Notes under the pieces: generated by a model | The model's input: the letters and a program-made list of their open reading frames with translations, nothing else | Told to the model about the DNA's origin: nothing | The model's database searches: none | Translations under genes and position numbers: made by a program | In this document: in pieces, positions 1-64,000 of the stretch | How the letters are laid out: each line of letters begins with the position of its first letter | Numbering within the stretch: the first letter of the stretch is position 1 | From: a virus | Strand: one strand, 5' to 3' | DNA: 64,000 bases | IMG/VR virus record: IMGVR_UViG_3300042375_000862 | Location: 1-64,000 of that record

Positions 1-162
1 TCAGGTTCATCTGGTTCTAATGGAACAGATGGTTCTTCTGGTTCTTCAGGTTCTTCAGGTTCATCTGGTTCTAATGGAACAGATGGTTCTTCTGGTTCTT
101 CAGGTTCTTCAGGTTCATCTGGTTCTAATGGAACAGATGGTTCTTCTGGTTCTTCAGGTTCT
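1..162 (+). repeat. Three perfect 54-bp tandem copies in the fibre shaft
   Basis: Positions 1-54, 55-108 and 109-162 are identical at every base, each coding 18 residues (six Gly-X-Y triplets). The array may continue upstream. Neighbouring triplets encode the same peptide with different synonymous codons, so this block looks like a recent expansion. Confidence 0.9.
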
Positions 163-1419
163 AATGGAACTGACGGGTCTTCGGGAAGTAGTGGAAGTAA
201 TGGAACAGATGGTACTTCAGGAACTAGTGGTTCTAACGGAACAGACGGTAGTTCAGGTTCTAATGGTTCATCAGGTTCCAATGGTACTGATGGTAGTTCT
301 GGTACTAGTGGTTCTAATGGAACAGATGGTACTAGTGGTTCATCAGGTAGTAATGGTACTGACGGGTCTTCAGGGTCTAGTGGTTCTAATGGAACAGACG
401 GAAGTTCAGGAACTTCAATTACAACATCAGGTACTAACAATAAAGTAGTTAAATTTACTTCCTCATCAACTGTAGGTGACTCATCAATAACAGATGACGG
501 TACAACAGTTACTATTGGTGGTAATTTAATTGTATCTGGCACAACTACAACAATCAATTCAACAACACTTGAAATTGGTGATAATATTATATCGTTAAAT
601 GGTTCAGGAGCCGCAAATGCGGGTTTGGTTGTTAGGGATGCAACTACCGCATCATTAGTATCAGGTTCGTTATTATGGAATACAACAAATGATTATTGGA
701 TGGCTGGTCCTTTGGGGTCCGAATCAAAATTATTAAGATTAACTGATGGTGTAATATCAGGTTCATCACAAATATCATTCACCGGTATTACAGATGTTCC
801 ACCAGGTTTGGTATCAGGTTCTTCACAAGTATTGGGTGGAACAACTATACATTCAGGTTCATTTTTTAATGGTATAAGTGTAGTGTCCGGTTCAGGTCAA
901 ATATCATTCAATGGTATTATCGACAAACCATCTTTAGTTTCAGGTAGTTCACAGATTACATATAGCGGTTTGAATGGAATACCTTCAGGTATTGTGTCTA
1001 GTTCAATACAAATAAAAAATTATGGAGATTTTGCAACAACTGGTTCAAATACATTTAAAGGAAATCAAATAATTTCAGGATCATTATCTGTTACAGGTAG
1101 TGTAAGTGCTGCTGCGTATTACGAAGTATCAGATATTAGATATAAAGATATTATATCAGTTAATCCAAATGTGGATTTATCAACATTAGATGTTATACAA
1201 TTCACATTAAAAGGTGATAATCAAGTAAGATATGGTTATTCGGCTCAAAGTGTTAAAGAAGCTTGTTCTGACTTAGTCGTTGGTGATTTACCAATGAGTG
1301 TCAACTATAACGATGTCCATACTCTCAAAATACATCAATTGGAAAATAAAATAAAACAATTAGAAAATAAAATAGAGTCATTGTATGTCATTATCATGGA
1401 CAGGGATAACCAAAAATAA
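1..1419 (+). CDS. Collagen-like tail fibre with C-terminal S74 chaperone (5' end outside window)
   Basis: Frame 1 is open from the first base, so the gene starts upstream. Residues 1-139 are pure Gly-X-Y triplets of the type GSN-GTD-GSS without proline, the pattern of a thin trimeric phage shaft. A beta-rich head follows, sharing a module (GDNIISLN..., SGSLLWN...DYW) with the two fibres at 44668 and 52923. The C-terminus (from about 1120) has SDIRYKD, then GYSAQSVKEA and a terminal heptad coil, matching the intramolecular chaperone of endosialidase (peptidase S74). In that family the domain trimerises the fibre and then cleaves itself off. The stop at 1417-1419 lies inside the next gene. Role as a host-binding fibre is inferred from architecture. 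Confidence 0.85.
   Translation, partial: SGSSGSNGTDGSSGSSGSSGSSGSNGTDGSSGSSGSSGSSGSNGTDGSSGSSGSNGTDGSSGSSGSNGTDGTSGTSGSNGTDGSSGSNGSSGSNGTDGSSGTSGSNGTDGTSGSSGSNGTDGSSGSSGSNGTDGSSGTSITTSGTNNKVVKFTSSSTVGDSSITDDGTTVTIGGNLIVSGTTTTINSTTLEIGDNIISLNGSGAANAGLVVRDATTASLVSGSLLWNTTNDYWMAGPLGSESKLLRLTDGVISGSSQISFTGITDVPPGLVSGSSQVLGGTTIHSGSFFNGISVVSGSGQISFNGIIDKPSLVSGSSQITYSGLNGIPSGIVSSSIQIKNYGDFATTGSNTFKGNQIISGSLSVTGSVSAAAYYEVSDIRYKDIISVNPNVDLSTLDVIQFTLKGDNQVRYGYSAQSVKEACSDLVVGDLPMSVNYNDVHTLKIHQLENKIKQLENKIESLYVIIMDRDNQK
163..417 (+). repeat. Collagen-like Gly-X-Y tract, diverged copies
   Basis: Continuation of the shaft with GSN, GTD, GSS and GTS triplets and many synonymous codon differences. No proline occurs. 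It ends at the change to a TTSGTNNK beta-rich region. Confidence 0.85.
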
Positions 1420-2680
1420 AATATTAACTGATAGTGATATTAATAGAGCCGCTGAAGATGGTTTTTTAACATCAAAAACAACGATTCCAACAACAGATAA
1501 AGGAGTTACAAAAGAACGTGCACTACAATATATTAATATTAATCCCCTACATGTTTCATATAGTGAAAAATTATCCAATCAATTAATTACTAAAGAAGAT
1601 ATTAAAAAACCTTGTGACGAATGTACATCATATAATATCGTTATTAATCAGAGTGATTTAAACAATATATCAGGTGAAACCGATAATAAGATTTATTTAT
1701 ATTATTATCCTTGTGGAACTTATAGTGGTGAGACATCATATCTAACTTTTTCATATCCAGGAACATTTACAGATTATATTTGTGCTCAAAGTTGTGCCGA
1801 TACAGAACCATATTTATTTTCAAATTATGATGGAGGTATGACATTAACAGATTCAAGTTATGTTGAATTAGCGGGCAATTGTGCATTATCAACATTAAGA
1901 ACAACATTAGTTTGTTCAGGTTCATTAACATACAATGTTGCGACACAAGGATATAACACCCCAACACAACTTTTTGAATTAAATCAAACTTATGGTAATG
2001 TAGATATTACAATTAACATTAGTGGAAATACAAACTCAAATAATGAAATATTCGTCGGTAATGTAGCTGAGAGTTATGGTACCACATACGCATTTGGTAC
2101 GGGGGCTCAAAGTATATCTGATACGGTAGGTTTCATTAGTAATGACACAAAAACAACATTAGACGTTGTGGTTTATTCAACAACAACGGGTAATACATTT
2201 ACACCATTTAATGTGGTATTTACCGCGTCATGTCCTGACGGTGTTGATTGTTCAAGTGCAACAACAGGTACAACATATTATAGTGGGACAACAATTAACG
2301 TAACGGCAATAGGAAATATTAAATATGATACCATAAATGGATTTGTATTTAGAAATATAACATCAACAGGCACATATACGATTAATGATTGTATATTAAT
2401 TAATACATTATCACCAGGTTATCCACTAATTAGTGTTGCGGCATATAATAATGTAGTAACAGGAAGTAGTTGTAATTCAATTACAGTAGATACGTCAGGT
2501 TCAGAAACATCATCAACAGGAACAACAGTAAATTGTAGAACCATAACATTTAATGCAAATCAAGAATATAGTGACACCGTATCTTGGATAGATTGTGACG
2601 GATTTTTTCAATCAAGATTTGTTGAAAGAGGAACCACATTCACAACCACGGCACTAGGGAATTTTTATCAAATATTATAA
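1385..2680 (+). CDS. Virion-associated protein, unknown function (431 aa)
   Basis: I do not recognise a family. The start ATG at 1385 lies 35 nt inside the preceding fibre gene; the N-terminus SLSWTGITKNKILTDSDI looks like a genuine phage structural start and no better ATG follows nearby. The protein is rich in Thr, Ser, Asn and Gly, predicted mainly beta, with a Cys pair (CDEC, about residue 77) and scattered further cysteines. It lies 1 nt before the next gene and belongs to the virion block, so a tail or fibre-associated role is inferred from context only. Confidence 0.7.
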   Translation: MSLSWTGITKNKILTDSDINRAAEDGFLTSKTTIPTTDKGVTKERALQYININPLHVSYSEKLSNQLITKEDIKKPCDECTSYNIVINQSDLNNISGETDNKIYLYYYPCGTYSGETSYLTFSYPGTFTDYICAQSCADTEPYLFSNYDGGMTLTDSSYVELAGNCALSTLRTTLVCSGSLTYNVATQGYNTPTQLFELNQTYGNVDITINISGNTNSNNEIFVGNVAESYGTTYAFGTGAQSISDTVGFISNDTKTTLDVVVYSTTTGNTFTPFNVVFTASCPDGVDCSSATTGTTYYSGTTINVTAIGNIKYDTINGFVFRNITSTGTYTINDCILINTLSPGYPLISVAAYNNVVTGSSCNSITVDTSGSETSSTGTTVNCRTITFNANQEYSDTVSWIDCDGFFQSRFVERGTTFTTTALGNFYQIL

Positions 2681-2681
2681 C

Positions 2682-2978
2682 ATGAGTACAACATATACAC
2701 CCATACCTGTAAAACAAATAAGCACCAATTTCGGAACGGTTAATAAAGTTATTTGGTTTGATGTTACAGGTATAACAGGCACGTTTGCGGTTAATTTATT
2801 TATCACACCAAATCAATCAACAGATATTAATATTGTAATATTTAATAAAGGGAGTAATGAAGAAATGTATAGAAAAACATATAATAAATCATCTGATAGT
2901 TCAGTTATAACTGATACTGTCAAATTAAGACATGTTCCTGGTCAAAAATCGGAAACTTACGGAATTAAAAGTTTATAA
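2682..2978 (+). CDS. Small virion-block protein, unknown (98 aa)
   Basis: A short beta-rich protein tightly packed between two structural genes (1 nt and 2 nt spacings). It has no recognised domain. Its fixed place immediately before the 1989-aa protein suggests a partner or chaperone role, which is inference. The ATG at 2682 is the only sensible start. Confidence 0.65.
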
Positions 2979-2980
2979 AA

Positions 2981-5900
2981 ATGAGTATAACCGGAGGTAC
3001 ATTTAGTATTGATTGTTTAGAAAGTGACGTCACATCATCAACAAACGATTGTGGAGTTCAAAAAACTTTAACATGGTCTAATGCTGGAACTAAATCAAAC
3101 ATACAAAGTTATTTCTTCAATTATAATCAATTAAATAACAAAATTCCGGTTTATGTTTTCATAAAACCAAAAGTCAAAAAGTTATTTAAATTTACATTCA
3201 CACCAGGTTCAAATAACGGTTCAAATATTACTATTAATATTAATCAAAAAATAAACGGTGTTTATACGTTAGTAGATGTTGAAAATTTAAATACACTATC
3301 TACTGAGACTTCAAAATATATTACACTTTATTTTGATGAAAATAAAAATGATGACATTTCACTAACTTTAGATATCATTACATCAGGTGGAACGAGTGGA
3401 CAAATGTATTGTGAAATTGATTGTGACCCTGTAATAATAAGTGCTGAATTTTGTACTGGATTTACAAGCCCAAGTTATTATTGTACAACATGTCCAACAG
3501 TTGTAACATTATATAGGGCTAAAACACCAAATTTACCACCAATAAATGGTATTTTGGATATTAATTCCGGATTTAGTAATTTCTCACCTTTCACGACAGG
3601 ACCTTGGTATTTGGATAATGGATTAACAATTGAAGCACCTTCAGGTGTAACATATTCTTATGCTTCTGGAGATATTGAAAAAAGATCAATATACACATAT
3701 AATCCATCTACACATTCTTTTGTATTTCAGTCAAGTTGTATTGGAGCTTCATTAGGTTGTGGTAATAGTTCACAAACACATTATATTAGTGGATATACAT
3801 ACACACATCAATATATTCCAATTGTAAATCCATTAGCAAGCAACGGATTAAAATATTCAGTACAAGATACTATTTTTACTTTAGAATCTAGTTACAGAAT
3901 TGTTCCAGTAACGGTTACATACACAGGTACCGCTGATGACGTTTGTTTTTCAATTGGTGATGGCGTAAATAACAACACTACCGGAAAGGTAAGTTATACC
4001 GAATCATATAGTAGACAACAACCATATTTTATAGGTTTTATCGATGTAACATCAATTAAAATTCCTAAAACATCAAAAACTAAAACAATATATGTTGTAA
4101 CTAATAGTGGACAAGTTAGAGTTAGAATTGCCGTCGGACAAAATAAATCATATAACGGAGCATCAATTACAACATCAATTACTGTCGGATGTGGAGACGA
4201 GATTTACGGATATGATATGGGAGTTCACCCTTATTCACCATATGACTCATATAACAATCCAATAGCGGTAACTAAATTATGGTCAAATGTATCAATTTCA
4301 AATTGGAGTGGATCAACAAATAATTACACTATAAAAGGAACTAATGTTTATAATGATAGTTTATTAACATCACTTGCTTTACCGTATTTTTACGGTGATA
4401 ATGTTAGAACGTCACCCACAAATAAAGTATATCAAGTTGGAAATATATTAAAAAGAGAATTCGGTACACATACCGACTATAAAGTAACTAAAAAATTATT
4501 TGGACCAAGAAAAACGTCAGACGTGGTTACAGGACCAAAAGATTTTACAAATCTTAAGAATAGAGGCGATGAAACATTAATAGCAAATGAATTATTAGTA
4601 CCAACAGGTGTTGAACCGTCAATGACTGGTGTTGGTTTAGTTAATAAAATTTTATCAACATCAGATTATCTACAACCATCGGTTTACAAATATCATTTAG
4701 GGTACACTTCGGGTTATACGGAAACTAACGCTAATAATCCATTTTTCAATGCGTGGAATTTTGCGAATGAAACTTCTTCCGGTATTACAGGTGTACAACA
4801 TATGGTGATAAAACTTAATAAAGGATACATTTTAGGTTCTGGAGTTCCCGAATTATTTAAATTATTAGAAGATGACGCAGGGGTTTATGCGGCTTTAGGT
4901 GGATCTGTTTTATCTGCGGGATTTGTTTATGGGTTTACGGCAAGTATAATAAAAACTTCGGCTTTAATAAGCGGTGGTGGATCAATAGCAAGTGCCGGAG
5001 CATCTGTATTTGTACCAATTGTTGGTTTAGTTATTGCAGTTGCGGCTTTAGCGTTTTTTTTAATTTTGGCTTTAACAGCACAGACAAAAGATTTTAAAGA
5101 AAAATTTAGTTATTTTTTCAGTAGATACGCAACAACACCATACATAACAACCGGATCAACAATTTATAAAAAAGACGATTTATCTTCATGGGATAGAGGT
5201 ATATATAATGATGGAGCGTATTTTTATAATATTCCGTCTAATTCAAGTGACGGAAAACCAACAACAAAAACATTATCATATACAACTAAAAATTCCATAA
5301 ATGAATATTCACTAAATGTTATAGATACGTCTAAAACAAATTATATCACAGAAACACTTAAATTGTGGTTTCTATCTTACACTGCGGGATATCCTGTTAA
5401 ATATACAACAACCCCAACCACATACTCAAGTAATTCATTAACAATAACGTACACTCAAGGTAGTTCAATAGTTGGGGAATTAAATAATCCATTACCGATT
5501 ATATATACTATACCTGAAGGATTTATAACATCAACAGTTTCACAAAATGATGCCGATAATCAAGCGGCAGCATATCTTTCTTCACTATCAGGAAACACAA
5601 TTGATACATTATATTCTTATGAAGAAAAACCCGGCGTTACTGACATAGAATTAAATTTCACACATGAAATAAAATCTGAAAACTTACCAAATTTAACGGT
5701 AATAAATTATGATAATTCAAATGGATTAGGTATTACTATTGGTAAGAAATTATATTATGACGTTCATGGTGACTCAACAGCATTAAATGGTTATTATTCT
5801 TTAGTTGGAACGAGTCCATTCAGAACCATATACAAAATGGTAAATGGTGTTGTAACCGATGTTTTAATATGGCAAAATAGTAATGATGCGACAGTAACAT

Positions 5901-8900
5901 CGGCAACAACTGGTACCCATAACATATCAACAACAAATCTTGATCATACAAGTGCATGGTATATAGACTCATATGATTATAGTTTATTAACTTTAAGTTT
6001 AGAAAATAATATTGACGGATTAATTACAAATTGGAATACAAATACATTTTACACAGGAGCAACTACTGGTGCAACAGTCAGTAGAGGTTTTGTGGATAAT
6101 AGAACTGAACCTACAAGTTTTTTTCTTTACAATAATAATTTAACCGGAACAGGATATACCGAGGCCTCGGATTCAATTTATAGAGAGATTTTTCCATTTA
6201 GTAGTGGTAAATTTACATATCGTAATCCTTTTACGATTTTAATTAATGCAGAAGAAATTAGTGACCTTGATAATGATGATAATGGTATAAATTTTTATTT
6301 AACCGATATTAGTGGTAACACTGTACCATCATACGTTGGTGTTACTTTTAATGTTAATATTTTTACAGGGTCAACGAGTTTACTTACATCTGAAAAAATA
6401 ACAATTGGTCCAAATGAAACGAATCAGTTTTTATATTTAAATATCCCTCAAACAGGAGGTACACTAACGTCATACAACATAACAGATTATGAATCTGAAA
6501 ACCCGTTTGATAAAATAACTTTTATTCAAAGTGGATTTACACAAAGTACGGGTGTGACTGCTTGTGAATATTATACGGGAACAACATATATTGTCGATTC
6601 ATATGGTTATGTACAATACAATAGATTTAATACGATTAATAATGGTTTTATAACTGAAGTTATTTATGTCTCTGAGGCTATATATGAAATTACAGACCCA
6701 ATTCAATATCAATCATTAGTTCCTGTTGTAGATACTGAAACGTATTATCCACCCGCAAATATTAGAATTTTAGAAACAGGAGTTTGTTATGTCGTACCAA
6801 CACCAACTCCAACACCAACTAATACGGTTACACCAACTATAACTCCAACCAATACACCAACTCCAACAGTAAACTGTTCATTCGGTGTTAGTGTTGCAAT
6901 ATTAAGTCCAACTCCAACACCTACCAATACACCAACCCCTACTAATACACCAACTAATACGGTTACCCCAACTGTAACTCCAACTAATACTCCAACACCA
7001 ACTGTAAACTGTTCATTTGGTATTAGCATTGTTGTGTTAGCACCAACTCCAACACCTACGACAACAAATACGGTAACACCAACTAATACCCCAACTAATA
7101 CTCCGACCAATACGGTAACACCTACTAATACACCTACCAACACACCAACTAATACTCCGACTAATACTGTAACACCAACTAATACTCCGACCAACACACC
7201 TACACCAACCAATACACCAACACCAACTGTAAACTGTTCATTTGGTATTAGCATTGTTGTGTTAGGACCAACCCCAACCCCAACTGCGACTAATACTGCA
7301 ACGCCAACCAACACACCAACTAATACTCCGACTAATACTAATACACCAACTAATACTCCTACTAACACACCTACTAACACACCAACCCCTACTAACACAC
7401 CGACAAATACGCCAACTAATACCCCAACTAACACACCTACATCGACCAATACCCCTACACCAACTAATACCCCAACACCAACAGTAAACTGTTCATTCGG
7501 TATTAGTATTGTTGTGTTAGGACCAACCCCAACACCTACCCCAACTAATACAGTAACTCCAACCAACACACCTACTAACACACCTACTAACACACCTACT
7601 AACACACCAACAAATACGGTAACACCTACTAACACACCAACTAATACACCAACTAATACTCCGACCAATACACCAACACCAACAAATACTCCGACCAATA
7701 CTCCAACTAATACTCCAACTAATACCCCAACTAACACAGCGACACCAACTAATACTCCTACAGGAACACCAACTCCTACACCATCACTACCGGCATTAAC
7801 GGTAAGTAGCAGTTCAACGGTTCAAACATGTTATGATGATAGTACTGCCGCATTTACATTAACCGCAAGTGGTGGTAATGGTGCACCATATGAGTATTCA
7901 AGAGATAATGATAATTGGCAAGCTAGTGGAACATTTAGTAGTTTAGCTGGAGGCACATACACTGGTTATGCTAGAAATAATAATAGAGTTGGAACTGTAG
8001 CTTCAGTTTCAGTTGGTAACTTAGCAAAAACCGCACCAAATGCGACATTTACAATTACAAATGTAAGTTGTAATGGTGGTTCAAATGGTTCAATAGCGGT
8101 AACAGGTGGGTCAGGTGGGTCAGGAACTGGATACAGCACTTCAATAGATAATGTTACATATTTTGCGTTAGATAAAACATTTAATTCATTAACTGCTGCA
8201 GCACATTCAGTTTATGTTAAAGATAGTTTAGGTTGTGTACATTCATATTCACAAACAATAACACAACCAACAGTACAAACTGCAACAATAACATCGGTAG
8301 TTAATGAAACGGTACCAGGAAACGGATCACTTCAAGTAACCTCAACAGGTGGAGTTTTCCCTAAAACTTATACATTATATAAAGACACCACCGCAACTTC
8401 TTACACTGATTACGATTATGCAAATGATACTTTAATTGTTAATACACTTAACGTACCAGGATCGTCACCATCAGAGGGATATGCTTCATTAGGTTGTGGT
8501 TATTATTACTTAAGAGTGACAGACGCAAATGGATGTGTTACATATTCATCACATAGTGAAATCATATGTGCATCACAATTCGCATATACCGTTGTATCCG
8601 GTACATACCCGGTAACAAGTAATGGTACCGCGACAATTACAGTAACAAATACTAGTGGTGCAACTAAATATATATGGTTATATGGTAATTCAACATTCGC
8701 CAGTTCAGGAACGTTATCTGGATATGGAGTGTTAGATCCATCAGGAGCGGCATCCTCATATAGTATTTCAGTGAATATCACCGGTCCTAACCAAACGACA
8801 TATTCAGGTTATTGGGCATTACCTAGTGGAGCAAATTATACTTTCAATGTCAATAAAACTTCACCGTCTTCTGGTGGTGTATTCCAATTACAATATGACG

Positions 8901-8950
8901 ATTCAACTGCGGGAACAAATAAACGAAATATTACTCAAATTATAGATTAA
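2981..8950 (+). CDS. Giant virion protein with hydrophobic segment, Thr-Pro stalk and SprB-like repeats (1989 aa)
   Basis: Residues 1-630 are beta-rich with many cysteines. About 637-705 is a long Gly/Ala/Val/Ile-rich hydrophobic stretch ([19 protein letters not shown]) able to form two or three membrane helices, unusual in a virion protein. Residues about 1272-1601 are TPTNTPT repeats broken four times by a Cys module [12 protein letters not shown]. The C-terminal 390 residues contain modules such as [19 protein letters not shown] and [12 protein letters not shown], the SprB repeat pattern (PF13573) of Bacteroidetes surface adhesins. Likely an extended tail or baseplate protein touching the host surface; a membrane-penetrating role of the hydrophobic part is inference. 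Confidence 0.75.
6797..7785 (+). repeat. Thr-Pro (TPTNTPT) coding minisatellite with four Cys inserts
   Basis: About 330 codons of (T/N)(P/T) repeats, built on 6- and 12-nt units such as CCAACTAATACT. Four copies of a 36-nt insert encoding VNCSFG(I/V)S(I/V)(V/A)(V/I)L begin at 6869, 7004, 7229 and 7484. The tract is likely an extended, mucin-like rod. A long minus-strand ORF opposite it is an artefact of the repeat. Confidence 0.9.
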
Positions 8951-8953
8951 GGA

Positions 8954-8961
8954 TATTTATT
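8954..8961 (+). promoter_or_regulatory. TATTTATT, variant of the recurrent start-proximal motif
   Basis: One mismatch from TATTTATA, 24 nt before the ATG at 8986 in the gap after the 1989-aa gene. Confidence 0.35.
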
Positions 8962-8985
8962 ATAAAAGAAATAAAAATTTAAAAA

Positions 8986-9711
8986 ATGCCAGTATTTTTA
9001 CCAAGTTCTCAAGTTAGTGTACAATTAACAGGAACATCATCAGTACCAAATAATTTTACAGTTGAAATCTATAGATGGGATGTCGCAACTGATGCTGCGG
9101 TTTATGATAGAACCATTGTTACAGGTTTAACTAAAACCGCAACTTCATCGGTAAATGGTGGCACATTACTTAATGGTTATGGAATTTCAGGTATAACAGG
9201 TTTAGATAACTATGTTAAATTAACAAGTACAACCTCATGTAGTACAACTGCAACACAAGACATTACAACGGCAGCATTAACGGTGTATCAACCAAATACA
9301 GGAACATTCACCAACATATATAACGGTTACCCTACAACAGCACAAGTTAATACTTTTAATCAAACAGGTACAGGTTATACATACAATGGGTTTTCGGAAT
9401 CTAATGGAAAGATTGTAGGTAATTACGTTGTTGGTACTTTTGATACTTTATCATATATAGATGCTACAGGTTTTACATTATCTTATGTGAGTGGAACATC
9501 GGGAGGAGTCACAGTTTATGGCGATTATCAATACGGACCATTTAGTAGTTTTTCTATCACTAAATCAGGTAAAACGTTTACATTAACGGGTAGTGCTAAT
9601 ACATCATTAGATTCTGATCCTGTTTCCATAAAAGGAACCATGAGGTTAACACATAACTCAACAACTAATTATGTTGATTTTGATTATTGGTATATTCCTG
9701 CGGCCGTTTAA
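8986..9711 (+). CDS. Virion-block beta-rich protein, unknown (241 aa)
   Basis: No family recognised. The sequence is Thr/Ser/Gly-rich with alternating beta pattern and three TGY/TGF turns, and one Cys. It opens with PVFLPSSQVSVQLTG and ends in a YWYIPAAV strand, consistent with an Ig-like or jelly-roll domain; this is a composition-based guess. It has its own upstream A-rich leader and a TATTTATT motif, so it may begin a transcript. Confidence 0.65.
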   Translation: MPVFLPSSQVSVQLTGTSSVPNNFTVEIYRWDVATDAAVYDRTIVTGLTKTATSSVNGGTLLNGYGISGITGLDNYVKLTSTTSCSTTATQDITTAALTVYQPNTGTFTNIYNGYPTTAQVNTFNQTGTGYTYNGFSESNGKIVGNYVVGTFDTLSYIDATGFTLSYVSGTSGGVTVYGDYQYGPFSSFSITKSGKTFTLTGSANTSLDSDPVSIKGTMRLTHNSTTNYVDFDYWYIPAAV

Positions 9712-9740
9712 TCTATCCCTTTATTTACATTAAATTAATC

Positions 9741-9749
9741 TTTATATTA
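9741..9749 (+). promoter_or_regulatory. TTTATATTA motif
   Basis: Same 9-mer as found before the resolvase gene and before 32308. Here it lies 42 nt upstream of the ATG at 9792 and before a TATTTATA copy. Function not shown. Confidence 0.25.
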
Positions 9750-9767
9750 CCTAAAACCTAATAAAGA

Positions 9768-9775
9768 TATTTATA
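9768..9775 (+). promoter_or_regulatory. TATTTATA motif before 9792 gene
   Basis: Exact copy, 16 nt upstream of the start codon, in an 80-nt gap between virion genes. Confidence 0.45.
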
Positions 9776-9791
9776 GGTGTAAATAATTTAT

Positions 9792-10355
9792 ATGTCAACT
9801 TTTTTTGGAACACTTACTGGATTCACAATTCCATATACGAACATATCGTCAGACACACTAACACCAAATAGTGGTTCGGATTATTTAAATGACTATGAAT
9901 ATAACCCTGCAACGGGTTATACCACAACAGGTTTCACCTATTTAGGTATTGGTGGTAGTAAGTTATCCGAATTAAAAAAATACGGAGCAACAGGATACAC
10001 ACAAACATTAACAAGTGGATCAATAACAGGAGGGACAACTTGGACAGGTTATACATTTGATTATACATACAATACAACTGGTTCCACAAGTTTACAATAT
10101 AGAGATTATTCTGATGGGTACACCATGATTACAGGTAGCACTACGGGGTTTACCAAGGAGGAAGTGATTAACTATACCCTAACAAGAAACGAACATTTCT
10201 TGGGGTTTGTGGAACAACCAACCGTTTATTCGGACATTTTTGTGGAACGAGGTAAATTGGGAGTTATGGAAAGGAACTTCAGGTTAAGTGAAATTGATAG
10301 TATGGGTGAATTGAGTATATATGGAAATGGGTATTTTAAAGTTAGAAAACAATAA
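9792..10355 (+). CDS. Virion-block protein, unknown (187 aa)
   Basis: Rich in Thr-Gly-Tyr turns (ATGYTTTGFTYLG, TGYTFDYTY). The C-terminal third is distinct and charged: VYSDIFVERGKLGVMERNF followed by SEIDSMGELSIYGNGYF. That compact end looks like the conserved functional part. No enzyme motif is visible. Structural role inferred from context. Confidence 0.65.
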   Translation: MSTFFGTLTGFTIPYTNISSDTLTPNSGSDYLNDYEYNPATGYTTTGFTYLGIGGSKLSELKKYGATGYTQTLTSGSITGGTTWTGYTFDYTYNTTGSTSLQYRDYSDGYTMITGSTTGFTKEEVINYTLTRNEHFLGFVEQPTVYSDIFVERGKLGVMERNFRLSEIDSMGELSIYGNGYFKVRKQ

Positions 10356-10361
10356 GATTTA

Positions 10362-10369
10362 TATTTATT
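10362..10369 (+). promoter_or_regulatory. TATTTATT, motif variant before 10381 gene
   Basis: One mismatch from TATTTATA, 11 nt before the ATG. Confidence 0.35.
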
Positions 10370-10380
10370 AATAAAAGAAA

Positions 10381-11289
10381 ATGGCAGTAGGATCATATGG
10401 TATTGTAAGACCCGCAGACGTATCACCAGCAGACGTAGAGATATTATATCATTACGTTTCAGATAGAACTGCGAACGTTACACCAACATTAACAAAATTA
10501 GACTCGACAGCAATATTAACACCGGTGTTTCATAATGAAACGACAGGTGGAGTTGCAAACAAAGAAATTTTAGGTGGATTATATAATTTAAAATTACAAG
10601 CAGGACAATTCTCCGAATTGGGAATTTACACATTACATTTACGTCCTAAACAAGTTAGGACAAATATTATGGATTGTGGAGTTTTAGCTTCACTTCCATC
10701 AGTTAGAGGATTGGTTATTGACATTGGTAATGTACCGGTGGACGACCAAGGAAAATTCACACCACAAGGTTTAGTTGGTTATAGAATTGAATACATTAAT
10801 AATAATAATAATCAAAAAGTTCCAAACTTTTATAGATTGGTAACTTCTTCTTTTTATTGTGTACCAACTACCGCAAATTTATCAAACTCAACAGATAAGG
10901 CAATTAGGTATCAATATACCGATTCCCAATCTAATTTTATATTTTTAACAGTAACACCAAGTTCATCACCATCAAGTAGACCTAATGTGGTTCCATTTAT
11001 CGGCGAACCAGGTCAAACTATTATTTTAACAAATACATTTTTCAACCCAACAACGGTTGAAATTGAAATGGTTGAACATGATGCATCAACATTGGCACAC
11101 GCACTTTACGGTGACCAAACTAAGGCAATTGCTCCAGGTATTTACACAATCTACGATAAGGATAAAAATATCTATAAACAATACAATCTTTACGAAATTA
11201 AAGACCAATTTAATGAGACATTATATGAAGTTCGTGAAGAAAGAACAAGCGTTGATGAAACCTTAAATTTAGATAACATAACAGGATAA
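10381..11289 (+). CDS. Virion-block protein, unknown (302 aa)
   Basis: The N-terminus AVGSYGIVRPADVSPADVEI and a C-terminus with YEVREERTSVDETLNLDN frame a beta-rich body with few cysteines. The protein is less low-complexity than its neighbours, so it may be a folded baseplate or tail component. The stop overlaps the ATG of the 1003-aa gene by one base (ATAATGG), which suggests translational coupling and a shared complex. Function not recognised. Confidence 0.65.
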   Translation: MAVGSYGIVRPADVSPADVEILYHYVSDRTANVTPTLTKLDSTAILTPVFHNETTGGVANKEILGGLYNLKLQAGQFSELGIYTLHLRPKQVRTNIMDCGVLASLPSVRGLVIDIGNVPVDDQGKFTPQGLVGYRIEYINNNNNQKVPNFYRLVTSSFYCVPTTANLSNSTDKAIRYQYTDSQSNFIFLTVTPSSSPSSRPNVVPFIGEPGQTIILTNTFFNPTTVEIEMVEHDASTLAHALYGDQTKAIAPGIYTIYDKDKNIYKQYNLYEIKDQFNETLYEVREERTSVDETLNLDNITG

Positions 11290-14200
11290 TGGCTAAAGTA
11301 AGATATAAAGTTCCAAGTGAAGCTGCTAGTGGTGTAGAAACGTTTAGCGATAAATTAGTTGGTACACAGATTACAGATGGTACTAGTCAACTGACTAATA
11401 CGAACTTTGATATTAATAGAGTCATTCCTGAAAAAGATAGCAAAAATTTTAAATCACAACCATTTTCCGATTTCTTAACATTAAAAGATTTAAAAGAAGA
11501 GTTAAGTGGTGAAACAACACAAAATGGTAGTGTAAAGAAAAAAGAAAAAATTAAATTTAAAGGTGGGATTAACGATGCCGGAAAATCTTTATACGGTTCA
11601 TTAAAACAAAGATTACAAGTATCTATATCAAATATTATCACAAACTTTCCTGCAGCTATATTAGTTGATAAAGATAGTCCCATTAAAAGTATTGACGTAA
11701 CATTATCGGGAATAACTTATAGTGAAAATGCAAAGACAACTGAATTTTACATTCAAAAATCAATTTTATTTAATCCTTTTGATATTACACTTATTAAACC
11801 ATTAAGTAATACTTTACCTAATGTGGATAATACAATTAGAAATTTTTATTCATCATATACAAAATACACCATACAACGTTTAGATAATAGTGAATATAGT
11901 GGTTTAACATATGATATTGTTTCATATACCGAACCTGATAGTTCTAATTTAATTAAATTAAAAGTTAAAGGAAATCCATTTAATGGGTTAACAGGATTTA
12001 CTGAAAATGTTTTAATAAGGCCAAATAATGGAATTACCGAAGAATTTTTTAGTGGGTTAGACGAATTAGAAACTCTTTTATTAAATAGAGAAACTAACCC
12101 AAAATATCAAGCAAGTTTTAAGGTACCGAAAGATAGTTTTGATGAAACTAAAACTGAAATTGTTAATGTATATGTTAATTGGCCAACAACGAAAGATGGT
12201 TGGAATTTACAAATAGTCGGTATTGATTATGCTGATTATATTAGTCAATTAAGTAGTTTAGGTGATGAGATAGATGATTATAAATCTAACTTAATTGTAA
12301 GATTTTTAACAGCACCACAATTATTTGAATTTGATACTGACGACCAAAAGGCACAATCCATCTTTCAATTATATGGTCAATCATTCGATAGAGTAAAAAA
12401 ATATATTGATAATATTGCTTACATGCGTAATGTAAGTTATGATGGAATAAATAATTTTCCTGATATTTTATTGAAGAATCTTTCACAAACATTAGGATTA
12501 TCAACCATTAATTTATTTGATGAAAAATCATTAGAGGATACTTTATACTTAAGACAAGATACTGTGTTTAATGGTATATCATTAGGTAAAACTTTAGTGG
12601 AAGCTGAATATGAATTTTATAGAAGATTATTAGTTAATCTTGCTTACATATATAAATCAAAAGGAACACGAGCGTCTTTGGAATTCTTTTTAAAGTTTAT
12701 CGGAGCTCCCGAACCAATAATTAAAATTAATGAGTTTGTTTATAATGTAACAAAATTACCAAACAACCCTAATTTAGAAACCGATTTATACGACGTAATC
12801 CAAGGAACAAAAGTTGATACAGTAGTTACTGGATATACAATAGGTAGTGGGTTTGAATATACTATGTACGTAAATAGTTCAGGACTTACGGATACAACAT
12901 CGGGATACACATATCTAACTGGATTAACAATAAGTTCATCAACATTAAGTAGAGATGAATATCCAATTGATGAAAATGGATTACCTAGAAAAACAACAAA
13001 TACCCAAAGTGATATATTTTTTGGAAAAGGTTCTGGTTGGTACGATACAACACTTGACCATAGGTCGTCAGATATAATTGATACAAATTTATCAAGCGGG
13101 TCATTTGTAAACGGAGTTTTTCAATTAACAGGTCGAACAAAATATATTAAAACAATGTCAAAACCATACACATATGGTGAAGATTATTTTGACACATTTA
13201 GAACTTTACCTGGATTAGATTATGGGTTTGATTTAACATCAAAAATTGATAATAAAAAAGTTAATGTAAATGACCAACAACTTGTTTTAAATAGAAAAAA
13301 TATTAGTGTCCATTTATCACCATCACAAGGAATTGAATATGACGTTTATAGACAATCAAGAAATTTAGAATTATCCTTTGGAGGTTTAACACCACAAACA
13401 GGTGTAACATTTAATGAATATATTGAAAACATATTAAACACATTGGTGATAAATTCAAATACATCAAAATACGATAAATCATATACTGGTTTAACGGAAG
13501 TATTTAATAGTTACATTACCAACACTAACACAGGATTTACACCATATGATTTCATTTCGATAAATGAATATATAAATAAAATGAGTCCATATTGGGTAAA
13601 AGTGGTTGAACAATTTGTACCAGCGACAACATTATGGACAGGTGGAAATTTAATTTCTAATACAATATTCAATAGATGTAAATATAAATATCAAAAACCA
13701 AGATATGGTTTAACAAATCCAGTTGGTATTGATTACAATGATGATCAATATAACTGTTCAAATCCTATACCACAAACACCTAGACCTACACATACTCCAA
13801 CTAATACACCTACCCCAACTATAACACCTACTAAAACACCTACCAATACCCCTACACCTACCAAAACACCTACCAATACTCCTACACCTACTAAAACACC
13901 AACTAACACACCAACTAATACGGTTACACCAACTAATACACCTACTAATACACCTACAAATACACCTACAAATACATCAACTAATACACCGACACCAACA
14001 CCAACACCAACATCAAACGGTTTGACAAATAATTTGGCCGACATTGGCACGACATGTGATTCAGATGGATGTACAAATGGTACAATTATGAGGATATTCC
14101 TCGATAGTGTAGATTATAATTTATTTGTTGCAAATGGTAATTTATTTAATGGTTTAGGTGGAGGTTCTTCAACAACTTGTACCGCTATAGCTAGAAATAG

Positions 14201-14300
14201 CATTGGTAATCCTATAACAACTAGTTGTTTTATCGATTCGTCTAATACAAGTTGGGAGTTAAATTCGGGAGTATTTAATTACCACATACCACAATGTTAA
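11289..14300 (+). CDS. Probable baseplate/tail protein with C-terminal Thr-Pro stalk (1003 aa)
   Basis: Residues about 340-480 hold an alpha-helical core with DDQKAQSIFQLYGQSFDRV and YKSKGTRASLEFFLKFIGAP, a pattern resembling tail/baseplate wedge proteins of contractile phages (gpI-like). Residues about 830-910 are TPT/TPTKTPT repeats, followed by a Cys-containing C-terminal domain of about 95 residues that may be the exposed part. Identification as baseplate is inference from the helical core and its place among virion genes. It shares the Thr-Pro stalk type with the proteins at 2981, 49135 and 50855. Confidence 0.65.
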   Translation: MAKVRYKVPSEAASGVETFSDKLVGTQITDGTSQLTNTNFDINRVIPEKDSKNFKSQPFSDFLTLKDLKEELSGETTQNGSVKKKEKIKFKGGINDAGKSLYGSLKQRLQVSISNIITNFPAAILVDKDSPIKSIDVTLSGITYSENAKTTEFYIQKSILFNPFDITLIKPLSNTLPNVDNTIRNFYSSYTKYTIQRLDNSEYSGLTYDIVSYTEPDSSNLIKLKVKGNPFNGLTGFTENVLIRPNNGITEEFFSGLDELETLLLNRETNPKYQASFKVPKDSFDETKTEIVNVYVNWPTTKDGWNLQIVGIDYADYISQLSSLGDEIDDYKSNLIVRFLTAPQLFEFDTDDQKAQSIFQLYGQSFDRVKKYIDNIAYMRNVSYDGINNFPDILLKNLSQTLGLSTINLFDEKSLEDTLYLRQDTVFNGISLGKTLVEAEYEFYRRLLVNLAYIYKSKGTRASLEFFLKFIGAPEPIIKINEFVYNVTKLPNNPNLETDLYDVIQGTKVDTVVTGYTIGSGFEYTMYVNSSGLTDTTSGYTYLTGLTISSSTLSRDEYPIDENGLPRKTTNTQSDIFFGKGSGWYDTTLDHRSSDIIDTNLSSGSFVNGVFQLTGRTKYIKTMSKPYTYGEDYFDTFRTLPGLDYGFDLTSKIDNKKVNVNDQQLVLNRKNISVHLSPSQGIEYDVYRQSRNLELSFGGLTPQTGVTFNEYIENILNTLVINSNTSKYDKSYTGLTEVFNSYITNTNTGFTPYDFISINEYINKMSPYWVKVVEQFVPATTLWTGGNLISNTIFNRCKYKYQKPRYGLTNPVGIDYNDDQYNCSNPIPQTPRPTHTPTNTPTPTITPTKTPTNTPTPTKTPTNTPTPTKTPTNTPTNTVTPTNTPTNTPTNTPTNTSTNTPTPTPTPTSNGLTNNLADIGTTCDSDGCTNGTIMRIFLDSVDYNLFVANGNLFNGLGGGSSTTCTAIARNSIGNPITTSCFIDSSNTSWELNSGVFNYHIPQC
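13778..14017 (+). repeat. Thr-Pro repeat tract in baseplate-like protein
   Basis: Roughly 80 codons of TPTNTPT and TPTKTPT, the Lys variant being specific to this gene. Unit length in DNA is 6-12 nt. Confidence 0.85.
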
Positions 14301-14316
14301 TAAAATAAAAAAATAA

Positions 14317-14324
14317 TATTTATA
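14317..14324 (+). promoter_or_regulatory. TATTTATA motif before 14329 gene
   Basis: Exact copy only 4 nt from the start codon, so if it is a -10-like element the message would be leaderless. Confidence 0.45.
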
Positions 14325-14328
14325 ATAT

Positions 14329-15831
14329 ATGAGCTTTTTAAACCCAACATATTCGGCAACAGTGGCCGCAAGATTAACACAAAAAGGTAGAAATGCAATT
14401 GCATCTGGTAATTTTAATGTTAGTTATTTTGCAGTTGGTGATTCAGAATATAACTACAGTGGACCAAGTACACAAACTACGTTGGAACCATTTGATAAAG
14501 ATATAAATGTAAAATACCCTTTTTGGTATACAAGTGGTAGTACATTTTTTGGTGTTCCAATAAGTAATCAAATAACATCAGTTTGTAGAAATGTTATGAC
14601 AGACACTGGATGGACATCAAATGTTGTTTGGGAAAAAAATCCAATTGGCTACGCAACTACTGGATTTACAAATTTTTCAAATAGTAAATATTTGGGAATA
14701 AAATCATTTTTTGGTTATTCATCATCTTCGGGACAAACATCAAATACAGGAACAACAATTACTAATACAATTGGTAATCAAGTTGTAATATCTCCAGAAG
14801 AACAAAAAGCAATTGCAATTTTACATTATAGTGGTGGTACTGATGTTAATAGTTTCTTTAAATATGATGACTATATTAGTACATATACAGGTGTTACATC
14901 ACCAAATACAAAAACCGACAAACAATATTTTAGTGTAACAATACCCGATTTAAAATACCATAGAAGTACGGGAACAACATTTTACATGACAACTGGTAGT
15001 TCAAAAACTATAGTTTCAAATTTAAATAGTAGATTAACAATCGACTATATGGATTTAGTAGACTCAACAGGTAATACTGCGAATGTAGTTGGTAAAATAT
15101 TTCAAAATCATAAATTAATAGTTATTGACGATGAAGAAATTGTGGTAGCGTTAGACCAAGCTTCAAGTAGAACTTATACGTTACCTGCACCATTTGTTAA
15201 TACATTAGTATCTAATAGTGATCCAATTACAAGTTTAACAACTGGACAAACTCTTTGGATTACATATACCTTAGACACCACTAAATTACCATGTAATTAT
15301 TTTATGAAAGTAACGGGGTCGTCAAATAACGAAGTTGTTACCGTTCAATTTAGTGGTAATAGTTTTAATTATTTAAATAATGGATATACCGGAAATCAAT
15401 TTAATGTACTTTATCAATTCACCACAGGAAATACCCCAAGTCATACTTCATGGAATATAATTAATTTAACAAGTGAATTGAATTCTATAAATGATTTAAA
15501 AACAGGATATACATTTACGTTAAATCAAACTAAAATTGCGAGCGGAACACAATATACTTCATCATTAACAACTTTCCCAAATACAAGTGGAACGACATTT
15601 GGAACGGTTAATTTAGTTAGGGCAAGTGATGTTGAAGAAATGAGTTTTGATTTGAATTTACCCAATGGAGTTTTTGATAAGTCTCAAAACCCAACATATA
15701 CCACTGGAAATCCAACGATGACCGAAGTTGCTTTATTGAATAATAATAAAGAAACATTGGTTATGGGTAAATTGGCATCACCAATACCAAGAGTTGGTGC
15801 TCAAATTGTGTCGGTAAAAATTGATTTCTAA
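14329..15831 (+). CDS. Tail-collar-like virion protein (500 aa)
   Basis: The N-terminus ATVAARLTQKGRNAIASGN followed by NVSYFAVGDSEYNY resembles the N-terminal region of phage tail-collar fibre proteins, where a Lys-Gly-rich helix precedes a strand ending in AVGDG. The rest is beta-rich and Thr/Ser/Asn-rich, ending in a well-formed segment (TEVALLNNNKETLVMGKLASPIPR) typical of folded virion proteins. A role linking baseplate to fibres is inferred. This is the last virion gene before the replication block. Confidence 0.6.
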   Translation: MSFLNPTYSATVAARLTQKGRNAIASGNFNVSYFAVGDSEYNYSGPSTQTTLEPFDKDINVKYPFWYTSGSTFFGVPISNQITSVCRNVMTDTGWTSNVVWEKNPIGYATTGFTNFSNSKYLGIKSFFGYSSSSGQTSNTGTTITNTIGNQVVISPEEQKAIAILHYSGGTDVNSFFKYDDYISTYTGVTSPNTKTDKQYFSVTIPDLKYHRSTGTTFYMTTGSSKTIVSNLNSRLTIDYMDLVDSTGNTANVVGKIFQNHKLIVIDDEEIVVALDQASSRTYTLPAPFVNTLVSNSDPITSLTTGQTLWITYTLDTTKLPCNYFMKVTGSSNNEVVTVQFSGNSFNYLNNGYTGNQFNVLYQFTTGNTPSHTSWNIINLTSELNSINDLKTGYTFTLNQTKIASGTQYTSSLTTFPNTSGTTFGTVNLVRASDVEEMSFDLNLPNGVFDKSQNPTYTTGNPTMTEVALLNNNKETLVMGKLASPIPRVGAQIVSVKIDF

Positions 15832-15855
15832 CGATTTACATTTATTTTAATTTAC

Positions 15856-15864
15856 TTTATATTA
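15856..15864 (+). promoter_or_regulatory. TTTATATTA motif before resolvase gene
   Basis: Lies 5 nt before the ATG at 15870; same 9-mer as at 16499 and 32284. Confidence 0.35.
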
Positions 15865-15869
15865 GAATT

Positions 15870-16481
15870 ATGAGTATAGATGTAAAATTTAAGAATAAGC
15901 CAAAGATACTGGGACTTGATATTAGTACAAAAACCATTGGGTTTGCTTTGTTTGATATTTCAGGTTCTAAATTATTAGAACTAACGCATTTTTCCCCTAA
16001 AATTAAACCACAACCTGAAGATAAGTTGGAAGAACTTATGATGAAGGCCAATACATTTCAAAGACATTTGGAAGGATATAAAGATATGGGAATCACTCGT
16101 GTTATCATTGAGGAACCATTATTAAATTCTAATAACGTTTATACAGTTGGAACTTTATTGAGATACAATACAATGATATGTAAACTGATTTATGATATTT
16201 TTGAGATTGTTCCAACATTCATTTCAACATATAATGCAAGAAAATATGCATTTCCAGATTTAGTGGGTCCAAATGAAAAAGGACGAAATGTATTGTTTGG
16301 TGGATACCCAAAAGACATTGATAAGAAACAAGTTATTTGGGATCACGTTAATGACGTATGTCCTGATGTTCAATGGTTGTATGATAAGAACGGTAAATTA
16401 AAAAAAGAAAATTTTGATATGAGTGATGCTGCCACTGCGGTTATTGGTCACTTCAATATGATAAAACAATTGGATAAATAA
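15870..16481 (+). CDS. RuvC-like Holliday-junction resolvase
   Basis: RNase H-fold nuclease that would cut branched DNA before packaging. Acidic residues fall in the expected order: D17 in ILGLDISTKTIGFALF (strand 1), E81/E82 in RVIIEEPLL, and D183/D186 in FDMSDAATAVIGHF. Length 203 aa is slightly above the 160-180 aa of bacterial RuvC. It opens the DNA-metabolism block and would take the role that gp49 (endonuclease VII) plays in T4. The ATG has no Shine-Dalgarno sequence. Confidence 0.85.
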   Translation: MSIDVKFKNKPKILGLDISTKTIGFALFDISGSKLLELTHFSPKIKPQPEDKLEELMMKANTFQRHLEGYKDMGITRVIIEEPLLNSNNVYTVGTLLRYNTMICKLIYDIFEIVPTFISTYNARKYAFPDLVGPNEKGRNVLFGGYPKDIDKKQVIWDHVNDVCPDVQWLYDKNGKLKKENFDMSDAATAVIGHFNMIKQLDK

Positions 16482-16486
16482 TATTT

Positions 16487-16495
16487 GGCAACTTA
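16487..16495 (+). promoter_or_regulatory. GGCAACTTA motif, first copy
   Basis: Nine bases shared exactly with 19766-19774. Both copies lie just after a stop codon and are followed by T-rich DNA with TTTATC and TTTAATAAT-like runs. Possible promoter element of a non-virion class. Confidence 0.3.
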
Positions 16496-16498
16496 GAT

Positions 16499-16507
16499 TT
16501 TATATTA
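16499..16507 (+). promoter_or_regulatory. TTTATATTA motif upstream of structured RNA element
   Basis: About 35 nt upstream of the hairpin element at 16541-16608; could drive it. Confidence 0.3.
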
Positions 16508-16540
16508 CGATTTATCAATGATATATTTAATAATAGGACG

Positions 16541-16608
16541 GGACAAGGGTTAAAAGCCTTGTTTGGTTGGTAGGAGGTCAGCGTGGTGTCTGGCCTCCAT
16601 TTTTTTTT
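16541..16608 (+). ncRNA. GC-rich two-hairpin element ending in a T-run (candidate small RNA or attenuator)
   Basis: Stem 1: ACAAGG (16543-16548) pairs with CCTTGT (16557-16562). Stem 2: GGAGGTCA (16573-16580) pairs with TGGCCTCC (16591-16598) with one G-U pair and a 10-nt loop, followed by nine T (16600-16608). The GC content is far above the surroundings. It may be only a terminator, but the extra hairpin and upstream TTTATATTA motif allow a short transcript of 70-90 nt. No tRNA fold fits. Confidence 0.5.
16573..16608 (+). terminator. Intrinsic terminator before primase gene
   Basis: Eight-pair stem (one G-U) with 10-nt loop and T9 tail, as described for the overlapping element. Confidence 0.7.
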
Positions 16609-16636
16609 ATAAGATTTTTTTGTTATAATATACAAC

Positions 16637-17578
16637 ATGAACACCCAAGAAGTAGATTATTCCGCAGTATTTGAAATTTTGGAAGACATATTTGGTGACT
16701 ATAAGAATCATAATGATTATAGATACCAAGTTTCTTTTGACTGTCCTGTGTGTTCTCATGAAATCAAAGGGTTAGAAAAAGGTGATGGTAAGGGCAATTT
16801 GGAAATCAATTACAAATACGGTGTTTATAAGTGTTGGGTATGTGCCGAATCTCACGAAACACACGGTTCAATTTATAAGTTAATTAAGAAGTTTGGTAAT
16901 CCTAAACAACTTAAAAAATATATTTTATTAAAACCAGAAGAAGATGAAGATGGGAATAAAAAAGAATATAAACCAGTTAAATTACCAAAAGAATTTATTT
17001 CATTTAAAGATGCAAGTTTTGGAATGAAATTAACACCAGGGTATAAGCAGGCACTCAATTACATCAAAAAAAGAAATATAACAGATTTGATGTTACAACT
17101 TTATAATATTGGATTTTGTGCAACAGGACCTTATGAAAATAGAATTATCATTCCTTCATATGATGAAAACAGAAGATTGAATTATTTTATTGCCCGTTCT
17201 TTTTTAAATAAAACAAATAGAAAGTATATGAACCCCGTGGTACAAAAGGAGGTTATTATTTTCAATGAAAGTTTAATTAATTGGGACGAACCTGTTTATA
17301 TAGTTGAAGGAGCGTTCGACAGTATTTTCATTCCCAACGCAATCCCAATGTTGGGAAAGTTTATGAGTGAACATTTATTTAAAAAACTATACGATAATGC
17401 AAAAAAAATAATTATAGTACTTGACCCCGATGCGTGGAACGACCAAGAGAGATTATATCATAGATTGAATTGTGGAAAACTAATGGGGAAAGTTTGGAGT
17501 ATTAAATTAGAAGGGGATAAAGACATCGCCGATTTGCAAGGAAACTTAAGTGAATATAAAATGAAACAAATAGAATAA
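16637..17578 (+). CDS. dnaG: DnaG-type DNA primase
   Basis: Synthesises RNA primers for lagging-strand replication. A zinc-binding N-terminus shows C36-x2-C39 (CPVC) and C66-x2-C69 (KCWVC). A TOPRIM domain follows with E224 in VYIVEGAFDS and D263-x-D265 in IIIVLDPDAW. At 313 aa it is about half the length of bacterial DnaG and lacks the helicase-binding C-terminus and any fused helicase, as in T4 gp61-type phage primases. The stop is 1 nt from the next gene, so it is co-transcribed with the nuclease and gp47/46 genes. Confidence 0.9.
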   Translation: MNTQEVDYSAVFEILEDIFGDYKNHNDYRYQVSFDCPVCSHEIKGLEKGDGKGNLEINYKYGVYKCWVCAESHETHGSIYKLIKKFGNPKQLKKYILLKPEEDEDGNKKEYKPVKLPKEFISFKDASFGMKLTPGYKQALNYIKKRNITDLMLQLYNIGFCATGPYENRIIIPSYDENRRLNYFIARSFLNKTNRKYMNPVVQKEVIIFNESLINWDEPVYIVEGAFDSIFIPNAIPMLGKFMSEHLFKKLYDNAKKIIIVLDPDAWNDQERLYHRLNCGKLMGKVWSIKLEGDKDIADLQGNLSEYKMKQIE

Positions 17579-17579
17579 C

Positions 17580-18449
17580 ATGAATTTAAAAGACATCTCA
17601 TTAGAGATAAATGATTTATTAGAAAAGAGAAGACAAGAATTAGAATTAACATTCATAGAAGAAGAACACATTTACTATATGAAAGATGTTGATGGTGAAG
17701 TCAAAAAGAACTTTCCATCTGTATCTAAAATTGTTAAGAAATTTCACAAACCATTTGATGCTGATGGTATGGCACTTAAAATGGCAAAAGGAGACCCTGA
17801 AGGACAATCACAATTACTTGCTGAATGGAAACAAGCGGGTGACCTATCAACTAATATGGGTAGTCGTGTTCACTTTGAATTGGAATCTGAATTAATTGGT
17901 CGTTTTGATAACTACAAAGAAGTTAGACAACCAATATTTGAAATCAATGAAGAACAACAACGTAAGAGTGATAACATGATTATTGCGGGAAAACAATTTC
18001 TTGATTTAATGTTAGAACGAGGTGGGGTATTATTAGATACTGAAATCGTATTAGGTGACCCGACAGAACAATACACAGGACAACCTGATAAAGTATGGTT
18101 GATGCAAAACAAAGAGAAAGATGGATTTGGTTTTGTTATTACAGATTGGAAGACGAATCAACCAAAAAACTTTGAGGTTCATCATTACACTGGTAGATTA
18201 TATCCACCATTCAACAACTATCACGATAATGCTTTAGGTCATTATTATTTACAATTACCATTATACGGTAGATTGTTGCGTAAGATGTTAGAAGGAACAA
18301 AATATGACGACACTAAATTATTGGGTAATGTTGTCGTTTTATTAAAAGACGACGCAACATTTGTTGAATATAAAGTCCCATCACAAATTAATAACGCAAT
18401 CCTACAAATGGATTTATCAAAATATATTTCAAGATGGTCAAAAAGATAA
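17580..18449 (+). CDS. RecB/Cas4-like PD-(D/E)XK nuclease
   Basis: Nuclease core motifs appear in order: H98 in GSRVHFELE, E155 in LLDTEIVLGDP, D170 in TGQPDKVWL, and D189-W-K191 in FVITDWKTN, followed by a QLPLYGRLL helix. This matches the RecB-type exonuclease fold. It overlaps gp47-like by 16 nt, suggesting joint action in end processing, recombination-dependent replication or host DNA degradation. 289 aa is in the family range. Confidence 0.85.
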   Translation: MNLKDISLEINDLLEKRRQELELTFIEEEHIYYMKDVDGEVKKNFPSVSKIVKKFHKPFDADGMALKMAKGDPEGQSQLLAEWKQAGDLSTNMGSRVHFELESELIGRFDNYKEVRQPIFEINEEQQRKSDNMIIAGKQFLDLMLERGGVLLDTEIVLGDPTEQYTGQPDKVWLMQNKEKDGFGFVITDWKTNQPKNFEVHHYTGRLYPPFNNYHDNALGHYYLQLPLYGRLLRKMLEGTKYDDTKLLGNVVVLLKDDATFVEYKVPSQINNAILQMDLSKYISRWSKR

Positions 18450-19252
18450 TTCACATTGCTGATTTACATATTCGTACAATTCAAATGCATGATTTGTATA
18501 GAGAACAATTTGAAACATTAATTGATGAGATACGAGAACATAATATCGTGTGGCATCAAGAAGGTATTCAGTATGAAGAAATTCGTATAGTTGTTGCGGG
18601 GGACATAGCGCATCAGAAAATAAATATTTCTAATGAACAGTTATTATTAACAAGTTGGTTCCTAAAAGAATTATCCAAATATGGTAAAGTTGTAATTATA
18701 CCAGGTAATCACGATTTCTTGGAAAATAACACACAACGTATGGATAGTATAACACCAGTGGTTCAGTTATTAGACGACCCAACTATTGTTTATTATAAAG
18801 ATAGTGGTGATTATATGGATGATAATATTCAGTGGGTTGTTTATTCACTATACCAACATAACTCACGTCCTGAGTTTACAAAAGATGAAAGTAAATTAAC
18901 AGTTGGATTATTTCACGGACCTATTATGGGGTTATCAACTGATTTAGGATATGAGTTTGAGGATGCGTATGACCAATTAAACTTTGTTGATTTAGATTTA
19001 TTGTTATGTGGTGACATTCACAAGAGACAACAATTTACATTACCAAACGGAGGACATGCAATTATGGTTGGCAGTTTAATACAACAAAACTTTGGTGAAA
19101 CAGTTAAACATCACGGGTATGGTATTTATGATATAGAAACAAATGAATATACATTTCACGATTTGGATAATGAACAACCGTTTCTTCATTTCTCAATAAA
19201 CGATATAAAAGACATTGAAGATGGAAAAGAAACACACGTTAATCTTGGATAA
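18434..19252 (+). CDS. sbcD: SbcD/Mre11-like nuclease (T4 gp47 homologue)
   Basis: Calcineurin-type metallophosphoesterase subunit of the gp46/47 (SbcCD, Mre11-Rad50) complex. Motifs: D10-x-H12 (IADLHI), D57 (VAGDIAH), N92-H93-D94 (PGNHDF), LFHGPI and LLCGDIHKRQ, all metal ligands present. At 272 aa it is compact, lacking the long C-terminal cap. Partner ATPase is at 21457, separated by four or five genes, whereas in T4 the two genes lie close together. Confidence 0.9.
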   Translation: MVKKIIHIADLHIRTIQMHDLYREQFETLIDEIREHNIVWHQEGIQYEEIRIVVAGDIAHQKINISNEQLLLTSWFLKELSKYGKVVIIPGNHDFLENNTQRMDSITPVVQLLDDPTIVYYKDSGDYMDDNIQWVVYSLYQHNSRPEFTKDESKLTVGLFHGPIMGLSTDLGYEFEDAYDQLNFVDLDLLLCGDIHKRQQFTLPNGGHAIMVGSLIQQNFGETVKHHGYGIYDIETNEYTFHDLDNEQPFLHFSINDIKDIEDGKETHVNLG

Positions 19253-19760
19253 GGAGTTCACACAATTTTGTGAATTAAATAATATAACAGATATTGATAA
19301 ACAAGCACAAGAAACCTTCAATAGAGGGTTTTCTTTGTTAAAATATGGTGAGATACCAAATGGTAATAAAATTAGAGAAATCGTTGAAGTACCCAAAGAA
19401 ACAATCAAAGAAGTTATTGTTGAAAAGATAGTTGAACGTATTGTTGAAGTTCCCATTGAAGTCATTAGGGAAGTGATTAAAGAAATAACAATAGAGGTAC
19501 CTGTGGAGGTTATTAAAGAGGTCATCGTTGAAAAGAAAGGTAAGAGTAAAACCGTAACTAAAGAGGTGATTAAAGAGGTTCCTGTTGAGAAAATTGTGGA
19601 AGTTGTTAGGGAGGTGGTTAACAATGATGAGATAGATAGATTAATGAAAGAGAATGAAAAACTTAAGACAGATTTAGATAACATTACAAATTCACTATCC
19701 AAGTTAGGGAAGGGTAGATTAATGAAGAATAGTAATATGAATTCACTGTACGACGAATAA
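19221..19760 (+). CDS. Val/Glu/Lys repeat protein with coiled-coil end (179 aa)
   Basis: I chose the ATG at 19221 over an upstream TTG. After a 45-residue N-terminal domain (LDKEFTQFCELNNITDID...) residues about 55-135 are imperfect repeats of EVPVEVIKEVIVEK type, alternating hydrophobic and charged, predicted as an extended beta or helical rod. The last 45 residues form a heptad coil (RLMKENEKLKTDLDNI). It overlaps the gp47-like gene by 32 nt. Similar EVPVE repeats occur in the membrane protein at 25249. Function unknown; a scaffold for the gp46/47 complex is speculation. Confidence 0.7.
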   Translation: MEKKHTLILDKEFTQFCELNNITDIDKQAQETFNRGFSLLKYGEIPNGNKIREIVEVPKETIKEVIVEKIVERIVEVPIEVIREVIKEITIEVPVEVIKEVIVEKKGKSKTVTKEVIKEVPVEKIVEVVREVVNNDEIDRLMKENEKLKTDLDNITNSLSKLGKGRLMKNSNMNSLYDE

Positions 19761-19765
19761 TTTCC

Positions 19766-19774
19766 GGCAACTTA
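19766..19774 (+). promoter_or_regulatory. GGCAACTTA motif, second copy
   Basis: Exact match to 16487-16495, 46 nt before the ATG at 19820, followed by TTTATCTATATTTTAAATAAT. Confidence 0.3.
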
Positions 19775-19819
19775 CTTTTTTTTACGGAATGTTTTATCTA
19801 TATTTTAAATAATAAATTA

Positions 19820-20125
19820 ATGATTATGATGAATTTAATTATGTGGTTGTTTATTTCCTATGGAATGTCAAACATTATGGTGTTTGGTAGTATATTTAAT
19901 ACACCAAGAGAATGGATTACAAGAAAATCAGAATGGTTTGGAAAACTGGTGAATTGTATGATGTGTCTACCCTTTTACGTTGGCATTTTTATGTCATTAG
20001 TCCTTGGTGGTTTGACAAATAAATTTTTTCTATGTCCTTGGTATATGTGTCTATTCTTTGACGCCGTTTTAACCAGCGGTTTAGTCTATTCATTTAATGT
20101 CTTGGTTGAAAAATTAGAAAAATAA
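19820..20125 (+). CDS. Small integral membrane protein, DUF1360-like (101 aa)
   Basis: Two or three hydrophobic helices (LIMWLFISYGMSNIMVFGSIF; FYVGIFMSLVLGG; CLFFDAVLTSGLVYSF) and a CMMCLPFYVG motif. The SNI-VFGSIF plus CxxC-L-F-VG pattern resembles DUF1360 phage/bacterial membrane proteins. Function of that family is unknown. It sits in the inner membrane by prediction. Confidence 0.65.
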   Translation: MIMMNLIMWLFISYGMSNIMVFGSIFNTPREWITRKSEWFGKLVNCMMCLPFYVGIFMSLVLGGLTNKFFLCPWYMCLFFDAVLTSGLVYSFNVLVEKLEK

Positions 20126-20137
20126 ATCTAATTAATC

Positions 20138-20737
20138 ATGATTTTTAATTTCAAAGATTTTGAAGATTTATTTTTAGAGAAATTTATTGCACCAACTTAC
20201 GAACAATGGAAATGTGAAAAAGGTTCAGGTAAAGATATTGTTGGTAAGAATTTTGAATATTTTAATAAATCATTATATACCACGTTTGATTTGCCCATAT
20301 TTGAAGAATCAAAAAAAATCTTAAACACTGAATTCAATCCTGATGTTGTTGTTGGAGAATACTCAAGAATTATTGTTGTTGAAGAAGATAAAGGACATTA
20401 TTTGGATTCAACTTTTATGAAACGTGCAATGGCAAATGCTGGAGAAATAATTTTTGAATGTATAGAACGTAATTACACTATACCATATATTATAATAACT
20501 TGCCCAACTACTTATAATAGATATGATGTTATTTTTAATAAGCAAATAAGATTATTTAATAATGATATTAGAGAAGCGATGAAACAAAAATTAATTTACC
20601 AACCATTATGTTTAAATGACAGAGTACCAGCAAGTAAATATTTTACTTATGGTGGTGAGTCACCATTTAAATTGGATCAAGAATTAGTAGAAAAAAGGAT
20701 AAACTTTATTTATAAAATAAAAAATGAATTTGAATAA
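20138..20737 (+). CDS. Candidate restriction endonuclease, PD-(D/E)XK type (199 aa)
   Basis: A PD-x13-ExK signature is visible: P68-D69 in NPDVVVGEY, then strand RIIVVEEDK with E83 and K85. It overlaps the following DNA methyltransferase by 14 nt, the classic gene order of a type II restriction-modification pair. No sequence family was recognised beyond this. The pair interrupts the gp47-gp46 region. It could instead be a solitary or homing-type nuclease; cleavage specificity cannot be read from sequence. Confidence 0.5.
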   Translation: MIFNFKDFEDLFLEKFIAPTYEQWKCEKGSGKDIVGKNFEYFNKSLYTTFDLPIFEESKKILNTEFNPDVVVGEYSRIIVVEEDKGHYLDSTFMKRAMANAGEIIFECIERNYTIPYIIITCPTTYNRYDVIFNKQIRLFNNDIREAMKQKLIYQPLCLNDRVPASKYFTYGGESPFKLDQELVEKRINFIYKIKNEFE

Positions 20738-21464
20738 AATAATTTTAGGGGAATGTTTGGAAGAGATGAGAAAAATGGATGACGAATCTATTGATATGAT
20801 ATTATGTGATTTACCATATGGAACAACACAATGTAAATGGGACACTATAATACCATTTAATGAATTGTGGAAAGAATATAATAGAATAATTAAAAGTAAC
20901 GGTGCCATTGTTTTAACGGCAACACAACCATTTACTTCTACATTGGTTATGTCTAATATTAAAATGTTTAGATATTCATTAGTTTGGGAAAAATCAAAAT
21001 CAACTGGTTATTTAAATAGTAAAAAGATGCCAATGAGGGCACATGAAGATATTTTAGTTTTTTATAAAAATTTACCAACGTACAACCCACAAAAAACTTT
21101 AGGTGACCCATATGATAAAGGTAAGGCAAATAGACCAACCGAAGTTTATAGAGAACAAAAGGGTGAGATACATGTTAAAAATGAAGATGGTTTACGTTAT
21201 CCAAGATCAGTTCAATATTTTAAAACGGCGGAATCCGAAGGAAAAGTATATCACCCAACACAAAAACCTATATCATTATTTGAATGGTTAATAAAAACGT
21301 ATAGTAATGAAAATGATGTAATATTAGACAATTGTATGGGGTCAGGTACTACCGCAATTGCTTCGATAAGAACAAAAAGAAACTATATTGGAATAGAAAA
21401 TAACGAAGATTATTATAACATAATCTTAAAAAGAATAGAAGAAGAAAATAAAAAAATTGACTAA
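20724..21464 (+). CDS. DNA (adenine-N6 or cytosine-N4) methyltransferase, beta class
   Basis: The catalytic motif IV D29-L-P-Y32-G (MILCDLPYG) comes first and the SAM-binding motif I (DNCMGSGTTAIA, about 202-213) near the end, the beta-class order. The target-recognition region lies between, about 90-175, with the segment HPTQKP before motif I as is usual in this class. Likely modifies the site recognised by the adjacent candidate endonuclease. The final codons overlap the TTG start of the gp46-like gene. Confidence 0.9.
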   Translation: MNLNKIILGECLEEMRKMDDESIDMILCDLPYGTTQCKWDTIIPFNELWKEYNRIIKSNGAIVLTATQPFTSTLVMSNIKMFRYSLVWEKSKSTGYLNSKKMPMRAHEDILVFYKNLPTYNPQKTLGDPYDKGKANRPTEVYREQKGEIHVKNEDGLRYPRSVQYFKTAESEGKVYHPTQKPISLFEWLIKTYSNENDVILDNCMGSGTTAIASIRTKRNYIGIENNEDYYNIILKRIEEENKKID

Positions 21465-23793
21465 TCCATTTATAAAAGTAACATGGGAAGATGTTCCCGA
21501 AAATTTCACCCCTGAGAAAATCAGAAGGGTGAAATCTTATTTTGAGAAAAAATATAATGCAAAGACAGTTCAAGTAATCACTAAAACATTAACTAGTGTT
21601 AATCAAACACGATTAGAATCGTTAGAGGCTTCCGATAATATCTTAGACCACCAATATCAAAAGAAATTAATGAAAGATTTCATTAAGGACAATGAAATTG
21701 ATATTAAATGGGAATTGGTTGATAGGTTGGATAATAAAGTTAATATTCAAATTGATAAGTTAAATGAAAACAAAGTTAGATATAATAAATGGTATATTAG
21801 AAAAGTGGAGTTTTCTAATTTTCTATCATTCGGAGATAATAACGTTATTGATTTTACTGGGTTGGACGGTATTACGGTAATCGAATCTACACCAAAGAAC
21901 TTCGGTGGTAAATCTACATCTTCAGTAGACCTTTTAATGTTCTTATTTTTTAATACAACAACAAAGACAAAAACTAACGGTGAAATTTTTAATAGATTTA
22001 CCGATAAGAACGATGTGAGTGTTCGTGGTGAAATTACTATTGATGGTGACGATTATGTTATTGAAAGAAAGACATCTCGTAAGATGGGTAAGTCTGGTGA
22101 GTACACCGTTAAGAATGAATTGGAGTTTTATAAAAAAACTGAAGATGGTGAAATTGTAAATTTATCTGGTGAACAAAGAAGAGAAACTGAAGTGTTTATA
22201 TCTTCGGCAATTGGAACGGAAGAAGATTTCTTATCAACTATATTAACTACTGGTTATAACTTGGAAGAATTAATTGAATCCAAACCAACCGCTCGTGGAC
22301 AAATTTTAACAAAGTTCATGGGATTGGAAAACTTAAAAATTAAAGAAGAACTTGCAAAAGAAATTTATAACGATTGGGGTAAGAAATTGGTGTCCAACAC
22401 ATATAACAAAGTTAGTTTAGAATCTGATAATGAAACGTACAAAGAAAGTATTACCAATTCGGAAAGTGAGATTGTAAAATTAACAAAAGAATTAGGTAAG
22501 TTTGAAAAAGATTTAGAGAAGTTAGAAAAGAAAAGGGACGATGTATTCTTAAAAAGAAATAATGACGTCGATAAAGAATTACTGAATACAAATCCAACTT
22601 TATTACAAAGAGAAGTTACTTTTCTATTAACTCAAAAAAACGTAAGTCAAACAAACGCCGACGGAGTTAGTGTTGTTGAACCATCACAATTCTATGATGA
22701 AGATCAACACAAAGAGTTAAAAGGTGAAATGGCAAATCTTCAAGGAATTGATGTTGTATCCAAATATGAAAAGACCCAAAGAGAAAAATTAATCAAACAA
22801 TTTGAAGAAGGAACAGTTTGCCCTACTTGTAATCGTGCGTTAGATGAGGTTGACCACACAGATGAAATTGAAAAGATTAAAAAAGAAATTGAAGACATCA
22901 TAAAGGAAATGGAATTAAATCAAATACAGTTTGATTTATTAAAAGAACAATCGGAAGGGTTTGATAAATTAAAAACTGAATTTGAAAGTTACGAAAGAAA
23001 TAAACTTCGTAAGGAAAGATATGAGTTAGAGATTGAACAAAAACAATTAGAGATTGACGGTAAACAAAAAAGATTAGATAATTACGAAAGTAATAAAAAG
23101 AAACTTGAGGAGAATCAAAAGATTGATGCGGAAGTGATTGCACTTAAAACTAAAATTGAAACAGCAAACGGAGACATTAGACAGACAAACACTAACATTG
23201 AAAAACACACCAATAACATTTCAAATATGAATGGTAAGGTTGGTATCAATGAGGAGTTAATTAAAAAGATTACGGCGGAGGAAGAATTGGCTGCCGTGTT
23301 TAAGATTTATTTAACCGTTTATGGTAAAAACGGAATATCTAAAATCATTCTTAAAAATATGATTCCATTAATCAATCAGGAATTGTATCGTTTGTTAGTG
23401 GATAGTTGTCATTTCATTTTAGAGATGAATATAAATGATAAGAATGAGGTTGAATTTATAATGATAGATACAGAGACCCGAATCGTTAAACCCCTTAATG
23501 CGGGGTCTGGTTATGAAAGAACCATATCCTCATTGGCACTTCGTAGTGTATTAACTAAAATATCTTCATTACCTAAACCTAACATTGTGGTTATGGATGA
23601 GGTGTTCGGTAAAATTGCTGACGAGAACTTGGAAATGGTCGGTGAATTCTTTAAAAAGATTAAAAATTACTTTGACCATATACTTGTCATATCACACAAT
23701 TCTTTAATACGTAATTGGTCTGATAATATTGTTATGATTAAGAAAGAAGAAAATGTTTCATCCATAGATTTTATCACAACAAAAATTTCTTAG
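21457..23793 (+). CDS. sbcC: SbcC/Rad50-like ATPase (T4 gp46 homologue) with N-terminal extension
   Basis: SMC-type ATPase of the recombination nuclease. Walker A is at about 146-154 (PKNFGGKSTS), a long coiled coil follows, the zinc hook CPTCNRAL is near 456, the signature LNAGSGYERTISSLALRS lies near 690 and Walker B IVVMDEVFGK near 710. At 778 aa it is longer than T4 gp46 (560 aa), with about 108 extra N-terminal residues (TWEDVPENFTPEKIRRVKSYF) of unknown role. No in-frame ATG exists before residue 70, so the start is a TTG overlapping the methyltransferase stop. Confidence 0.9.
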   Translation: MTNPFIKVTWEDVPENFTPEKIRRVKSYFEKKYNAKTVQVITKTLTSVNQTRLESLEASDNILDHQYQKKLMKDFIKDNEIDIKWELVDRLDNKVNIQIDKLNENKVRYNKWYIRKVEFSNFLSFGDNNVIDFTGLDGITVIESTPKNFGGKSTSSVDLLMFLFFNTTTKTKTNGEIFNRFTDKNDVSVRGEITIDGDDYVIERKTSRKMGKSGEYTVKNELEFYKKTEDGEIVNLSGEQRRETEVFISSAIGTEEDFLSTILTTGYNLEELIESKPTARGQILTKFMGLENLKIKEELAKEIYNDWGKKLVSNTYNKVSLESDNETYKESITNSESEIVKLTKELGKFEKDLEKLEKKRDDVFLKRNNDVDKELLNTNPTLLQREVTFLLTQKNVSQTNADGVSVVEPSQFYDEDQHKELKGEMANLQGIDVVSKYEKTQREKLIKQFEEGTVCPTCNRALDEVDHTDEIEKIKKEIEDIIKEMELNQIQFDLLKEQSEGFDKLKTEFESYERNKLRKERYELEIEQKQLEIDGKQKRLDNYESNKKKLEENQKIDAEVIALKTKIETANGDIRQTNTNIEKHTNNISNMNGKVGINEELIKKITAEEELAAVFKIYLTVYGKNGISKIILKNMIPLINQELYRLLVDSCHFILEMNINDKNEVEFIMIDTETRIVKPLNAGSGYERTISSLALRSVLTKISSLPKPNIVVMDEVFGKIADENLEMVGEFFKKIKNYFDHILVISHNSLIRNWSDNIVMIKKEENVSSIDFITTKIS

Positions 23794-23809
23794 TTTCAAA
23801 TATCTTAAT

Positions 23810-23817
23810 TATATTTG
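23810..23817 (+). promoter_or_regulatory. Bacteroidetes-type -7 element before clpP
   Basis: TATATTTG fits the TAnnTTTG consensus exactly and lies 23 nt before the ATG. A clear TTG -33 element is missing (TTTC at about the right place), so strength is uncertain. Confidence 0.4.
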
Positions 23818-23840
23818 TCCTATAAACTAAATTTACTTTT

Positions 23841-24518
23841 ATGACACCAAAAGATTACCAACAATTTGGACTTTATGCTAAAGACAAAGGGATTAGCTCC
23901 TTAGATTTACATTATCACAATCAAAAAATTCAAGATAGTTTAACTCCATATATTTTGGAGGAGAGACAAATGAATGTTACAATAATGGATGTGTTCTCAA
24001 GATTGATGATGGAACGTATCATTTGGGTTGCTGGTGGTGTAGATGACCATATGTCGACTATTTGTCAAGCACAATTAATGTTCTTGGATAGTTTAGATCA
24101 TAATGACATTACAATGCACATCGATAGTCCAGGAGGAAGTGTTAAATCGGGTCTATCAATTGTAGATGTTATGGATTATATTACATCTGACATCAGAACC
24201 ATCAACACAGGTATGGCAGCTTCAATGGGTTCGGTCCTATTAGGGGCTGGTACCAAAGGTAAAAGAGGGTCATTGAGGTTTTCCCAAACCATGTTACACC
24301 AATCATCAGGTGGGGCAGTTGGAAACATCCAAGACGCTGAAATCAGCATGATAGAGTGGAGAAAGGTGAATGAAATTCTATTCACATTATTAGGTGAATA
24401 TTGTGGAAAAACCGCAGAACAGGTTAAAAATGACGCTTCAAGGGATTTGTGGTTAAATGCGGAAGACGCACTTTCCTATGGAATTATTGACGAAATAGTT
24501 AAAAAGAAGAAAAAGTAA
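23841..24518 (+). CDS. clpP: ClpP-like serine protease (S14 family)
   Basis: Catalytic triad is intact: S128 in NTGMAASMGSVLL, H153 in MLHQSSGG and D202 in DASRDLWLNAEDAL. The oxyanion-loop region HIDSPGGSVKSGLSI is also conserved. 225 aa is a normal ClpP length with a slightly long N-terminus. No ClpX/ClpA partner is in the window, so it might use host unfoldases, or act as a prohead-type protease as other S14 enzymes do in phages. It stands alone between its own promoter-like element and a strong terminator. Confidence 0.85.
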   Translation: MTPKDYQQFGLYAKDKGISSLDLHYHNQKIQDSLTPYILEERQMNVTIMDVFSRLMMERIIWVAGGVDDHMSTICQAQLMFLDSLDHNDITMHIDSPGGSVKSGLSIVDVMDYITSDIRTINTGMAASMGSVLLGAGTKGKRGSLRFSQTMLHQSSGGAVGNIQDAEISMIEWRKVNEILFTLLGEYCGKTAEQVKNDASRDLWLNAEDALSYGIIDEIVKKKKK

Positions 24519-24520
24519 GT

Positions 24521-24545
24521 AAAGGGGGATAAAACCCCCTTTCTT
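24521..24545 (+). terminator. Intrinsic terminator after clpP
   Basis: Stem AAAGGGGG (24521-24528), loop ATAAAA, stem CCCCCTTT (24535-24542), then CTT. Confidence 0.85.
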
Positions 24546-24547
24546 CA

Positions 24548-24555
24548 TATTTATA
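24548..24555 (+). promoter_or_regulatory. TATTTATA motif before 24569 gene
   Basis: Exact copy directly after the clpP terminator and 13 nt before the next ATG, a natural place for a promoter. Confidence 0.5.
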
Positions 24556-24568
24556 ATAAAACATAGAT

Positions 24569-24907
24569 ATGAAGATAAATAAATCCAACATTTTATTAGT
24601 TATAATTATCGTTTTGGCCGCTTGGAATATTTTTACAACAAACGGGATTAGAACCGATGTTGCGGGGTACAACCAAAAAATAGATTCAATCCAAAATGAA
24701 ATAGATTCTGTTCATTATGAAAATCTTAAATTAAACGAACAAATGGTTATCATCGACAAAGAAATAGATAAAGTCGATGCAAATGTAAATAACGTTACCA
24801 AAAACATAACTATTATTAAAAACCAAACACATGAAAAAATTGATTCTGTTAACAATTATAACTTTAGTGACCTTGAAAAGTTTTTCTCAGACCGTTACAA
24901 AAACTAA
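24569..24907 (+). CDS. Membrane-anchored coiled-coil protein, candidate i-spanin-like (112 aa)
   Basis: N-terminal helix ILLVIIIVLAAWNIFTT (residues 8-24) followed by a long periplasmic heptad coil (DSIQNEIDSVHYENLKLNEQM). This N-in anchor plus coil matches inner-membrane spanins. The next gene starts 77 nt inside it in another frame, resembling Rz/Rz1 nesting. No sequence homology was recognised, so the lysis role is inference. Confidence 0.5.
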   Translation: MKINKSNILLVIIIVLAAWNIFTTNGIRTDVAGYNQKIDSIQNEIDSVHYENLKLNEQMVIIDKEIDKVDANVNNVTKNITIIKNQTHEKIDSVNNYNFSDLEKFFSDRYKN

Positions 24908-25247
24908 CGTAGACACTATCGTAGCATTAAAAGTACCGGTAGCTAAATTAGTTATCAAAGACCTTATGAAAGGTGACGGTGCCGTTGCTGAAGTTGTTGA
25001 ATTAAATAAAGTTGTATCATTAAAAGATGAACAAATTGGTTTATACAAACAAAAGGATTCATTAAAAGAACAAAAAATCGGTAATCTTGAATTAATCATC
25101 ACTAAAAAAGATGAGCAATTTGGATTAGAAAGACAAAAATCTGAAAGTTTATTTAAAGAATTAAAAGGACAAAGAAGAAAAACGTTTCTTTATAAGGTTG
25201 GAAGTTTTGCAGGTATAATAATGACATCTCTTTATCTTCTTAAGTAA
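24831..25247 (+). CDS. Exported coiled-coil protein with C-terminal membrane helix (138 aa)
   Basis: A signal peptide MKKLILLTIITLVTLKSFSQ ends in SFSQ, common in Flavobacteria and cleaved by signal peptidase I; there is no lipobox Cys. Residues 55-115 are a Lys/Glu coil (LKDEQIGLYKQKDSLKEQ) and the end FLYKVGSFAGIIMTSLYLLK is a hydrophobic helix. It overlaps the preceding gene by 77 nt and the following one starts 1 nt after its stop. Candidate partner of the neighbouring spanin-like protein, though topology is unlike a standard o-spanin. Confidence 0.55.
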   Translation: MKKLILLTIITLVTLKSFSQTVTKTNVDTIVALKVPVAKLVIKDLMKGDGAVAEVVELNKVVSLKDEQIGLYKQKDSLKEQKIGNLELIITKKDEQFGLERQKSESLFKELKGQRRKTFLYKVGSFAGIIMTSLYLLK

Positions 25248-25248
25248 A

Positions 25249-25896
25249 ATGAAGAAAATTTTTGACATCAGACATATAATAATATTAATTTTATTATTAA
25301 TATGTATTTTAGAATTTCTTAATCCTAAGGGTATAATGCCAAATAGAACGGTTTTAATACGAGATACGGTTGGATTTGAAGTCCCTGTTCATGATACGGT
25401 AGAAGTTGAGTCTCTTGTGGAAGTTGAGATACCCGTAGAAGTACAGATTCCATATGCAGTTCACGATACTGTACCGGTAGATAAACCAATTGACACGACG
25501 GCATTATTAAATGCAATTGGAATGAAAATGTTTAAGAAAGACGTTCTTAAATTACCAAACAATATAGGAACGGTTACTTTATTTGATACAATATCTAATA
25601 GTAGAATAGTCGGTCGCTCATTTAAAAGTGACGTAAAACAAAAAATTGTTAGAGACACAATGTACACACCAATACCAAGACAGAATGAAATGTACCTCGG
25701 TATTGACGCAAAATTTGACAAACCGAATGTAATCAATATTGTAGGTATCAGTGTTTTATTTAAAAATAAAGACGATAGACATATGTATAGATTAGGTGTT
25801 GGAGTAACGAATAGAGTTGATGACGAAGGGACTAATGGAAAATTGGTTCCATTTATCGGTGGAGGTGTTTATTGGAAAGTTAAACTCAAAAAATAA
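25249..25896 (+). CDS. Membrane-anchored envelope protein with Val-Pro repeats and beta-rich end (215 aa)
   Basis: N-terminal anchor IIILILLLICILEFL (about 10-24), then HDTVEVESLVEVEIPVEVQIPY, an alternating rod similar to the repeats at 19221, then a C-terminal 70-residue beta domain (MYLGIDAKF, YRLGVGVTNR, VPFIGGGVYWKVKL) that resembles outer-membrane-type strands. It probably spans the periplasm from the inner membrane. As third gene of the cassette it may be part of lysis or superinfection exclusion; function unknown. Confidence 0.6.
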   Translation: MKKIFDIRHIIILILLLICILEFLNPKGIMPNRTVLIRDTVGFEVPVHDTVEVESLVEVEIPVEVQIPYAVHDTVPVDKPIDTTALLNAIGMKMFKKDVLKLPNNIGTVTLFDTISNSRIVGRSFKSDVKQKIVRDTMYTPIPRQNEMYLGIDAKFDKPNVINIVGISVLFKNKDDRHMYRLGVGVTNRVDDEGTNGKLVPFIGGGVYWKVKLKK

Positions 25897-25903
25897 CACA
25901 TAA

Positions 25904-26350
25904 ATGAATACATACGTATTATTTATTTTTGGTATGTTCGATGACCATGAGGATATCGAGTATTTTTGTACTGATGTTATAGGTGAAAGCAAGGTCATCA
26001 AATCAATTAGATTCATTATAGAAAATTCAGAGAATATAATAGTAATATTTGATTCTGAAATGGAACCAATAGAGGTCGACCGAGAATTATATACAATATT
26101 AATTGACGAACATATTAAATTTTATTTCTTATTCCAAAGAGAAAATATGGTCACGGCTCATCTACCCCAACAAATCAAAGATTTAATTTTCACCCCAACT
26201 ATTGATAATACGATTATTAGGGTAGATTATGAGAAAAATAAAAAAAGGGAAACTTTAGATTTAGACAGATTACTTGAAAAAATAGAAGAATCTGGAATTG
26301 AGAGCCTTACAATAGAAGAAAAAAACTTCCTTGACAATTTTGAAAATTAA
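25904..26350 (+). CDS. Unknown protein with DUF6576-like C-terminal motif (148 aa)
   Basis: The N-terminal 100 residues are a mixed alpha/beta domain (TYVLFIFGMFDDHEDIEYF) without recognised motif. The last 30, LDRLLEKIEESGIESLTIEE then KNFLDNF, match the short terminal motif found at the end of many Bacteroidetes rhomboid-like and other proteins (DUF6576). This supports a Bacteroidetes origin. Its 3' end contains the -33 element of the sigma-factor promoter. Confidence 0.6.
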   Translation: MNTYVLFIFGMFDDHEDIEYFCTDVIGESKVIKSIRFIIENSENIIVIFDSEMEPIEVDRELYTILIDEHIKFYFLFQRENMVTAHLPQQIKDLIFTPTIDNTIIRVDYEKNKKRETLDLDRLLEKIEESGIESLTIEEKNFLDNFEN

Positions 26351-26360
26351 GATATATTTC
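26331..26360 (+). promoter_or_regulatory. Bacteroidetes-type promoter of the sigma-factor gene
   Basis: TTG (26331-26333, within TTGACA), a 19-nt spacer, then TATATTTC (26353-26360). This matches the TTG-N19-TAnnTTTG consensus with one mismatch and lies 38 nt upstream of the ATG, partly inside the previous ORF. The host polymerase could read it early in infection. Confidence 0.55.
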
Positions 26361-26398
26361 ATATCTTAGTACTATCCATCCACTTAAACTTACACCAC

Positions 26399-27214
26399 AT
26401 GAAAAAATCCATTTTAGTTAATCCAGACGAGATTCAATTGTATATCAAAGATTTACGAAAAATTCCTGTAATGTCACATCAAAGACAGGAAGAAGTTTTT
26501 GAATTATTAAACAATAAAAAAACAGATAAAGAAACTAGAGGAAAACTTTATAATGAATTGGTTGTTGGTAATTTAAGATTTGTAATATCTGTGGCTAAAA
26601 TGTTTCAAAATCAGGGAATGGATTTGTTGGACATTATTTCAGAAGGTAATATTGGTTTAATTAAAGCGGCGGAAAGATTTGACCCGACGACTGGTTTAAA
26701 ATTTATTTCATACGCGGTGTGGTGGGTTAGACAATCAATAATGGCATCTCTAAATGAAAACTGTAGAACAATTCGTATACCTTCAAATTTAGTACAAGAT
26801 GCTCAAAAACAAAAGAAAATTGAAATAAGTGAAGAAGATAATTTCTTCATAAACAATGTTGAAGATGAAACACCAATCGGTGTTAATCTCCCATACTGTA
26901 TTGGTTTATATAAAGAAATTAATGAAGATGGTGACCAATTAATTGATGTTATACCTAATAGAGAGGCTGAAAGTCCTGACGCCATTCTTAATTCACCGGA
27001 AGAAATAAAGAAAAAAGTTTCAGCAATGTTAAGTGTGTTGGATGATAGAGAAAAAATAATCATTGAAAGATATTATGGGTTAACGGGTATAGAATCTAAC
27101 TTGGAAGATTTAGGTGAGGAGTTTGGTTGTACTAAAGAACGTATAAGACAATTACGTGATAAGGCTATTAAGAAACTAAGAAACGAAAGTTTTGGTCTCT
27201 TAAACTATTTATAA
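26399..27214 (+). CDS. RpoD-like sigma-70 factor
   Basis: Complete group 1/2-type sigma, 271 aa. Region 1.2 (DEIQLYIKDLRKIPVM), region 2 (GNLRFVISVAKMFQNQGMD; LKFISYAVWWVRQSI, the core-binding and -10 recognition helices), a reduced acidic region 3, and region 4 helix-turn-helix (EDLGEEFGCTKERIRQLRDKAIKKL). It closely resembles the short RpoD of Bacteroidetes, so it was probably acquired from a host. It likely redirects polymerase to phage promoters such as the TATTTATA or TTTATATTA sites; which class is unknown. Confidence 0.9.
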   Translation: MKKSILVNPDEIQLYIKDLRKIPVMSHQRQEEVFELLNNKKTDKETRGKLYNELVVGNLRFVISVAKMFQNQGMDLLDIISEGNIGLIKAAERFDPTTGLKFISYAVWWVRQSIMASLNENCRTIRIPSNLVQDAQKQKKIEISEEDNFFINNVEDETPIGVNLPYCIGLYKEINEDGDQLIDVIPNREAESPDAILNSPEEIKKKVSAMLSVLDDREKIIIERYYGLTGIESNLEDLGEEFGCTKERIRQLRDKAIKKLRNESFGLLNYL

Positions 27215-27217
27215 GGT

Positions 27218-28585
27218 ATGAATAATAATTGGTTAAAGTATTTGGTTGCACTGGCGGCTATTATGATTGCGGGTAGTGCTGCATATTTTTCAGTAACTGG
27301 TCTTGGTGTTTTATTTAGTGGTGCTGCAATTGCCGTTATGATTATGGCAAGTTCATTAGAATTTGCAAAGTTAGTTACCGCAACTTATTTAAAACAAAAG
27401 TGGGAAAAAATAGAGTTACTTAGTAAAATTTATTTAACCACCTCCGTTGTTATTTTAATGTTAATCACATCTGCAGGTATCTTCGGTTATCTTTCAAATG
27501 CATTCCAACAACAAAATTTAGGATTACAAAAAATTGAAAGAGACATTGCAGTTTACCAAACACAAATTACTAAAAATGATTTAGAAATATCTCGTTACAC
27601 CACTCAATTAAACAATCAACAAAATATTCGTAATTCACAAGAGACAAATTTAACCAAACAAATTGATAAGGATAAATCAACATCTAGAGTGTCTCAAATG
27701 ATTAAATCCGCAGATAAAGAAATTAATTCTATTTCAAAAAGAATTGATGAATTAACAATAAAAAACAACGCATCATTAGATTCAATTAATGTTATTAAAA
27801 ATAATAATATTGAATTAGAAAAAGAAGTAGGGGGGTTTCGTTTTGTAGCAGAATCTTTCGGTGTACCACTTAATTCTGTTGTTAAATTCTTTATAATTTT
27901 AATTGTGATTGTGTTTGATCCATTGGCGGTTGCGTTAATTATTTCATTCAATCAATTAACCATGGAAGGTAAGAAGAAAGATGAGGATGAAAAAGAACCA
28001 TCGTCTCCGGAAGATTTAAAAAACTTTGTTGATGAAACCACAAGATTACATTTAACTGAAAACGATTTAATGAAGTTAGAAGAAACTTTATTAAATCCAC
28101 CAAAACCAAATGACAATTTAAAATCTGCTGCCGAATATTATAAAATGAAGACAGATATTGAACGTGAAAAACGTGGAGAACTATTAGCGGAGATGATGAA
28201 GAACGACCAAGAATTAGGTTTATATGACGATACATCAGATTGGGATGTTACTTTAATGGATGGTTTAGAAGATGAAGAACCATTCTTTACTGAAGAAGAA
28301 ACGGAGAAAATTTTACAAGAAGAACCAACTGAAGAAGAAATTAAAAGAAATTTTTCCACTATAGAACCTGAAACAGAGAATATTTTACAAGAAGAACCAA
28401 CAACAACCGCAAATAATAAAATATTCACAACAATTGAACAACATAAAAAGAATGGTTATAAAGTAAGTCAAATTCCTAAAGATGACGAAAGAATGAACAT
28501 TATAGGTCAGAATGGAAATGAAGGGTTACATTACGACAATGAAGAAGACACATCATTAGAAAAAAATGATGAAAAAAAAAATTAG
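27218..28585 (+). CDS. Polytopic membrane protein with coiled coil, zero-frame product (455 aa)
   Basis: Helices at about 8-24, 30-46, 69-90 and 223-245 (FFIILIVIVFDPLAVALIISF) with a periplasmic coil between the third and fourth (about 97-205). The cytoplasmic C-terminal 200 residues are very acidic and contain two similar segments (EEETEKILQEEPTEEEI and EPETENILQEEPT). It begins 3 nt after the sigma gene. Function unknown. The zero frame ends at a TAG directly after ten A residues, while an acidic reading frame continues in -1 (see 28573-28824). Confidence 0.75.
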   Translation: MNNNWLKYLVALAAIMIAGSAAYFSVTGLGVLFSGAAIAVMIMASSLEFAKLVTATYLKQKWEKIELLSKIYLTTSVVILMLITSAGIFGYLSNAFQQQNLGLQKIERDIAVYQTQITKNDLEISRYTTQLNNQQNIRNSQETNLTKQIDKDKSTSRVSQMIKSADKEINSISKRIDELTIKNNASLDSINVIKNNNIELEKEVGGFRFVAESFGVPLNSVVKFFIILIVIVFDPLAVALIISFNQLTMEGKKKDEDEKEPSSPEDLKNFVDETTRLHLTENDLMKLEETLLNPPKPNDNLKSAAEYYKMKTDIEREKRGELLAEMMKNDQELGLYDDTSDWDVTLMDGLEDEEPFFTEEETEKILQEEPTEEEIKRNFSTIEPETENILQEEPTTTANNKIFTTIEQHKKNGYKVSQIPKDDERMNIIGQNGNEGLHYDNEEDTSLEKNDEKKN

Positions 28586-28824
28586 TAGACCCCCAAATTC
28601 CAATAACGGAAAAAAACGTCCCAACGTTAGAATCTCAAGATTCTGATAATTTATATTGGGAAAAAGATGACGTAAATCCAAACCAAGTACTATATGATTT
28701 GGAAAATAATAAGGTTATAATACCAAATGAGGATATAACTCTTAACTCACCACTAACTGATTTAGGTCCTAAATTCATTAAGAAAAATGTTAGTAATACA
28801 CGAAATAGAAAAAATAGATTATAA
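28573..28824 (+). CDS. -1 frame continuation of the 27218 gene (83 codons, no own start)
   Basis: Slipping back one base in the A10 run (28572-28581) gives KKLVDPQIPITEKNVPTLES and 60 further residues, acidic and Asn-rich like the preceding tail, ending at TAA 28822-28824. The segment has no Met codon, and a TGA at 28570 closes the frame upstream. It fills what would otherwise be a 200-nt gap in a genome with almost none, and ends overlapping the next gene by 38 nt, the local habit. Either programmed frameshifting, a real frameshift mutation or a homopolymer sequencing error. Confidence 0.7.
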   Translation, partial: KKKLVDPQIPITEKNVPTLESQDSDNLYWEKDDVNPNQVLYDLENNKVIIPNEDITLNSPLTDLGPKFIKKNVSNTRNRKNRL

Positions 28825-29410
28825 TAGTTTAATTATTAATAAAAGAAAATCTAAAAAAACTCAAATATTCCTATACGATACACAAAGAAGATTTGACGAC
28901 TTTGTTAATAAAATTGAACATCGTAATAATGGTAAGTTTGATGACATCCCACATTTTATAGTTACAAAATTAGGTAGTACATATCAATTGTTTGATACCA
29001 ACTATAGTTCTAATACGTTTAATGACTCACAGAACGATAAGAGGATGATTAAAATAGCAATTGAGAACTTGGGTTGGTTGAATAAGAACACCATCACTGG
29101 TGTCCTTAATAATTGGATTGGAGACCCATATAGGTCAGAACCCCATATACGTAATTGGAGAAACTACTATTTTTGGGATAAGTACACTGAAATCCAAATG
29201 AATTCACTATCTGAACTATGTGATTCCCTATGTGATAAACACGAAATACCAAAACAAACCGTACCGTCCCAAGGATATTTAGAAAACATATCTAATTTCA
29301 AAGGAATAGTATGTAAATCCAACTTTTCAAGTATTTATACAGATATAAACCCTTCTTTTAATTTTGGGGTCTTTTTTAATTATGCAAATGAAAATGAAAA
29401 CAGATTATGA
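28787..29410 (+). CDS. Amidase-like protein lacking the zinc ligands (207 aa)
   Basis: The order of motifs follows N-acetylmuramoyl-L-alanine amidases (Amidase_2) of Bacteroidetes and phages: KTQIFLYDT at the place of QIVLHHT, PHFIVTKLGSTYQLFD (cf. DGTIYQLFD), IKIAIENLGWL (cf. IGIELENWG), YFWDKYTEIQMNSLSELC, and GIVCKSNFSSIYTDINPSF (cf. GHSNYRSDKSDIHP). All three expected histidine ligands are replaced (YD, SNTF, CKSN). I therefore infer a catalytically dead relative used for binding or structure. It lies 5' of the candidate virion-assembly genes. Confidence 0.6.
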   Translation: MLVIHEIEKIDYNSLIINKRKSKKTQIFLYDTQRRFDDFVNKIEHRNNGKFDDIPHFIVTKLGSTYQLFDTNYSSNTFNDSQNDKRMIKIAIENLGWLNKNTITGVLNNWIGDPYRSEPHIRNWRNYYFWDKYTEIQMNSLSELCDSLCDKHEIPKQTVPSQGYLENISNFKGIVCKSNFSSIYTDINPSFNFGVFFNYANENENRL

Positions 29411-29909
29411 TGTAACCAAGAATATGTTAAAGACCATTAGGTCTATAACAGAATCTAAAATATCAAAACAATCAATTAATGAGGTTGCTGAGTTCGAATC
29501 TACATTATCTGATGATGCAAGTCAAGAACAAAAAAATGACGTTACAGTAATTAATAATGTTGATGTTAAGTTATTATCTACAGATCAAGCTGACATGACA
29601 TTGAGTGAAACACAAAAAACTACAATTTCAGGTTTAATTGATAATTTCAAACAACAAGTTTCACAAATAGCAGAATTTGACCCAGGGATGACCATTAACC
29701 AAGACCAAATCAGATTGGATGGTTATTTACCAGATGAAGATATTAACTTTGTTTTTATCGCTGGAACCGAAAGTGGTGTTTATATTAATGCTGATATGTT
29801 GAAACTTGAACAAAATGTTGCAACAGCGTTAGAAAAATTGGCGAAATTTGATGAAACATTCAAAACATCAATTGAACCATTAATAAATCAAAGAGATAAT
29901 AACATATAA
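29382..29909 (+). CDS. Unknown protein, candidate virion-assembly component (175 aa)
   Basis: Start uncertain: ATG codons at 29382, 29388 and 29394 all overlap the preceding gene. The protein is polar with a helical N-terminus (DYDVTKNMLKTIRSITESK), a central Asp/Ser-rich linker, then an alpha/beta domain (INFVFIAGTESGVYINADML). No family recognised. Its stop overlaps the ATG of the next gene (ATAATGG), suggesting coupling. Confidence 0.6.
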   Translation: MQMKMKTDYDVTKNMLKTIRSITESKISKQSINEVAEFESTLSDDASQEQKNDVTVINNVDVKLLSTDQADMTLSETQKTTISGLIDNFKQQVSQIAEFDPGMTINQDQIRLDGYLPDEDINFVFIAGTESGVYINADMLKLEQNVATALEKLAKFDETFKTSIEPLINQRDNNI

Positions 29910-30148
29910 TGGCATTAACAGACCAAGATAAAAAAGAAATAGAAAGAATCACCAAAAGGGAGATTAAAGATTTTATGGATTCAACCCAAGCCACAAGAAT
30001 CGTTGTTAAAATGATTCAAGATGAGTTAGGTACCAAAAAAATAGATGATAAAATCGTTGACCTTTCAACTAAAGTGGTTGTTGAACTTTTTAAGACCTTG
30101 TGGCAGAGAAAGGGATTTTGGGAAAGTGCATTAAAAGGTGTGAGATAA
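29909..30148 (+). CDS. Small helical protein, unknown (79 aa)
   Basis: Highly charged and helical (TDQDKKEIERITKREIKDF...). Start overlaps the previous stop and its own stop overlaps the next ATG (TAATG), so three genes appear translationally coupled. No function recognised. Confidence 0.6.
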   Translation: MALTDQDKKEIERITKREIKDFMDSTQATRIVVKMIQDELGTKKIDDKIVDLSTKVVVELFKTLWQRKGFWESALKGVR

Positions 30149-30993
30149 TGAAGTACCTTAAACCAAATATTGACCATGAGTGGATGGAAGCACTTCGTTA
30201 CCGTGAATTTGAAAAAATGGGTAAGGATGGTTGGAAAGATATTGCATCAAACGATTACGATATTACCAATTACAATAAGATTAAAGATGTGTTAAAGAAT
30301 GTTGATTTAGATTTTGACACATTAGAAGACGAAAAAAAGGAAAGATTTAATAAAGCATTTAAAAAGGGTAAAGTAGAAATACCAATGGTGGTTAAATTTG
30401 GGGATAATGATTATCATCTTTTAGGTGGTAATACAAGATTGGCGGGATTAATTGACAAAGGGATTAACCCAAAATTGTGGGTTGTGAATATGACAAAAAA
30501 GAAAAAGGAAGAGGTTAAAGAAACTGGTGCAGACTCTTCAGGATCATTTAGTGGTCCTTTGTTTGGTAAATCAAAAGTGGTTAAAAGACCAATTTCAAGT
30601 ATACCTAATCTAAACCTTACTGAAGAGGAAGAGATTAAAGAAGTGACCGCAGGTGACGCTGGACAATTTGATGTTCCGGCATTTGGTAAAACAACTAAAG
30701 GTGGACGTAAAAATCCATTAAAAATAGACGGACCTAAAAGTATCTACAAAGGTAGAGCGGTTACAGATAGGAATTTCCCTAAATGGGGAGGTCCTGATAG
30801 TGTTTTTGTAAAAGTTAAAGAGAAGTGTAAGAAATTCCCTTATTGTAACCAAGGTGACACTGGTGCAATTGAATTCATACACGAAGACGATGAATTACAA
30901 GAATCCATTAAGGAAATATCAAAAAAATACGGAATTCTACATAAAGATGTGGAAAATATCGTATTAAATGAGATTAACAAGATATTTATTTAA
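30148..30993 (+). CDS. Protein with ParB/Srx-like motif and a duplicated GADSSG-type peptide (281 aa)
   Basis: I chose ATG 30148, coupled to the previous stop, over an upstream GTG. An N-terminal segment VVKFGDNDYHLLGGNTRLAGL resembles the ParB/sulfiredoxin nuclease-like core (G-x-H-L-GGNTRL). Two related peptides follow, VKETGADSSGSFSGPLFGKS and IKEVTAGDAGQFDVPAFGKT, then a GGRKNPL segment and a helical C-terminus. Such repeats may be assembly or cleavage signals. Function inferred only as DNA- or prohead-associated. Confidence 0.55.
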   Translation: MKYLKPNIDHEWMEALRYREFEKMGKDGWKDIASNDYDITNYNKIKDVLKNVDLDFDTLEDEKKERFNKAFKKGKVEIPMVVKFGDNDYHLLGGNTRLAGLIDKGINPKLWVVNMTKKKKEEVKETGADSSGSFSGPLFGKSKVVKRPISSIPNLNLTEEEEIKEVTAGDAGQFDVPAFGKTTKGGRKNPLKIDGPKSIYKGRAVTDRNFPKWGGPDSVFVKVKEKCKKFPYCNQGDTGAIEFIHEDDELQESIKEISKKYGILHKDVENIVLNEINKIFI

Positions 30994-30995
30994 TT

Positions 30996-32258
30996 ATGAA
31001 AGTAAGCGAATTAACAACAATTATTGAAAACATCGTTTCTAACGAAATTAGAAAGACAATTATGGAAGAGAATAATGGTAAGAAAGAAGTTTATCATATA
31101 AAATGTGAAGGTATACCTTTAGCAACATTTGAATCTGAAGAAGAAGCGAACGACGCATTACCTGATTATAAGGCTAAACATAAAGATGGTGAACTAATCA
31201 TCGAAAAAGGAGTTTATGAAAGTCATGATGATATGATGAATAAACTTGATGAGATGAACGACCAATTAGAAGAAACAGAAAATATGGAAAATACACAAAT
31301 GGACGAAAAATTAGTGGGTAATCAAGATAAACTTGATAAAAATCACAATGGTAAGATTGATGGTCAAGATTTTAAAATCATGAAAGGTCAAGATTCATCA
31401 GATGAAGAAGAGTGTGATGAGTGTGGTAGTTCTTCTATGGAAGAAGAGGAAAAAGGTGATGACGATTTTGAAAATATGTTAAGGGGTAGAAGAAAACACA
31501 GTTATGTAGATAAAGGTGAAGAAACACCTGACGAAATGGCTGAAGAAAAGAAATCTTGTGAAAAATGTGATAAAGAAATATGTGAGTGTGGAGGCGGAAT
31601 GTACGAATCAAAAAAGAAAACGGTACGTTTAACTGAAACCGAATTAATCAAATTAATCAGTAAGATGGTTAATGAATCAATTCCTGGTTTACAAGCTGCC
31701 GAAAAATCACATCTTGAAAGTGGTAAAGAAAATAAGGCACATTTAGCTGACGTTGAAACTAAAATGAAAAAATTAGCATCATTTGATGGTAACGACAATC
31801 CTGAATTTCCTAAAGCTATTGGTAAGGGTGAAAAGGTTGCAAGAAAAAATACACCAGAACAAGAAGATGAAATTGCTAAAAACTATGCTGGTTTAGAAAA
31901 TTTAGAATATGATATTGAACCATCAGAACAATTTAAGAAAAGATTGAAGATGGCGATAGAAGGAGATACATTGATGGGTAATGGTAAAGTTACCGAACCT
32001 GCAAGTATTAAACCATCAAACGGTGCGGAGAAAGGAAAAGAAGCAAAAGAAAAAGAAGGTAATCACATTCAAACTCCTGAAACCGCTAAAAAGATAGAAA
32101 AACAAGTTAAAGATAGAGAAGAAGATAAAAAGAATAGAGTTTTATATTCTAAAGAAAAGGTTCCAGTTAGTGAATCAAAAGTAAATTTTTCAAGTGTTCT
32201 TGACAATGAAATCAAGAAAATGAAGAATATTTCAGAATACAATAAAAAAACTCAATAA
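30996..32258 (+). CDS. Acidic protein with EF-hand and Cys clusters, candidate scaffold (420 aa)
   Basis: Very acidic and Lys-rich with low hydrophobicity, like phage scaffolds or prohead cores. Residues 114-125 (DKNHNGKIDGQD) are a canonical EF-hand calcium loop. Two Cys clusters, ECDECGSSS and KSCEKCDKEICECGGG, could bind metal. A helix near residue 215 (RLTETELIKLISKMVNES) resembles the very N-terminus (KVSELTTIIENIVSNEI), hinting at an internal duplication. Assembly role is inference from composition and position after coupled genes. Confidence 0.6.
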   Translation: MKVSELTTIIENIVSNEIRKTIMEENNGKKEVYHIKCEGIPLATFESEEEANDALPDYKAKHKDGELIIEKGVYESHDDMMNKLDEMNDQLEETENMENTQMDEKLVGNQDKLDKNHNGKIDGQDFKIMKGQDSSDEEECDECGSSSMEEEEKGDDDFENMLRGRRKHSYVDKGEETPDEMAEEKKSCEKCDKEICECGGGMYESKKKTVRLTETELIKLISKMVNESIPGLQAAEKSHLESGKENKAHLADVETKMKKLASFDGNDNPEFPKAIGKGEKVARKNTPEQEDEIAKNYAGLENLEYDIEPSEQFKKRLKMAIEGDTLMGNGKVTEPASIKPSNGAEKGKEAKEKEGNHIQTPETAKKIEKQVKDREEDKKNRVLYSKEKVPVSESKVNFSSVLDNEIKKMKNISEYNKKTQ

Positions 32259-32283
32259 TTTCTTTTTTTTAAATTCTTTAATC

Positions 32284-32292
32284 TTTATATTA
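32284..32292 (+). promoter_or_regulatory. TTTATATTA motif before 32308 gene
   Basis: 15 nt upstream of the ATG, after a T-run that could end the previous transcript. Confidence 0.35.
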
Positions 32293-32307
32293 TAATATAA
32301 TAAGGTT

Positions 32308-32763
32308 ATGGAAAATAAAGAAGGTTATTTAGAGTTTGTACATTCCGAAAGTTACAAAAATCAAATTGACGTTTGGTATAGAGCTTACAACATAAGTCGT
32401 GAGAAGACAGAACTTTTCTATGACTTTCTTATGTCATTATATAATCTTTTACAAGAGACGTATTTGGGACCTGAAGTGTTTGAATTAGAGGAGGACCAAA
32501 AAAATCATTTTACTTGGTGTTGGGATAAAACCATTGAAAATTTCAATAAAGAAAAGATATTTTTTAAAGAGAGAGGCAATTGTTACGAATACTGTTGGAA
32601 CTTCTTTTTAGAGGCGTATTATTTTGCACAACTTGATGATAATCAAATAAAAATAACCCAATATTTTTTTAAATTATTTGATTTTAAACATAGAAAGACC
32701 AGGTCCGAATTGGATATGTTGACCGAAATTTACAAATTGTTTGAACAAAACTTGAAAAAGTAG
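32308..32763 (+). CDS. Unknown alpha-helical protein (151 aa)
   Basis: Rich in Tyr, Phe, Trp and Glu, predicted all-helical (KTELFYDFLMSLYNLLQETY; YCWNFFLEAYYFAQL). No motif or family recognised. Stands alone, with upstream TTTATATTA and a 40-nt gap after it, so it may be a small early gene. Confidence 0.65.
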   Translation: MENKEGYLEFVHSESYKNQIDVWYRAYNISREKTELFYDFLMSLYNLLQETYLGPEVFELEEDQKNHFTWCWDKTIENFNKEKIFFKERGNCYEYCWNFFLEAYYFAQLDDNQIKITQYFFKLFDFKHRKTRSELDMLTEIYKLFEQNLKK

Positions 32764-32803
32764 ATATTTTTCCGTATATTCATATTAAAAACCGAATAAT
32801 ATT

Positions 32804-32995
32804 ATGGAAACCTTAAATAAAATAAAGGACCTAGTAGAGAAAATGTCAGTAGATACACAAAAGGTTTATGATAAAGGAAACCGAAGTGCATCAATTAGAG
32901 CTAGAAAATACGCTCAAGAAATTAAATTATTAATTGCCATTTATCGCAAGGACATCCTTGAAGAAATTAAAAAATACGACGATGTACCAAGTTAA
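32804..32995 (+). CDS. Histone H1-like (Hc1 family) DNA-binding protein (63 aa)
   Basis: The whole sequence matches the short Hc1-type proteins of Bacteroidetes: helix LNKIKDLVEKMSVDTQKVYD, then the hallmark KGNRSASIRARKYAQEIK (cf. KGNKAAGTRARK) and a basic helix. Such proteins bind and compact DNA. In the phage it could coat phage DNA, condense the host nucleoid or modulate transcription. Its end overlaps the next gene by 14 nt. Confidence 0.75.
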   Translation: METLNKIKDLVEKMSVDTQKVYDKGNRSASIRARKYAQEIKLLIAIYRKDILEEIKKYDDVPS

Positions 32996-33158
32996 AATAT
33001 TTTTATTTGTAATCAGTATATTATTTTCAATGAGATTAATTACTGAATTTACAATTAAATTATTCCAAGATAATCCTGAACCTTTAGTTTTGTCAAAAAT
33101 TGAACAGGTTTTAATATATCTTGCTGTTTCATATATAATAACATTCATATTAACATAA
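32982..33158 (+). CDS. Small two-helix membrane protein (58 aa)
   Basis: ATG 32982 preferred over an upstream TTG, since it leaves a 14-nt overlap with the histone-like gene. Two hydrophobic helices, KIFLFVISILFSM and VLIYLAVSYIITFILT, separated by a short loop with DNPEP. Function unknown; holin-like topology is possible but not shown. Confidence 0.6.
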   Translation: MYQVKIFLFVISILFSMRLITEFTIKLFQDNPEPLVLSKIEQVLIYLAVSYIITFILT

Positions 33159-33162
33159 TACC

Positions 33163-33618
33163 GTGTTTGAATCAATAAAATCAATAAGACCATATTTTCA
33201 TTCGTTAAGAGAAATTGAAAATAATGTTAGTTTAGATATTAAATTACCATTAAATTGGAAATACGAAGAAATTTTAAAACCGTATCGTTCGGTTGTAGTT
33301 AAAATTCAAGATAAGAATGAAAAGTTTACGTTAATGTCTTTAATTTCAAGTGCAACACAAGAAGGATATGATGTTGTTTTTGCTTGTGCATTAGAAATAT
33401 TTAAAGTAAATAAAGATGAAGAAGAGAAACAAAAACTTTTCCAATCGAAAGTAAAAGAATTACAAGAACTATTTAAGAATGAATCATTAGATAAATTAAA
33501 AGGTTTAAATTTATTAGATAATTATGGACAAGAGAATACAACAGGGATTGGAGATACTGAGGAAGGAGATAGAGAAGGACTCGTTGGAGATAGAGACGAG
33601 CAAGAACAGGATGATTGA
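33163..33618 (+). CDS. Unknown protein with acidic tail (151 aa)
   Basis: GTG start 4 nt after the previous stop. A folded N-terminal part (SLDIKLPLNWKYEEILKPY; FTLMSLISSATQEGYDVVF) is followed by a helix and an Asp/Glu/Gly-rich tail. The tail is overlapped for 95 nt by the next gene in another frame, so the C-terminus may be only loosely constrained. No family recognised. Confidence 0.6.
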   Translation: MFESIKSIRPYFHSLREIENNVSLDIKLPLNWKYEEILKPYRSVVVKIQDKNEKFTLMSLISSATQEGYDVVFACALEIFKVNKDEEEKQKLFQSKVKELQELFKNESLDKLKGLNLLDNYGQENTTGIGDTEEGDREGLVGDRDEQEQDD

Positions 33619-33727
33619 TGAAATCAAATCACTGGATAAAAATAAAATGTTTCAGCCGAAACCAAAAAAGAAAGTATCTATAATAGATAAGATATTAAAG
33701 ATATTAGGACATGGAAAAAAAAGGTGA
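33524..33727 (+). CDS. Small basic coiled-coil protein (67 aa)
   Basis: Helical (IQQGLEILRKEIEKDSLEIE) with a Lys-rich end (KPKKKVSIIDKILKILGHGKKR), which may bind membrane or nucleic acid. It overlaps its neighbours by 95 and 17 nt, an unusual triple overlap. Support is moderate and based on good codon pattern and chaining of starts. Confidence 0.5.
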   Translation: MDKRIQQGLEILRKEIEKDSLEIETSKNRMIDEIKSLDKNKMFQPKPKKKVSIIDKILKILGHGKKR

Positions 33728-33944
33728 GTTATTAAATCAATTAGCTATTATATCGGATTTATTAGAAAAGGTAAACGCCGAGACTAAATCAACAACAATT
33801 GTTTTTGAATTATCAAATATGGAGTTTGATAGAGTGTTTCAGAGTATACAAAAAAAATATGGAAGTAAATTGGAGAACCCTAAAGGTAAGTTTAATATTA
33901 CGATAGGGTTAATTGATATTGTATTTAATACGAATAATGTCTAA
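33711..33944 (+). CDS. Unknown small protein (77 aa)
   Basis: Mixed alpha/beta sequence (ELLNQLAIISDLLEKV; STTIVFELSNMEFDRVF; FNITIGLIDIVFN). Its 3' end overlaps the convergent minus-strand gene by 20 nt. It closes the plus-strand run begun at 32804. Function unknown. Confidence 0.6.
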   Translation: MEKKGELLNQLAIISDLLEKVNAETKSTTIVFELSNMEFDRVFQSIQKKYGSKLENPKGKFNITIGLIDIVFNTNNV

Positions 33945-34566
33945 AAAGTTCTTCTTTTTTAAATCCTTTAGATTCTAATAGTTTATATAATAAACTTCTT
34001 TGGTGTGTGGTTATGTCTTTAACAAAAAAGAAATTACCTTTTTTTCTACTCACCAAATCCTTTTTTACAATTTCAAATAGTCTATTGGCGTCGTTTATAT
34101 TCTTATTCCCAAATAACTTAATATCATCATCAACCTGTACAAATAGTTTATTGTTTAAAGTGAAAATTTGAGCAACCTCTGTTATGGGTAATATTTGTTC
34201 CATCATTACATGATATCTAATTCTCTTCTTTATTTGGTAATCGTATATCTGTTCTTCTTGCCAATACGGGATTATCTCTTTGATACGAAATTTATCGTTT
34301 TCAATTATTGCTGGTTGATTCCTACCCAAACTATCTCTAACATATGTTGCAGTTGCCCAACGGTTATTTGGGAAGATAAGTGCCAATTCAAAAACTAATT
34401 CATTTTTTTTTCTCTCACCCCCTTGTTGTTTAAGAAAGGGTGGAACTTGTTGGGTCTTAAACTCCCTCCAATATTCATATGCGGTGGTTCTTCTCATACT
34501 CCTATGTAATATTTTAACCCTTTTTTGGTTACAGAAAAGTACTATAAAATATTTCCCGTTTTTCAT
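33925..34566 (-). CDS. Minus-strand protein, unknown (213 aa)
   Basis: Start set at 34566 because this ATG overlaps the stop of the small gene upstream (ATGA), rather than at a more distal ATG. Sequence is basic and alpha/beta (KNGKYFIVLFCNQKRVKIL; RRTTAYEYWREF), with a C-terminal half rich in helix (LLYKLLESKGFKKEEL). No family recognised. One of only two minus-strand genes in the window, so it is probably regulated differently from its surroundings. Confidence 0.7.
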   Translation of the reverse strand: MKNGKYFIVLFCNQKRVKILHRSMRRTTAYEYWREFKTQQVPPFLKQQGGERKKNELVFELALIFPNNRWATATYVRDSLGRNQPAIIENDKFRIKEIIPYWQEEQIYDYQIKKRIRYHVMMEQILPITEVAQIFTLNNKLFVQVDDDIKLFGNKNINDANRLFEIVKKDLVSRKKGNFFFVKDITTHQRSLLYKLLESKGFKKEELFRHYSY

Positions 34567-34715
34567 AATAGTTTTATAATTAAAGAATAGAGACCGTAAC
34601 CACCTAGAATAAACCATATAATTGAGAATATAACAATTCCCTTAGGTACAAAATCCCCAGATTTAATTAACTCCTCTTTAATGTTCTTTTTTTCTTTACA
34701 AGATGTGCAACTCAT
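34563..34715 (-). CDS. Small CxxC membrane protein (50 aa)
   Basis: Found by translating the minus strand: MSCTSCKEKKNIKEELIKSG followed by a hydrophobic helix (GIVIFSIIWFILGGYGLYSL). The CTSC motif may bind metal or be a redox pair on the cytoplasmic side. Its TGA overlaps the ATG of the downstream minus-strand gene by 3 nt, supporting both. Function unknown. Confidence 0.7.
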   Translation of the reverse strand: MSCTSCKEKKNIKEELIKSGDFVPKGIVIFSIIWFILGGYGLYSLIIKLL

Positions 34716-34786
34716 ATTAAAATATATACTTTTAATTTCTCTTTATCAATTTTTTTTGTTATATTTTTAAATATAATGAATGATAA

Positions 34787-35629
34787 ATGATTAGTTACAT
34801 CGGAGGTAAAGCTCGTATAGGTAAATGGATAGTACCACAAATCCCGACGGATATTGAAACATATGTTGAAGGGTTTAGTGGGATGTTCTGGGTATTTTTT
34901 AATATGGATTTAAGTAAGTTCCCCAATCTTAAAACGGTAGTGTATAATGACTATAATAGGTTAAATGCTAACCTAATGAAATGGTCTAAACAATATGACA
35001 TTCTATGGGAGGAGTTAGCAAAATACCCGTGTCAACAATTAGGTGTAATTGATACACCACCCGAATATGCTGAAATGTTTAAAACATACCAAAAAGAGGT
35101 ATTTAATCCTGAATTAGTTATCACCGAAGAAAATAGTTTAGACATTGCGGGGAAGTATGTTTATGTGTTGTGTCAAGTATTCTCAGGATCAAAACCTGAA
35201 ACTGCCGCTTACACAGATTATAAAGGAAAGTATCGTTGTAAAGTTTTAATCTTTATGGATAAATTAAAACACCCAAAGTATAGAGAACATTTTGATAAGT
35301 TAACGTTTGTTGAGAATATGGATTTTGAGGTGGTTGTTGAAAAATATGATTCACCAACAACTTATTTCTATATGGACCCACCATATTGGAAAACTGAAAA
35401 TTACTATTCAAATCATGACTTTGATGTGAATGATCACACAAGATTGGCGGAGTGTATTAAAAACATTGAAGGTAAATTTAGTTTGTCATATTACGATTTT
35501 CCTAAATTGGTTGAATGGTTTCCAAAAGACCAATATAAATGGAATCAAAAAGATTTTGCTAAAGCAGCTGCGGCTAAAAAAGACGGTAAACAAAATATGG
35601 GTACTGAACTTTTAATAATGAACTATTAA
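34787..35629 (+). CDS. dam: D12-class DNA adenine methyltransferase (Dam-like)
   Basis: SAM motif at the N-terminus (SYIGGKARIGKWIVP), EGFSGMFWVFF (residues 30-40), VYNDYN, and catalytic D-P-P-Y in YFYMDPPYWKTE (about residue 197). This is the alpha/D12 order, opposite to the beta-class enzyme at 20724. It probably protects phage DNA from host restriction. 280 aa is typical. Divergent from the minus-strand pair with a 71-nt shared upstream region. Confidence 0.9.
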   Translation: MISYIGGKARIGKWIVPQIPTDIETYVEGFSGMFWVFFNMDLSKFPNLKTVVYNDYNRLNANLMKWSKQYDILWEELAKYPCQQLGVIDTPPEYAEMFKTYQKEVFNPELVITEENSLDIAGKYVYVLCQVFSGSKPETAAYTDYKGKYRCKVLIFMDKLKHPKYREHFDKLTFVENMDFEVVVEKYDSPTTYFYMDPPYWKTENYYSNHDFDVNDHTRLAECIKNIEGKFSLSYYDFPKLVEWFPKDQYKWNQKDFAKAAAAKKDGKQNMGTELLIMNY

Positions 35630-35632
35630 TTA

Positions 35633-35640
35633 TATTTATA
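35633..35640 (+). promoter_or_regulatory. TATTTATA motif before nusG
   Basis: Exact copy 5 nt from the ATG at 35646. Confidence 0.45.
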
Positions 35641-35645
35641 AAAAA

Positions 35646-36176
35646 ATGAATATGGAAACAGCATGGTATGTGGTAAAAGTTTTACCAGGGAAAGAAAGAT
35701 CATTAAACGAACAATTTAATAAAGACATCGGATTAGGTAGAATTTCTAATATTGTGAGATTCGTATGTCCAACTGAAAAAGAATTGGTAGTTCTTAAAAA
35801 TAAAAAAGTTTTAAGAGAGAAAGTATTATATAGTGGATATCTTTATTTTGAATCTATTAAAAGATTACAAGATGATGATTTAAAAGTCATATCTTTGATT
35901 CCAAATATTATGGGTATGATGGGAGATCGGATGCCAATGTTATTAAAAGAAACTGATGTAAGAAGAATATTGAAAGATGATACATTAGAAGAACATATTG
36001 ATGCAAAGAAATTGAAATACATTTCAGGAGAACAAGTTAAAGTAAACGAAGGTCCATTCACATCATTTGAAGGAACCATATCTGAAGTTAAAGGTGACCG
36101 AGTTGACGTTGAAATAAAAATATTTGGGCGTAACACTGCCGTTTCTTTAATGTTATCACAAATAGAAAAGATATAA
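35646..36176 (+). CDS. nusG: NusG-like transcription elongation factor
   Basis: NGN domain with AWYVVKVLPGKERSLNEQF and KVLYSGYLYFE, then a KOW motif GEQVKVNEGPFTSFEGTISE with RVDVEIKIFGRNTAVSL. NusG binds RNA polymerase and links it to Rho or the ribosome; phage copies may replace the host factor or antiterminate. 176 aa is normal. The start could also be ATG 35652. Its stop overlaps the next ATG by one base. Confidence 0.9.
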   Translation: MNMETAWYVVKVLPGKERSLNEQFNKDIGLGRISNIVRFVCPTEKELVVLKNKKVLREKVLYSGYLYFESIKRLQDDDLKVISLIPNIMGMMGDRMPMLLKETDVRRILKDDTLEEHIDAKKLKYISGEQVKVNEGPFTSFEGTISEVKGDRVDVEIKIFGRNTAVSLMLSQIEKI

Positions 36177-36514
36177 TGGATTTATCACCCGAAGTTTTAA
36201 TTTATGTTCAGTCAGTTAAAAATTACTTTGCAACAAACAAAGAAGCTGGTGAATATTTTTTAAGTGGAACTAACGAAGAATTATTCTTTAAACATTTAAC
36301 TGAAATTGCTCAAAAGAATTTTACTAAGTCAGGAGAATCAATGCTTAATAGAGACCAATTTGAATTATTACGAAAGACAATATTAGCAATAAATGTAATT
36401 GAAAAAAAATCATTTACAAAAAAAGTGGAAATTAAAAGCGAGGATTTCAATTACGATAATGGAGTTTTTATCGGACTTCCTTTTCCCAATTTTGGTTTAA
36501 TTTGTCTTAATTAG
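36176..36514 (+). CDS. Unknown protein coupled to nusG (112 aa)
   Basis: Helical N-terminus (SPEVLIYVQSVKNYFATNKE) with a conserved-looking FFKHLTEIAQKNF segment and a glycine/proline-rich end (GVFIGLPFPNFGLICLN). Starts on the last base of the nusG stop region. No family recognised. Confidence 0.6.
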   Translation: MDLSPEVLIYVQSVKNYFATNKEAGEYFLSGTNEELFFKHLTEIAQKNFTKSGESMLNRDQFELLRKTILAINVIEKKSFTKKVEIKSEDFNYDNGVFIGLPFPNFGLICLN

Positions 36515-36533
36515 TTTTTATTTACAAACATTT

Positions 36534-36541
36534 TATTTATA
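36534..36541 (+). promoter_or_regulatory. TATTTATA motif before AAA ATPase gene
   Basis: Exact copy, 8 nt from the ATG at 36550. Confidence 0.4.
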
Positions 36542-36549
36542 TTTAATCA

Positions 36550-37638
36550 ATGGAAAAATTATTACCCCAAAATTATGCAATTTACGATACTGTATATGGA
36601 AGTGAAACACCAACTGAACAGTACTATACGATTAAGTATGATAAAATACCTTCTAAATTTTTAGATGGTGGAACATTCTACGACCCAATGATAATAGATG
36701 AATTAAAAAAATTGGGGTTTGTTGAAGAGGCGAGATGTAACATAAAAAATAAAAGACACGATTCTTCTTCACAATCTTTATTTGTATATGATAGTAAAGA
36801 AATTATAATTAGAGTTTATAGTAGTAACAATAACAACACAAATAAAAAATCTAAAGATGATTTATTATTATTAGATTTTTCATATGACATTAAAAAGGGT
36901 GAATTAAAAGACCAATTAGATTTAGATGTAATTAAAATACACCAAAGACCAAAAAAGAAAGCGAGTATTCAACTTGTTAAAAGTGACATGGGTCATTTAG
37001 ATACTGAAGATTATGATTTATTTGTTCCACCTACTGATTTAGAATTGAACTATGGTTCTGAGTTTTTAAAAATACACGATGTCATTGTTGATAGATTAAA
37101 TTCTGAATATGATAAGGGAATTATTCTTTTACACGGAGATCCTGGTACAGGTAAGACCTCATACATTAAACATTTGACAAGTTTAGTAAAAGATAAGGAT
37201 ATTTTATTCATCCCACCATCAATGGCTGAAATGTTATCTGAACCAACAATCATTCCATTTTTAATGGACCATAAGAACTCTATATTGATTATTGAGGATG
37301 CTGAAAGAGTTATATCAGACAGAGAAGGTAATGGTTCACCTGCGGGAGTTTCTAATATCCTTAACTTAACTGACGGTATTTTAGGTGACTGTTTGAACAT
37401 TCAAGTTATTGCAACCTTTAACATGAAGAGAGAGAAGATAGACCAAGCTCTTCTTCGTAAGGGTCGTTTAATTGCTGAACATAAGTTTGAGAAACTTTCA
37501 ATTGATGACACAAACAAATTATTAAAACATTTAGAAAAAAATCAAGAAGTTGGGGAAGGTATGGTTTTAGCTGATATTTATAACATAGACACAGAGGTCT
37601 ATAAAACATCCACAAAAGGAAATAAAATAGGATTTTAA
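36550..37638 (+). CDS. AAA+ ATPase (362 aa)
   Basis: Walker A GDPGTGKTS at about 196-204, Walker B SILIIEDAE near 245, a sensor-1 Asn in VIATFNMKR and an arginine-finger-type RKGRLIAEHKFEKL. The arrangement fits classical AAA proteins (BCS1/FtsH-like core). The N-terminal 170 residues are phage-specific. Acts as a hexameric remodeller; substrate unknown. It precedes the thioredoxin/glutaredoxin pair. Confidence 0.85.
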   Translation: MEKLLPQNYAIYDTVYGSETPTEQYYTIKYDKIPSKFLDGGTFYDPMIIDELKKLGFVEEARCNIKNKRHDSSSQSLFVYDSKEIIIRVYSSNNNNTNKKSKDDLLLLDFSYDIKKGELKDQLDLDVIKIHQRPKKKASIQLVKSDMGHLDTEDYDLFVPPTDLELNYGSEFLKIHDVIVDRLNSEYDKGIILLHGDPGTGKTSYIKHLTSLVKDKDILFIPPSMAEMLSEPTIIPFLMDHKNSILIIEDAERVISDREGNGSPAGVSNILNLTDGILGDCLNIQVIATFNMKREKIDQALLRKGRLIAEHKFEKLSIDDTNKLLKHLEKNQEVGEGMVLADIYNIDTEVYKTSTKGNKIGF

Positions 37639-37647
37639 AATTATAAA

Positions 37648-37953
37648 ATGGAATACGTTACATCCGCACAAGTTGCACAATTACAATCAGAAGGAAAAAA
37701 ATTATTAGTTCAGTACACAGCCGATTGGTGTTCACCATGTAAGGCATTAGCACCAAGATTAACAGAATTATCATCAGGATATCCTGACGTTACATTTGTT
37801 AAAGTAAATGTTGATGAAAATCAAGACGCAGTTATGGAGTTAGGTATTAGTACTGTACCTACAATTATGATTTATAATGGAGATGTGTTAGTAAACAGAT
37901 CACTTGGTGCAAATATTGACAGCGTTTATACAAAAATTTTAGACACATTATAG
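37648..37953 (+). CDS. trxA: Thioredoxin
   Basis: Active site W27-C28-S-P-C31 in ADWCSPCKALAP, a cis-proline in STVPTIMIY, and standard length 101 aa. Reduces disulphides, most likely for the phage ribonucleotide reductase or for regulating its Cys-rich virion proteins; no reductase is in the window. Confidence 0.95.
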   Translation: MEYVTSAQVAQLQSEGKKLLVQYTADWCSPCKALAPRLTELSSGYPDVTFVKVNVDENQDAVMELGISTVPTIMIYNGDVLVNRSLGANIDSVYTKILDTL

Positions 37954-37956
37954 TTT

Positions 37957-38229
37957 ATGGGTAGTAAGGTAATTATTTTTACACTAAATAATTGTTCTCA
38001 TTGCACTGTTTTAAAAAATTTATTAAATAAAGAGAAGATAGATTTTGATGAAATAGAAATTGAGGAGAACAAAGAAATATGGGACAAAGTAGTTTCACAA
38101 ACAGGTCACAACGCAGTGCCAACGGTGTTTTTACCCAATGAAGGTACAGATGAAGGGATAGTTTTTGTTCCCGAAAGAGACTATGAAAGTAAGGAAGAAC
38201 TCATAGAAATGATTAAAAAACATATATAA
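37957..38229 (+). CDS. Glutaredoxin
   Basis: C13-S-H-C16 active site in FTLNNCSHCTVLKNLL, then NAVPTVFLP with the expected cis-proline, 90 aa. Pairs with thioredoxin 3 nt upstream; together they form a redox cassette before the strong terminator. Confidence 0.9.
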   Translation: MGSKVIIFTLNNCSHCTVLKNLLNKEKIDFDEIEIEENKEIWDKVVSQTGHNAVPTVFLPNEGTDEGIVFVPERDYESKEELIEMIKKHI

Positions 38230-38230
38230 A

Positions 38231-38262
38231 AAAAAAGGGATTAAAAAAAATCCCTTTTTTTA
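38231..38262 (+). terminator. Intrinsic terminator after glutaredoxin
   Basis: Inverted repeat AAAAAAGGGAT / ATCCCTTTTTT with an A-rich loop and a T7 tail; the A/T arms make it bidirectional-capable. Confidence 0.8.
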
Positions 38263-38283
38263 TGTAATATACCTAAATAAAAG

Positions 38284-38291
38284 TATTTATC
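38284..38291 (+). promoter_or_regulatory. TATTTATC, motif variant at the head of the fibre cluster
   Basis: One mismatch from TATTTATA, 20 nt before the ATG at 38312 and just after the terminator. Confidence 0.4.
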
Positions 38292-38311
38292 TAAAAGAGT
38301 TTACTTTTACA

Positions 38312-41300
38312 ATGGCATTACAAAAAATAAATTGGACCCAAGTTGATACCGAGAACGTCCCTTCGGGGTCGACAATTAACTTAGGTTCTCCATCTGGTTC
38401 ATTACATGCGGTATATGCGGACAATCTTTATATCTCCGGAACAAGTGTTACAGCTTTAATTGCGGCAGGAGGTACTGGTGGTACCGGTGGATTGTCAGGT
38501 TCTTCAGGTACAAGTGGTTCTTCAGGTGTTGCTGGTACATCAGGAACTTCAGGTTCTAGTGGTACTGGTTCTTCAGGAACTTCAGGTACAAGTGGTACGG
38601 GTACGGCAATTACGTTAACAGACGGAACAACAACAATTAATAATGTTGATAAAATTACATTTAGTGGTGCTACGGTTACCGATAGTGGTAATGGTGATGT
38701 AATAGTTACAATAACAGGTGGTACTGGAGGTGGAATAAGTGGTACTTCAGGTTCTAATGGTACAGATGGTACATCAGGTACTAGTGGGTCTAATGGTTCT
38801 TCAGGTAGTAATGGTTCATCAGGCACAAGTGGTATAAATGGTACATCAGGAACAAGCGGTACTGATGGTACGTCTGGAATTAATGGAAGTGACGGAACAG
38901 ATGGTACTTCAGGAACAAGTGGAACAGATGGTACTTCAGGTACAAGTGGAGTTGGAACAAGTGGTACATCAGGCACAAGTGGTATAAATGGTACATCAGG
39001 TACAAGTGGATATGCAGGATATGAAGGACATTTAGCAATTTGGAGATATAGTGGAAACACAAACACAAGTGTTGATCCAGGAAGTGGATATTTCAATTTA
39101 AATTCGGCAGCTTGGTTAACATCAACAACGAGTATTTCAATAGATAATGTTGCATATTCACCAAATCAAGATTTTGAATCTTATTTAGACGGATTAACTA
39201 TTGGAACAATTTTAAAATTAGTTAAAGTAGGGGACGCAACAACATTTAAATTATTAAAAATTGATGTTGTTGACCCATTAGATAGTGGGTATGAAAAATA
39301 TACAGTTAGTCAATTATCAGTCGGTGGAACAACTCCAAATAATAATGATGAGTTTTTAATCATTCCTTTAGGTGTACCTGGTTTGACAGGTACGGCAGGT
39401 ACTTCAGGTAGTGATGGTACGGATGGTTCTTCAGGTACATCAGGTTCTAATGGTACGAATGGTAGTTCCGGTACTTCAGGTTCTAATGGTACGGATGGCA
39501 CTTCAGGTTCTAATGGTACCGACGGTTCAAGTGGAACATCAGGTAGTGATGGTACATCGGGTATTTCTGGTGTAGATGGTACGGACGGTTCTTCAGGAAC
39601 GAGTGGTTCTAATGGAACAGATGGAACATCAGGTAGTGATGGTTCTTCAGGAACGAGTGGTTCTAATGGAACAGATGGTACATCAGGAACGTCTGGAACG
39701 AGTGGGTCAGATGGGGCAATTGGTACTTCAGGTAGTGATGGTTCTTCAGGAACTTCTGGTGATAGTTTATTTGCATTAACAGGTTCAAATTGGTACACAA
39801 AAAATGACGTAACAATTGATGGTAAATTAACCATTAACGAATTAATAGTATCGTCGTCGGTTACCAACATGACCGTTCAATATGCGAGCGGTTCGACTAA
39901 TTTCGGTGACAGTCAAAATGATACACATTTATTTACAGGTTCACTTTTAGTTACAGGGTCAATAACTCTAAAAGGAAATCAAGAAATTACAGGTAGTGAA
40001 GTTTTATTAAACTCACCTGATGGCAGTGTCAGTAACAAATATGCATTATCGGTATCACAATCAATACATGCTGAAAACATCAACGTAGGTGTTCCAACAT
40101 CAAATCCATGGCAATCAAGTTTAAATGGTTCTTATTTTAATAACTTCAATGAAAATACAGATGTTTCTGAAATATTAAGATTTGTTGCTGGTTTATTATC
40201 ATCTTCAGCACCTGACGCAGCACCAAATACAAAAACATATAGTTCATATACAACAGTCCCTAATAATAATGCGACGGGAACGGTTACGGTTGGTAGTATA
40301 CCATTAAACTCAAGTAATCCAACAATTACTTACTTACAAAGTAAAGGTTTTGCAACCACAGGTTCAACAATCTTCAGTGGTATTTCTCCAATTTATACTA
40401 ATTCAGGATATTACGAAACGTATACGAGTGTTGCCGGTGGTTCTACAATAGTTTCATCATCAGTTGACTCTCAATTATTCGGTTTAGGTACATTAAGTAG
40501 TGGAACTCCAACTTCATTTAAAGTTTCGGGTTCATTCACCTTTAAATTTAAAGATAATAGTTCTAAAACAGATACGGCAACTTCAAGTTCACAGGCACTC
40601 ATTACACAAACAGGTGCTGGTACAACTAACGGAGTTACATTAGCAAAGATTAACACGGCAAATCCTGCTGTTATTCCTGCAGCATATCAAGATGGTAAAT
40701 ATGTAACGGTTTTCTCACCGGCAATTTATAACGCAGGGGCAACTGCAATTAGTGGAAGTGGTTATTATCATATAACGTCGTCTATTGCAATAGCTAGTGG
40801 ATCAAGTACATATACAACACCACAAACACGTAGTACTGAAATATTTTACGCACCATTAACAACAATATCAACAAACATACCGGCACAGACACCTACATTT
40901 AGTGGTGTGAGTGTTAATGGAATAACCGCAGTGTCTCGTTCATTGAGTGGAGCACCTTATTTAAGTTCGGCAACATATACAATATCGGGTTCAGTATTAG
41001 GATTGTTTAATCCTTTATATTATGCTGGTACGGGTATTGCAACAATTACAGATTCTGATGCGTTAGTAACTGAATCGGGTGGAGTATTAACCGTATCAAC
41101 TGCGGGAGGAACAATACAAACTGCAAACGCAGTTTATGATTCTACAGGTGTAACTGTTAGAAGTACAGGAACGGTTCCTTATGAAACTGATATTGTAAAA
41201 GTATATACAACATCTTCATTTGCACCTACAGCGTCTGATGAAAATATAAGTCAAACAGGTTTAGGTACAACATCTTTTTCATTACAAATAAATGGATTAA

Positions 41301-42058
41301 ATAAAGGTGGAAGTACAACAACAAACACATCAACAGTTTCTTATCATACGGCGGGTACATTTGGACAACCAAGTGCGAGTGGTAGTTTAGCGTATTATGG
41401 TAGACCACAAACAGGTGATACTGCAACAAATGGTGGGGCATCTAACTCTGAACCATTCCTTGGTGAAAACAATAGAATACAATTAAGTGATAATATTTTA
41501 TCATTCACAGGAACAGCTTGGGATACTGCATTTGGTTTATATAATTTAGGTGCAAACGATTTACAAGTTAAACCTGGTTTCTTAGTTAAACCTGGTGGAG
41601 CTTACAAGTATTGGTTAGAAAATCCAAGTGATACAAGTGATTACAAATATTATGTTAGAAAAGTTACAACCAACGCGGGAGTAAAACTTACAATGACTTT
41701 AAACATGGGAACGGCACTTGTAAATTGGGACTCAACAACAAGTAATTCTGTTTCATCATTAATTTTATTTGAATCGACAAAGAGTGGTTTATATACACCA
41801 CCAAGATTTTTTGACCCATCAAATGCTTTAACAAACTTAGGAACAATTACTGCAAATACTGACGGAACAAATCCATTTGGTTCAAGTATATACGTAAATC
41901 GTTGTAACACAAGTTCAGTTTCAAGTAATACATACACAATACCATTAATTAGTGCGGATGGTATGATACTAAACGCTACATATACTAATATTTATGTAAT
42001 TGTAAGATACAAGGGGGACCCAACGCCAATAACATCAATAACAACAACTTTTAGTTAA
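38312..42058 (+). CDS. Collagen-like fibre protein with three Gly-X-Y shafts (1248 aa)
   Basis: N-terminus ALQKINWTQVDTENVPSGST is the virion-anchoring type. Gly-X-Y tracts at 38468-38606, 38714-39024 and 39373-39762 alternate with beta domains. The third tract ends in GDSLFALTGSNWYT, and a spacer SGSTNFGDSQNDTHLFTGSL follows, a module reused in the fibres downstream. The C-terminal 700 residues are Ser/Thr-rich beta structure with no S74 chaperone. First gene of the adsorption cluster, probably a long trimeric fibre. Confidence 0.85.
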   Translation: MALQKINWTQVDTENVPSGSTINLGSPSGSLHAVYADNLYISGTSVTALIAAGGTGGTGGLSGSSGTSGSSGVAGTSGTSGSSGTGSSGTSGTSGTGTAITLTDGTTTINNVDKITFSGATVTDSGNGDVIVTITGGTGGGISGTSGSNGTDGTSGTSGSNGSSGSNGSSGTSGINGTSGTSGTDGTSGINGSDGTDGTSGTSGTDGTSGTSGVGTSGTSGTSGINGTSGTSGYAGYEGHLAIWRYSGNTNTSVDPGSGYFNLNSAAWLTSTTSISIDNVAYSPNQDFESYLDGLTIGTILKLVKVGDATTFKLLKIDVVDPLDSGYEKYTVSQLSVGGTTPNNNDEFLIIPLGVPGLTGTAGTSGSDGTDGSSGTSGSNGTNGSSGTSGSNGTDGTSGSNGTDGSSGTSGSDGTSGISGVDGTDGSSGTSGSNGTDGTSGSDGSSGTSGSNGTDGTSGTSGTSGSDGAIGTSGSDGSSGTSGDSLFALTGSNWYTKNDVTIDGKLTINELIVSSSVTNMTVQYASGSTNFGDSQNDTHLFTGSLLVTGSITLKGNQEITGSEVLLNSPDGSVSNKYALSVSQSIHAENINVGVPTSNPWQSSLNGSYFNNFNENTDVSEILRFVAGLLSSSAPDAAPNTKTYSSYTTVPNNNATGTVTVGSIPLNSSNPTITYLQSKGFATTGSTIFSGISPIYTNSGYYETYTSVAGGSTIVSSSVDSQLFGLGTLSSGTPTSFKVSGSFTFKFKDNSSKTDTATSSSQALITQTGAGTTNGVTLAKINTANPAVIPAAYQDGKYVTVFSPAIYNAGATAISGSGYYHITSSIAIASGSSTYTTPQTRSTEIFYAPLTTISTNIPAQTPTFSGVSVNGITAVSRSLSGAPYLSSATYTISGSVLGLFNPLYYAGTGIATITDSDALVTESGGVLTVSTAGGTIQTANAVYDSTGVTVRSTGTVPYETDIVKVYTTSSFAPTASDENISQTGLGTTSFSLQINGLNKGGSTTTNTSTVSYHTAGTFGQPSASGSLAYYGRPQTGDTATNGGASNSEPFLGENNRIQLSDNILSFTGTAWDTAFGLYNLGANDLQVKPGFLVKPGGAYKYWLENPSDTSDYKYYVRKVTTNAGVKLTMTLNMGTALVNWDSTTSNSVSSLILFESTKSGLYTPPRFFDPSNALTNLGTITANTDGTNPFGSSIYVNRCNTSSVSSNTYTIPLISADGMILNATYTNIYVIVRYKGDPTPITSITTTFS
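38468..39762 (+). repeat. Three collagen-like Gly-X-Y tracts in the first fibre
   Basis: Tracts at about 38468-38606, 38714-39024 and 39373-39762, triplets GTS, GSS, GSN, GTD, GIN. Apart from isolated Pro in VPG at the third boundary, they lack proline. Confidence 0.85.
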
Positions 42059-42064
42059 TAAGAA

Positions 42065-44566
42065 ATGTCGATAGATAACAGTAAAAAATCCCCAAGGTTA
42101 CTCCAAAGTAGAAGATACACACACGAAACTTTTACCGATGCTCAAGAAGCTTTCACTTCGGTGTTGGATATTAATGCTAATGAGATTTATGTAGATCAAG
42201 ATTTAATACCAGTAAGTAGCGTTCCTTTTGGAACAAGTGGAGACAATTTATCAATTTATTCTTCAGGTGGTCAACAAGTAATGAAGTATTACTATCGTTA
42301 CAAGATGACCAAATCAAGTACGAATAACCAAGTTTGGTTTTTTACTACAGGTACTACGGCAGGTATCGATGCTCAATTAATTGATTCCAATCAACAAAAA
42401 AACTTCATATCACCAAAATATTCAATCCCCTCACTATCTACCGCCAACGCGGAAGACAGTCCAGCGGGTTATGGTGTTAAAGTTTTTGTTTCAACTAACT
42501 CATCTTCACCATCTGCCGGTGATCAATTAGACCCTACAAAATTTGTATTTGATTATAAAACGGGTGTTCTTCAGTTTGTTTTAACTGCAGATGCCCCTGA
42601 TAATACAAAATATGTTTACATAACGGCATATCAATATGTTGGTAGAACATTAAAAGATGCGTTAGTGACATCTGTAGCATCATCTTCAGGTACATCAGGT
42701 ACAAGTGGTGCTGATGGTACTTCAGGTACTTCAGGTAGTGATGGTAGTTCTGGTACAAGTGGTTCATCAGGTTCAAACGGAACCGATGGTTCTTCAGGTA
42801 CTTCAGGTTCTAATGGTACAGACGGAACTTCAGGTTCTAACGGTACCGACGGAAGTTCTGGTACAAGTGGAAGTAATGGTACCGATGGTAGTTCAGGAAC
42901 TAGTGGTAGTAATGGTACCGATGGATCTTCAGGTACTTCAGGTATATCAGGGGTAGATGGTACAGACGGAAGTTCAGGTTCTAACGGAACTGACGGTTCT
43001 TCAGGAACTAGTGGTTCAAATGGAACCGATGGTAGTTCAGGTACTTCAGGAAGTAACGGTACGGATGGTTCTTCAGGAAGTAATGGAACAGATGGTACTT
43101 CAGGTAGTAATGGTACTGATGGTTCTTCCGGTACTTCAGGTTCTAATGGAACTGATGGTAGTTCGGGAACCTCAGGAGATTCTTTATTTGCGAATAGTGG
43201 TTCTTTTTGGACAACAACCAACAATGTAGAAATTACGGGTTCAGTAAAAATTAAAGGTGTTTTAACTGCGGAAGAATATAATGTTACATTAGTTTCTTCA
43301 TCAGTATTATATAGTTCAGGTTCAACCAAATTTGGTGACACACATGATGATACACATCAATTTACAGGTTCGGTATTTGTTTCGGGGTCAATTAACATAG
43401 TAAGCGGTAGTTTATCGATAGACGGAGTTTCATTCTCCGCAATGACATCAGGAACATCAGGTTCAAACGGTACCGATGGTAGTTCCGGTACAAGTGGTTC
43501 TAACGGTACGGATGGTACTTCAGGTTCTTCAGGAAGTAATGGAACCGATGGTTCATCGGGTAGTAATGGTACTGATGGTTCTTCCGGTACTTCAGGTTCT
43601 TCAGGAAGTAATGGAACCGATGGTTCATCGGGTAGTAATGGTACAGATGGAAGTTCTGGTTCATCAGGTTCCAACGGAACAGATGGTTCTTCAGGAACTA
43701 GTGGAAGTAATGGAACCGATGGTTCTTCGGGAACAAGTGGTAGTAATGGTACAGATGGTAGTTCAGGTTCTTCAGGTATATCAGGAGTAGATGGTACAAA
43801 TGGTTCTTCAGGTTCTAACGGTACCGACGGAAGTTCTGGTACAAGTGGAAGTAATGGTACTAACGGAACTTCAGGTACATCAGGAGATTCATTATTTGCT
43901 GAAACATCACCAGGTGTTTGGACAACAACAAACGATATCCAAATTACAGGTTCATTAAGTATATCTTCTCAATTAGGTATTAATGACGCAAATGTTTTAT
44001 TAAATGAAAGTGCGTCATTAGTATTAACAAGTGGTTCTAACATATACATTGAGAATGGTGGTTTTATTACCGCATCTTTCAAAGGAGACGGTGCAGGTTT
44101 ATATAACATTCCAGCTACAGGAGTTACAGGATTACAATTAGATAGAATCATTAGTGGAAGTGTAAGTGCTTCAATGGCTGACGGTACGTTAAGAGTTAAT
44201 ACTGATGTTAATATTGACGGTACATTAACTGCGAGAGAATTACATATTAATTATGTAACATCTTCAGTTCTTTATTCATCAGGTTCGACTAAGTTTGGAG
44301 ATACATCAGATGATTTACATCTGTTTACTGGTTCATTACGTACATCAGGTTCAGTTGTTATTAATGGTGACCTAACAGTTAATGGTACAACAATATTAAC
44401 TGCTTCGGATCCATTAAGAGAGTCATTAATAGTATCAGGAGCAATAGCTATTATGCAAGCTCAAATTCAATCACAAATGATATCCGCGTCACTTTCAATG
44501 CAAGGACAAAGAGTAATAACATATGATATGGGTACTGGAAGTGTCATGGATTTGGGAGGATTTTAA
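42065..44566 (+). CDS. Collagen-like fibre protein with two Gly-X-Y shafts (833 aa)
   Basis: A 205-residue folded N-terminal domain (SPRLLQSRRYTHETFTDAQE; YYRYKMTKSSTNNQVWFFTT) likely attaches to the virion. Two collagen-like tracts follow, each leading to GDSLFA and an ITGS beta unit, then the SSVLYSSGSTKFGDT spacer. Ends in a helical C-terminus (SGAIAIMQAQIQSQMISASL) rather than an S74 domain. Lies 6 nt after the previous fibre and probably co-assembles with it. Confidence 0.8.
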   Translation: MSIDNSKKSPRLLQSRRYTHETFTDAQEAFTSVLDINANEIYVDQDLIPVSSVPFGTSGDNLSIYSSGGQQVMKYYYRYKMTKSSTNNQVWFFTTGTTAGIDAQLIDSNQQKNFISPKYSIPSLSTANAEDSPAGYGVKVFVSTNSSSPSAGDQLDPTKFVFDYKTGVLQFVLTADAPDNTKYVYITAYQYVGRTLKDALVTSVASSSGTSGTSGADGTSGTSGSDGSSGTSGSSGSNGTDGSSGTSGSNGTDGTSGSNGTDGSSGTSGSNGTDGSSGTSGSNGTDGSSGTSGISGVDGTDGSSGSNGTDGSSGTSGSNGTDGSSGTSGSNGTDGSSGSNGTDGTSGSNGTDGSSGTSGSNGTDGSSGTSGDSLFANSGSFWTTTNNVEITGSVKIKGVLTAEEYNVTLVSSSVLYSSGSTKFGDTHDDTHQFTGSVFVSGSINIVSGSLSIDGVSFSAMTSGTSGSNGTDGSSGTSGSNGTDGTSGSSGSNGTDGSSGSNGTDGSSGTSGSSGSNGTDGSSGSNGTDGSSGSSGSNGTDGSSGTSGSNGTDGSSGTSGSNGTDGSSGSSGISGVDGTNGSSGSNGTDGSSGTSGSNGTNGTSGTSGDSLFAETSPGVWTTTNDIQITGSLSISSQLGINDANVLLNESASLVLTSGSNIYIENGGFITASFKGDGAGLYNIPATGVTGLQLDRIISGSVSASMADGTLRVNTDVNIDGTLTARELHINYVTSSVLYSSGSTKFGDTSDDLHLFTGSLRTSGSVVINGDLTVNGTTILTASDPLRESLIVSGAIAIMQAQIQSQMISASLSMQGQRVITYDMGTGSVMDLGGF
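42681..43884 (+). repeat. Two collagen-like Gly-X-Y tracts
   Basis: About 42681-43173 and 43444-43884, GSNGTDGSSGTSG units with varied synonymous codons. Confidence 0.85.
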
Positions 44567-44638
44567 AAAAAAACAAATTAATAATAAAAATATATTAAAA
44601 AACAATAGAAATAATTCGGTGGATGTAGTAAAATACAC

Positions 44639-44646
44639 TATTTATA
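44639..44646 (+). promoter_or_regulatory. TATTTATA motif before 44668 fibre gene
   Basis: Exact copy, 21 nt before the ATG, in a 101-nt gap that holds nothing else recognisable. Confidence 0.45.
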
Positions 44647-44667
44647 AACAAAACAAACACAAAGTAG

Positions 44668-47600
44668 ATGGCACAAATTATTAAACACAGGAGGGGTTCG
44701 TTAGAAATCCTCAAAAATACAACGGCAAGAAATGGTGAATTAATCATCGCAACCGGTTCGATAAATGACTTATCAGGTCCTTTTATCTTTATCGGTTCAC
44801 CAGCAATTGGAGATGAAGGAGTTGCAGGTGCATTTAAGGCGGTGTCCAAGATGTATCAAGGAGCTAATGCACCAACGATTTCTGCGGGAACGTATGGTTC
44901 AACATTAGACGGTACACCATTCTACGCTAGTGGTGAAAATAAATTATACATATTAAATAATGACGGTGCGGGTGGTAATGTCAAATTAAATTTAGTTGGT
45001 AACATTGAAGGTAATACTATCAGTGGTGTAACAATTACTAATTTAACAGGTACAACCGCAACATTCGGTAGTCAAGTTAATGTAAGTGGTTCTTTAAATG
45101 TTACGGGTAGTTTATTTATAAACGGAACATCATATACGGCAGCAACTTCAGGAACTTCAGGTTCAAACGGAACAGATGGTACATCAGGTTCATCAGGAAG
45201 TAACGGAACTGACGGTTCTTCAGGCACATCAGGAAGTAATGGAACCGACGGTTCTTCAGGTTCTAATGGTACAGACGGTAGTTCAGGTTCTTCAGGATCA
45301 AACGGAACAGACGGAAGTTCTGGTTCTTCAGGTTCTAATGGTACTGACGGTTCTTCAGGTTCTAATGGTACGGATGGTTCTTCAGGATCAAACGGAACAG
45401 ACGGTTCTTCAGGTACATCAGGAGATTCATTGTTTGCTGAAACAAGTTTAGGTTCTGGAATATGGACAACAACCAATAATGTAGAAATTACAGGCTCTTT
45501 AACTGTTAAAACTGGTACAATATCAGGTTCATTTACAGGTGATGGTGGGGGTTTATATAACATTCCAGCTTCAGGAGTTACAGGATTAGAATTAAATAAA
45601 ATAGTAAGCGGTTCAGTTAGTGCGTCTATACAATCTGATGGAACATTCAGAGTAAACGGTGATACATACATCAACGGTATATTAACTGCGAAAGAATTAC
45701 ATATTGATTATGTTACTTCATCTATATTATATACTTCAGGATCTACTAAATTCGGAGATACTAACGATGACACACACCAATTTACAGGATCAATAAATAT
45801 TCTTTCAGGTTCAGTTAATATCACTGAAGGTGATTTAACAATAAACGGAGTTTCATTCTTAGCAATGACTTCAGGTACTTCAGGTTCTAATGGTACCGAC
45901 GGTTCTTCAGGTACTTCAGGTTCAAATGGTACTGATGGTACATCTGGTTCTAGTGGGTCAAACGGAACGGATGGTTCTTCAGGTTCAAATGGTACGGATG
46001 GTTCATCGGGGTCTAACGGAACAGATGGTTCTTCAGGAACTAGTGGTTCTAATGGTACCGATGGAAGTTCAGGAACTTCTGGTTCAAACGGAACAGATGG
46101 TACATCAGGTTCATCAGGAAGTAATGGTACCGACGGTTCTTCAGGTACATCGGTAACTGTAAGTGGTACAAACAATACAATTGGTAAATTCCAAACAGGA
46201 GCAACTACAACGTTAGTAGATTCAAGTATTAGTGATGATGGTACAACTGTTACAATTAGTTCAGATGTTAATATCAATGGTATATTAACAGCAAGAGAAA
46301 TACACATGGATTATGTGACTTCTTCAGTGTTATTTACTTCAGGTTCAAATAGATTTGGTGATACGTTAGATGATACACATCAATTTACAGGTAGTGTTAA
46401 TATTACAGGTTCAATATCATTAAACGGTCAAGCAATTGGTACGGGTAAATTAGATGAAACAGCATTTAACGCTTATACATCTTCAGTTACCTCATCATTT
46501 GCAGGTACAGCATCATTTGCAACTTCAGCATCATATGCAGTATATGCGGAAAACGCTGTAATTGTTTCAGGTCAAACTAAAACATTAGTAATTGGTTCAG
46601 CATCAACAACATGGTCATTCAACCACAATTTAGGATACAAATATCCAGCGGTTAATGTGTTTGATGGTAGTGATAAAGTTGTAATACCAACGGAAATTCA
46701 CGTTATTGATAGTAATAACTTAAAAGTATATTTTAACGAAGCTCAAACAGGTACGGTAATTGCCACTATTGGTGGTAATGGTTCTTCAGGAACAAGTGGG
46801 TCAAACGGAACTGACGGTTCTTCAGGTTCATCAGGTTCTAATGGTACAGACGGAAGTTCTGGAACAAGTGGGTCAAACGGTACCGATGGTTCTTCAGGTT
46901 CAAATGGTACCGACGGTTCCTCAGGAACAAGTGGTTCAAATGGTACTGACGGAAGTTCTGGGTCTAACGGAACAGATGGTAGTTCAGGTTCATCAGGTTC
47001 ATCAGGTTCTAATGGAACAGACGGTACTTCAGGTTCTAGTGGGTCAAACGGTACAGATGGTTCTTCAGGTTCATCAGGTTCTAACGGAACAGACGGTAGT
47101 TCAGGTTCTAATGGTACTGATGGTTCTTCAGGAAGTAATGGTACCGACGGTTCTTCAGGTACATCAGGAGATAGTTTATTTGCCGAAACAAGTTTAGGTT
47201 CTGGAATATGGAGAACAACAAACAATGTAGAAATAACAGGTTCATTAACAGTAAAAACTGGAACAATATCAGGTTCATTTACTGGAGATGGAGGTGGATT
47301 ATATAACATTCCAGCAAGTGGAGTTACAGGATTAGAATTAAACAAAATAGTAAGTGGAAGTGTAAGTGCATCAATTCAATCTGATGGAACATTCAGAGTA
47401 AATGGAGACACATACATTAATGGTATATTAACTGCTAAAGAATTACATATTGATTATGTAACATCTTCAGTGTTATATACTTCAGGTTCAACTAAATTCG
47501 GAGATACGCCTGACGATAATCACCAATTCACTGGTTCAGTTTTAGTTTCAGGATCAATAAATTTAGTTGGTGGTGATTTAACAATTAATGGTACATCATA

Positions 47601-49050
47601 TACCGCAGCAACTTCAGGTACATCAGGAAGTAATGGTACCGACGGTACATCAGGTTCTAGTGGGTCAAATGGTACTGATGGTACATCAGGTTCTAGTGGA
47701 TCAAATGGTACAGATGGTAGTTCAGGTTCTAATGGTACAGATGGTTCATCAGGTTCTAATGGAACAGATGGTTCATCAGGTTCATCAGGTTCTAATGGTA
47801 CAGACGGATCTTCAGGTTCATCAGGTTCTAATGGAACAGATGGTTCATCAGGTTCATCAGGTTCATCAGGTTCTAATGGTACAGATGGTTCTTCAGGTTC
47901 ATCAGGAAGTAATGGCACCGACGGTTCTTCAGGAACAAGTGGTTCAAATGGTACTGACGGAAGTTCTGGTTCTAACGGAACAGATGGTAGTTCAGGATCA
48001 AATGGTACAGATGGTAGTTCAGGAACTAGTGGTTCTAATGGTACGGACGGTAGCTCAGGTTCTAACGGAACAGATGGTAGTTCAGGAACTAGTGGTTCAA
48101 ACGGAACAGATGGTAGTTCAGGAACTAGTGGTTCAAACGGAACAGATGGCACTTCAGGTAGTAATGGTACTGATGGTTCTTCAGGAACAAGTGGTTCAAA
48201 TGGTACAGATGGTACGTCAGGTACATCAGTATCAGTAACAGGTACAAACAACTACATTGGTAAATTTGATTCAACAGGAGCAACAATCACATTAGTAGAT
48301 TCAAGTATAGTTGATAATGGAACAAATGTAACAGTTAATTCAGATTTAGTTGTAACAGGAAAAACAAATATACAAGGTAATACAAGTGTTACAGGAGCGT
48401 TCACAGTTGGTTCAGGTTCATTAACAAGTTTAGGTGGTGATTTATTTGTATCAGGAAACTTACAAGTATTAGGTTCATCAACAAATGTAAGTTTACAATC
48501 AAATACAGTAGCAATCGGTGATAATATCATATTAGTAAACGCTTACTCACCATTCCAAAGATACGCAGGTATCAGTGGATATGATTCAGGTTCAGCGGAT
48601 CAATCAGGTTCATTATTATGGGATTCTCTTAATAACAAATGGTTAACTGTAAACGGTTCAAATAGTTCAAGTAAAATAGTTGGAACAACTGCAGCAACAT
48701 TAGGAAGTGAAACAAGTTTAACAAGTGGAACATTCCCAATCGCATCGGCTGATAATACAATTACTGATAGTTTATTAACTTACTCAGGTACAACATTACA
48801 ATTCAACACAGATAAATTCACAGTTGAATCAGCATCAGGAAACACAGTAATAGCGGGTACATTGAAAGTAAGTGGAAATGGTGCAGATGCGGGTACAAAC
48901 ACCTCAACTGTAACATTCAAAAACTCAACTGATGTATTTGGTGAGATTTCAGCAACATCTTCAAGTGTGGCGGTTACATCAATGTTAGGTTATAAAACAT
49001 CTGACGGAACGTTAACCTTCACCGATACAATAGACGGAGGAACGTTCTAA
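44668..49050 (+). CDS. Major collagen-like fibre with four shafts and duplicated head modules (1460 aa)
   Basis: N-terminus AQIIKHRRGSLEILKNTT and GELIIATGS resembles the Mtd-type N-terminal fibre domain. Four Gly-X-Y tracts (45142-45426, 45868-46152, 46774-47166, 47611-48228) alternate with globular modules. One module of about 120 residues (GDSLFAETSLGSG to HQFTGS) is present twice. A domain WSFNHNLGYKYPAVNVFDG...VVIPTEIHV recurs twice in the 52923 fibre. The end shares GDNIILVN and SGSLLWDSLNNKW with the first gene of the window but has no S74 chaperone. Followed by a strong terminator. Confidence 0.85.
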   Translation: MAQIIKHRRGSLEILKNTTARNGELIIATGSINDLSGPFIFIGSPAIGDEGVAGAFKAVSKMYQGANAPTISAGTYGSTLDGTPFYASGENKLYILNNDGAGGNVKLNLVGNIEGNTISGVTITNLTGTTATFGSQVNVSGSLNVTGSLFINGTSYTAATSGTSGSNGTDGTSGSSGSNGTDGSSGTSGSNGTDGSSGSNGTDGSSGSSGSNGTDGSSGSSGSNGTDGSSGSNGTDGSSGSNGTDGSSGTSGDSLFAETSLGSGIWTTTNNVEITGSLTVKTGTISGSFTGDGGGLYNIPASGVTGLELNKIVSGSVSASIQSDGTFRVNGDTYINGILTAKELHIDYVTSSILYTSGSTKFGDTNDDTHQFTGSINILSGSVNITEGDLTINGVSFLAMTSGTSGSNGTDGSSGTSGSNGTDGTSGSSGSNGTDGSSGSNGTDGSSGSNGTDGSSGTSGSNGTDGSSGTSGSNGTDGTSGSSGSNGTDGSSGTSVTVSGTNNTIGKFQTGATTTLVDSSISDDGTTVTISSDVNINGILTAREIHMDYVTSSVLFTSGSNRFGDTLDDTHQFTGSVNITGSISLNGQAIGTGKLDETAFNAYTSSVTSSFAGTASFATSASYAVYAENAVIVSGQTKTLVIGSASTTWSFNHNLGYKYPAVNVFDGSDKVVIPTEIHVIDSNNLKVYFNEAQTGTVIATIGGNGSSGTSGSNGTDGSSGSSGSNGTDGSSGTSGSNGTDGSSGSNGTDGSSGTSGSNGTDGSSGSNGTDGSSGSSGSSGSNGTDGTSGSSGSNGTDGSSGSSGSNGTDGSSGSNGTDGSSGSNGTDGSSGTSGDSLFAETSLGSGIWRTTNNVEITGSLTVKTGTISGSFTGDGGGLYNIPASGVTGLELNKIVSGSVSASIQSDGTFRVNGDTYINGILTAKELHIDYVTSSVLYTSGSTKFGDTPDDNHQFTGSVLVSGSINLVGGDLTINGTSYTAATSGTSGSNGTDGTSGSSGSNGTDGTSGSSGSNGTDGSSGSNGTDGSSGSNGTDGSSGSSGSNGTDGSSGSSGSNGTDGSSGSSGSSGSNGTDGSSGSSGSNGTDGSSGTSGSNGTDGSSGSNGTDGSSGSNGTDGSSGTSGSNGTDGSSGSNGTDGSSGTSGSNGTDGSSGTSGSNGTDGTSGSNGTDGSSGTSGSNGTDGTSGTSVSVTGTNNYIGKFDSTGATITLVDSSIVDNGTNVTVNSDLVVTGKTNIQGNTSVTGAFTVGSGSLTSLGGDLFVSGNLQVLGSSTNVSLQSNTVAIGDNIILVNAYSPFQRYAGISGYDSGSADQSGSLLWDSLNNKWLTVNGSNSSSKIVGTTAATLGSETSLTSGTFPIASADNTITDSLLTYSGTTLQFNTDKFTVESASGNTVIAGTLKVSGNGADAGTNTSTVTFKNSTDVFGEISATSSSVAVTSMLGYKTSDGTLTFTDTIDGGTF
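45424..45795 (+). repeat. Head module, copy 1 of a protein-level duplication
   Basis: Encodes GDSLFAETSLGSGIWTTTNN and the following beta region through HQFTGS. Copy 2 is at 47164-47535. Confidence 0.85.
47164..47535 (+). repeat. Head module, copy 2 of a protein-level duplication
   Basis: Nearly identical protein to copy 1, but by my hand alignment about 38 codons differ synonymously and only about two change the residue in the first 115 codons. Confidence 0.85.
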
Positions 49051-49070
49051 AAGTAGAATAAAAATTAACA

Positions 49071-49099
49071 AGGAGGACTCAAAAAGTCCTCCTTTTTTT
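49071..49099 (+). terminator. Intrinsic terminator after 1460-aa fibre
   Basis: Perfect 9-bp stem AGGAGGACT / AGTCCTCCT with CAAAA loop and a T-run. Confidence 0.9.
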
Positions 49100-49120
49100 A
49101 TCCATAAAGACAATATAATA

Positions 49121-49128
49121 TATTTATA
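49121..49128 (+). promoter_or_regulatory. TATTTATA motif before 49135 gene
   Basis: Exact copy right after a terminator and 6 nt before the ATG, so a leader longer than a few nucleotides is impossible if this is a -10-like box. Confidence 0.5.
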
Positions 49129-49134
49129 GTTTAT

Positions 49135-50829
49135 ATGGGTATATTATTTAATAAAATTAAGATAGTTCCAAACTCAAATGTAACACCAACTCCTACACCA
49201 AGTGTAACTCCTACAGTTACACCAACAAATACTATTACACCAACTCCTAGTGTTACACCAACGAATACCACAACATCGACACCAACAGTTACACCAACAC
49301 CTACGGTTACACCAACGAGTTCCGTTACGCCAACCAATACAGTTACACCGACACCATCATCAACTCCAAATATAATAACAAATGGATTGGTTATTCAATT
49401 AGACGCATATAATAATTCAAGTTATCCTGGTACAGGAACAACAGTTTACGATGTAACAAGTGGATATAATCATACATTAATTGGTGCGACTTACACAGTT
49501 CTTAATGGTATAAAATGTTTTGATTGTACGACAGGGAATAATAGAGTTGATTACAACGCAACAGGACCTACGTTACCAACAACAGGGTACACATATATTA
49601 CTTGGACAAGATTGATGACAAGTAATCCTTCATCGTTTAGAACATTACTTTACACAAAAGGATCTACTAAAATCACACCAATTACTATACCTAATGCATC
49701 AAACACATTAGGATATTGGGCAACAGGATTCGTAAGTTCAGGGTATGATGTTTCAGCTTCAAATGGTGTTTGGGTTCAATTTGCGGTAGTTGGAACTAAC
49801 TCATCTCAAAAATTCTACATAAATGGTTCACAGGTGGGAAGCACAATCAATGAGGGTTCGGGTGGAAATACACATTGGGGATTGGGTAATAATGATGTTG
49901 TTGCTCAACCTTGGGGACATGTTGCCAACATGTATTTTTACAACAGACAATTAAATCTTGCTGAAATAACGGAACAATACAATTATTTGGCACCAAGATT
50001 TGTGGAACCAACTCCAACACCTACCGTTACACCTACGCCGACGGTTACGAATACTCCTACACCTACCGTTACACCAACGAACACATCAACTGTTACTCCA
50101 ACACCTACTGTAACAACATCGTCAGCAATACAACCTGTGTCAAATTCTTATTTTTATTATGATCCAGGTAATGTTTCAAGTTACGTAAGTGGAACTACAT
50201 TATATGACTTATCGGGTAATAATAGAAATGCAACGATAAGTAATAGCCCAACATATACTTCAGGTGTTGGTGGTTATTTCACATTTGATGGTGTAAATGA
50301 TTATATCACAAGTCCAAACTCATATAACGCGGGTAATACTGCACATACACTTGAAATATGGATAAGACCAACTGCGGTTGATGATTGTTTATGGTCAGAT
50401 ACGGGAGATCAAACTCCAAATTCGGGTTATCATTATGCGGGTGGTCAAATATTTCAAACCGGGCCAGTTCAATCAATAATTTCTAATATATATAATCAAA
50501 CTAATGGTGTTCAAAGAGTGGTTAATGGTGCTGCAACATATCTTAATAATTGGATTCAAGTTGTTAAAACATATAGTGGTACCACATTAACAGGTTATAT
50601 AAACGGCACTGCTGGTACCCCATCTACAATAAATTGGTATCCACCTTGGGTTCAAATTGCAAATTCATGGTATATGCATTTTGGGGCAATAGATACTACA
50701 ACATATAATGCGTCAACTGCCGGTTATTTTGCTGGTCGTTATGGAATAATAAGATTTTATAATAGAGCATTAACATCAACTGAAGTTTTACAAAACTTTA
50801 ATTCGGATAAAACAAAATACGGATTATAA
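49135..50829 (+). CDS. Adhesin with two LamG-like domains on Thr-Pro stalks (564 aa)
   Basis: A short basic N-terminus, then a TPT stalk (about 15-80), a first concanavalin/LamG-like domain (GLVIQLDAYNNSSYPGTGTT to IYFYNRQLNLAEITEQYNY; note MYFYNRQL), a second stalk (about 292-328) and a second LamG-like domain (YDPGNVSSYVSGTTLYDLSG, YFTFDGVNDYI, IIRFYNRALTSTEVLQNF). The LDG/FDGVNDYI and FYNRAL-S-EV signatures are typical of the fold, which binds glycans. Likely a receptor-binding protein. Confidence 0.8.
   Translation: MGILFNKIKIVPNSNVTPTPTPSVTPTVTPTNTITPTPSVTPTNTTTSTPTVTPTPTVTPTSSVTPTNTVTPTPSSTPNIITNGLVIQLDAYNNSSYPGTGTTVYDVTSGYNHTLIGATYTVLNGIKCFDCTTGNNRVDYNATGPTLPTTGYTYITWTRLMTSNPSSFRTLLYTKGSTKITPITIPNASNTLGYWATGFVSSGYDVSASNGVWVQFAVVGTNSSQKFYINGSQVGSTINEGSGGNTHWGLGNNDVVAQPWGHVANMYFYNRQLNLAEITEQYNYLAPRFVEPTPTPTVTPTPTVTNTPTPTVTPTNTSTVTPTPTVTTSSAIQPVSNSYFYYDPGNVSSYVSGTTLYDLSGNNRNATISNSPTYTSGVGGYFTFDGVNDYITSPNSYNAGNTAHTLEIWIRPTAVDDCLWSDTGDQTPNSGYHYAGGQIFQTGPVQSIISNIYNQTNGVQRVVNGAATYLNNWIQVVKTYSGTTLTGYINGTAGTPSTINWYPPWVQIANSWYMHFGAIDTTTYNASTAGYFAGRYGIIRFYNRALTSTEVLQNFNSDKTKYGL
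49180..50120 (+). repeat. Two Thr-Pro stalk tracts
   Basis: About 49180-49370 and 50008-50120, TPT and VTPTPT units flanking the first LamG-like domain. Confidence 0.8.
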
Positions 50830-50839
50830 AAAATAAAAG

Positions 50840-50847
50840 TATTTATA
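50840..50847 (+). promoter_or_regulatory. TATTTATA motif before 50855 gene
   Basis: Exact copy, 7 nt before the ATG. Confidence 0.45.
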
Positions 50848-50854
50848 TAACATA

Positions 50855-52795
50855 ATGGCAACAACAAGACCCTTCGCATACAACACAGGATCCACCATAG
50901 ATGGAACAACACAAATTGGAAACATCGCAATAGGTGTTTCAGAACAAGATTATTCACAAAATCCAGGTGGGGTTAAATGGTGGATGGGACCTGATGAAGA
51001 GTTAGGTTATGTTATTGCCAACCAAGTACCAACGGGAAATCATCCAACACCGACAGATGAGGATTCATATATTAATTTCTGGAGATCAACAGATTTAACA
51101 GAACAATCTTTATTAGAGTTATTAAACGTTTTACCAATAACAGATGGTTTAGAACCATTTACAAATGCAACTGATGCTAAAACTTGGTTAAATGATAATG
51201 GTCATTTCACATCATATGGTGAAGGTGCACCACCTCCAACCCCAACACCAACTATTACACCAACTGCAACAGTCACACCAACTCCAACATCTAGTGAAAT
51301 AATTCCTGATACACCTACACCAACACCTACCAATACTACAACACCAACACCAACTAATACTCCAACAGAAACACCTACGAATACACCAACTCCAACTCCA
51401 ACTGATTCGAGTTCAATAACTACATACACAATTTCAGGATGTACTAATCTAAATGTTTTAGTTGTCGATTTAGGACCAGGATTTATAGTTCTTGGAGATG
51501 TAAACTATTACACATTCACAGGAGCAACACCAAGTGGGTGTTATTCAGTCATTGGTAAGATAAATGCTCCGATAGACGACGCGTTTACCACATCATTTGG
51601 AACTGGTGGATGTAATGATTGTGAGAGTACTTATATAACTCCAACCCCAACTCCTACGAATACCGAAACTCCTACTCCTACTCCTACAGAAACTGAAGTA
51701 TTAACACCAACTCCTACGAATACCGAAACTCCTACTCCTACTCCAACAAATACACCAACAAATACGGTAACACCAAGTATCACACCAACTAACACACCTA
51801 CCAATACACCAACACCAACAATAACACCGACAGCAACATCAATGACGACTAATGTAATTGTTGCTGCGGGTGCTGTAAACGTATTAAGTTATTCATATGA
51901 TGGTGGTGATAATTGGACAAATTCATCTAATGGTGCCACATTTATAACCCAACCGGCACTTGCCGTTGCAACTGATGGAAATATATTTGTTGCAGGAGGA
52001 ACTGCAGGTGGAGGTAATTCAAATGCTTTACTTTGGTCTTCTGATGGAAATACATGGTCGGGATCAACAAATGGTTCATCCATGTTTACAACAAATGTTA
52101 GAGGTATAGGATATGGAGGAGATAAATGGGTTGCGGTCGGTATTTCATCAGGCGCCGCCAAATTTGCATATTCAACAGATGGTATAACTTGGACAGCGGC
52201 ATCAAATTCGAATGTAATTGGTAGTGTACCAAATACTGTGGCATATAATGGAAGTAGATGGGTTGCGGTAGGTTCATCACCTGCTGGTGGTACTGGAAAT
52301 AGAACAACAATAGCATATTCAGATGATGGTATATCTTGGACGGCATCCGCAAACAGTGGTACAATATTTACAGGATCATGTAATAATGTAGTTTGGGGTG
52401 GTGATAAATGGGTTGCAGTTGGTACAGGTGCAAATAGAATCGCATATTCATCAGACGGCATAACATGGACAGGTTCAACAAGTGGAAATAGCAGAATCTC
52501 AGGTACTGGTTATGGTATATCATATAATGGTTCACAATGGGTTGCCGCAGGACAAGGTACAAACGCATTGGCATATTCATCTGATGGTATAACATGGTCG
52601 GGATCTACAAACGGAAACACAATATTCTCATTCTCGGCGTTAAGTGTAACTTGGGCCGGTACTAAATGGGTTGCGGGCGGTGTAGGAGGACCAAATCAAT
52701 TGGCAACATCAACCGACGGTTTAACTTGGTCAGCAACAACAAATGGTAATACCATAATGAACAATAGAGTTAACTCAATAGCCGCAAAATATTAA
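50855..52795 (+). CDS. Adhesin with Thr-Pro stalks and a seven-bladed Asp-box propeller (646 aa)
   Basis: N-terminal attachment domain ([36 protein letters not shown], residues 1-125). A first stalk (about 128-188) leads to a Cys-containing Ig-like domain and a second stalk (about 262-330). The C-terminal 310 residues carry seven S-x-DG-x-[TSN]-W motifs ([41 protein letters not shown] twice, TSTDGLTW), the Asp-box pattern of BNR/sialidase-type propellers. No catalytic Arg triad or Glu/Tyr pair is evident, so binding rather than cleavage is inferred. Confidence 0.8.
51237..51845 (+). repeat. Two Thr-Pro stalk tracts with a 60-bp direct repeat
   Basis: About 51237-51410 and 51639-51845. Within the second, the segment starting CCAACTCCTACGAATACC at 51647 recurs at 51707, 60 bp apart, as an exact copy for about 38 bases. 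Confidence 0.8.
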
Positions 52796-52813
52796 CAATA
52801 AATAAAAACATTC

Positions 52814-52842
52814 AAGGAGACCGTAAAAAAGTCTCCTTTTTT
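52814..52842 (+). terminator. Intrinsic terminator after propeller adhesin
   Basis: Stem AAGGAGAC (52814-52821) with GTCTCCTT (52831-52838), 9-nt loop, then a T-run. Confidence 0.85.
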
Positions 52843-52854
52843 ATTTATTAAATG

Positions 52855-52862
52855 TATTTATA
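52855..52862 (+). promoter_or_regulatory. TATTTATA motif before structured leader
   Basis: Exact copy, 60 nt before the ATG at 52923, the only copy with a long leader. Confidence 0.5.
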
Positions 52863-52922
52863 ATAAGACCTACATAGGTCGTTAACCGTGATATATATCA
52901 CAAGGATTTAGAACACATATAT
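52863..52922 (+). promoter_or_regulatory. Structured 5' leader with two inverted repeats
   Basis: GACCTACATAGGTC (52867-52880) forms a 6-bp stem on a 2-nt loop, too tight as RNA unless it opens, but palindromic as DNA. GTGATATATATCAC (52888-52901) is a perfect 14-bp palindrome. They could be operator sites or a 5' mRNA stabiliser. Confidence 0.45.
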
Positions 52923-55900
52923 ATGAGTCAAATAGTAAAACTACGTAGAAGTTCCACTGGTGGGAATAGGCCTACCAATTCCCAATTACAATTAGGAGAA
53001 TTAGCAATAAACACAACCGATGGTAAATTATATTTTGCCAAATCAGGATCATTATCAGCCTCAATAGAGGAAGTTTTAACTACAAATACTCAAAACACAG
53101 GTTCATTAAATCTAAGTGGAAGTTTCAATTTACTTGGAACAGAAAATATTACGGGTTCATTAAATGTTACAGGTTCTTTAAAAGTTTTAGGTAACACATC
53201 ATTAACATCATTAGTCGTTTCGGGTTCTGACCCTGTTGCAAATGTTCAAGCATTCGTACCTGATAGTTCAGTTTACAATCCTGCAAGTTTCAACACTCCA
53301 GATAGAGTTGCTGCAGGTATTCGTTTTAATTGGAGCGGTGAGAATTGGACGATAGGTGCTGCAAGAGGTGCAACAACCGATGTTGATGGTTTAGTTTTCA
53401 GTAGAAATGGTAACAGACAAATGTTACTTGATGAGAATAATAATTTAGTTCTATCAGGTTCAATTAATTTAACAGGTTCATTTAATATAAACGGAACTGA
53501 ATATACCTCAACTACAAGTGGTACATCAGGAAGTAACGGAACCAACGGTTCTTCAGGAACTAGTGGTAGTAATGGTACAAATGGTTCATCAGGATCTTCT
53601 GGAACATCAGGGTCAAATGGAACCAACGGTTCATCAGGAACTTCAGGCTCTAACGGAACGAATGGTTCTTCAGGTTCTAACGGAACTAACGGTTCATCAG
53701 GTTCTAATGGAACAGACGGGTCTTCAGGAACTAGTGGTAGTAATGGAACAAACGGTAGTTCTGGAACTAGTGGGTCTAACGGAACCAACGGTTCATCAGG
53801 AACATCAGGAGATAGTTTATTTGCTTTAACAGGTTCAGTTTGGGAAACCACAAATAACGCAAAAGTAAATGGTGATTTAACAATTACAGGAACACTTACA
53901 GCAAAAGAAATTCACACAGCATTAGTTACATCTTCGGTATTGTATGAATCAGGTTCTACCGCATTTGGTAATACATTTGACGATAATCACAATTTTACTG
54001 GATCAGTAAAGATTACTGGATCATTATATGTTAATGGTGCAGTTGTGGGTACAGGTAAGTTAGACGAAACGGCATTTAACACATATACAGGTTCAAATAC
54101 ATCTACATTTGCAGGAACATCATCATTTGCAACATACGCCTTAACCGCCTCATATGTTGAAAATCCATTTATTGTTTCAGGTTCAACAATGAAGACAACA
54201 GTTACAGTTGCGGCAACCACATGGTCATTAAATCATGGTATGAATGAAAGATACCCATCAATTACAGTATTTGATAGTGATGGTTATGTTGTTATACCAA
54301 CAGGAATTAGAGCGATAGATTCTAATAATATTGAAGTATATTTTTCAATTGCACAAACAGGTACAGTGATTGCCACATTAGGTGGTGTCGGTGCAACAGG
54401 TGCTAGTGGTATTGGTGGTTATACAGAAACATACACATCGGCAACAACATGGTCTGTTGCTCACAATTTAGACATTGATTATCCAGGTGTAACAGTTTGG
54501 GATAGTAATAGAAAAGTTATAATCCCAAGTGAGATAACATCAATAGATTCAAACAATTTACAAATAACATTCCCAATTGCACAAGCGGGTGAAGTTCATA
54601 TAGTTAGAGGTGGACATCAAGTAGAAGGTGCTCAAGATTTATCTGCTGTTGGGACAATAACACCATCAGCAAATGGTCTATATAATTTAGGTAGTTCATT
54701 AAAACAATTTAATAACGTTTATATTTCAGGTAGTCTATTAGTTAATGGAACACCACTCACAGGTGGATCAAGTACATCAGGTTTAGCAACTACAGGATCA
54801 AACACATTTAAAGGAGACCAAACATTTAGTGGATCATTAATACCTTTTGGTAGTGGGTCATATGATTTAGGTACGGTAACGAATCCGTTTAGACACTTAT
54901 ACTTATCAAGTGCATCTTTATACATTGACGGACAAAAAGTATTAGGTTCGACAAATCAAGAATTACAGATTACAACCGACAACGGTCAATCAATTAAAAT
55001 TTTAGAACAAGGTACAGATACAATTACATTTCAAACAGCGGATGGAGATATCCAATTGAAATCATCTGGCGGAGGTAATATATTAATTGACCCAACGACA
55101 GGTTCGGTTGACATTAGAGGAAATGTTATAGTTCAAGACGGATTTAAAATATTAAGTTCAGGTGGTAATAGTGTTGTTTTTGCTGATGATATTATAGTAT
55201 CAGGTTCAGCAAATTTCACAAACGGAATTACTGTTAATGGTACAACATTTAGTTCAATGACATCAGGAACATCAGGTTCTAATGGAACCAACGGTTCTTC
55301 GGGGACAAGTGGAAGTAACGGATCATCAGGGTCTAACGGCACAAACGGAACTAGTGGAACAAATGGTACATCAGGTAGTAATGGAACAAATGGTACATCA
55401 GGTAGTAATGGAACAAATGGTACATCAGGTAGTAATGGAACAAACGGTAGTTCAGGTTCAAGTGGTTCTAACGGAACAAATGGTAGTTCAGGTTCTAACG
55501 GAACAAATGGTTCTTCAGGAACTTCAGTTACAGTTTCTGGTACTGACAATGTTTTGGGTAAGTTCTCGTCTAACAGTATGGTTAATTCAAACATAACCGA
55601 TAATGCTTCATTAGTTAATATTAATTCAAACACAACAATTACTGGTTCATTAACAATTACACAAAACTTAAATGTTTTAGGGTCATCATCAATAATTTAT
55701 GTGACAGCGTCTCAACTAAGAGTAAATGACAATGTCATTACGGTTAACGCTTCATCTCCTGGTGTAAGATTTGCTGGTTTGTCAGTGTTAGATAGTGGTT
55801 CATCACCATTAGTTTCAGGTTCATTCTTATTTGACTCATTAAACAATCAGTTTGTTTATGTTCACACAAATCAATCAACCGTAACGTCTTCGGTAGTTAT

Positions 55901-56759
55901 GGTAGGTGCTCAAACTTACAATAGTTTAGGAAATGAGATTTTACCAACAACTAATAGAGTATTAAAATCATTAGGTCAAGAACATCTTGGTGATAGTAAT
56001 ATTTCAGATGACGGTACAACTGTTAAAATTAGTACAAATACAGAAGTTACAGGTTCATTAAGTGTAACAAGTTTAAATATTAACGGAACATCATATACTG
56101 CGGCAACATCAGGAACTTCAGGTTCTAACGGTACAAATGGTTCTTCAGGAACTAGTGGTAGTAACGGTACAAATGGTAGTTCAGGTTCTAATGGAACTAA
56201 TGGTAGTTCAGGTTCATCAGGTTCTAATGGAACGAATGGTACTTCGGGTTCTAACGGAACGAACGGTAGTTCAGGAACAAGTGGTAGTAATGGAACCAAC
56301 GGTTCATCAGGTTCTAGTGGTACAACAACAATCACAAATGCGGTAGATAATAGAGTAATGACAAGTGTCGGTGGTGTTACGTTAAATGCGGAAGCGAATT
56401 TAACATTTGATGGTTCAACATTAACGGTAACAGGTGCAGTATCAACAACCGGTAACTTAACAGTAGGTGGAACATTAACAGAAAACTCATCAGTAAGATA
56501 TAAGGATAACATTGAAACTTTAAAATATGGTTTAGATAATGTTCTTAAAATGAGAGGTGTTTCATACATTAAAAAAGATACAGGTGTTAAAGAGATTGGT
56601 TTAATAGCGGAAGAGTTAAATGAAATTGCACCTGAATTGGTAAATAAAAATGAAGAAGGATTACCTGATTCCGTTTCTTACGGTAGAGTAGTTTCATATT
56701 TGATTGAAGCAATAAAAGATTTAAAGAAAGAAATTGAAGAACTTAAATCAAATAAATAA
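52923..56759 (+). CDS. Collagen-like fibre with C-terminal S74 chaperone (1278 aa)
   Basis: Mtd-like N-terminus (QIVKLRRSSTGGNRPTNSQL; GELAINTTDGKLYFA). Three Gly-X-Y tracts (53515-53808, 55258-55530, 56104-56325) in which Asn replaces Asp (GTN rather than GTD) in nearly all units. Two copies of the WSLNHGMNERYPSITVFDS...VIATLGG domain sit between. The end has SSVRYKDNIETLKYGLDNVL, KEIGLIAEELNEIAPELV and a coil KDLKKEIEELK: a complete S74 intramolecular chaperone. Its stop overlaps the next ATG, joining it to the small head genes. Confidence 0.9.
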   Translation: MSQIVKLRRSSTGGNRPTNSQLQLGELAINTTDGKLYFAKSGSLSASIEEVLTTNTQNTGSLNLSGSFNLLGTENITGSLNVTGSLKVLGNTSLTSLVVSGSDPVANVQAFVPDSSVYNPASFNTPDRVAAGIRFNWSGENWTIGAARGATTDVDGLVFSRNGNRQMLLDENNNLVLSGSINLTGSFNINGTEYTSTTSGTSGSNGTNGSSGTSGSNGTNGSSGSSGTSGSNGTNGSSGTSGSNGTNGSSGSNGTNGSSGSNGTDGSSGTSGSNGTNGSSGTSGSNGTNGSSGTSGDSLFALTGSVWETTNNAKVNGDLTITGTLTAKEIHTALVTSSVLYESGSTAFGNTFDDNHNFTGSVKITGSLYVNGAVVGTGKLDETAFNTYTGSNTSTFAGTSSFATYALTASYVENPFIVSGSTMKTTVTVAATTWSLNHGMNERYPSITVFDSDGYVVIPTGIRAIDSNNIEVYFSIAQTGTVIATLGGVGATGASGIGGYTETYTSATTWSVAHNLDIDYPGVTVWDSNRKVIIPSEITSIDSNNLQITFPIAQAGEVHIVRGGHQVEGAQDLSAVGTITPSANGLYNLGSSLKQFNNVYISGSLLVNGTPLTGGSSTSGLATTGSNTFKGDQTFSGSLIPFGSGSYDLGTVTNPFRHLYLSSASLYIDGQKVLGSTNQELQITTDNGQSIKILEQGTDTITFQTADGDIQLKSSGGGNILIDPTTGSVDIRGNVIVQDGFKILSSGGNSVVFADDIIVSGSANFTNGITVNGTTFSSMTSGTSGSNGTNGSSGTSGSNGSSGSNGTNGTSGTNGTSGSNGTNGTSGSNGTNGTSGSNGTNGSSGSSGSNGTNGSSGSNGTNGSSGTSVTVSGTDNVLGKFSSNSMVNSNITDNASLVNINSNTTITGSLTITQNLNVLGSSSIIYVTASQLRVNDNVITVNASSPGVRFAGLSVLDSGSSPLVSGSFLFDSLNNQFVYVHTNQSTVTSSVVMVGAQTYNSLGNEILPTTNRVLKSLGQEHLGDSNISDDGTTVKISTNTEVTGSLSVTSLNINGTSYTAATSGTSGSNGTNGSSGTSGSNGTNGSSGSNGTNGSSGSSGSNGTNGTSGSNGTNGSSGTSGSNGTNGSSGSSGTTTITNAVDNRVMTSVGGVTLNAEANLTFDGSTLTVTGAVSTTGNLTVGGTLTENSSVRYKDNIETLKYGLDNVLKMRGVSYIKKDTGVKEIGLIAEELNEIAPELVNKNEEGLPDSVSYGRVVSYLIEAIKDLKKEIEELKSNK
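53515..56325 (+). repeat. Three collagen-like tracts of GTN type
   Basis: About 53515-53808, 55258-55530 and 56104-56325. In the middle tract a 27-bp unit (TGGTACATCAGGTAGTAATG core) is repeated about three times without change near 55360-55445. Confidence 0.8.
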
Positions 56760-57229
56760 TGGCGACATTAATAGGTACAACTGCAACAACATACAATGCA
56801 ACATCTACGTCAAATGCAAGTAGTACAATTTGTTCTAATCCAATGGCTTTACAACAATGGGGTGGAAATGTTTCTGTAATATCACCATATTATACCGCCA
56901 CACCATATACAGATGTTCTTTGTAATAATAGTAATTGGCAATGGGTAACAGGTTATATTAGTTTTTTATCATATCAAAGTTATAACGGTACTCAAAATGT
57001 TTGGTTTGCATTATCACAATATGGTTTACAAATTACATCAGGACCAACTAACGACCAACTAATAACATTCTCATATTACCAAGACCCAAGTGATGGTAGT
57101 AAAAGTTGGTTAAGATTTACAAATCAATATAACGTATCGTGGGGAAATGCCACATGTTTAGTTAATATAACATTATTTGCTCCAAATGCTAACGCAATAA
57201 CGTCACCAATTTTAACAAGATACGTATAA
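56759..57229 (+). CDS. Small fibre-head paralogue 1 (156 aa)
   Basis: Beta-rich protein starting ATLIGTTATTYNATS. Shares with the two following genes the core W(F/-)xLSxYGxQI, a helix-poor middle, a LRFTN motif and an ending SPILTRYV. These three adjacent, coupled genes form a paralogous set. Being directly after an S74-terminated fibre, they may be alternative tip proteins. No database family recognised. Confidence 0.65.
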   Translation: MATLIGTTATTYNATSTSNASSTICSNPMALQQWGGNVSVISPYYTATPYTDVLCNNSNWQWVTGYISFLSYQSYNGTQNVWFALSQYGLQITSGPTNDQLITFSYYQDPSDGSKSWLRFTNQYNVSWGNATCLVNITLFAPNANAITSPILTRYV

Positions 57230-57696
57230 TGGCAACTTTACAAAATACAACAGTAAATGGTATTTTAACCACATCTACGAGTTTCACATCACCACGTATA
57301 TTAAATAATACAAGTTATAATCATATGATGAGGGAGTATAGTGGAACAGTCTTTATCCCAACAACGGTTAATAGTGCAACAAATTATGTTGACCTATTTG
57401 GTAATACGGGAGTTCATAATCGTATGTATGGGTTTTGTAGTTGGGTTTGCTATCAATCTCAAATACATTGTGGTAGTTTTTATTGGCAATTATCTGAATA
57501 TGGTTTTAATATACAAACATTAACAAGTACAGGTACGTGGTCTGCCGCTAGACATAATCCATCATATGGGACAAATTATTGTAGATTCTACAATACGATA
57601 GGTTCTGAATGGGGTAATGGTACATATCTCTTTGTATTAAATGTACAAGGACCCGGTGATTTCACATCATCATATTTAACACAACGAGTAAGATAA
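57229..57696 (+). CDS. Small fibre-head paralogue 2 (155 aa)
   Basis: Starts ATLQNTTVNGILTTSTSFTS. Core FYWQLSEYGFNIQ, YCRFYN and ending SSYLTQRVR align with paralogues 1 and 3. Start overlaps the previous stop, stop overlaps the next ATG. Cys-rich relative to its siblings (FCSWVCYQSQIHCG). Confidence 0.65.
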   Translation: MATLQNTTVNGILTTSTSFTSPRILNNTSYNHMMREYSGTVFIPTTVNSATNYVDLFGNTGVHNRMYGFCSWVCYQSQIHCGSFYWQLSEYGFNIQTLTSTGTWSAARHNPSYGTNYCRFYNTIGSEWGNGTYLFVLNVQGPGDFTSSYLTQRVR

Positions 57697-58136
57697 TGGC
57701 AAATTTAATAGCAACAACATCTTCTGAATTAACTGCAACTTCAATAACATCACCAAAAATGTTAATGAGTAATACATATGGGGCAATGAATGAATGGACA
57801 GGAACGGCGGCGATTAATAATGGTTCTTCCGTTGATTTAATATGTAATGTTAGTGGATACGCAAGAACAATTGGACTTTGTAATTTTTTTAATTTTACAA
57901 CGGGAACATGGAGATATGGAATATTTGAGTTTGATGTATCAAGATATGGATTACAACACACACCAATTTTATCGTGGGGAGATTATTCAGTTTCTCATTA
58001 TCAAGAAGGTAATGTTGATAGAAATTGGTTAAGATTTACCAATACATCAGGACAAAATGGATTAACTGTTTATTTTAATATAAGAATATTAAATTCATCG
58101 GGATATGAATCGTCAATATTAACAAGAGTAAAATAA
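57696..58136 (+). CDS. Small fibre-head paralogue 3 (146 aa)
   Basis: Starts ANLIATTSSELTATSITS. Core FEFDVSRYGLQHT, NWLRFTN and ending ESSILTRVK match the other two. Sequence between the conserved points differs strongly, consistent with diversifying receptor contact. Confidence 0.65.
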   Translation: MANLIATTSSELTATSITSPKMLMSNTYGAMNEWTGTAAINNGSSVDLICNVSGYARTIGLCNFFNFTTGTWRYGIFEFDVSRYGLQHTPILSWGDYSVSHYQEGNVDRNWLRFTNTSGQNGLTVYFNIRILNSSGYESSILTRVK

Positions 58137-58145
58137 TTATATAAT

Positions 58146-58412
58146 ATGATACACGAATTAGATAAAGGAGAACCATTATTAAGTCCAGTTGATGGAACAC
58201 CACTTACAGAAGACCAAAGATATGGTTTCTATGTTGGTTTAGCAGAACATTACTCAACACAATATCAAAGAGATAGACAACAAATATACCCATCATTAGG
58301 TAATCAATTAGATATGTTGTGGCATGAATTAAATGTGAGTGGAAGTTTAACAAGTAATGGTGAATGGTTTAATAAAATAAAAGAGGTTAAAGAAAACAAT
58401 CCAAAACCTTAA
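58146..58412 (+). CDS. Small tail-fibre-assembly-like protein (88 aa)
   Basis: Contains QQIYPSLGNQLDMLWHELN and EWFNKIKEVKENNPKP, a pattern seen in small proteins next to phage fibre genes (XkdW-like). A chaperone or assembly role is plausible but not proven. Located between two adhesin sub-clusters. Confidence 0.55.
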   Translation: MIHELDKGEPLLSPVDGTPLTEDQRYGFYVGLAEHYSTQYQRDRQQIYPSLGNQLDMLWHELNVSGSLTSNGEWFNKIKEVKENNPKP

Positions 58413-58414
58413 TA

Positions 58415-59278
58415 ATGTCAAATCTTACAAATCTTACCATAAACGACACTGGTTATATACAATTACCATCGGGAACAACAGCACAAAGACCTGTGTCACC
58501 ATTGACTGGATATGTTAGATTTAATACAACTATGGGTTTAGTTGAATATTACAACGGTAGTTATTGGATAGATCAAACAACCGGTAGAATTGCGGAAGGT
58601 GGTATTGTAACATCAAACTTATTACTTCATTTAGATAGTGGTAAACCAACGAGTTATCGCGGTGGTAATGTGTGGTATGATGTTAGTTCACAATGTGCAC
58701 ATGGGATATTTGTAAACAGTCCAACATATACACCAGCTGATGGTTCGGGAGGTACCGTTTCATTTGACGGAACTAATGATTATATTAGAATTTCTACATT
58801 AAATACATTACCAACAACACAAATAACTATGGAAGGTTGGATTAAACCAACAAGAACAGTAAGTACGGGAACTGTGAGAGGTGGTGTGGTTTCTGCAACA
58901 AATACGACATATTTAGGTATATTTAATTCCGCAGATGGTGGTAGTACACACTCTTTACATTGGGCAAATACTACCGATAGTAGTAGACCATATAGTGCAG
59001 TTGGTAATATCCCCAATAATGTTTGGTCACACATTGTAGGTACATGGGATGGTTCAACGAGTAAAGCATATGTGAATGGTACCGAAGTATGGTCTGCGGC
59101 ACAGACAGGGACAATTGCCGCCGCCACATATGTAGTTGGAACATATGGAAGTGGATTGACAGATGGGTTGCATAATTTTCAAGGACAAATTGCAATTGCA
59201 AGAATATATAGTATAGGATTAAGTGGAGCTCAAGTTTTACAAAATTATAACGCGCAAAGAAATAGATTTAATATTTAA
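58415..59278 (+). CDS. LamG-domain adhesin with shared attachment module (287 aa)
   Basis: The first 50 residues (LTNLTINDTGYIQLPSGTTA; GYVRFNTTMGLVEYYNGSYW) are an attachment module also found at 59284 and 59998. Then a LamG/concanavalin-like domain: LLLHLDSGKPTSY, VSFDGTNDYIRI, MEGWIKPTRT, WSHIVGTWDGSTSKAYVNG and IARIYSIGLSGAQVLQNYN. Probably binds surface polysaccharide. Confidence 0.8.
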   Translation: MSNLTNLTINDTGYIQLPSGTTAQRPVSPLTGYVRFNTTMGLVEYYNGSYWIDQTTGRIAEGGIVTSNLLLHLDSGKPTSYRGGNVWYDVSSQCAHGIFVNSPTYTPADGSGGTVSFDGTNDYIRISTLNTLPTTQITMEGWIKPTRTVSTGTVRGGVVSATNTTYLGIFNSADGGSTHSLHWANTTDSSRPYSAVGNIPNNVWSHIVGTWDGSTSKAYVNGTEVWSAAQTGTIAAATYVVGTYGSGLTDGLHNFQGQIAIARIYSIGLSGAQVLQNYNAQRNRFNI

Positions 59279-59283
59279 ATATA

Positions 59284-59991
59284 ATGGCAAGTTTAAAAAA
59301 TTTAACAATTAACGACACTGGATTTATTGGATTACCAACAGGTAGTACAGCTGAAAGACCATCTCCGTCTAATGGATATGTTAGATATAATACTACTTTA
59401 GGTAGACCTGAAGTTTATATTAATAATTGGTTAAATCCTTATGCTAGAACGGAAAGTTATTTACATTATTACGAAGGTAGAGATGCGAATTTATATACAG
59501 GAAATTGGAATAATAGTACAACATTCTCAATGTTAAACTTTGGCGAATTAGGACATGTCACCGCACATGGTTGGTCGACAGGTCCTGCAACATATACATT
59601 AACATTGAGTTCAATTCCAACACATACACAAGTTCGTTATATGGTATTTTGGCATTTAGTGGACTCATTGGATACCGAAACAAGTAATTTATATTTAATG
59701 AATTCATCAGGAACAGAAACTGAATTTTGGAGATTTACAAAAATTTATAATGCCGCACCATCAACATCAGTTTTACAATCAGGGGCGTCCGCAACTTGGA
59801 GTAATCCAAAAACATACACTTATAGACCTTGGGGAAATGGTACTTATGGAAATGATGGATATGTGATATTTGATAGTGGATATTATGACCACACATCAAC
59901 ATCATTTACAGCAAGACATGTATGTGGAGCAGATCAGGCACAAGCAGATGAAGCACATTATCTTTCACATGTTCAATTATGGATAAAATAA
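59284..59991 (+). CDS. Adhesin sharing the attachment module, unknown head (235 aa)
   Basis: N-terminus ASLKNLTINDTGFIGLPTGS and GYVRYNTTLGRPEVY matches its neighbours. The 180-residue head (YLHYYEGRDANLYTGNWNNS; RYMVFWHLVDSLDTETSNLY) is a beta-rich fold I do not recognise. Head swapping onto a constant module is evident when compared with 58415 and 59998. Confidence 0.7.
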   Translation: MASLKNLTINDTGFIGLPTGSTAERPSPSNGYVRYNTTLGRPEVYINNWLNPYARTESYLHYYEGRDANLYTGNWNNSTTFSMLNFGELGHVTAHGWSTGPATYTLTLSSIPTHTQVRYMVFWHLVDSLDTETSNLYLMNSSGTETEFWRFTKIYNAAPSTSVLQSGASATWSNPKTYTYRPWGNGTYGNDGYVIFDSGYYDHTSTSFTARHVCGADQAQADEAHYLSHVQLWIK

Positions 59992-59997
59992 AAAATT

Positions 59998-61659
59998 ATG
60001 GCAACACTTAAAAATACAACAATAACAAGTTCTACCGGATATTTAGGACTACCATCGGGAACTGGAACACAAAGACCATCACCAACAACTGGTATGATAC
60101 GATATAATTCAAGTCGTACCGAAGTTGAAGTGTATGATGGTACTAAGTGGATGAGCGCACAAAAAAGAAAAGAAAATTATAGCACATCTGGTTTAGTTTG
60201 TTATATAGATGCTGGTGATCCACAATGTTATAGTGGTAATGGTAGTACATTAACAGATTTATCAGGAAATTCAAATAATTTAACTCTACCTGGTTCAGGT
60301 GTTTCATTTAATACGACCGGAGGAGGTTCTTTATATTTTGATGGAACCGCAAGAGCAAACGTTGCACATCATAGTTCATTGGATTTTACGAGTACCCAAC
60401 AATATACTGCGTTAATTTGGGTAAATCCATCATTAGGTGGTGGAACTTGGCACGGATTAATTAGTAAAGGAGATTCACAACAATACGCCGCAACATTGAG
60501 AAGTGCATTCGGATATATTCATTATGAAACAAATTACTCATTGGCAGCGATAGATACACCCAATAATTCAATAATAGGAAGTAAGTGGCAACAAGTTGTC
60601 ATTAGAAGTGACGGGTCATCAAAAGCAACATTTATTGATACAATACGATGTGCATATGTAACAGGTGCCGTTAGTTCAACTACAAATACTGAAACATTGA
60701 GATTTGGTGAAGGTAATACGGGAGAATTACTTATTGGTTATTTAGGAGCAGTTATGATTTATAACCGAGCATTAAGTGATGAAGAAATTGGAAATATATT
60801 TAATGAACAAAGAGGTAGATACGGAGTAGATACACCATTAGGTTCAGCATTTAATCCGGCCGATTCGGCACAAACAATAAAAACCTTAAATTCAAATGCA
60901 CCAAATGGGGTATATTATATAAATTTACCTAACATTGGCCCAAGAAAAACATTTTGTATTATGGATAGTGCATATGATGGAGGAGGTTGGATGATGGTAA
61001 TGAAAGCCACAAGAGGAACTACTTTTAATTATGGGGCAAGTTATTGGACAACACAAAATGTATTAAATCAAAATAACTTAAATCAAGATGATGGTGATGC
61101 TAAATATGACGCATTCAATTATTTTGAAGGTACAGATTTAATGGCTAGATGGCCCGATATTCCAACTACTGGTGGTAGTATTGCGGGAACAGGAAATTGG
61201 ATATGGATGGAAAAAGGGTTTAATGGTGGTAGAGCTAGTACGCGAACAAATTTAGTAGATTTTTTTACTAATGCAGGAACATACGAAAGTGGTGATGGTG
61301 GTACTTATGGTGGATATTTTTTAAGAGATGCAAAAACTTTTACTGGTTGGGCAAGTGGAGTATTTTCAAGTCAGGTGGATATTAGATTTTATGGATTTAA
61401 TTTTAGAAATAACCCATTATATTTTGGTACAACGGATGCAAAAGTTAGATGGGGGTTTGGTTGGAATGAAAATGGTGAAGGATTATACACATCTCCAGCT
61501 ACTTTGGCAGTAGGACCATATAGAGGTTCGGATGATGTAAGTGGTGGTATTGGTATGGATAGTAGATATGGAAACTATTCTGGTGGAGATATGATTGGGT
61601 GTTGTCAAGATACTACCGGTATCAATAGAAGTGCAAGAGTGGAAGTCTATATTAGATAA
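59998..61659 (+). CDS. Adhesin with LamG and fibrinogen-like domains (553 aa)
   Basis: Constant module at residues 1-55 (GYLGLPSGTGTQRPSP; GMIRYNSSRTEVEVYDG). A LamG-like domain follows (LVCYIDAGDPQCYSG, SLYFDGTARANVAH, VMIYNRALSDEEIGNIFNEQ). From about residue 300 a fibrinogen/intelectin-like region begins: NGVYYINLPNIGPRKTFCIM, YDGGGWMMVMKATRG, ASYWTTQNVL. GGGW and the Cys pair are hallmarks of fibrinogen-related lectins. Likely binds host sugars. Confidence 0.75.
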   Translation: MATLKNTTITSSTGYLGLPSGTGTQRPSPTTGMIRYNSSRTEVEVYDGTKWMSAQKRKENYSTSGLVCYIDAGDPQCYSGNGSTLTDLSGNSNNLTLPGSGVSFNTTGGGSLYFDGTARANVAHHSSLDFTSTQQYTALIWVNPSLGGGTWHGLISKGDSQQYAATLRSAFGYIHYETNYSLAAIDTPNNSIIGSKWQQVVIRSDGSSKATFIDTIRCAYVTGAVSSTTNTETLRFGEGNTGELLIGYLGAVMIYNRALSDEEIGNIFNEQRGRYGVDTPLGSAFNPADSAQTIKTLNSNAPNGVYYINLPNIGPRKTFCIMDSAYDGGGWMMVMKATRGTTFNYGASYWTTQNVLNQNNLNQDDGDAKYDAFNYFEGTDLMARWPDIPTTGGSIAGTGNWIWMEKGFNGGRASTRTNLVDFFTNAGTYESGDGGTYGGYFLRDAKTFTGWASGVFSSQVDIRFYGFNFRNNPLYFGTTDAKVRWGFGWNENGEGLYTSPATLAVGPYRGSDDVSGGIGMDSRYGNYSGGDMIGCCQDTTGINRSARVEVYIR

Positions 61660-61687
61660 TAATATTTTAATTATTGAAATATTTTTC

Positions 61688-61695
61688 TTATATTA
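61688..61695 (+). promoter_or_regulatory. TTATATTA motif before glycosyltransferase gene
   Basis: Matches eight of nine bases of TTTATATTA (CTTATATTA), 5 nt before the ATG at 61701. Confidence 0.3.
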
Positions 61696-61700
61696 TAGGT

Positions 61701-62381
61701 ATGAATAATATCGGTATAGGAGTAATGTGTTTCGGTGACGTTTCCTATTTTAATAGTACAAAAGAAAAAGTTACCAATTTAAAAGATATTGGAATTGATT
61801 GTTATGTCTTAACCGATGACACAGAACAATTTACAACTAAAACTATATACTATGGTAGACACCTTAAGTCATATCATGATAAGATAATATTAGTTAAAGA
61901 AATATTAAAATATCATAACATAGCAATATTAATTGATGCCGACACCATCATCAATGACTATTCAATTATTAACGATTTAAAAAACCACAAATTCAAAGAC
62001 GGAATCACATACATTGATAATCTATTATCAAATAAAGTTAATAAAGAGTTTATCGGTGAAATCAATTTAACTGCACCAGATTGGGATGAATATAAGAAGT
62101 ACGTTGATAAATTATTACCAACATTTACAGAGTTAGAAACAATTAACGAATATTTCATTGTCTTTAATAATCAAGGACTTAAAGATGATTTCTTTTTACA
62201 ATATGAAAAGTTGCAAGTGGTGAGAGAAAGTTGTGATATCAGAAGAATTAAAGAAATATACGCAGGTGGAGAAGGATTCTCAATACATATTGCATCAAAA
62301 CTATCAAATGTGTATATACAAAAAGATAATGAATTGTTTAATATGTTAAAAGATAATGTTATAAATGTAATAAAACAATAA
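61701..62381 (+). CDS. GT-A glycosyltransferase-like protein (226 aa)
   Basis: ATG 61701 is preferred to an upstream TTG; the N-terminus then reads MNNIGIGVMCFGDVSYFNST, a typical first strand. A DxD-type metal site is at D79-A-D81 (IAILIDADTII), preceded by KSYHDKIILVKEILKYH. Length and order fit small GT-A enzymes using nucleotide sugars. First gene of a sugar-modifying group after the adhesins; target (fibre glycosylation or host glycan) unknown. Confidence 0.75.
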   Translation: MNNIGIGVMCFGDVSYFNSTKEKVTNLKDIGIDCYVLTDDTEQFTTKTIYYGRHLKSYHDKIILVKEILKYHNIAILIDADTIINDYSIINDLKNHKFKDGITYIDNLLSNKVNKEFIGEINLTAPDWDEYKKYVDKLLPTFTELETINEYFIVFNNQGLKDDFFLQYEKLQVVRESCDIRRIKEIYAGGEGFSIHIASKLSNVYIQKDNELFNMLKDNVINVIKQ

Positions 62382-62384
62382 GTT

Positions 62385-63110
62385 ATGATTACCAATCAAG
62401 ATTTTATTAAAGAAAAAATTACAACCAATTATGGTGAACCTGTACCTTATAGATGGACACATGGTGCCACCGAAGAACATTTAGGTGATGGTATTATAGT
62501 TTATTCGTTAATACAACATATGAGAGCCAAGAACTGCGCATGTATCGGTTCTGGTGGTGGATATATACCTCGTATTATAACACAAGCAAGATTAGATTTA
62601 CATAAACAAGGAATATTTGAAGGTAACGACACTTTAAATTGGGGTGATATTGGTGTAACCTATCTGGTTGACGCTTGTAATGGGGTAGGAGGACCTAACG
62701 ACCTTGAGGATGAGTATTCATACTACCGACATACGTTTCAACCCAGATTGATTAAATCAACATCAGAAGATGCATATTATAATTTCTTTGTTTTACAAGA
62801 TATTAAATTAGATTTTATCTTTATAGATGGTGACCATTCATATGAAGGAGTTAAGAAAGATTTTGAATTATATTCAACACTATTAACCGATAAAGGTATT
62901 ATTGTTATTCACGATACAGATTCGGATTACGAGGAATCATTAATAGTTTCGGAGGATGCAAAAATAAACCATCATAAATTTGACGGACCATCAAAATTTA
63001 TTAAAGAATTAGAAAAAAATCCACTTTATAATTTGATTAATTTATTTAATTTTCGTATATTACCTAACAAACCAGCATCAAGCGGTATAACGGTAATTAA
63101 TAAAAAATAA
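62385..63110 (+). CDS. Class I SAM methyltransferase (Methyltransf_24-like) (241 aa)
   Basis: SAM-binding loop region ACIGSGGGYIPRIITQ (about 45-60), then FIFIDGDHSYEGVKKDFELY (about 144-163), GIIVIHDTDSD. The GDHSYEG...D pattern is characteristic of Methyltransf_24 enzymes that often act on sugars or small molecules in glycan loci. 3 nt after the glycosyltransferase and overlapping the next one, so one operon. Confidence 0.8.
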   Translation: MITNQDFIKEKITTNYGEPVPYRWTHGATEEHLGDGIIVYSLIQHMRAKNCACIGSGGGYIPRIITQARLDLHKQGIFEGNDTLNWGDIGVTYLVDACNGVGGPNDLEDEYSYYRHTFQPRLIKSTSEDAYYNFFVLQDIKLDFIFIDGDHSYEGVKKDFELYSTLLTDKGIIVIHDTDSDYEESLIVSEDAKINHHKFDGPSKFIKELEKNPLYNLINLFNFRILPNKPASSGITVINKK

Positions 63111-63967
63111 TGGTTAGGTTATTAACAGTTATAGGTCACGGAGTTAATTTACTTCCACATTTCATCAAACATTATAAAAGATATGTTGATGAGATTAACA
63201 TTGCAATTTATAAAACAGATTTATACCCAACATTAGAAGAAGATATAAATGAAATTATTAAAGACCATGACAATGTGAAGATTGTTAAGGTCATTGAAGA
63301 TAGAGTTTTTGATTGGGAGAAAGTAACCGCATTATATAACTTCATTAAGGATCAAATACCATTTGATTGGTGGGTGATTGCCGACATTGATGAATTTCAT
63401 TTATATCCTGATGATGATATTGTTTCATTAATTAACGATTGTGAAGAATTTGGATGGGATATTGTTCGAGGTGGTTTTATTGATAGAATTGGAGAAGATG
63501 GTGAGTTTGTTGAATTAAAAGATGATGTATCAATATGGGAACAATTTCCAAATGCCGGTTTTTTTAGATATCATATGAGTAAAGCGTGTCCAAATAAAAT
63601 ATGTTTAATTAGAGGTGGAATACAAATTACTTCAGGTCAACACTATGCAAATATTGATGGACACACCACATGGAAATGGCAAGGTTGGGGTCATCCATCA
63701 ATTGCACCAATACCATCCTATTCAGTTCAAGTACATCATTTTAAATGGGATAAAACTTCCATAGATAGAGTGAAAGCGGTTGCAGAATTAAAAGAAGATT
63801 ATTCTTATTCAGATGAGTATTTTAAAATGTTCACTGAATTGTTAAAAACAAAATATAAAATAAATCTAAATAAAAGAGAATATATGTTTGAATTGGGATT
63901 AATATATCCCGAATATAACAGATATAAAAGTTGGAATAAATTAATAAATAAAATAACATCAATATGA
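63110..63967 (+). CDS. Glycosyltransferase, family 2-like (285 aa)
   Basis: GT-A fold with LLTVIGHGVNLLPHFIKHYK at the N-terminus and D92-I-D94-E95 in WWVIADIDEFHLYP as metal site. Later AGFFRYHMSKACPNKICLI, then HYANIDGHTTWKWQGWGHPS with histidines common in Glyco_tranf_2_4-type enzymes. Its end overlaps the next start by 4 nt (ATGA). Likely works with the two preceding enzymes. Confidence 0.75.
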   Translation: MVRLLTVIGHGVNLLPHFIKHYKRYVDEINIAIYKTDLYPTLEEDINEIIKDHDNVKIVKVIEDRVFDWEKVTALYNFIKDQIPFDWWVIADIDEFHLYPDDDIVSLINDCEEFGWDIVRGGFIDRIGEDGEFVELKDDVSIWEQFPNAGFFRYHMSKACPNKICLIRGGIQITSGQHYANIDGHTTWKWQGWGHPSIAPIPSYSVQVHHFKWDKTSIDRVKAVAELKEDYSYSDEYFKMFTELLKTKYKINLNKREYMFELGLIYPEYNRYKSWNKLINKITSI

Positions 63968-64000
63968 GTGTAAAACCATCAAATGACGAGTTAATGGCTC
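63964..64000 (+). CDS. Partial CDS, start only
   Basis: ATG overlaps the previous TGA. Only MSVKPSNDELMA is visible before the window ends; no function can be assigned. Confidence 0.6.
   Translation, partial: MSVKPSNDELMA

What the first reader, a model, noticed from the sequence alone, without database searches (positions are those of the whole stretch)
8954..52862. TATTTATA motif placed 4-60 nt before start codons across virion and other operons
Nine exact copies (9768, 14317, 24548, 35633, 36534, 44639, 49121, 50840, 52855) and three one-base variants (8954, 10362, 38284) precede start codons, several right after terminators. In five cases only 4-8 nt separate it from the ATG, leaving room only for leaderless or near-leaderless messages, or implying a non-Shine-Dalgarno translation signal. 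It is the reverse complement of the T4 late box TATAAATA, so orientation differs from T4. Chance occurrence in AT-rich DNA must be tested.
Basis: partly seen in the sequence, partly recalled or inferred. Interest (0 to 1): 0.7.

Follow-up and report, generated by a model that had tools for sequence, protein, structure and literature searches.

The report
Phage late-gene promoter beside start codons
A short DNA word, TATTTATA, sits just ahead of many genes in a group of large viruses that probably infect Bacteroidota bacteria; it looks like the virus's own promoter, read by a sigma factor the virus carries, and it often lies so close to the gene that the message would begin at or next to the start codon.

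Summary
Over the window TATTTATA is at expectation (17 vs 14.8). Within 45 nt of starts it is the most enriched 8-mer: 75 of 618 dereplicated starts in 104 records, shuffles mean 11.1, maximum 24; TATAAATA is not enriched (13 vs 13.3). It favours operon heads (60/228 vs 6/241) and four families in the virion-type region over replication families (53/87 vs 3/173). Bacteroidota genes do not show it (3 of 650). A sigma70-family factor is encoded in this phage and in all 7 relatives tested. AT-rich patches near -18 and -28 match published Flavobacterium promoters, favouring DNA over RNA. With the published box-to-start distance (4-5 nt), the commonest spacer, 4 nt, puts the transcript start on the ATG. 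Best reading: a late-type promoter without a visible -35 element, read by the phage sigma on host RNA polymerase, giving many leaderless or near-leaderless mRNAs. Recognition by that sigma, transcript starts and timing are inferred. It is not a T4-type promoter, nor a translation signal of the host. New variant of a known kind.

The parts
9768..9775 (+). TATTTATA, 16 nt before gene 9792 (187 aa, no family match)
   Evidence: family 21 of 47 exact, 20 of them at 16 nt
14317..14324 (+). TATTTATA, 4 nt before gene 14329 (500 aa, unnamed)
   Evidence: family of 81 members: 62 exact, 56 of them at 4 nt
20707..20714 (+). TATTTATA, 9 nt before gene 20724 (DNA methyltransferase), overlapping the 3' end of gene 20138
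   Evidence: family 3 of 8 exact; methyltransferase
24548..24555 (+). TATTTATA, 13 nt before ORF 24569 (112 aa), after a terminator-like hairpin
   Evidence: this ORF was dropped by my ORF caller and is not in the counts
27206..27213 (+). TATTTATA, 4 nt before gene 27218, overlapping the stop codon of the sigma gene
   Evidence: family 8 of 18 exact; overlap seen in L056, L069, L086, L101, L102
35633..35640 (+). TATTTATA, 5 nt before gene 35646 (NusG-like)
   Evidence: family 8 of 21 exact; NusG
36534..36541 (+). TATTTATA, 8 nt before gene 36550 (AAA ATPase)
   Evidence: family 5 of 21 exact; AAA
44639..44646 (+). TATTTATA, 21 nt before gene 44668 (1460 aa, not searched against families)
49121..49128 (+). 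TATTTATA, 6 nt before gene 49135 (matches a virion structural family), after a terminator-like hairpin
50840..50847 (+). TATTTATA, 7 nt before gene 50855
52855..52862 (+). TATTTATA, 60 nt before gene 52923 (tail-fibre-like), after a terminator-like hairpin
   Evidence: outside the 45-nt window used for counting
8954..8961 (+). variant TATTTATT, 24 nt before gene 8986
   Evidence: family 25 of 28 exact TATTTATA
10362..10369 (+). variant TATTTATT, 11 nt before gene 10381
   Evidence: family 16 of 54 exact, 53 of 54 within one mismatch
30983..30990 (+). variant TATTTATT, 5 nt before gene 30996
   Evidence: family 7 of 21 exact, all 7 at 5 nt
38284..38291 (+). variant TATTTATC, 20 nt before gene 38312 (tail-fibre-like)
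26399..27214 (+). phage sigma70-family factor, 271 aa; regions 2 and 4 by Pfam; proposed to read TATTTATA
26339..26369 (+). host-type promoter-like TTTG-N19-TATCTTAG, 29 nt before the sigma gene
   Evidence: sigma family 7 of 13 distinct upstreams with TTTG and at most one mismatch in the -7 box, shuffle mean 0.4, maximum 4
23786..23817 (+). host-type promoter-like TTTC-N20-TATATTTG, 23 nt before the protease gene 23841
   Evidence: family 18 of 21 distinct upstreams, shuffle mean 0.3, maximum 2

Best explanation
TATTTATA is the core (about -12 to -5) of a late-type promoter in a clade of large phages that probably infect Bacteroidota. The phage makes a sigma factor related to the Bacteroidota primary sigma; this directs host RNA polymerase to TATTTATA without a visible -35 element. 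The sigma gene and a protease gene are themselves preceded by host-type TTTG/TAnnTTTG promoters, so host sigma would start the programme and phage sigma would take over. At many genes the box lies 3-8 nt before the ATG, so transcription would start on or next to the start codon and give leaderless or near-leaderless mRNAs. Shown by computation: enrichment, specificity, orientation, gene class, conservation, phased AT-rich patches, presence of the sigma gene. Inferred: recognition by that sigma, exact transcript starts, timing, host.
For: Most enriched 8-mer, 75 of 618 starts vs 11.1. Of its 24 one-base variants only two exceed the maximum of 60 shuffles: TAGTTATA 11 vs 2.8 and TCTTTATA 7 vs 2.6. 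Operon heads 60/228 (gap 20-160 nt) vs 6/241 (gap under 10 nt). Families 8986, 9792, 10381, 14329 53/87 vs replication families 3/173 distinct upstreams. Spacer histogram: 0 at 0-2 nt, 2 at 3, 21 at 4, then a tail; other AT-only 8-mers show no such edge. GC falls at -28..-26 and -20..-17 (0.095 vs 0.243 between; one site per family, 54 families; median Wilcoxon p 1e-5; AT-only control words 0.26 vs 0.287); F. johnsoniae promoters have AT-rich motifs centred at -18 and -28 and 4 or 5 nt from box to start (PMC6847099 section 14). Sigma70 region 4 over cut-off in 8 of 8 records; best solved relatives are primary sigmas. Motif above the shuffle maximum in all five sigma-identity bins, 49-100% identity. 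Not enriched in Bacteroidota genes (3 of 650 vs 3.6) nor in the stretches examined of crAss001 (0/42), FCL-2 (0/60), phi14:2 (0/53). RNA polymerase model PF00623: 0 of 11 records.
Against: No transcript start has been mapped. Sigma and motif are linked only by co-occurrence; I found no relative lacking the sigma to serve as contrast, and did not check whether the three control phages carry a sigma. In 54 sites with spacers of 12-32 nt purines peak at nt 4, 6 and 8 after the box, not at nt 5, so the start position is not settled. Two starts break the 3-nt minimum: one at 1 nt, one at 2 nt. Terminator-like hairpins are not enriched upstream. The positions tested were set, though they match the published ones. 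NusG-like, AAA and methyltransferase genes also carry the box, and the four families with the most boxes have no named function, so 'late' rests on neighbourhood. TATTTATA is the top 8-mer in two of five sigma bins, fourth in one, and outside the top 12 in two; in the 45-54% bin ATATTTAT (19 vs 3.2) and TATTTATT (17 vs 3.4) rank higher.
Confidence: 0.72

Rival explanations
1. An RNA-level signal: UAUUUAUA in the leader is bound or cut by a phage protein (translational regulator or RNase), or helps ribosomes of a host without Shine-Dalgarno signals.
For: Close to the ATG and in sense; only 3 of 50 window starts have a Shine-Dalgarno match of four or more bases; the flanks are A-rich.
Against: Spacer ranges from 3 to over 30 nt; starts within 10 nt of the previous gene rarely have it (6 of 241); phased AT-rich patches lie further upstream; Bacteroidota genes do not show it (3 of 650).
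Confidence: 0.12
2. A promoter, but read by the host's own primary or alternative sigma, perhaps with a phage co-activator; the phage sigma serves other promoters.
For: The box keeps T-12, A-11, T-8 and T-6 of the host box TAHHTTTG and the AT-rich patches of host promoters; no direct link of phage sigma to the box was tested.
Against: Not enriched before Bacteroidota genes, where TAHHTTTG is (72 of 650 vs 12.1); host-type boxes were not found at families 14329, 9792, 8986 (0 of 45, 0 of 15, 0 of 13).
Confidence: 0.12
3. Chance or AT-rich composition of short intergenic stretches.
For: The whole-window count is at expectation (17 vs 14.8).
Against: 75 vs at most 24 in 50 shuffles of the same upstream stretches; 45.2 vs 4.3 with one start per family; reverse complement not enriched; box and 4-nt spacer kept in 56 of 81 members of family 14329 while the DNA around differs.
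Confidence: 0.01

Closest known systems
phiEco32 middle/late promoters (tAATGTAtA, phage sigma phi32_gp36) and phage 7-11 late promoters (PMC8948821; abstract and passages seen)
   Same: Phage-encoded sigma on host RNA polymerase; in phiEco32 a single-element promoter without -35, start 6-8 bp downstream; early promoters read by host sigma.
   Different: Other sequence, other presumed host phylum; phi32_gp36 is described there as lacking homology to region 4, ours has region 4; leaderless is not mentioned in that text (0 occurrences).
T4 late promoter TATAAATA with gp55, gp33 and clamp gp45 (PMC1524935 passages)
   Same: AT-only 8-base box near -10, no -35, upstream of virion genes.
   Different: Other strand sense; sigma with region 4; T4 spacers 14-28 nt against a mode of 4 nt here; no clamp found with two Pfam models.
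Bacteroidota sigmaA promoter TTTG/TAHHTTTG (PMC6847099 section 14 and passages; PMC9723704 passages)
   Same: Box register assumed alike; AT-rich patches at -18 and -28; the sigma resembles Bacteroidota primary sigmas.
   Different: Box differs at -7 and -5; no TTTG at -33 seen; host leaders are mostly longer (87% over 10 nt in F. johnsoniae; 5.5% leaderless in F. psychrophilum).
Late promoters of giant phages with their own RNA polymerases (AR9; phiKZ TATG with start at G; PMC5312081 passages)
   Same: Phage-specific late promoters; that paper remarks that phage transcripts are often leaderless, so leaderless phage mRNA as such is not new.
   Different: Those are read by phage multisubunit RNA polymerases; none was found here.

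Membership tests
Phage sigma factor with cognate late promoter | Phage genome encodes a sigma factor | tested here: met
   Sigma70_r4 over cut-off in 8 of 8 records; r2 and r4 in the window protein
Phage sigma factor with cognate late promoter | A shared motif upstream of late genes, distinct from the host promoter | tested here: met
   lateness inferred from neighbourhood
Phage sigma factor with cognate late promoter | The phage sigma initiates at the motif | not testable with these tools
   needs in vitro transcription
T4 late promoter | TATAAATA in sense upstream of late genes | tested here: not met
   13 vs 13.3 expected; same test positive in T4
T4 late promoter | gp55-type sigma and sliding clamp gp45 | tested here: inconclusive
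   Sigma is of another type; clamp models PF02916 and PF00712 0 of 11 records, but T4 was not among the controls and a divergent clamp would be missed
Bacteroidota sigmaA promoter | TAHHTTTG with TTTG at -33 | tested here: not met
   0 of 45, 0 of 15, 0 of 13 distinct upstreams of families 14329, 9792, 8986
Bacteroidota sigmaA promoter | AT-rich patches centred at -18 and -28 | tested here: met
   against PMC6847099 section 14
Bacteroidota non-SD translation signal | Present before ordinary Bacteroidota genes | tested here: not met
   3 of 650 starts vs 3.6 expected
Promoters of phage multisubunit RNA polymerases (phiKZ, AR9) | Phage-encoded RNA polymerase | tested here: not met
   PF00623 0 of 11 records; PF00562 0 of 1; a very divergent polymerase would be missed
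Leaderless mRNA | Transcript starts at the start codon | not testable with these tools
   predicted from spacers and the published box-to-start distance

The most novel reading that the evidence does not exclude
A clade of large Bacteroidota phages took over a host primary sigma, reduced its region 3, and changed its target from TAnnTTTG to a -35-less TATTTATA placed so that transcription starts on the start codon; later in infection the phage would run largely on leaderless or near-leaderless mRNAs in a host that seldom makes them, a switch of translation mode written into the promoter.
Probability: 0.35. Interest if true: 0.8.

Novelty: new variant of a known kind. Interest (0 to 1): 0.6.

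Why it matters
It gives a testable early-to-late switch for a group of large uncultured phages seen in many metagenomes: a defined promoter word, a defined sigma gene and predicted transcript starts. If the leaderless prediction holds, it ties the choice of transcription start to translation in a phylum without Shine-Dalgarno signals. TATTTATA plus the sigma gene would also help to call expression classes in metagenomic phages that cannot yet be grown.

Tried and rejected
Whole-window counting told nothing. RNA polymerase and sliding clamp models found nothing. A terminator association was looked for and not found (6/60 vs 14/146). A preferred +1 base was looked for; purines peak at nt 4, 6 and 8 after the box and do not settle the start. 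TAHHTTTG alone is not clearly enriched in these phages (31 vs 22, shuffle maximum 38); the bipartite TTTG-N17-23-TAHHTTTG is (8 vs 0.63, maximum 3). With an exact -7 box the sigma family shows no host-type promoter (0 of 13); the 7 of 13 need one mismatch, and one of the 13 upstreams is from a truncated ORF (L102). ORF 20138 was considered as a gp55-like sigma and dropped (no Pfam match at E 0.5). No -35 element showed in the logos. Paper searches for TATTTATA with promoter and phage, leaderless and late promoters and sigma factors of Flavobacterium or Bacteroidota phages listed nothing that, from title and abstract, describes this motif; one search listed 20 of 155; the library holds open-licence papers only.

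The region names of sigma (1.2, 2.4, 3) are placed from memory. That region 3 is reduced rests on the alignment with 27 of the 80 cellular sigmas fetched and on Pfam listing only regions 2 and 4; host sigmas were not run through Pfam as a control.
Full report
WHAT THE WINDOW IS. The window is bases 1-64000 of a 144,039-base virus record with tail-fibre-like proteins, a head maturation protease, primase, SbcC/SbcD-like genes and a NusG-like protein. Of 50 listed starts, 3 have a Shine-Dalgarno match of four or more bases. Two scans of viral contigs gave 100 related loci (best 80 kept of 135; 20).

IS THE MOTIF REAL. The total in the window is what chance gives (17 vs 14.8); the signal is in where they lie. 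I called ORFs (ATG, at least 80 aa, 100 nt upstream at hand) in 104 records, the window and three stretches of its record included: 1490 starts, 618 after dropping starts that share a 24-mer with one already kept. TATTTATA lies within 45 nt of 75 of them, against a mean of 11.1 and a maximum of 24 in 50 dinucleotide shuffles, and is the most enriched 8-mer; TATAAATA is at expectation, 13 vs 13.3. In the own genome it is 10 of 115 starts vs 1.84 (maximum 6 of 500). With one start per protein family, 275 families, it is 45.2 vs 4.3. The caller dropped ORF 24569, and the 45-nt limit leaves out the 52855 site. Of the 24 one-base variants, two exceed the maximum of 60 shuffles (TAGTTATA 11 vs 2.8, TCTTTATA 7 vs 2.6); changes of the last base are weak (TATTTATT 23 vs 14.3).

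WHERE IT LIES. Upstream of the 500-aa gene 14329 the box is exact in 62 of 81 family members, 56 of them with the 4-nt spacer, while the DNA around it differs. Other families: 8986 25/28, 9792 21/47, 10381 16/54; replication and recombination families 15870 3/79, 16637 1/77, 17580 0/73, 18434 0/66, 21670 0/44; the gene 11289, directly behind 10381, has 0/67. On distinct upstreams the first four families have 53/87 and the five replication families 3/173, Fisher p 3.5e-28 without correction for kinship. The four families have no named function and are placed by neighbourhood; named genes with a box nearby are 49135 (virion structural family), 52923 and, with a variant box, 38312 (tail-fibre-like). 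NusG-like, AAA ATPase and methyltransferase genes also carry it. Starts with a 20-160 nt gap to the previous gene have it in 60 of 228, with 10-20 nt in 5 of 44, with under 10 nt in 6 of 241, with 160-1000 nt in 3 of 63; 42 starts had no usable gap.

PROMOTER OR RNA SIGNAL. Three results favour DNA. First, the spacer varies from 3 to over 30 nt and stops sharply at the short end: 0 at 0-2 nt, 2 at 3, 21 at 4; other AT-only 8-mers show no such edge. Two starts outside that set, at 1 nt and 2 nt, break the rule. Second, aligned on the box with its first T as -12, GC falls at -28..-26 and -20..-17 and returns to background between (126 sites from 1324 pooled starts). With one site per family, 54 families, it is 0.095 against 0.243, median p 1e-5; in 25 wholly intergenic families 0.091 against 0.229, p 0.002; AT-only control words 0.26 against 0.287. 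I set these positions, but they agree with the AT-rich motifs at -18 and -28 reported for Flavobacterium johnsoniae (PMC6847099 section 14). Third, Bacteroidota genes do not show the box (3 of 650 starts vs 3.6) though they show TAHHTTTG (72 vs 12.1); nor do the stretches examined of crAss001 (50,000 of 102,679 bases, 0 of 42 starts), FCL-2 (whole, 0 of 60) and phi14:2 (50,000 of 100,418, 0 of 53). The same script finds TATAAATA in T4 (11 of 44 vs 0.54). T4 also gave 5 TATTTATA (vs 0.41); all lie at three divergent gene pairs that have TATAAATA too.

WHO READS IT. Against 27 of those 80 loci the 14 phage proteins lack most of a block between regions 2 and 4 and differ at 30 columns that are at least 90% uniform in each group, while FISYAVWW is shared. 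All 8 records tested have the gene. In 80 loci holding this sigma (best 80 of 591, some on contigs already used above), TATTTATA exceeds the shuffle maximum in every identity bin: 19 vs 4.0, 31 vs 5.3, 9 vs 2.8, 6 vs 0.3, 10 vs 2.9. It is the top word in the 66-75% and 54-60% bins, fourth in the 75-100% bin (behind TATATTTG and two others) and outside the top 12 in the other two; in the 45-54% bin ATATTTAT (19 vs 3.2) and TATTTATT (17 vs 3.4) rank higher, so the word may shift with the sigma. RNA polymerase model PF00623 matched 0 of 11 records. I infer that this sigma, on host polymerase, reads the box; nothing here shows it directly.

A TWO-STEP PROGRAMME. Upstream of the sigma gene, 7 of 13 distinct sequences have TTTG, N18-22 and a TAHHTTTG box with at most one mismatch (shuffle mean 0.4, maximum 4; with an exact box 0 of 13). 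Upstream of protease gene 23841, 18 of 21 have an exact TAHHTTTG with at most one mismatch in TTTG (0.3, maximum 2). Families 14329, 9792 and 8986 have neither. TTTG/TAHHTTTG is the published host promoter (PMC6847099), so host-type promoters for sigma and protease and TATTTATA elsewhere look like a sigma cascade. One TATTTATA overlaps the sigma stop codon, 4 nt before the next gene, and recurs in relatives, though the conserved protein end constrains those bases too. The Bacteroidota host is inferred from these promoters, the sigma and the lack of Shine-Dalgarno matches.

LEADERLESS MESSAGES. F. johnsoniae boxes lie 4 or 5 nt before the start and 87% of leaders exceed 10 nt (PMC6847099); 5.5% of mapped F. 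psychrophilum mRNAs are leaderless (PMC9723704 passages). If the phage box works in the same register, a 4-nt spacer puts +1 on the A of ATG. Of 126 sites with spacers of 3-32 nt, 33 have 4 or less, 56 have 8 or less and 88 have 14 or less. The modal spacer is 3-4 nt in 17 of 55 families. The exact +1 is not settled: purines peak at nt 4, 6 and 8 after the box. One paper remarks that phage transcripts are often leaderless (PMC5312081 passage), so that part alone would not be new.

COMPARISON. It works like the phiEco32 system (phage sigma, single-element promoter; PMC8948821 passages). It is not a T4 late promoter: other strand sense, other type of sigma, other spacing. It is not an ordinary Bacteroidota sigmaA promoter, though it shares that architecture. 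I rate it a new variant of a known kind.

Noticed in passing
window 16530-16605: Between the RuvC-like and primase genes lies AATAGGACGGGACA, TTTGGTTGGT and a strong hairpin with loop TGGTGT and a T run. In 28 of the first 34 distinct relatives examined TGGTGT is kept while stems differ; the upstream words were seen in several but not counted. No Rfam match at E 1. Possibly an uncharacterised small RNA or a special terminator.
   Followed up: partly
window 26399-27214: The phage sigma seems to lack most of region 3 and has relatives in phage contigs down to 49% identity.
   Followed up: partly
window 2981-8950, 11289-14300, 49135-50829, 50855-52795: Four large proteins match the same uncharacterised family phrog_15511.
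   Followed up: no
L002:3044-5845 and L002:6615-8063: Two proteins (933 and 482 aa) match radical SAM families.
   Followed up: no
L003 and L004 (record 92-129 kb): Nucleotide-sugar epimerase, Nol-like carbamoyltransferase, 2OG-Fe oxygenase and several glycosyltransferases, perhaps for modification of DNA or surfaces.
   Followed up: no
L257-L273 region of sigma identity 45-54%: In the most diverged sigma bin the enriched words are ATATTTAT and TATTTATT rather than TATTTATA, as if the box had shifted with the sigma.
   Followed up: no
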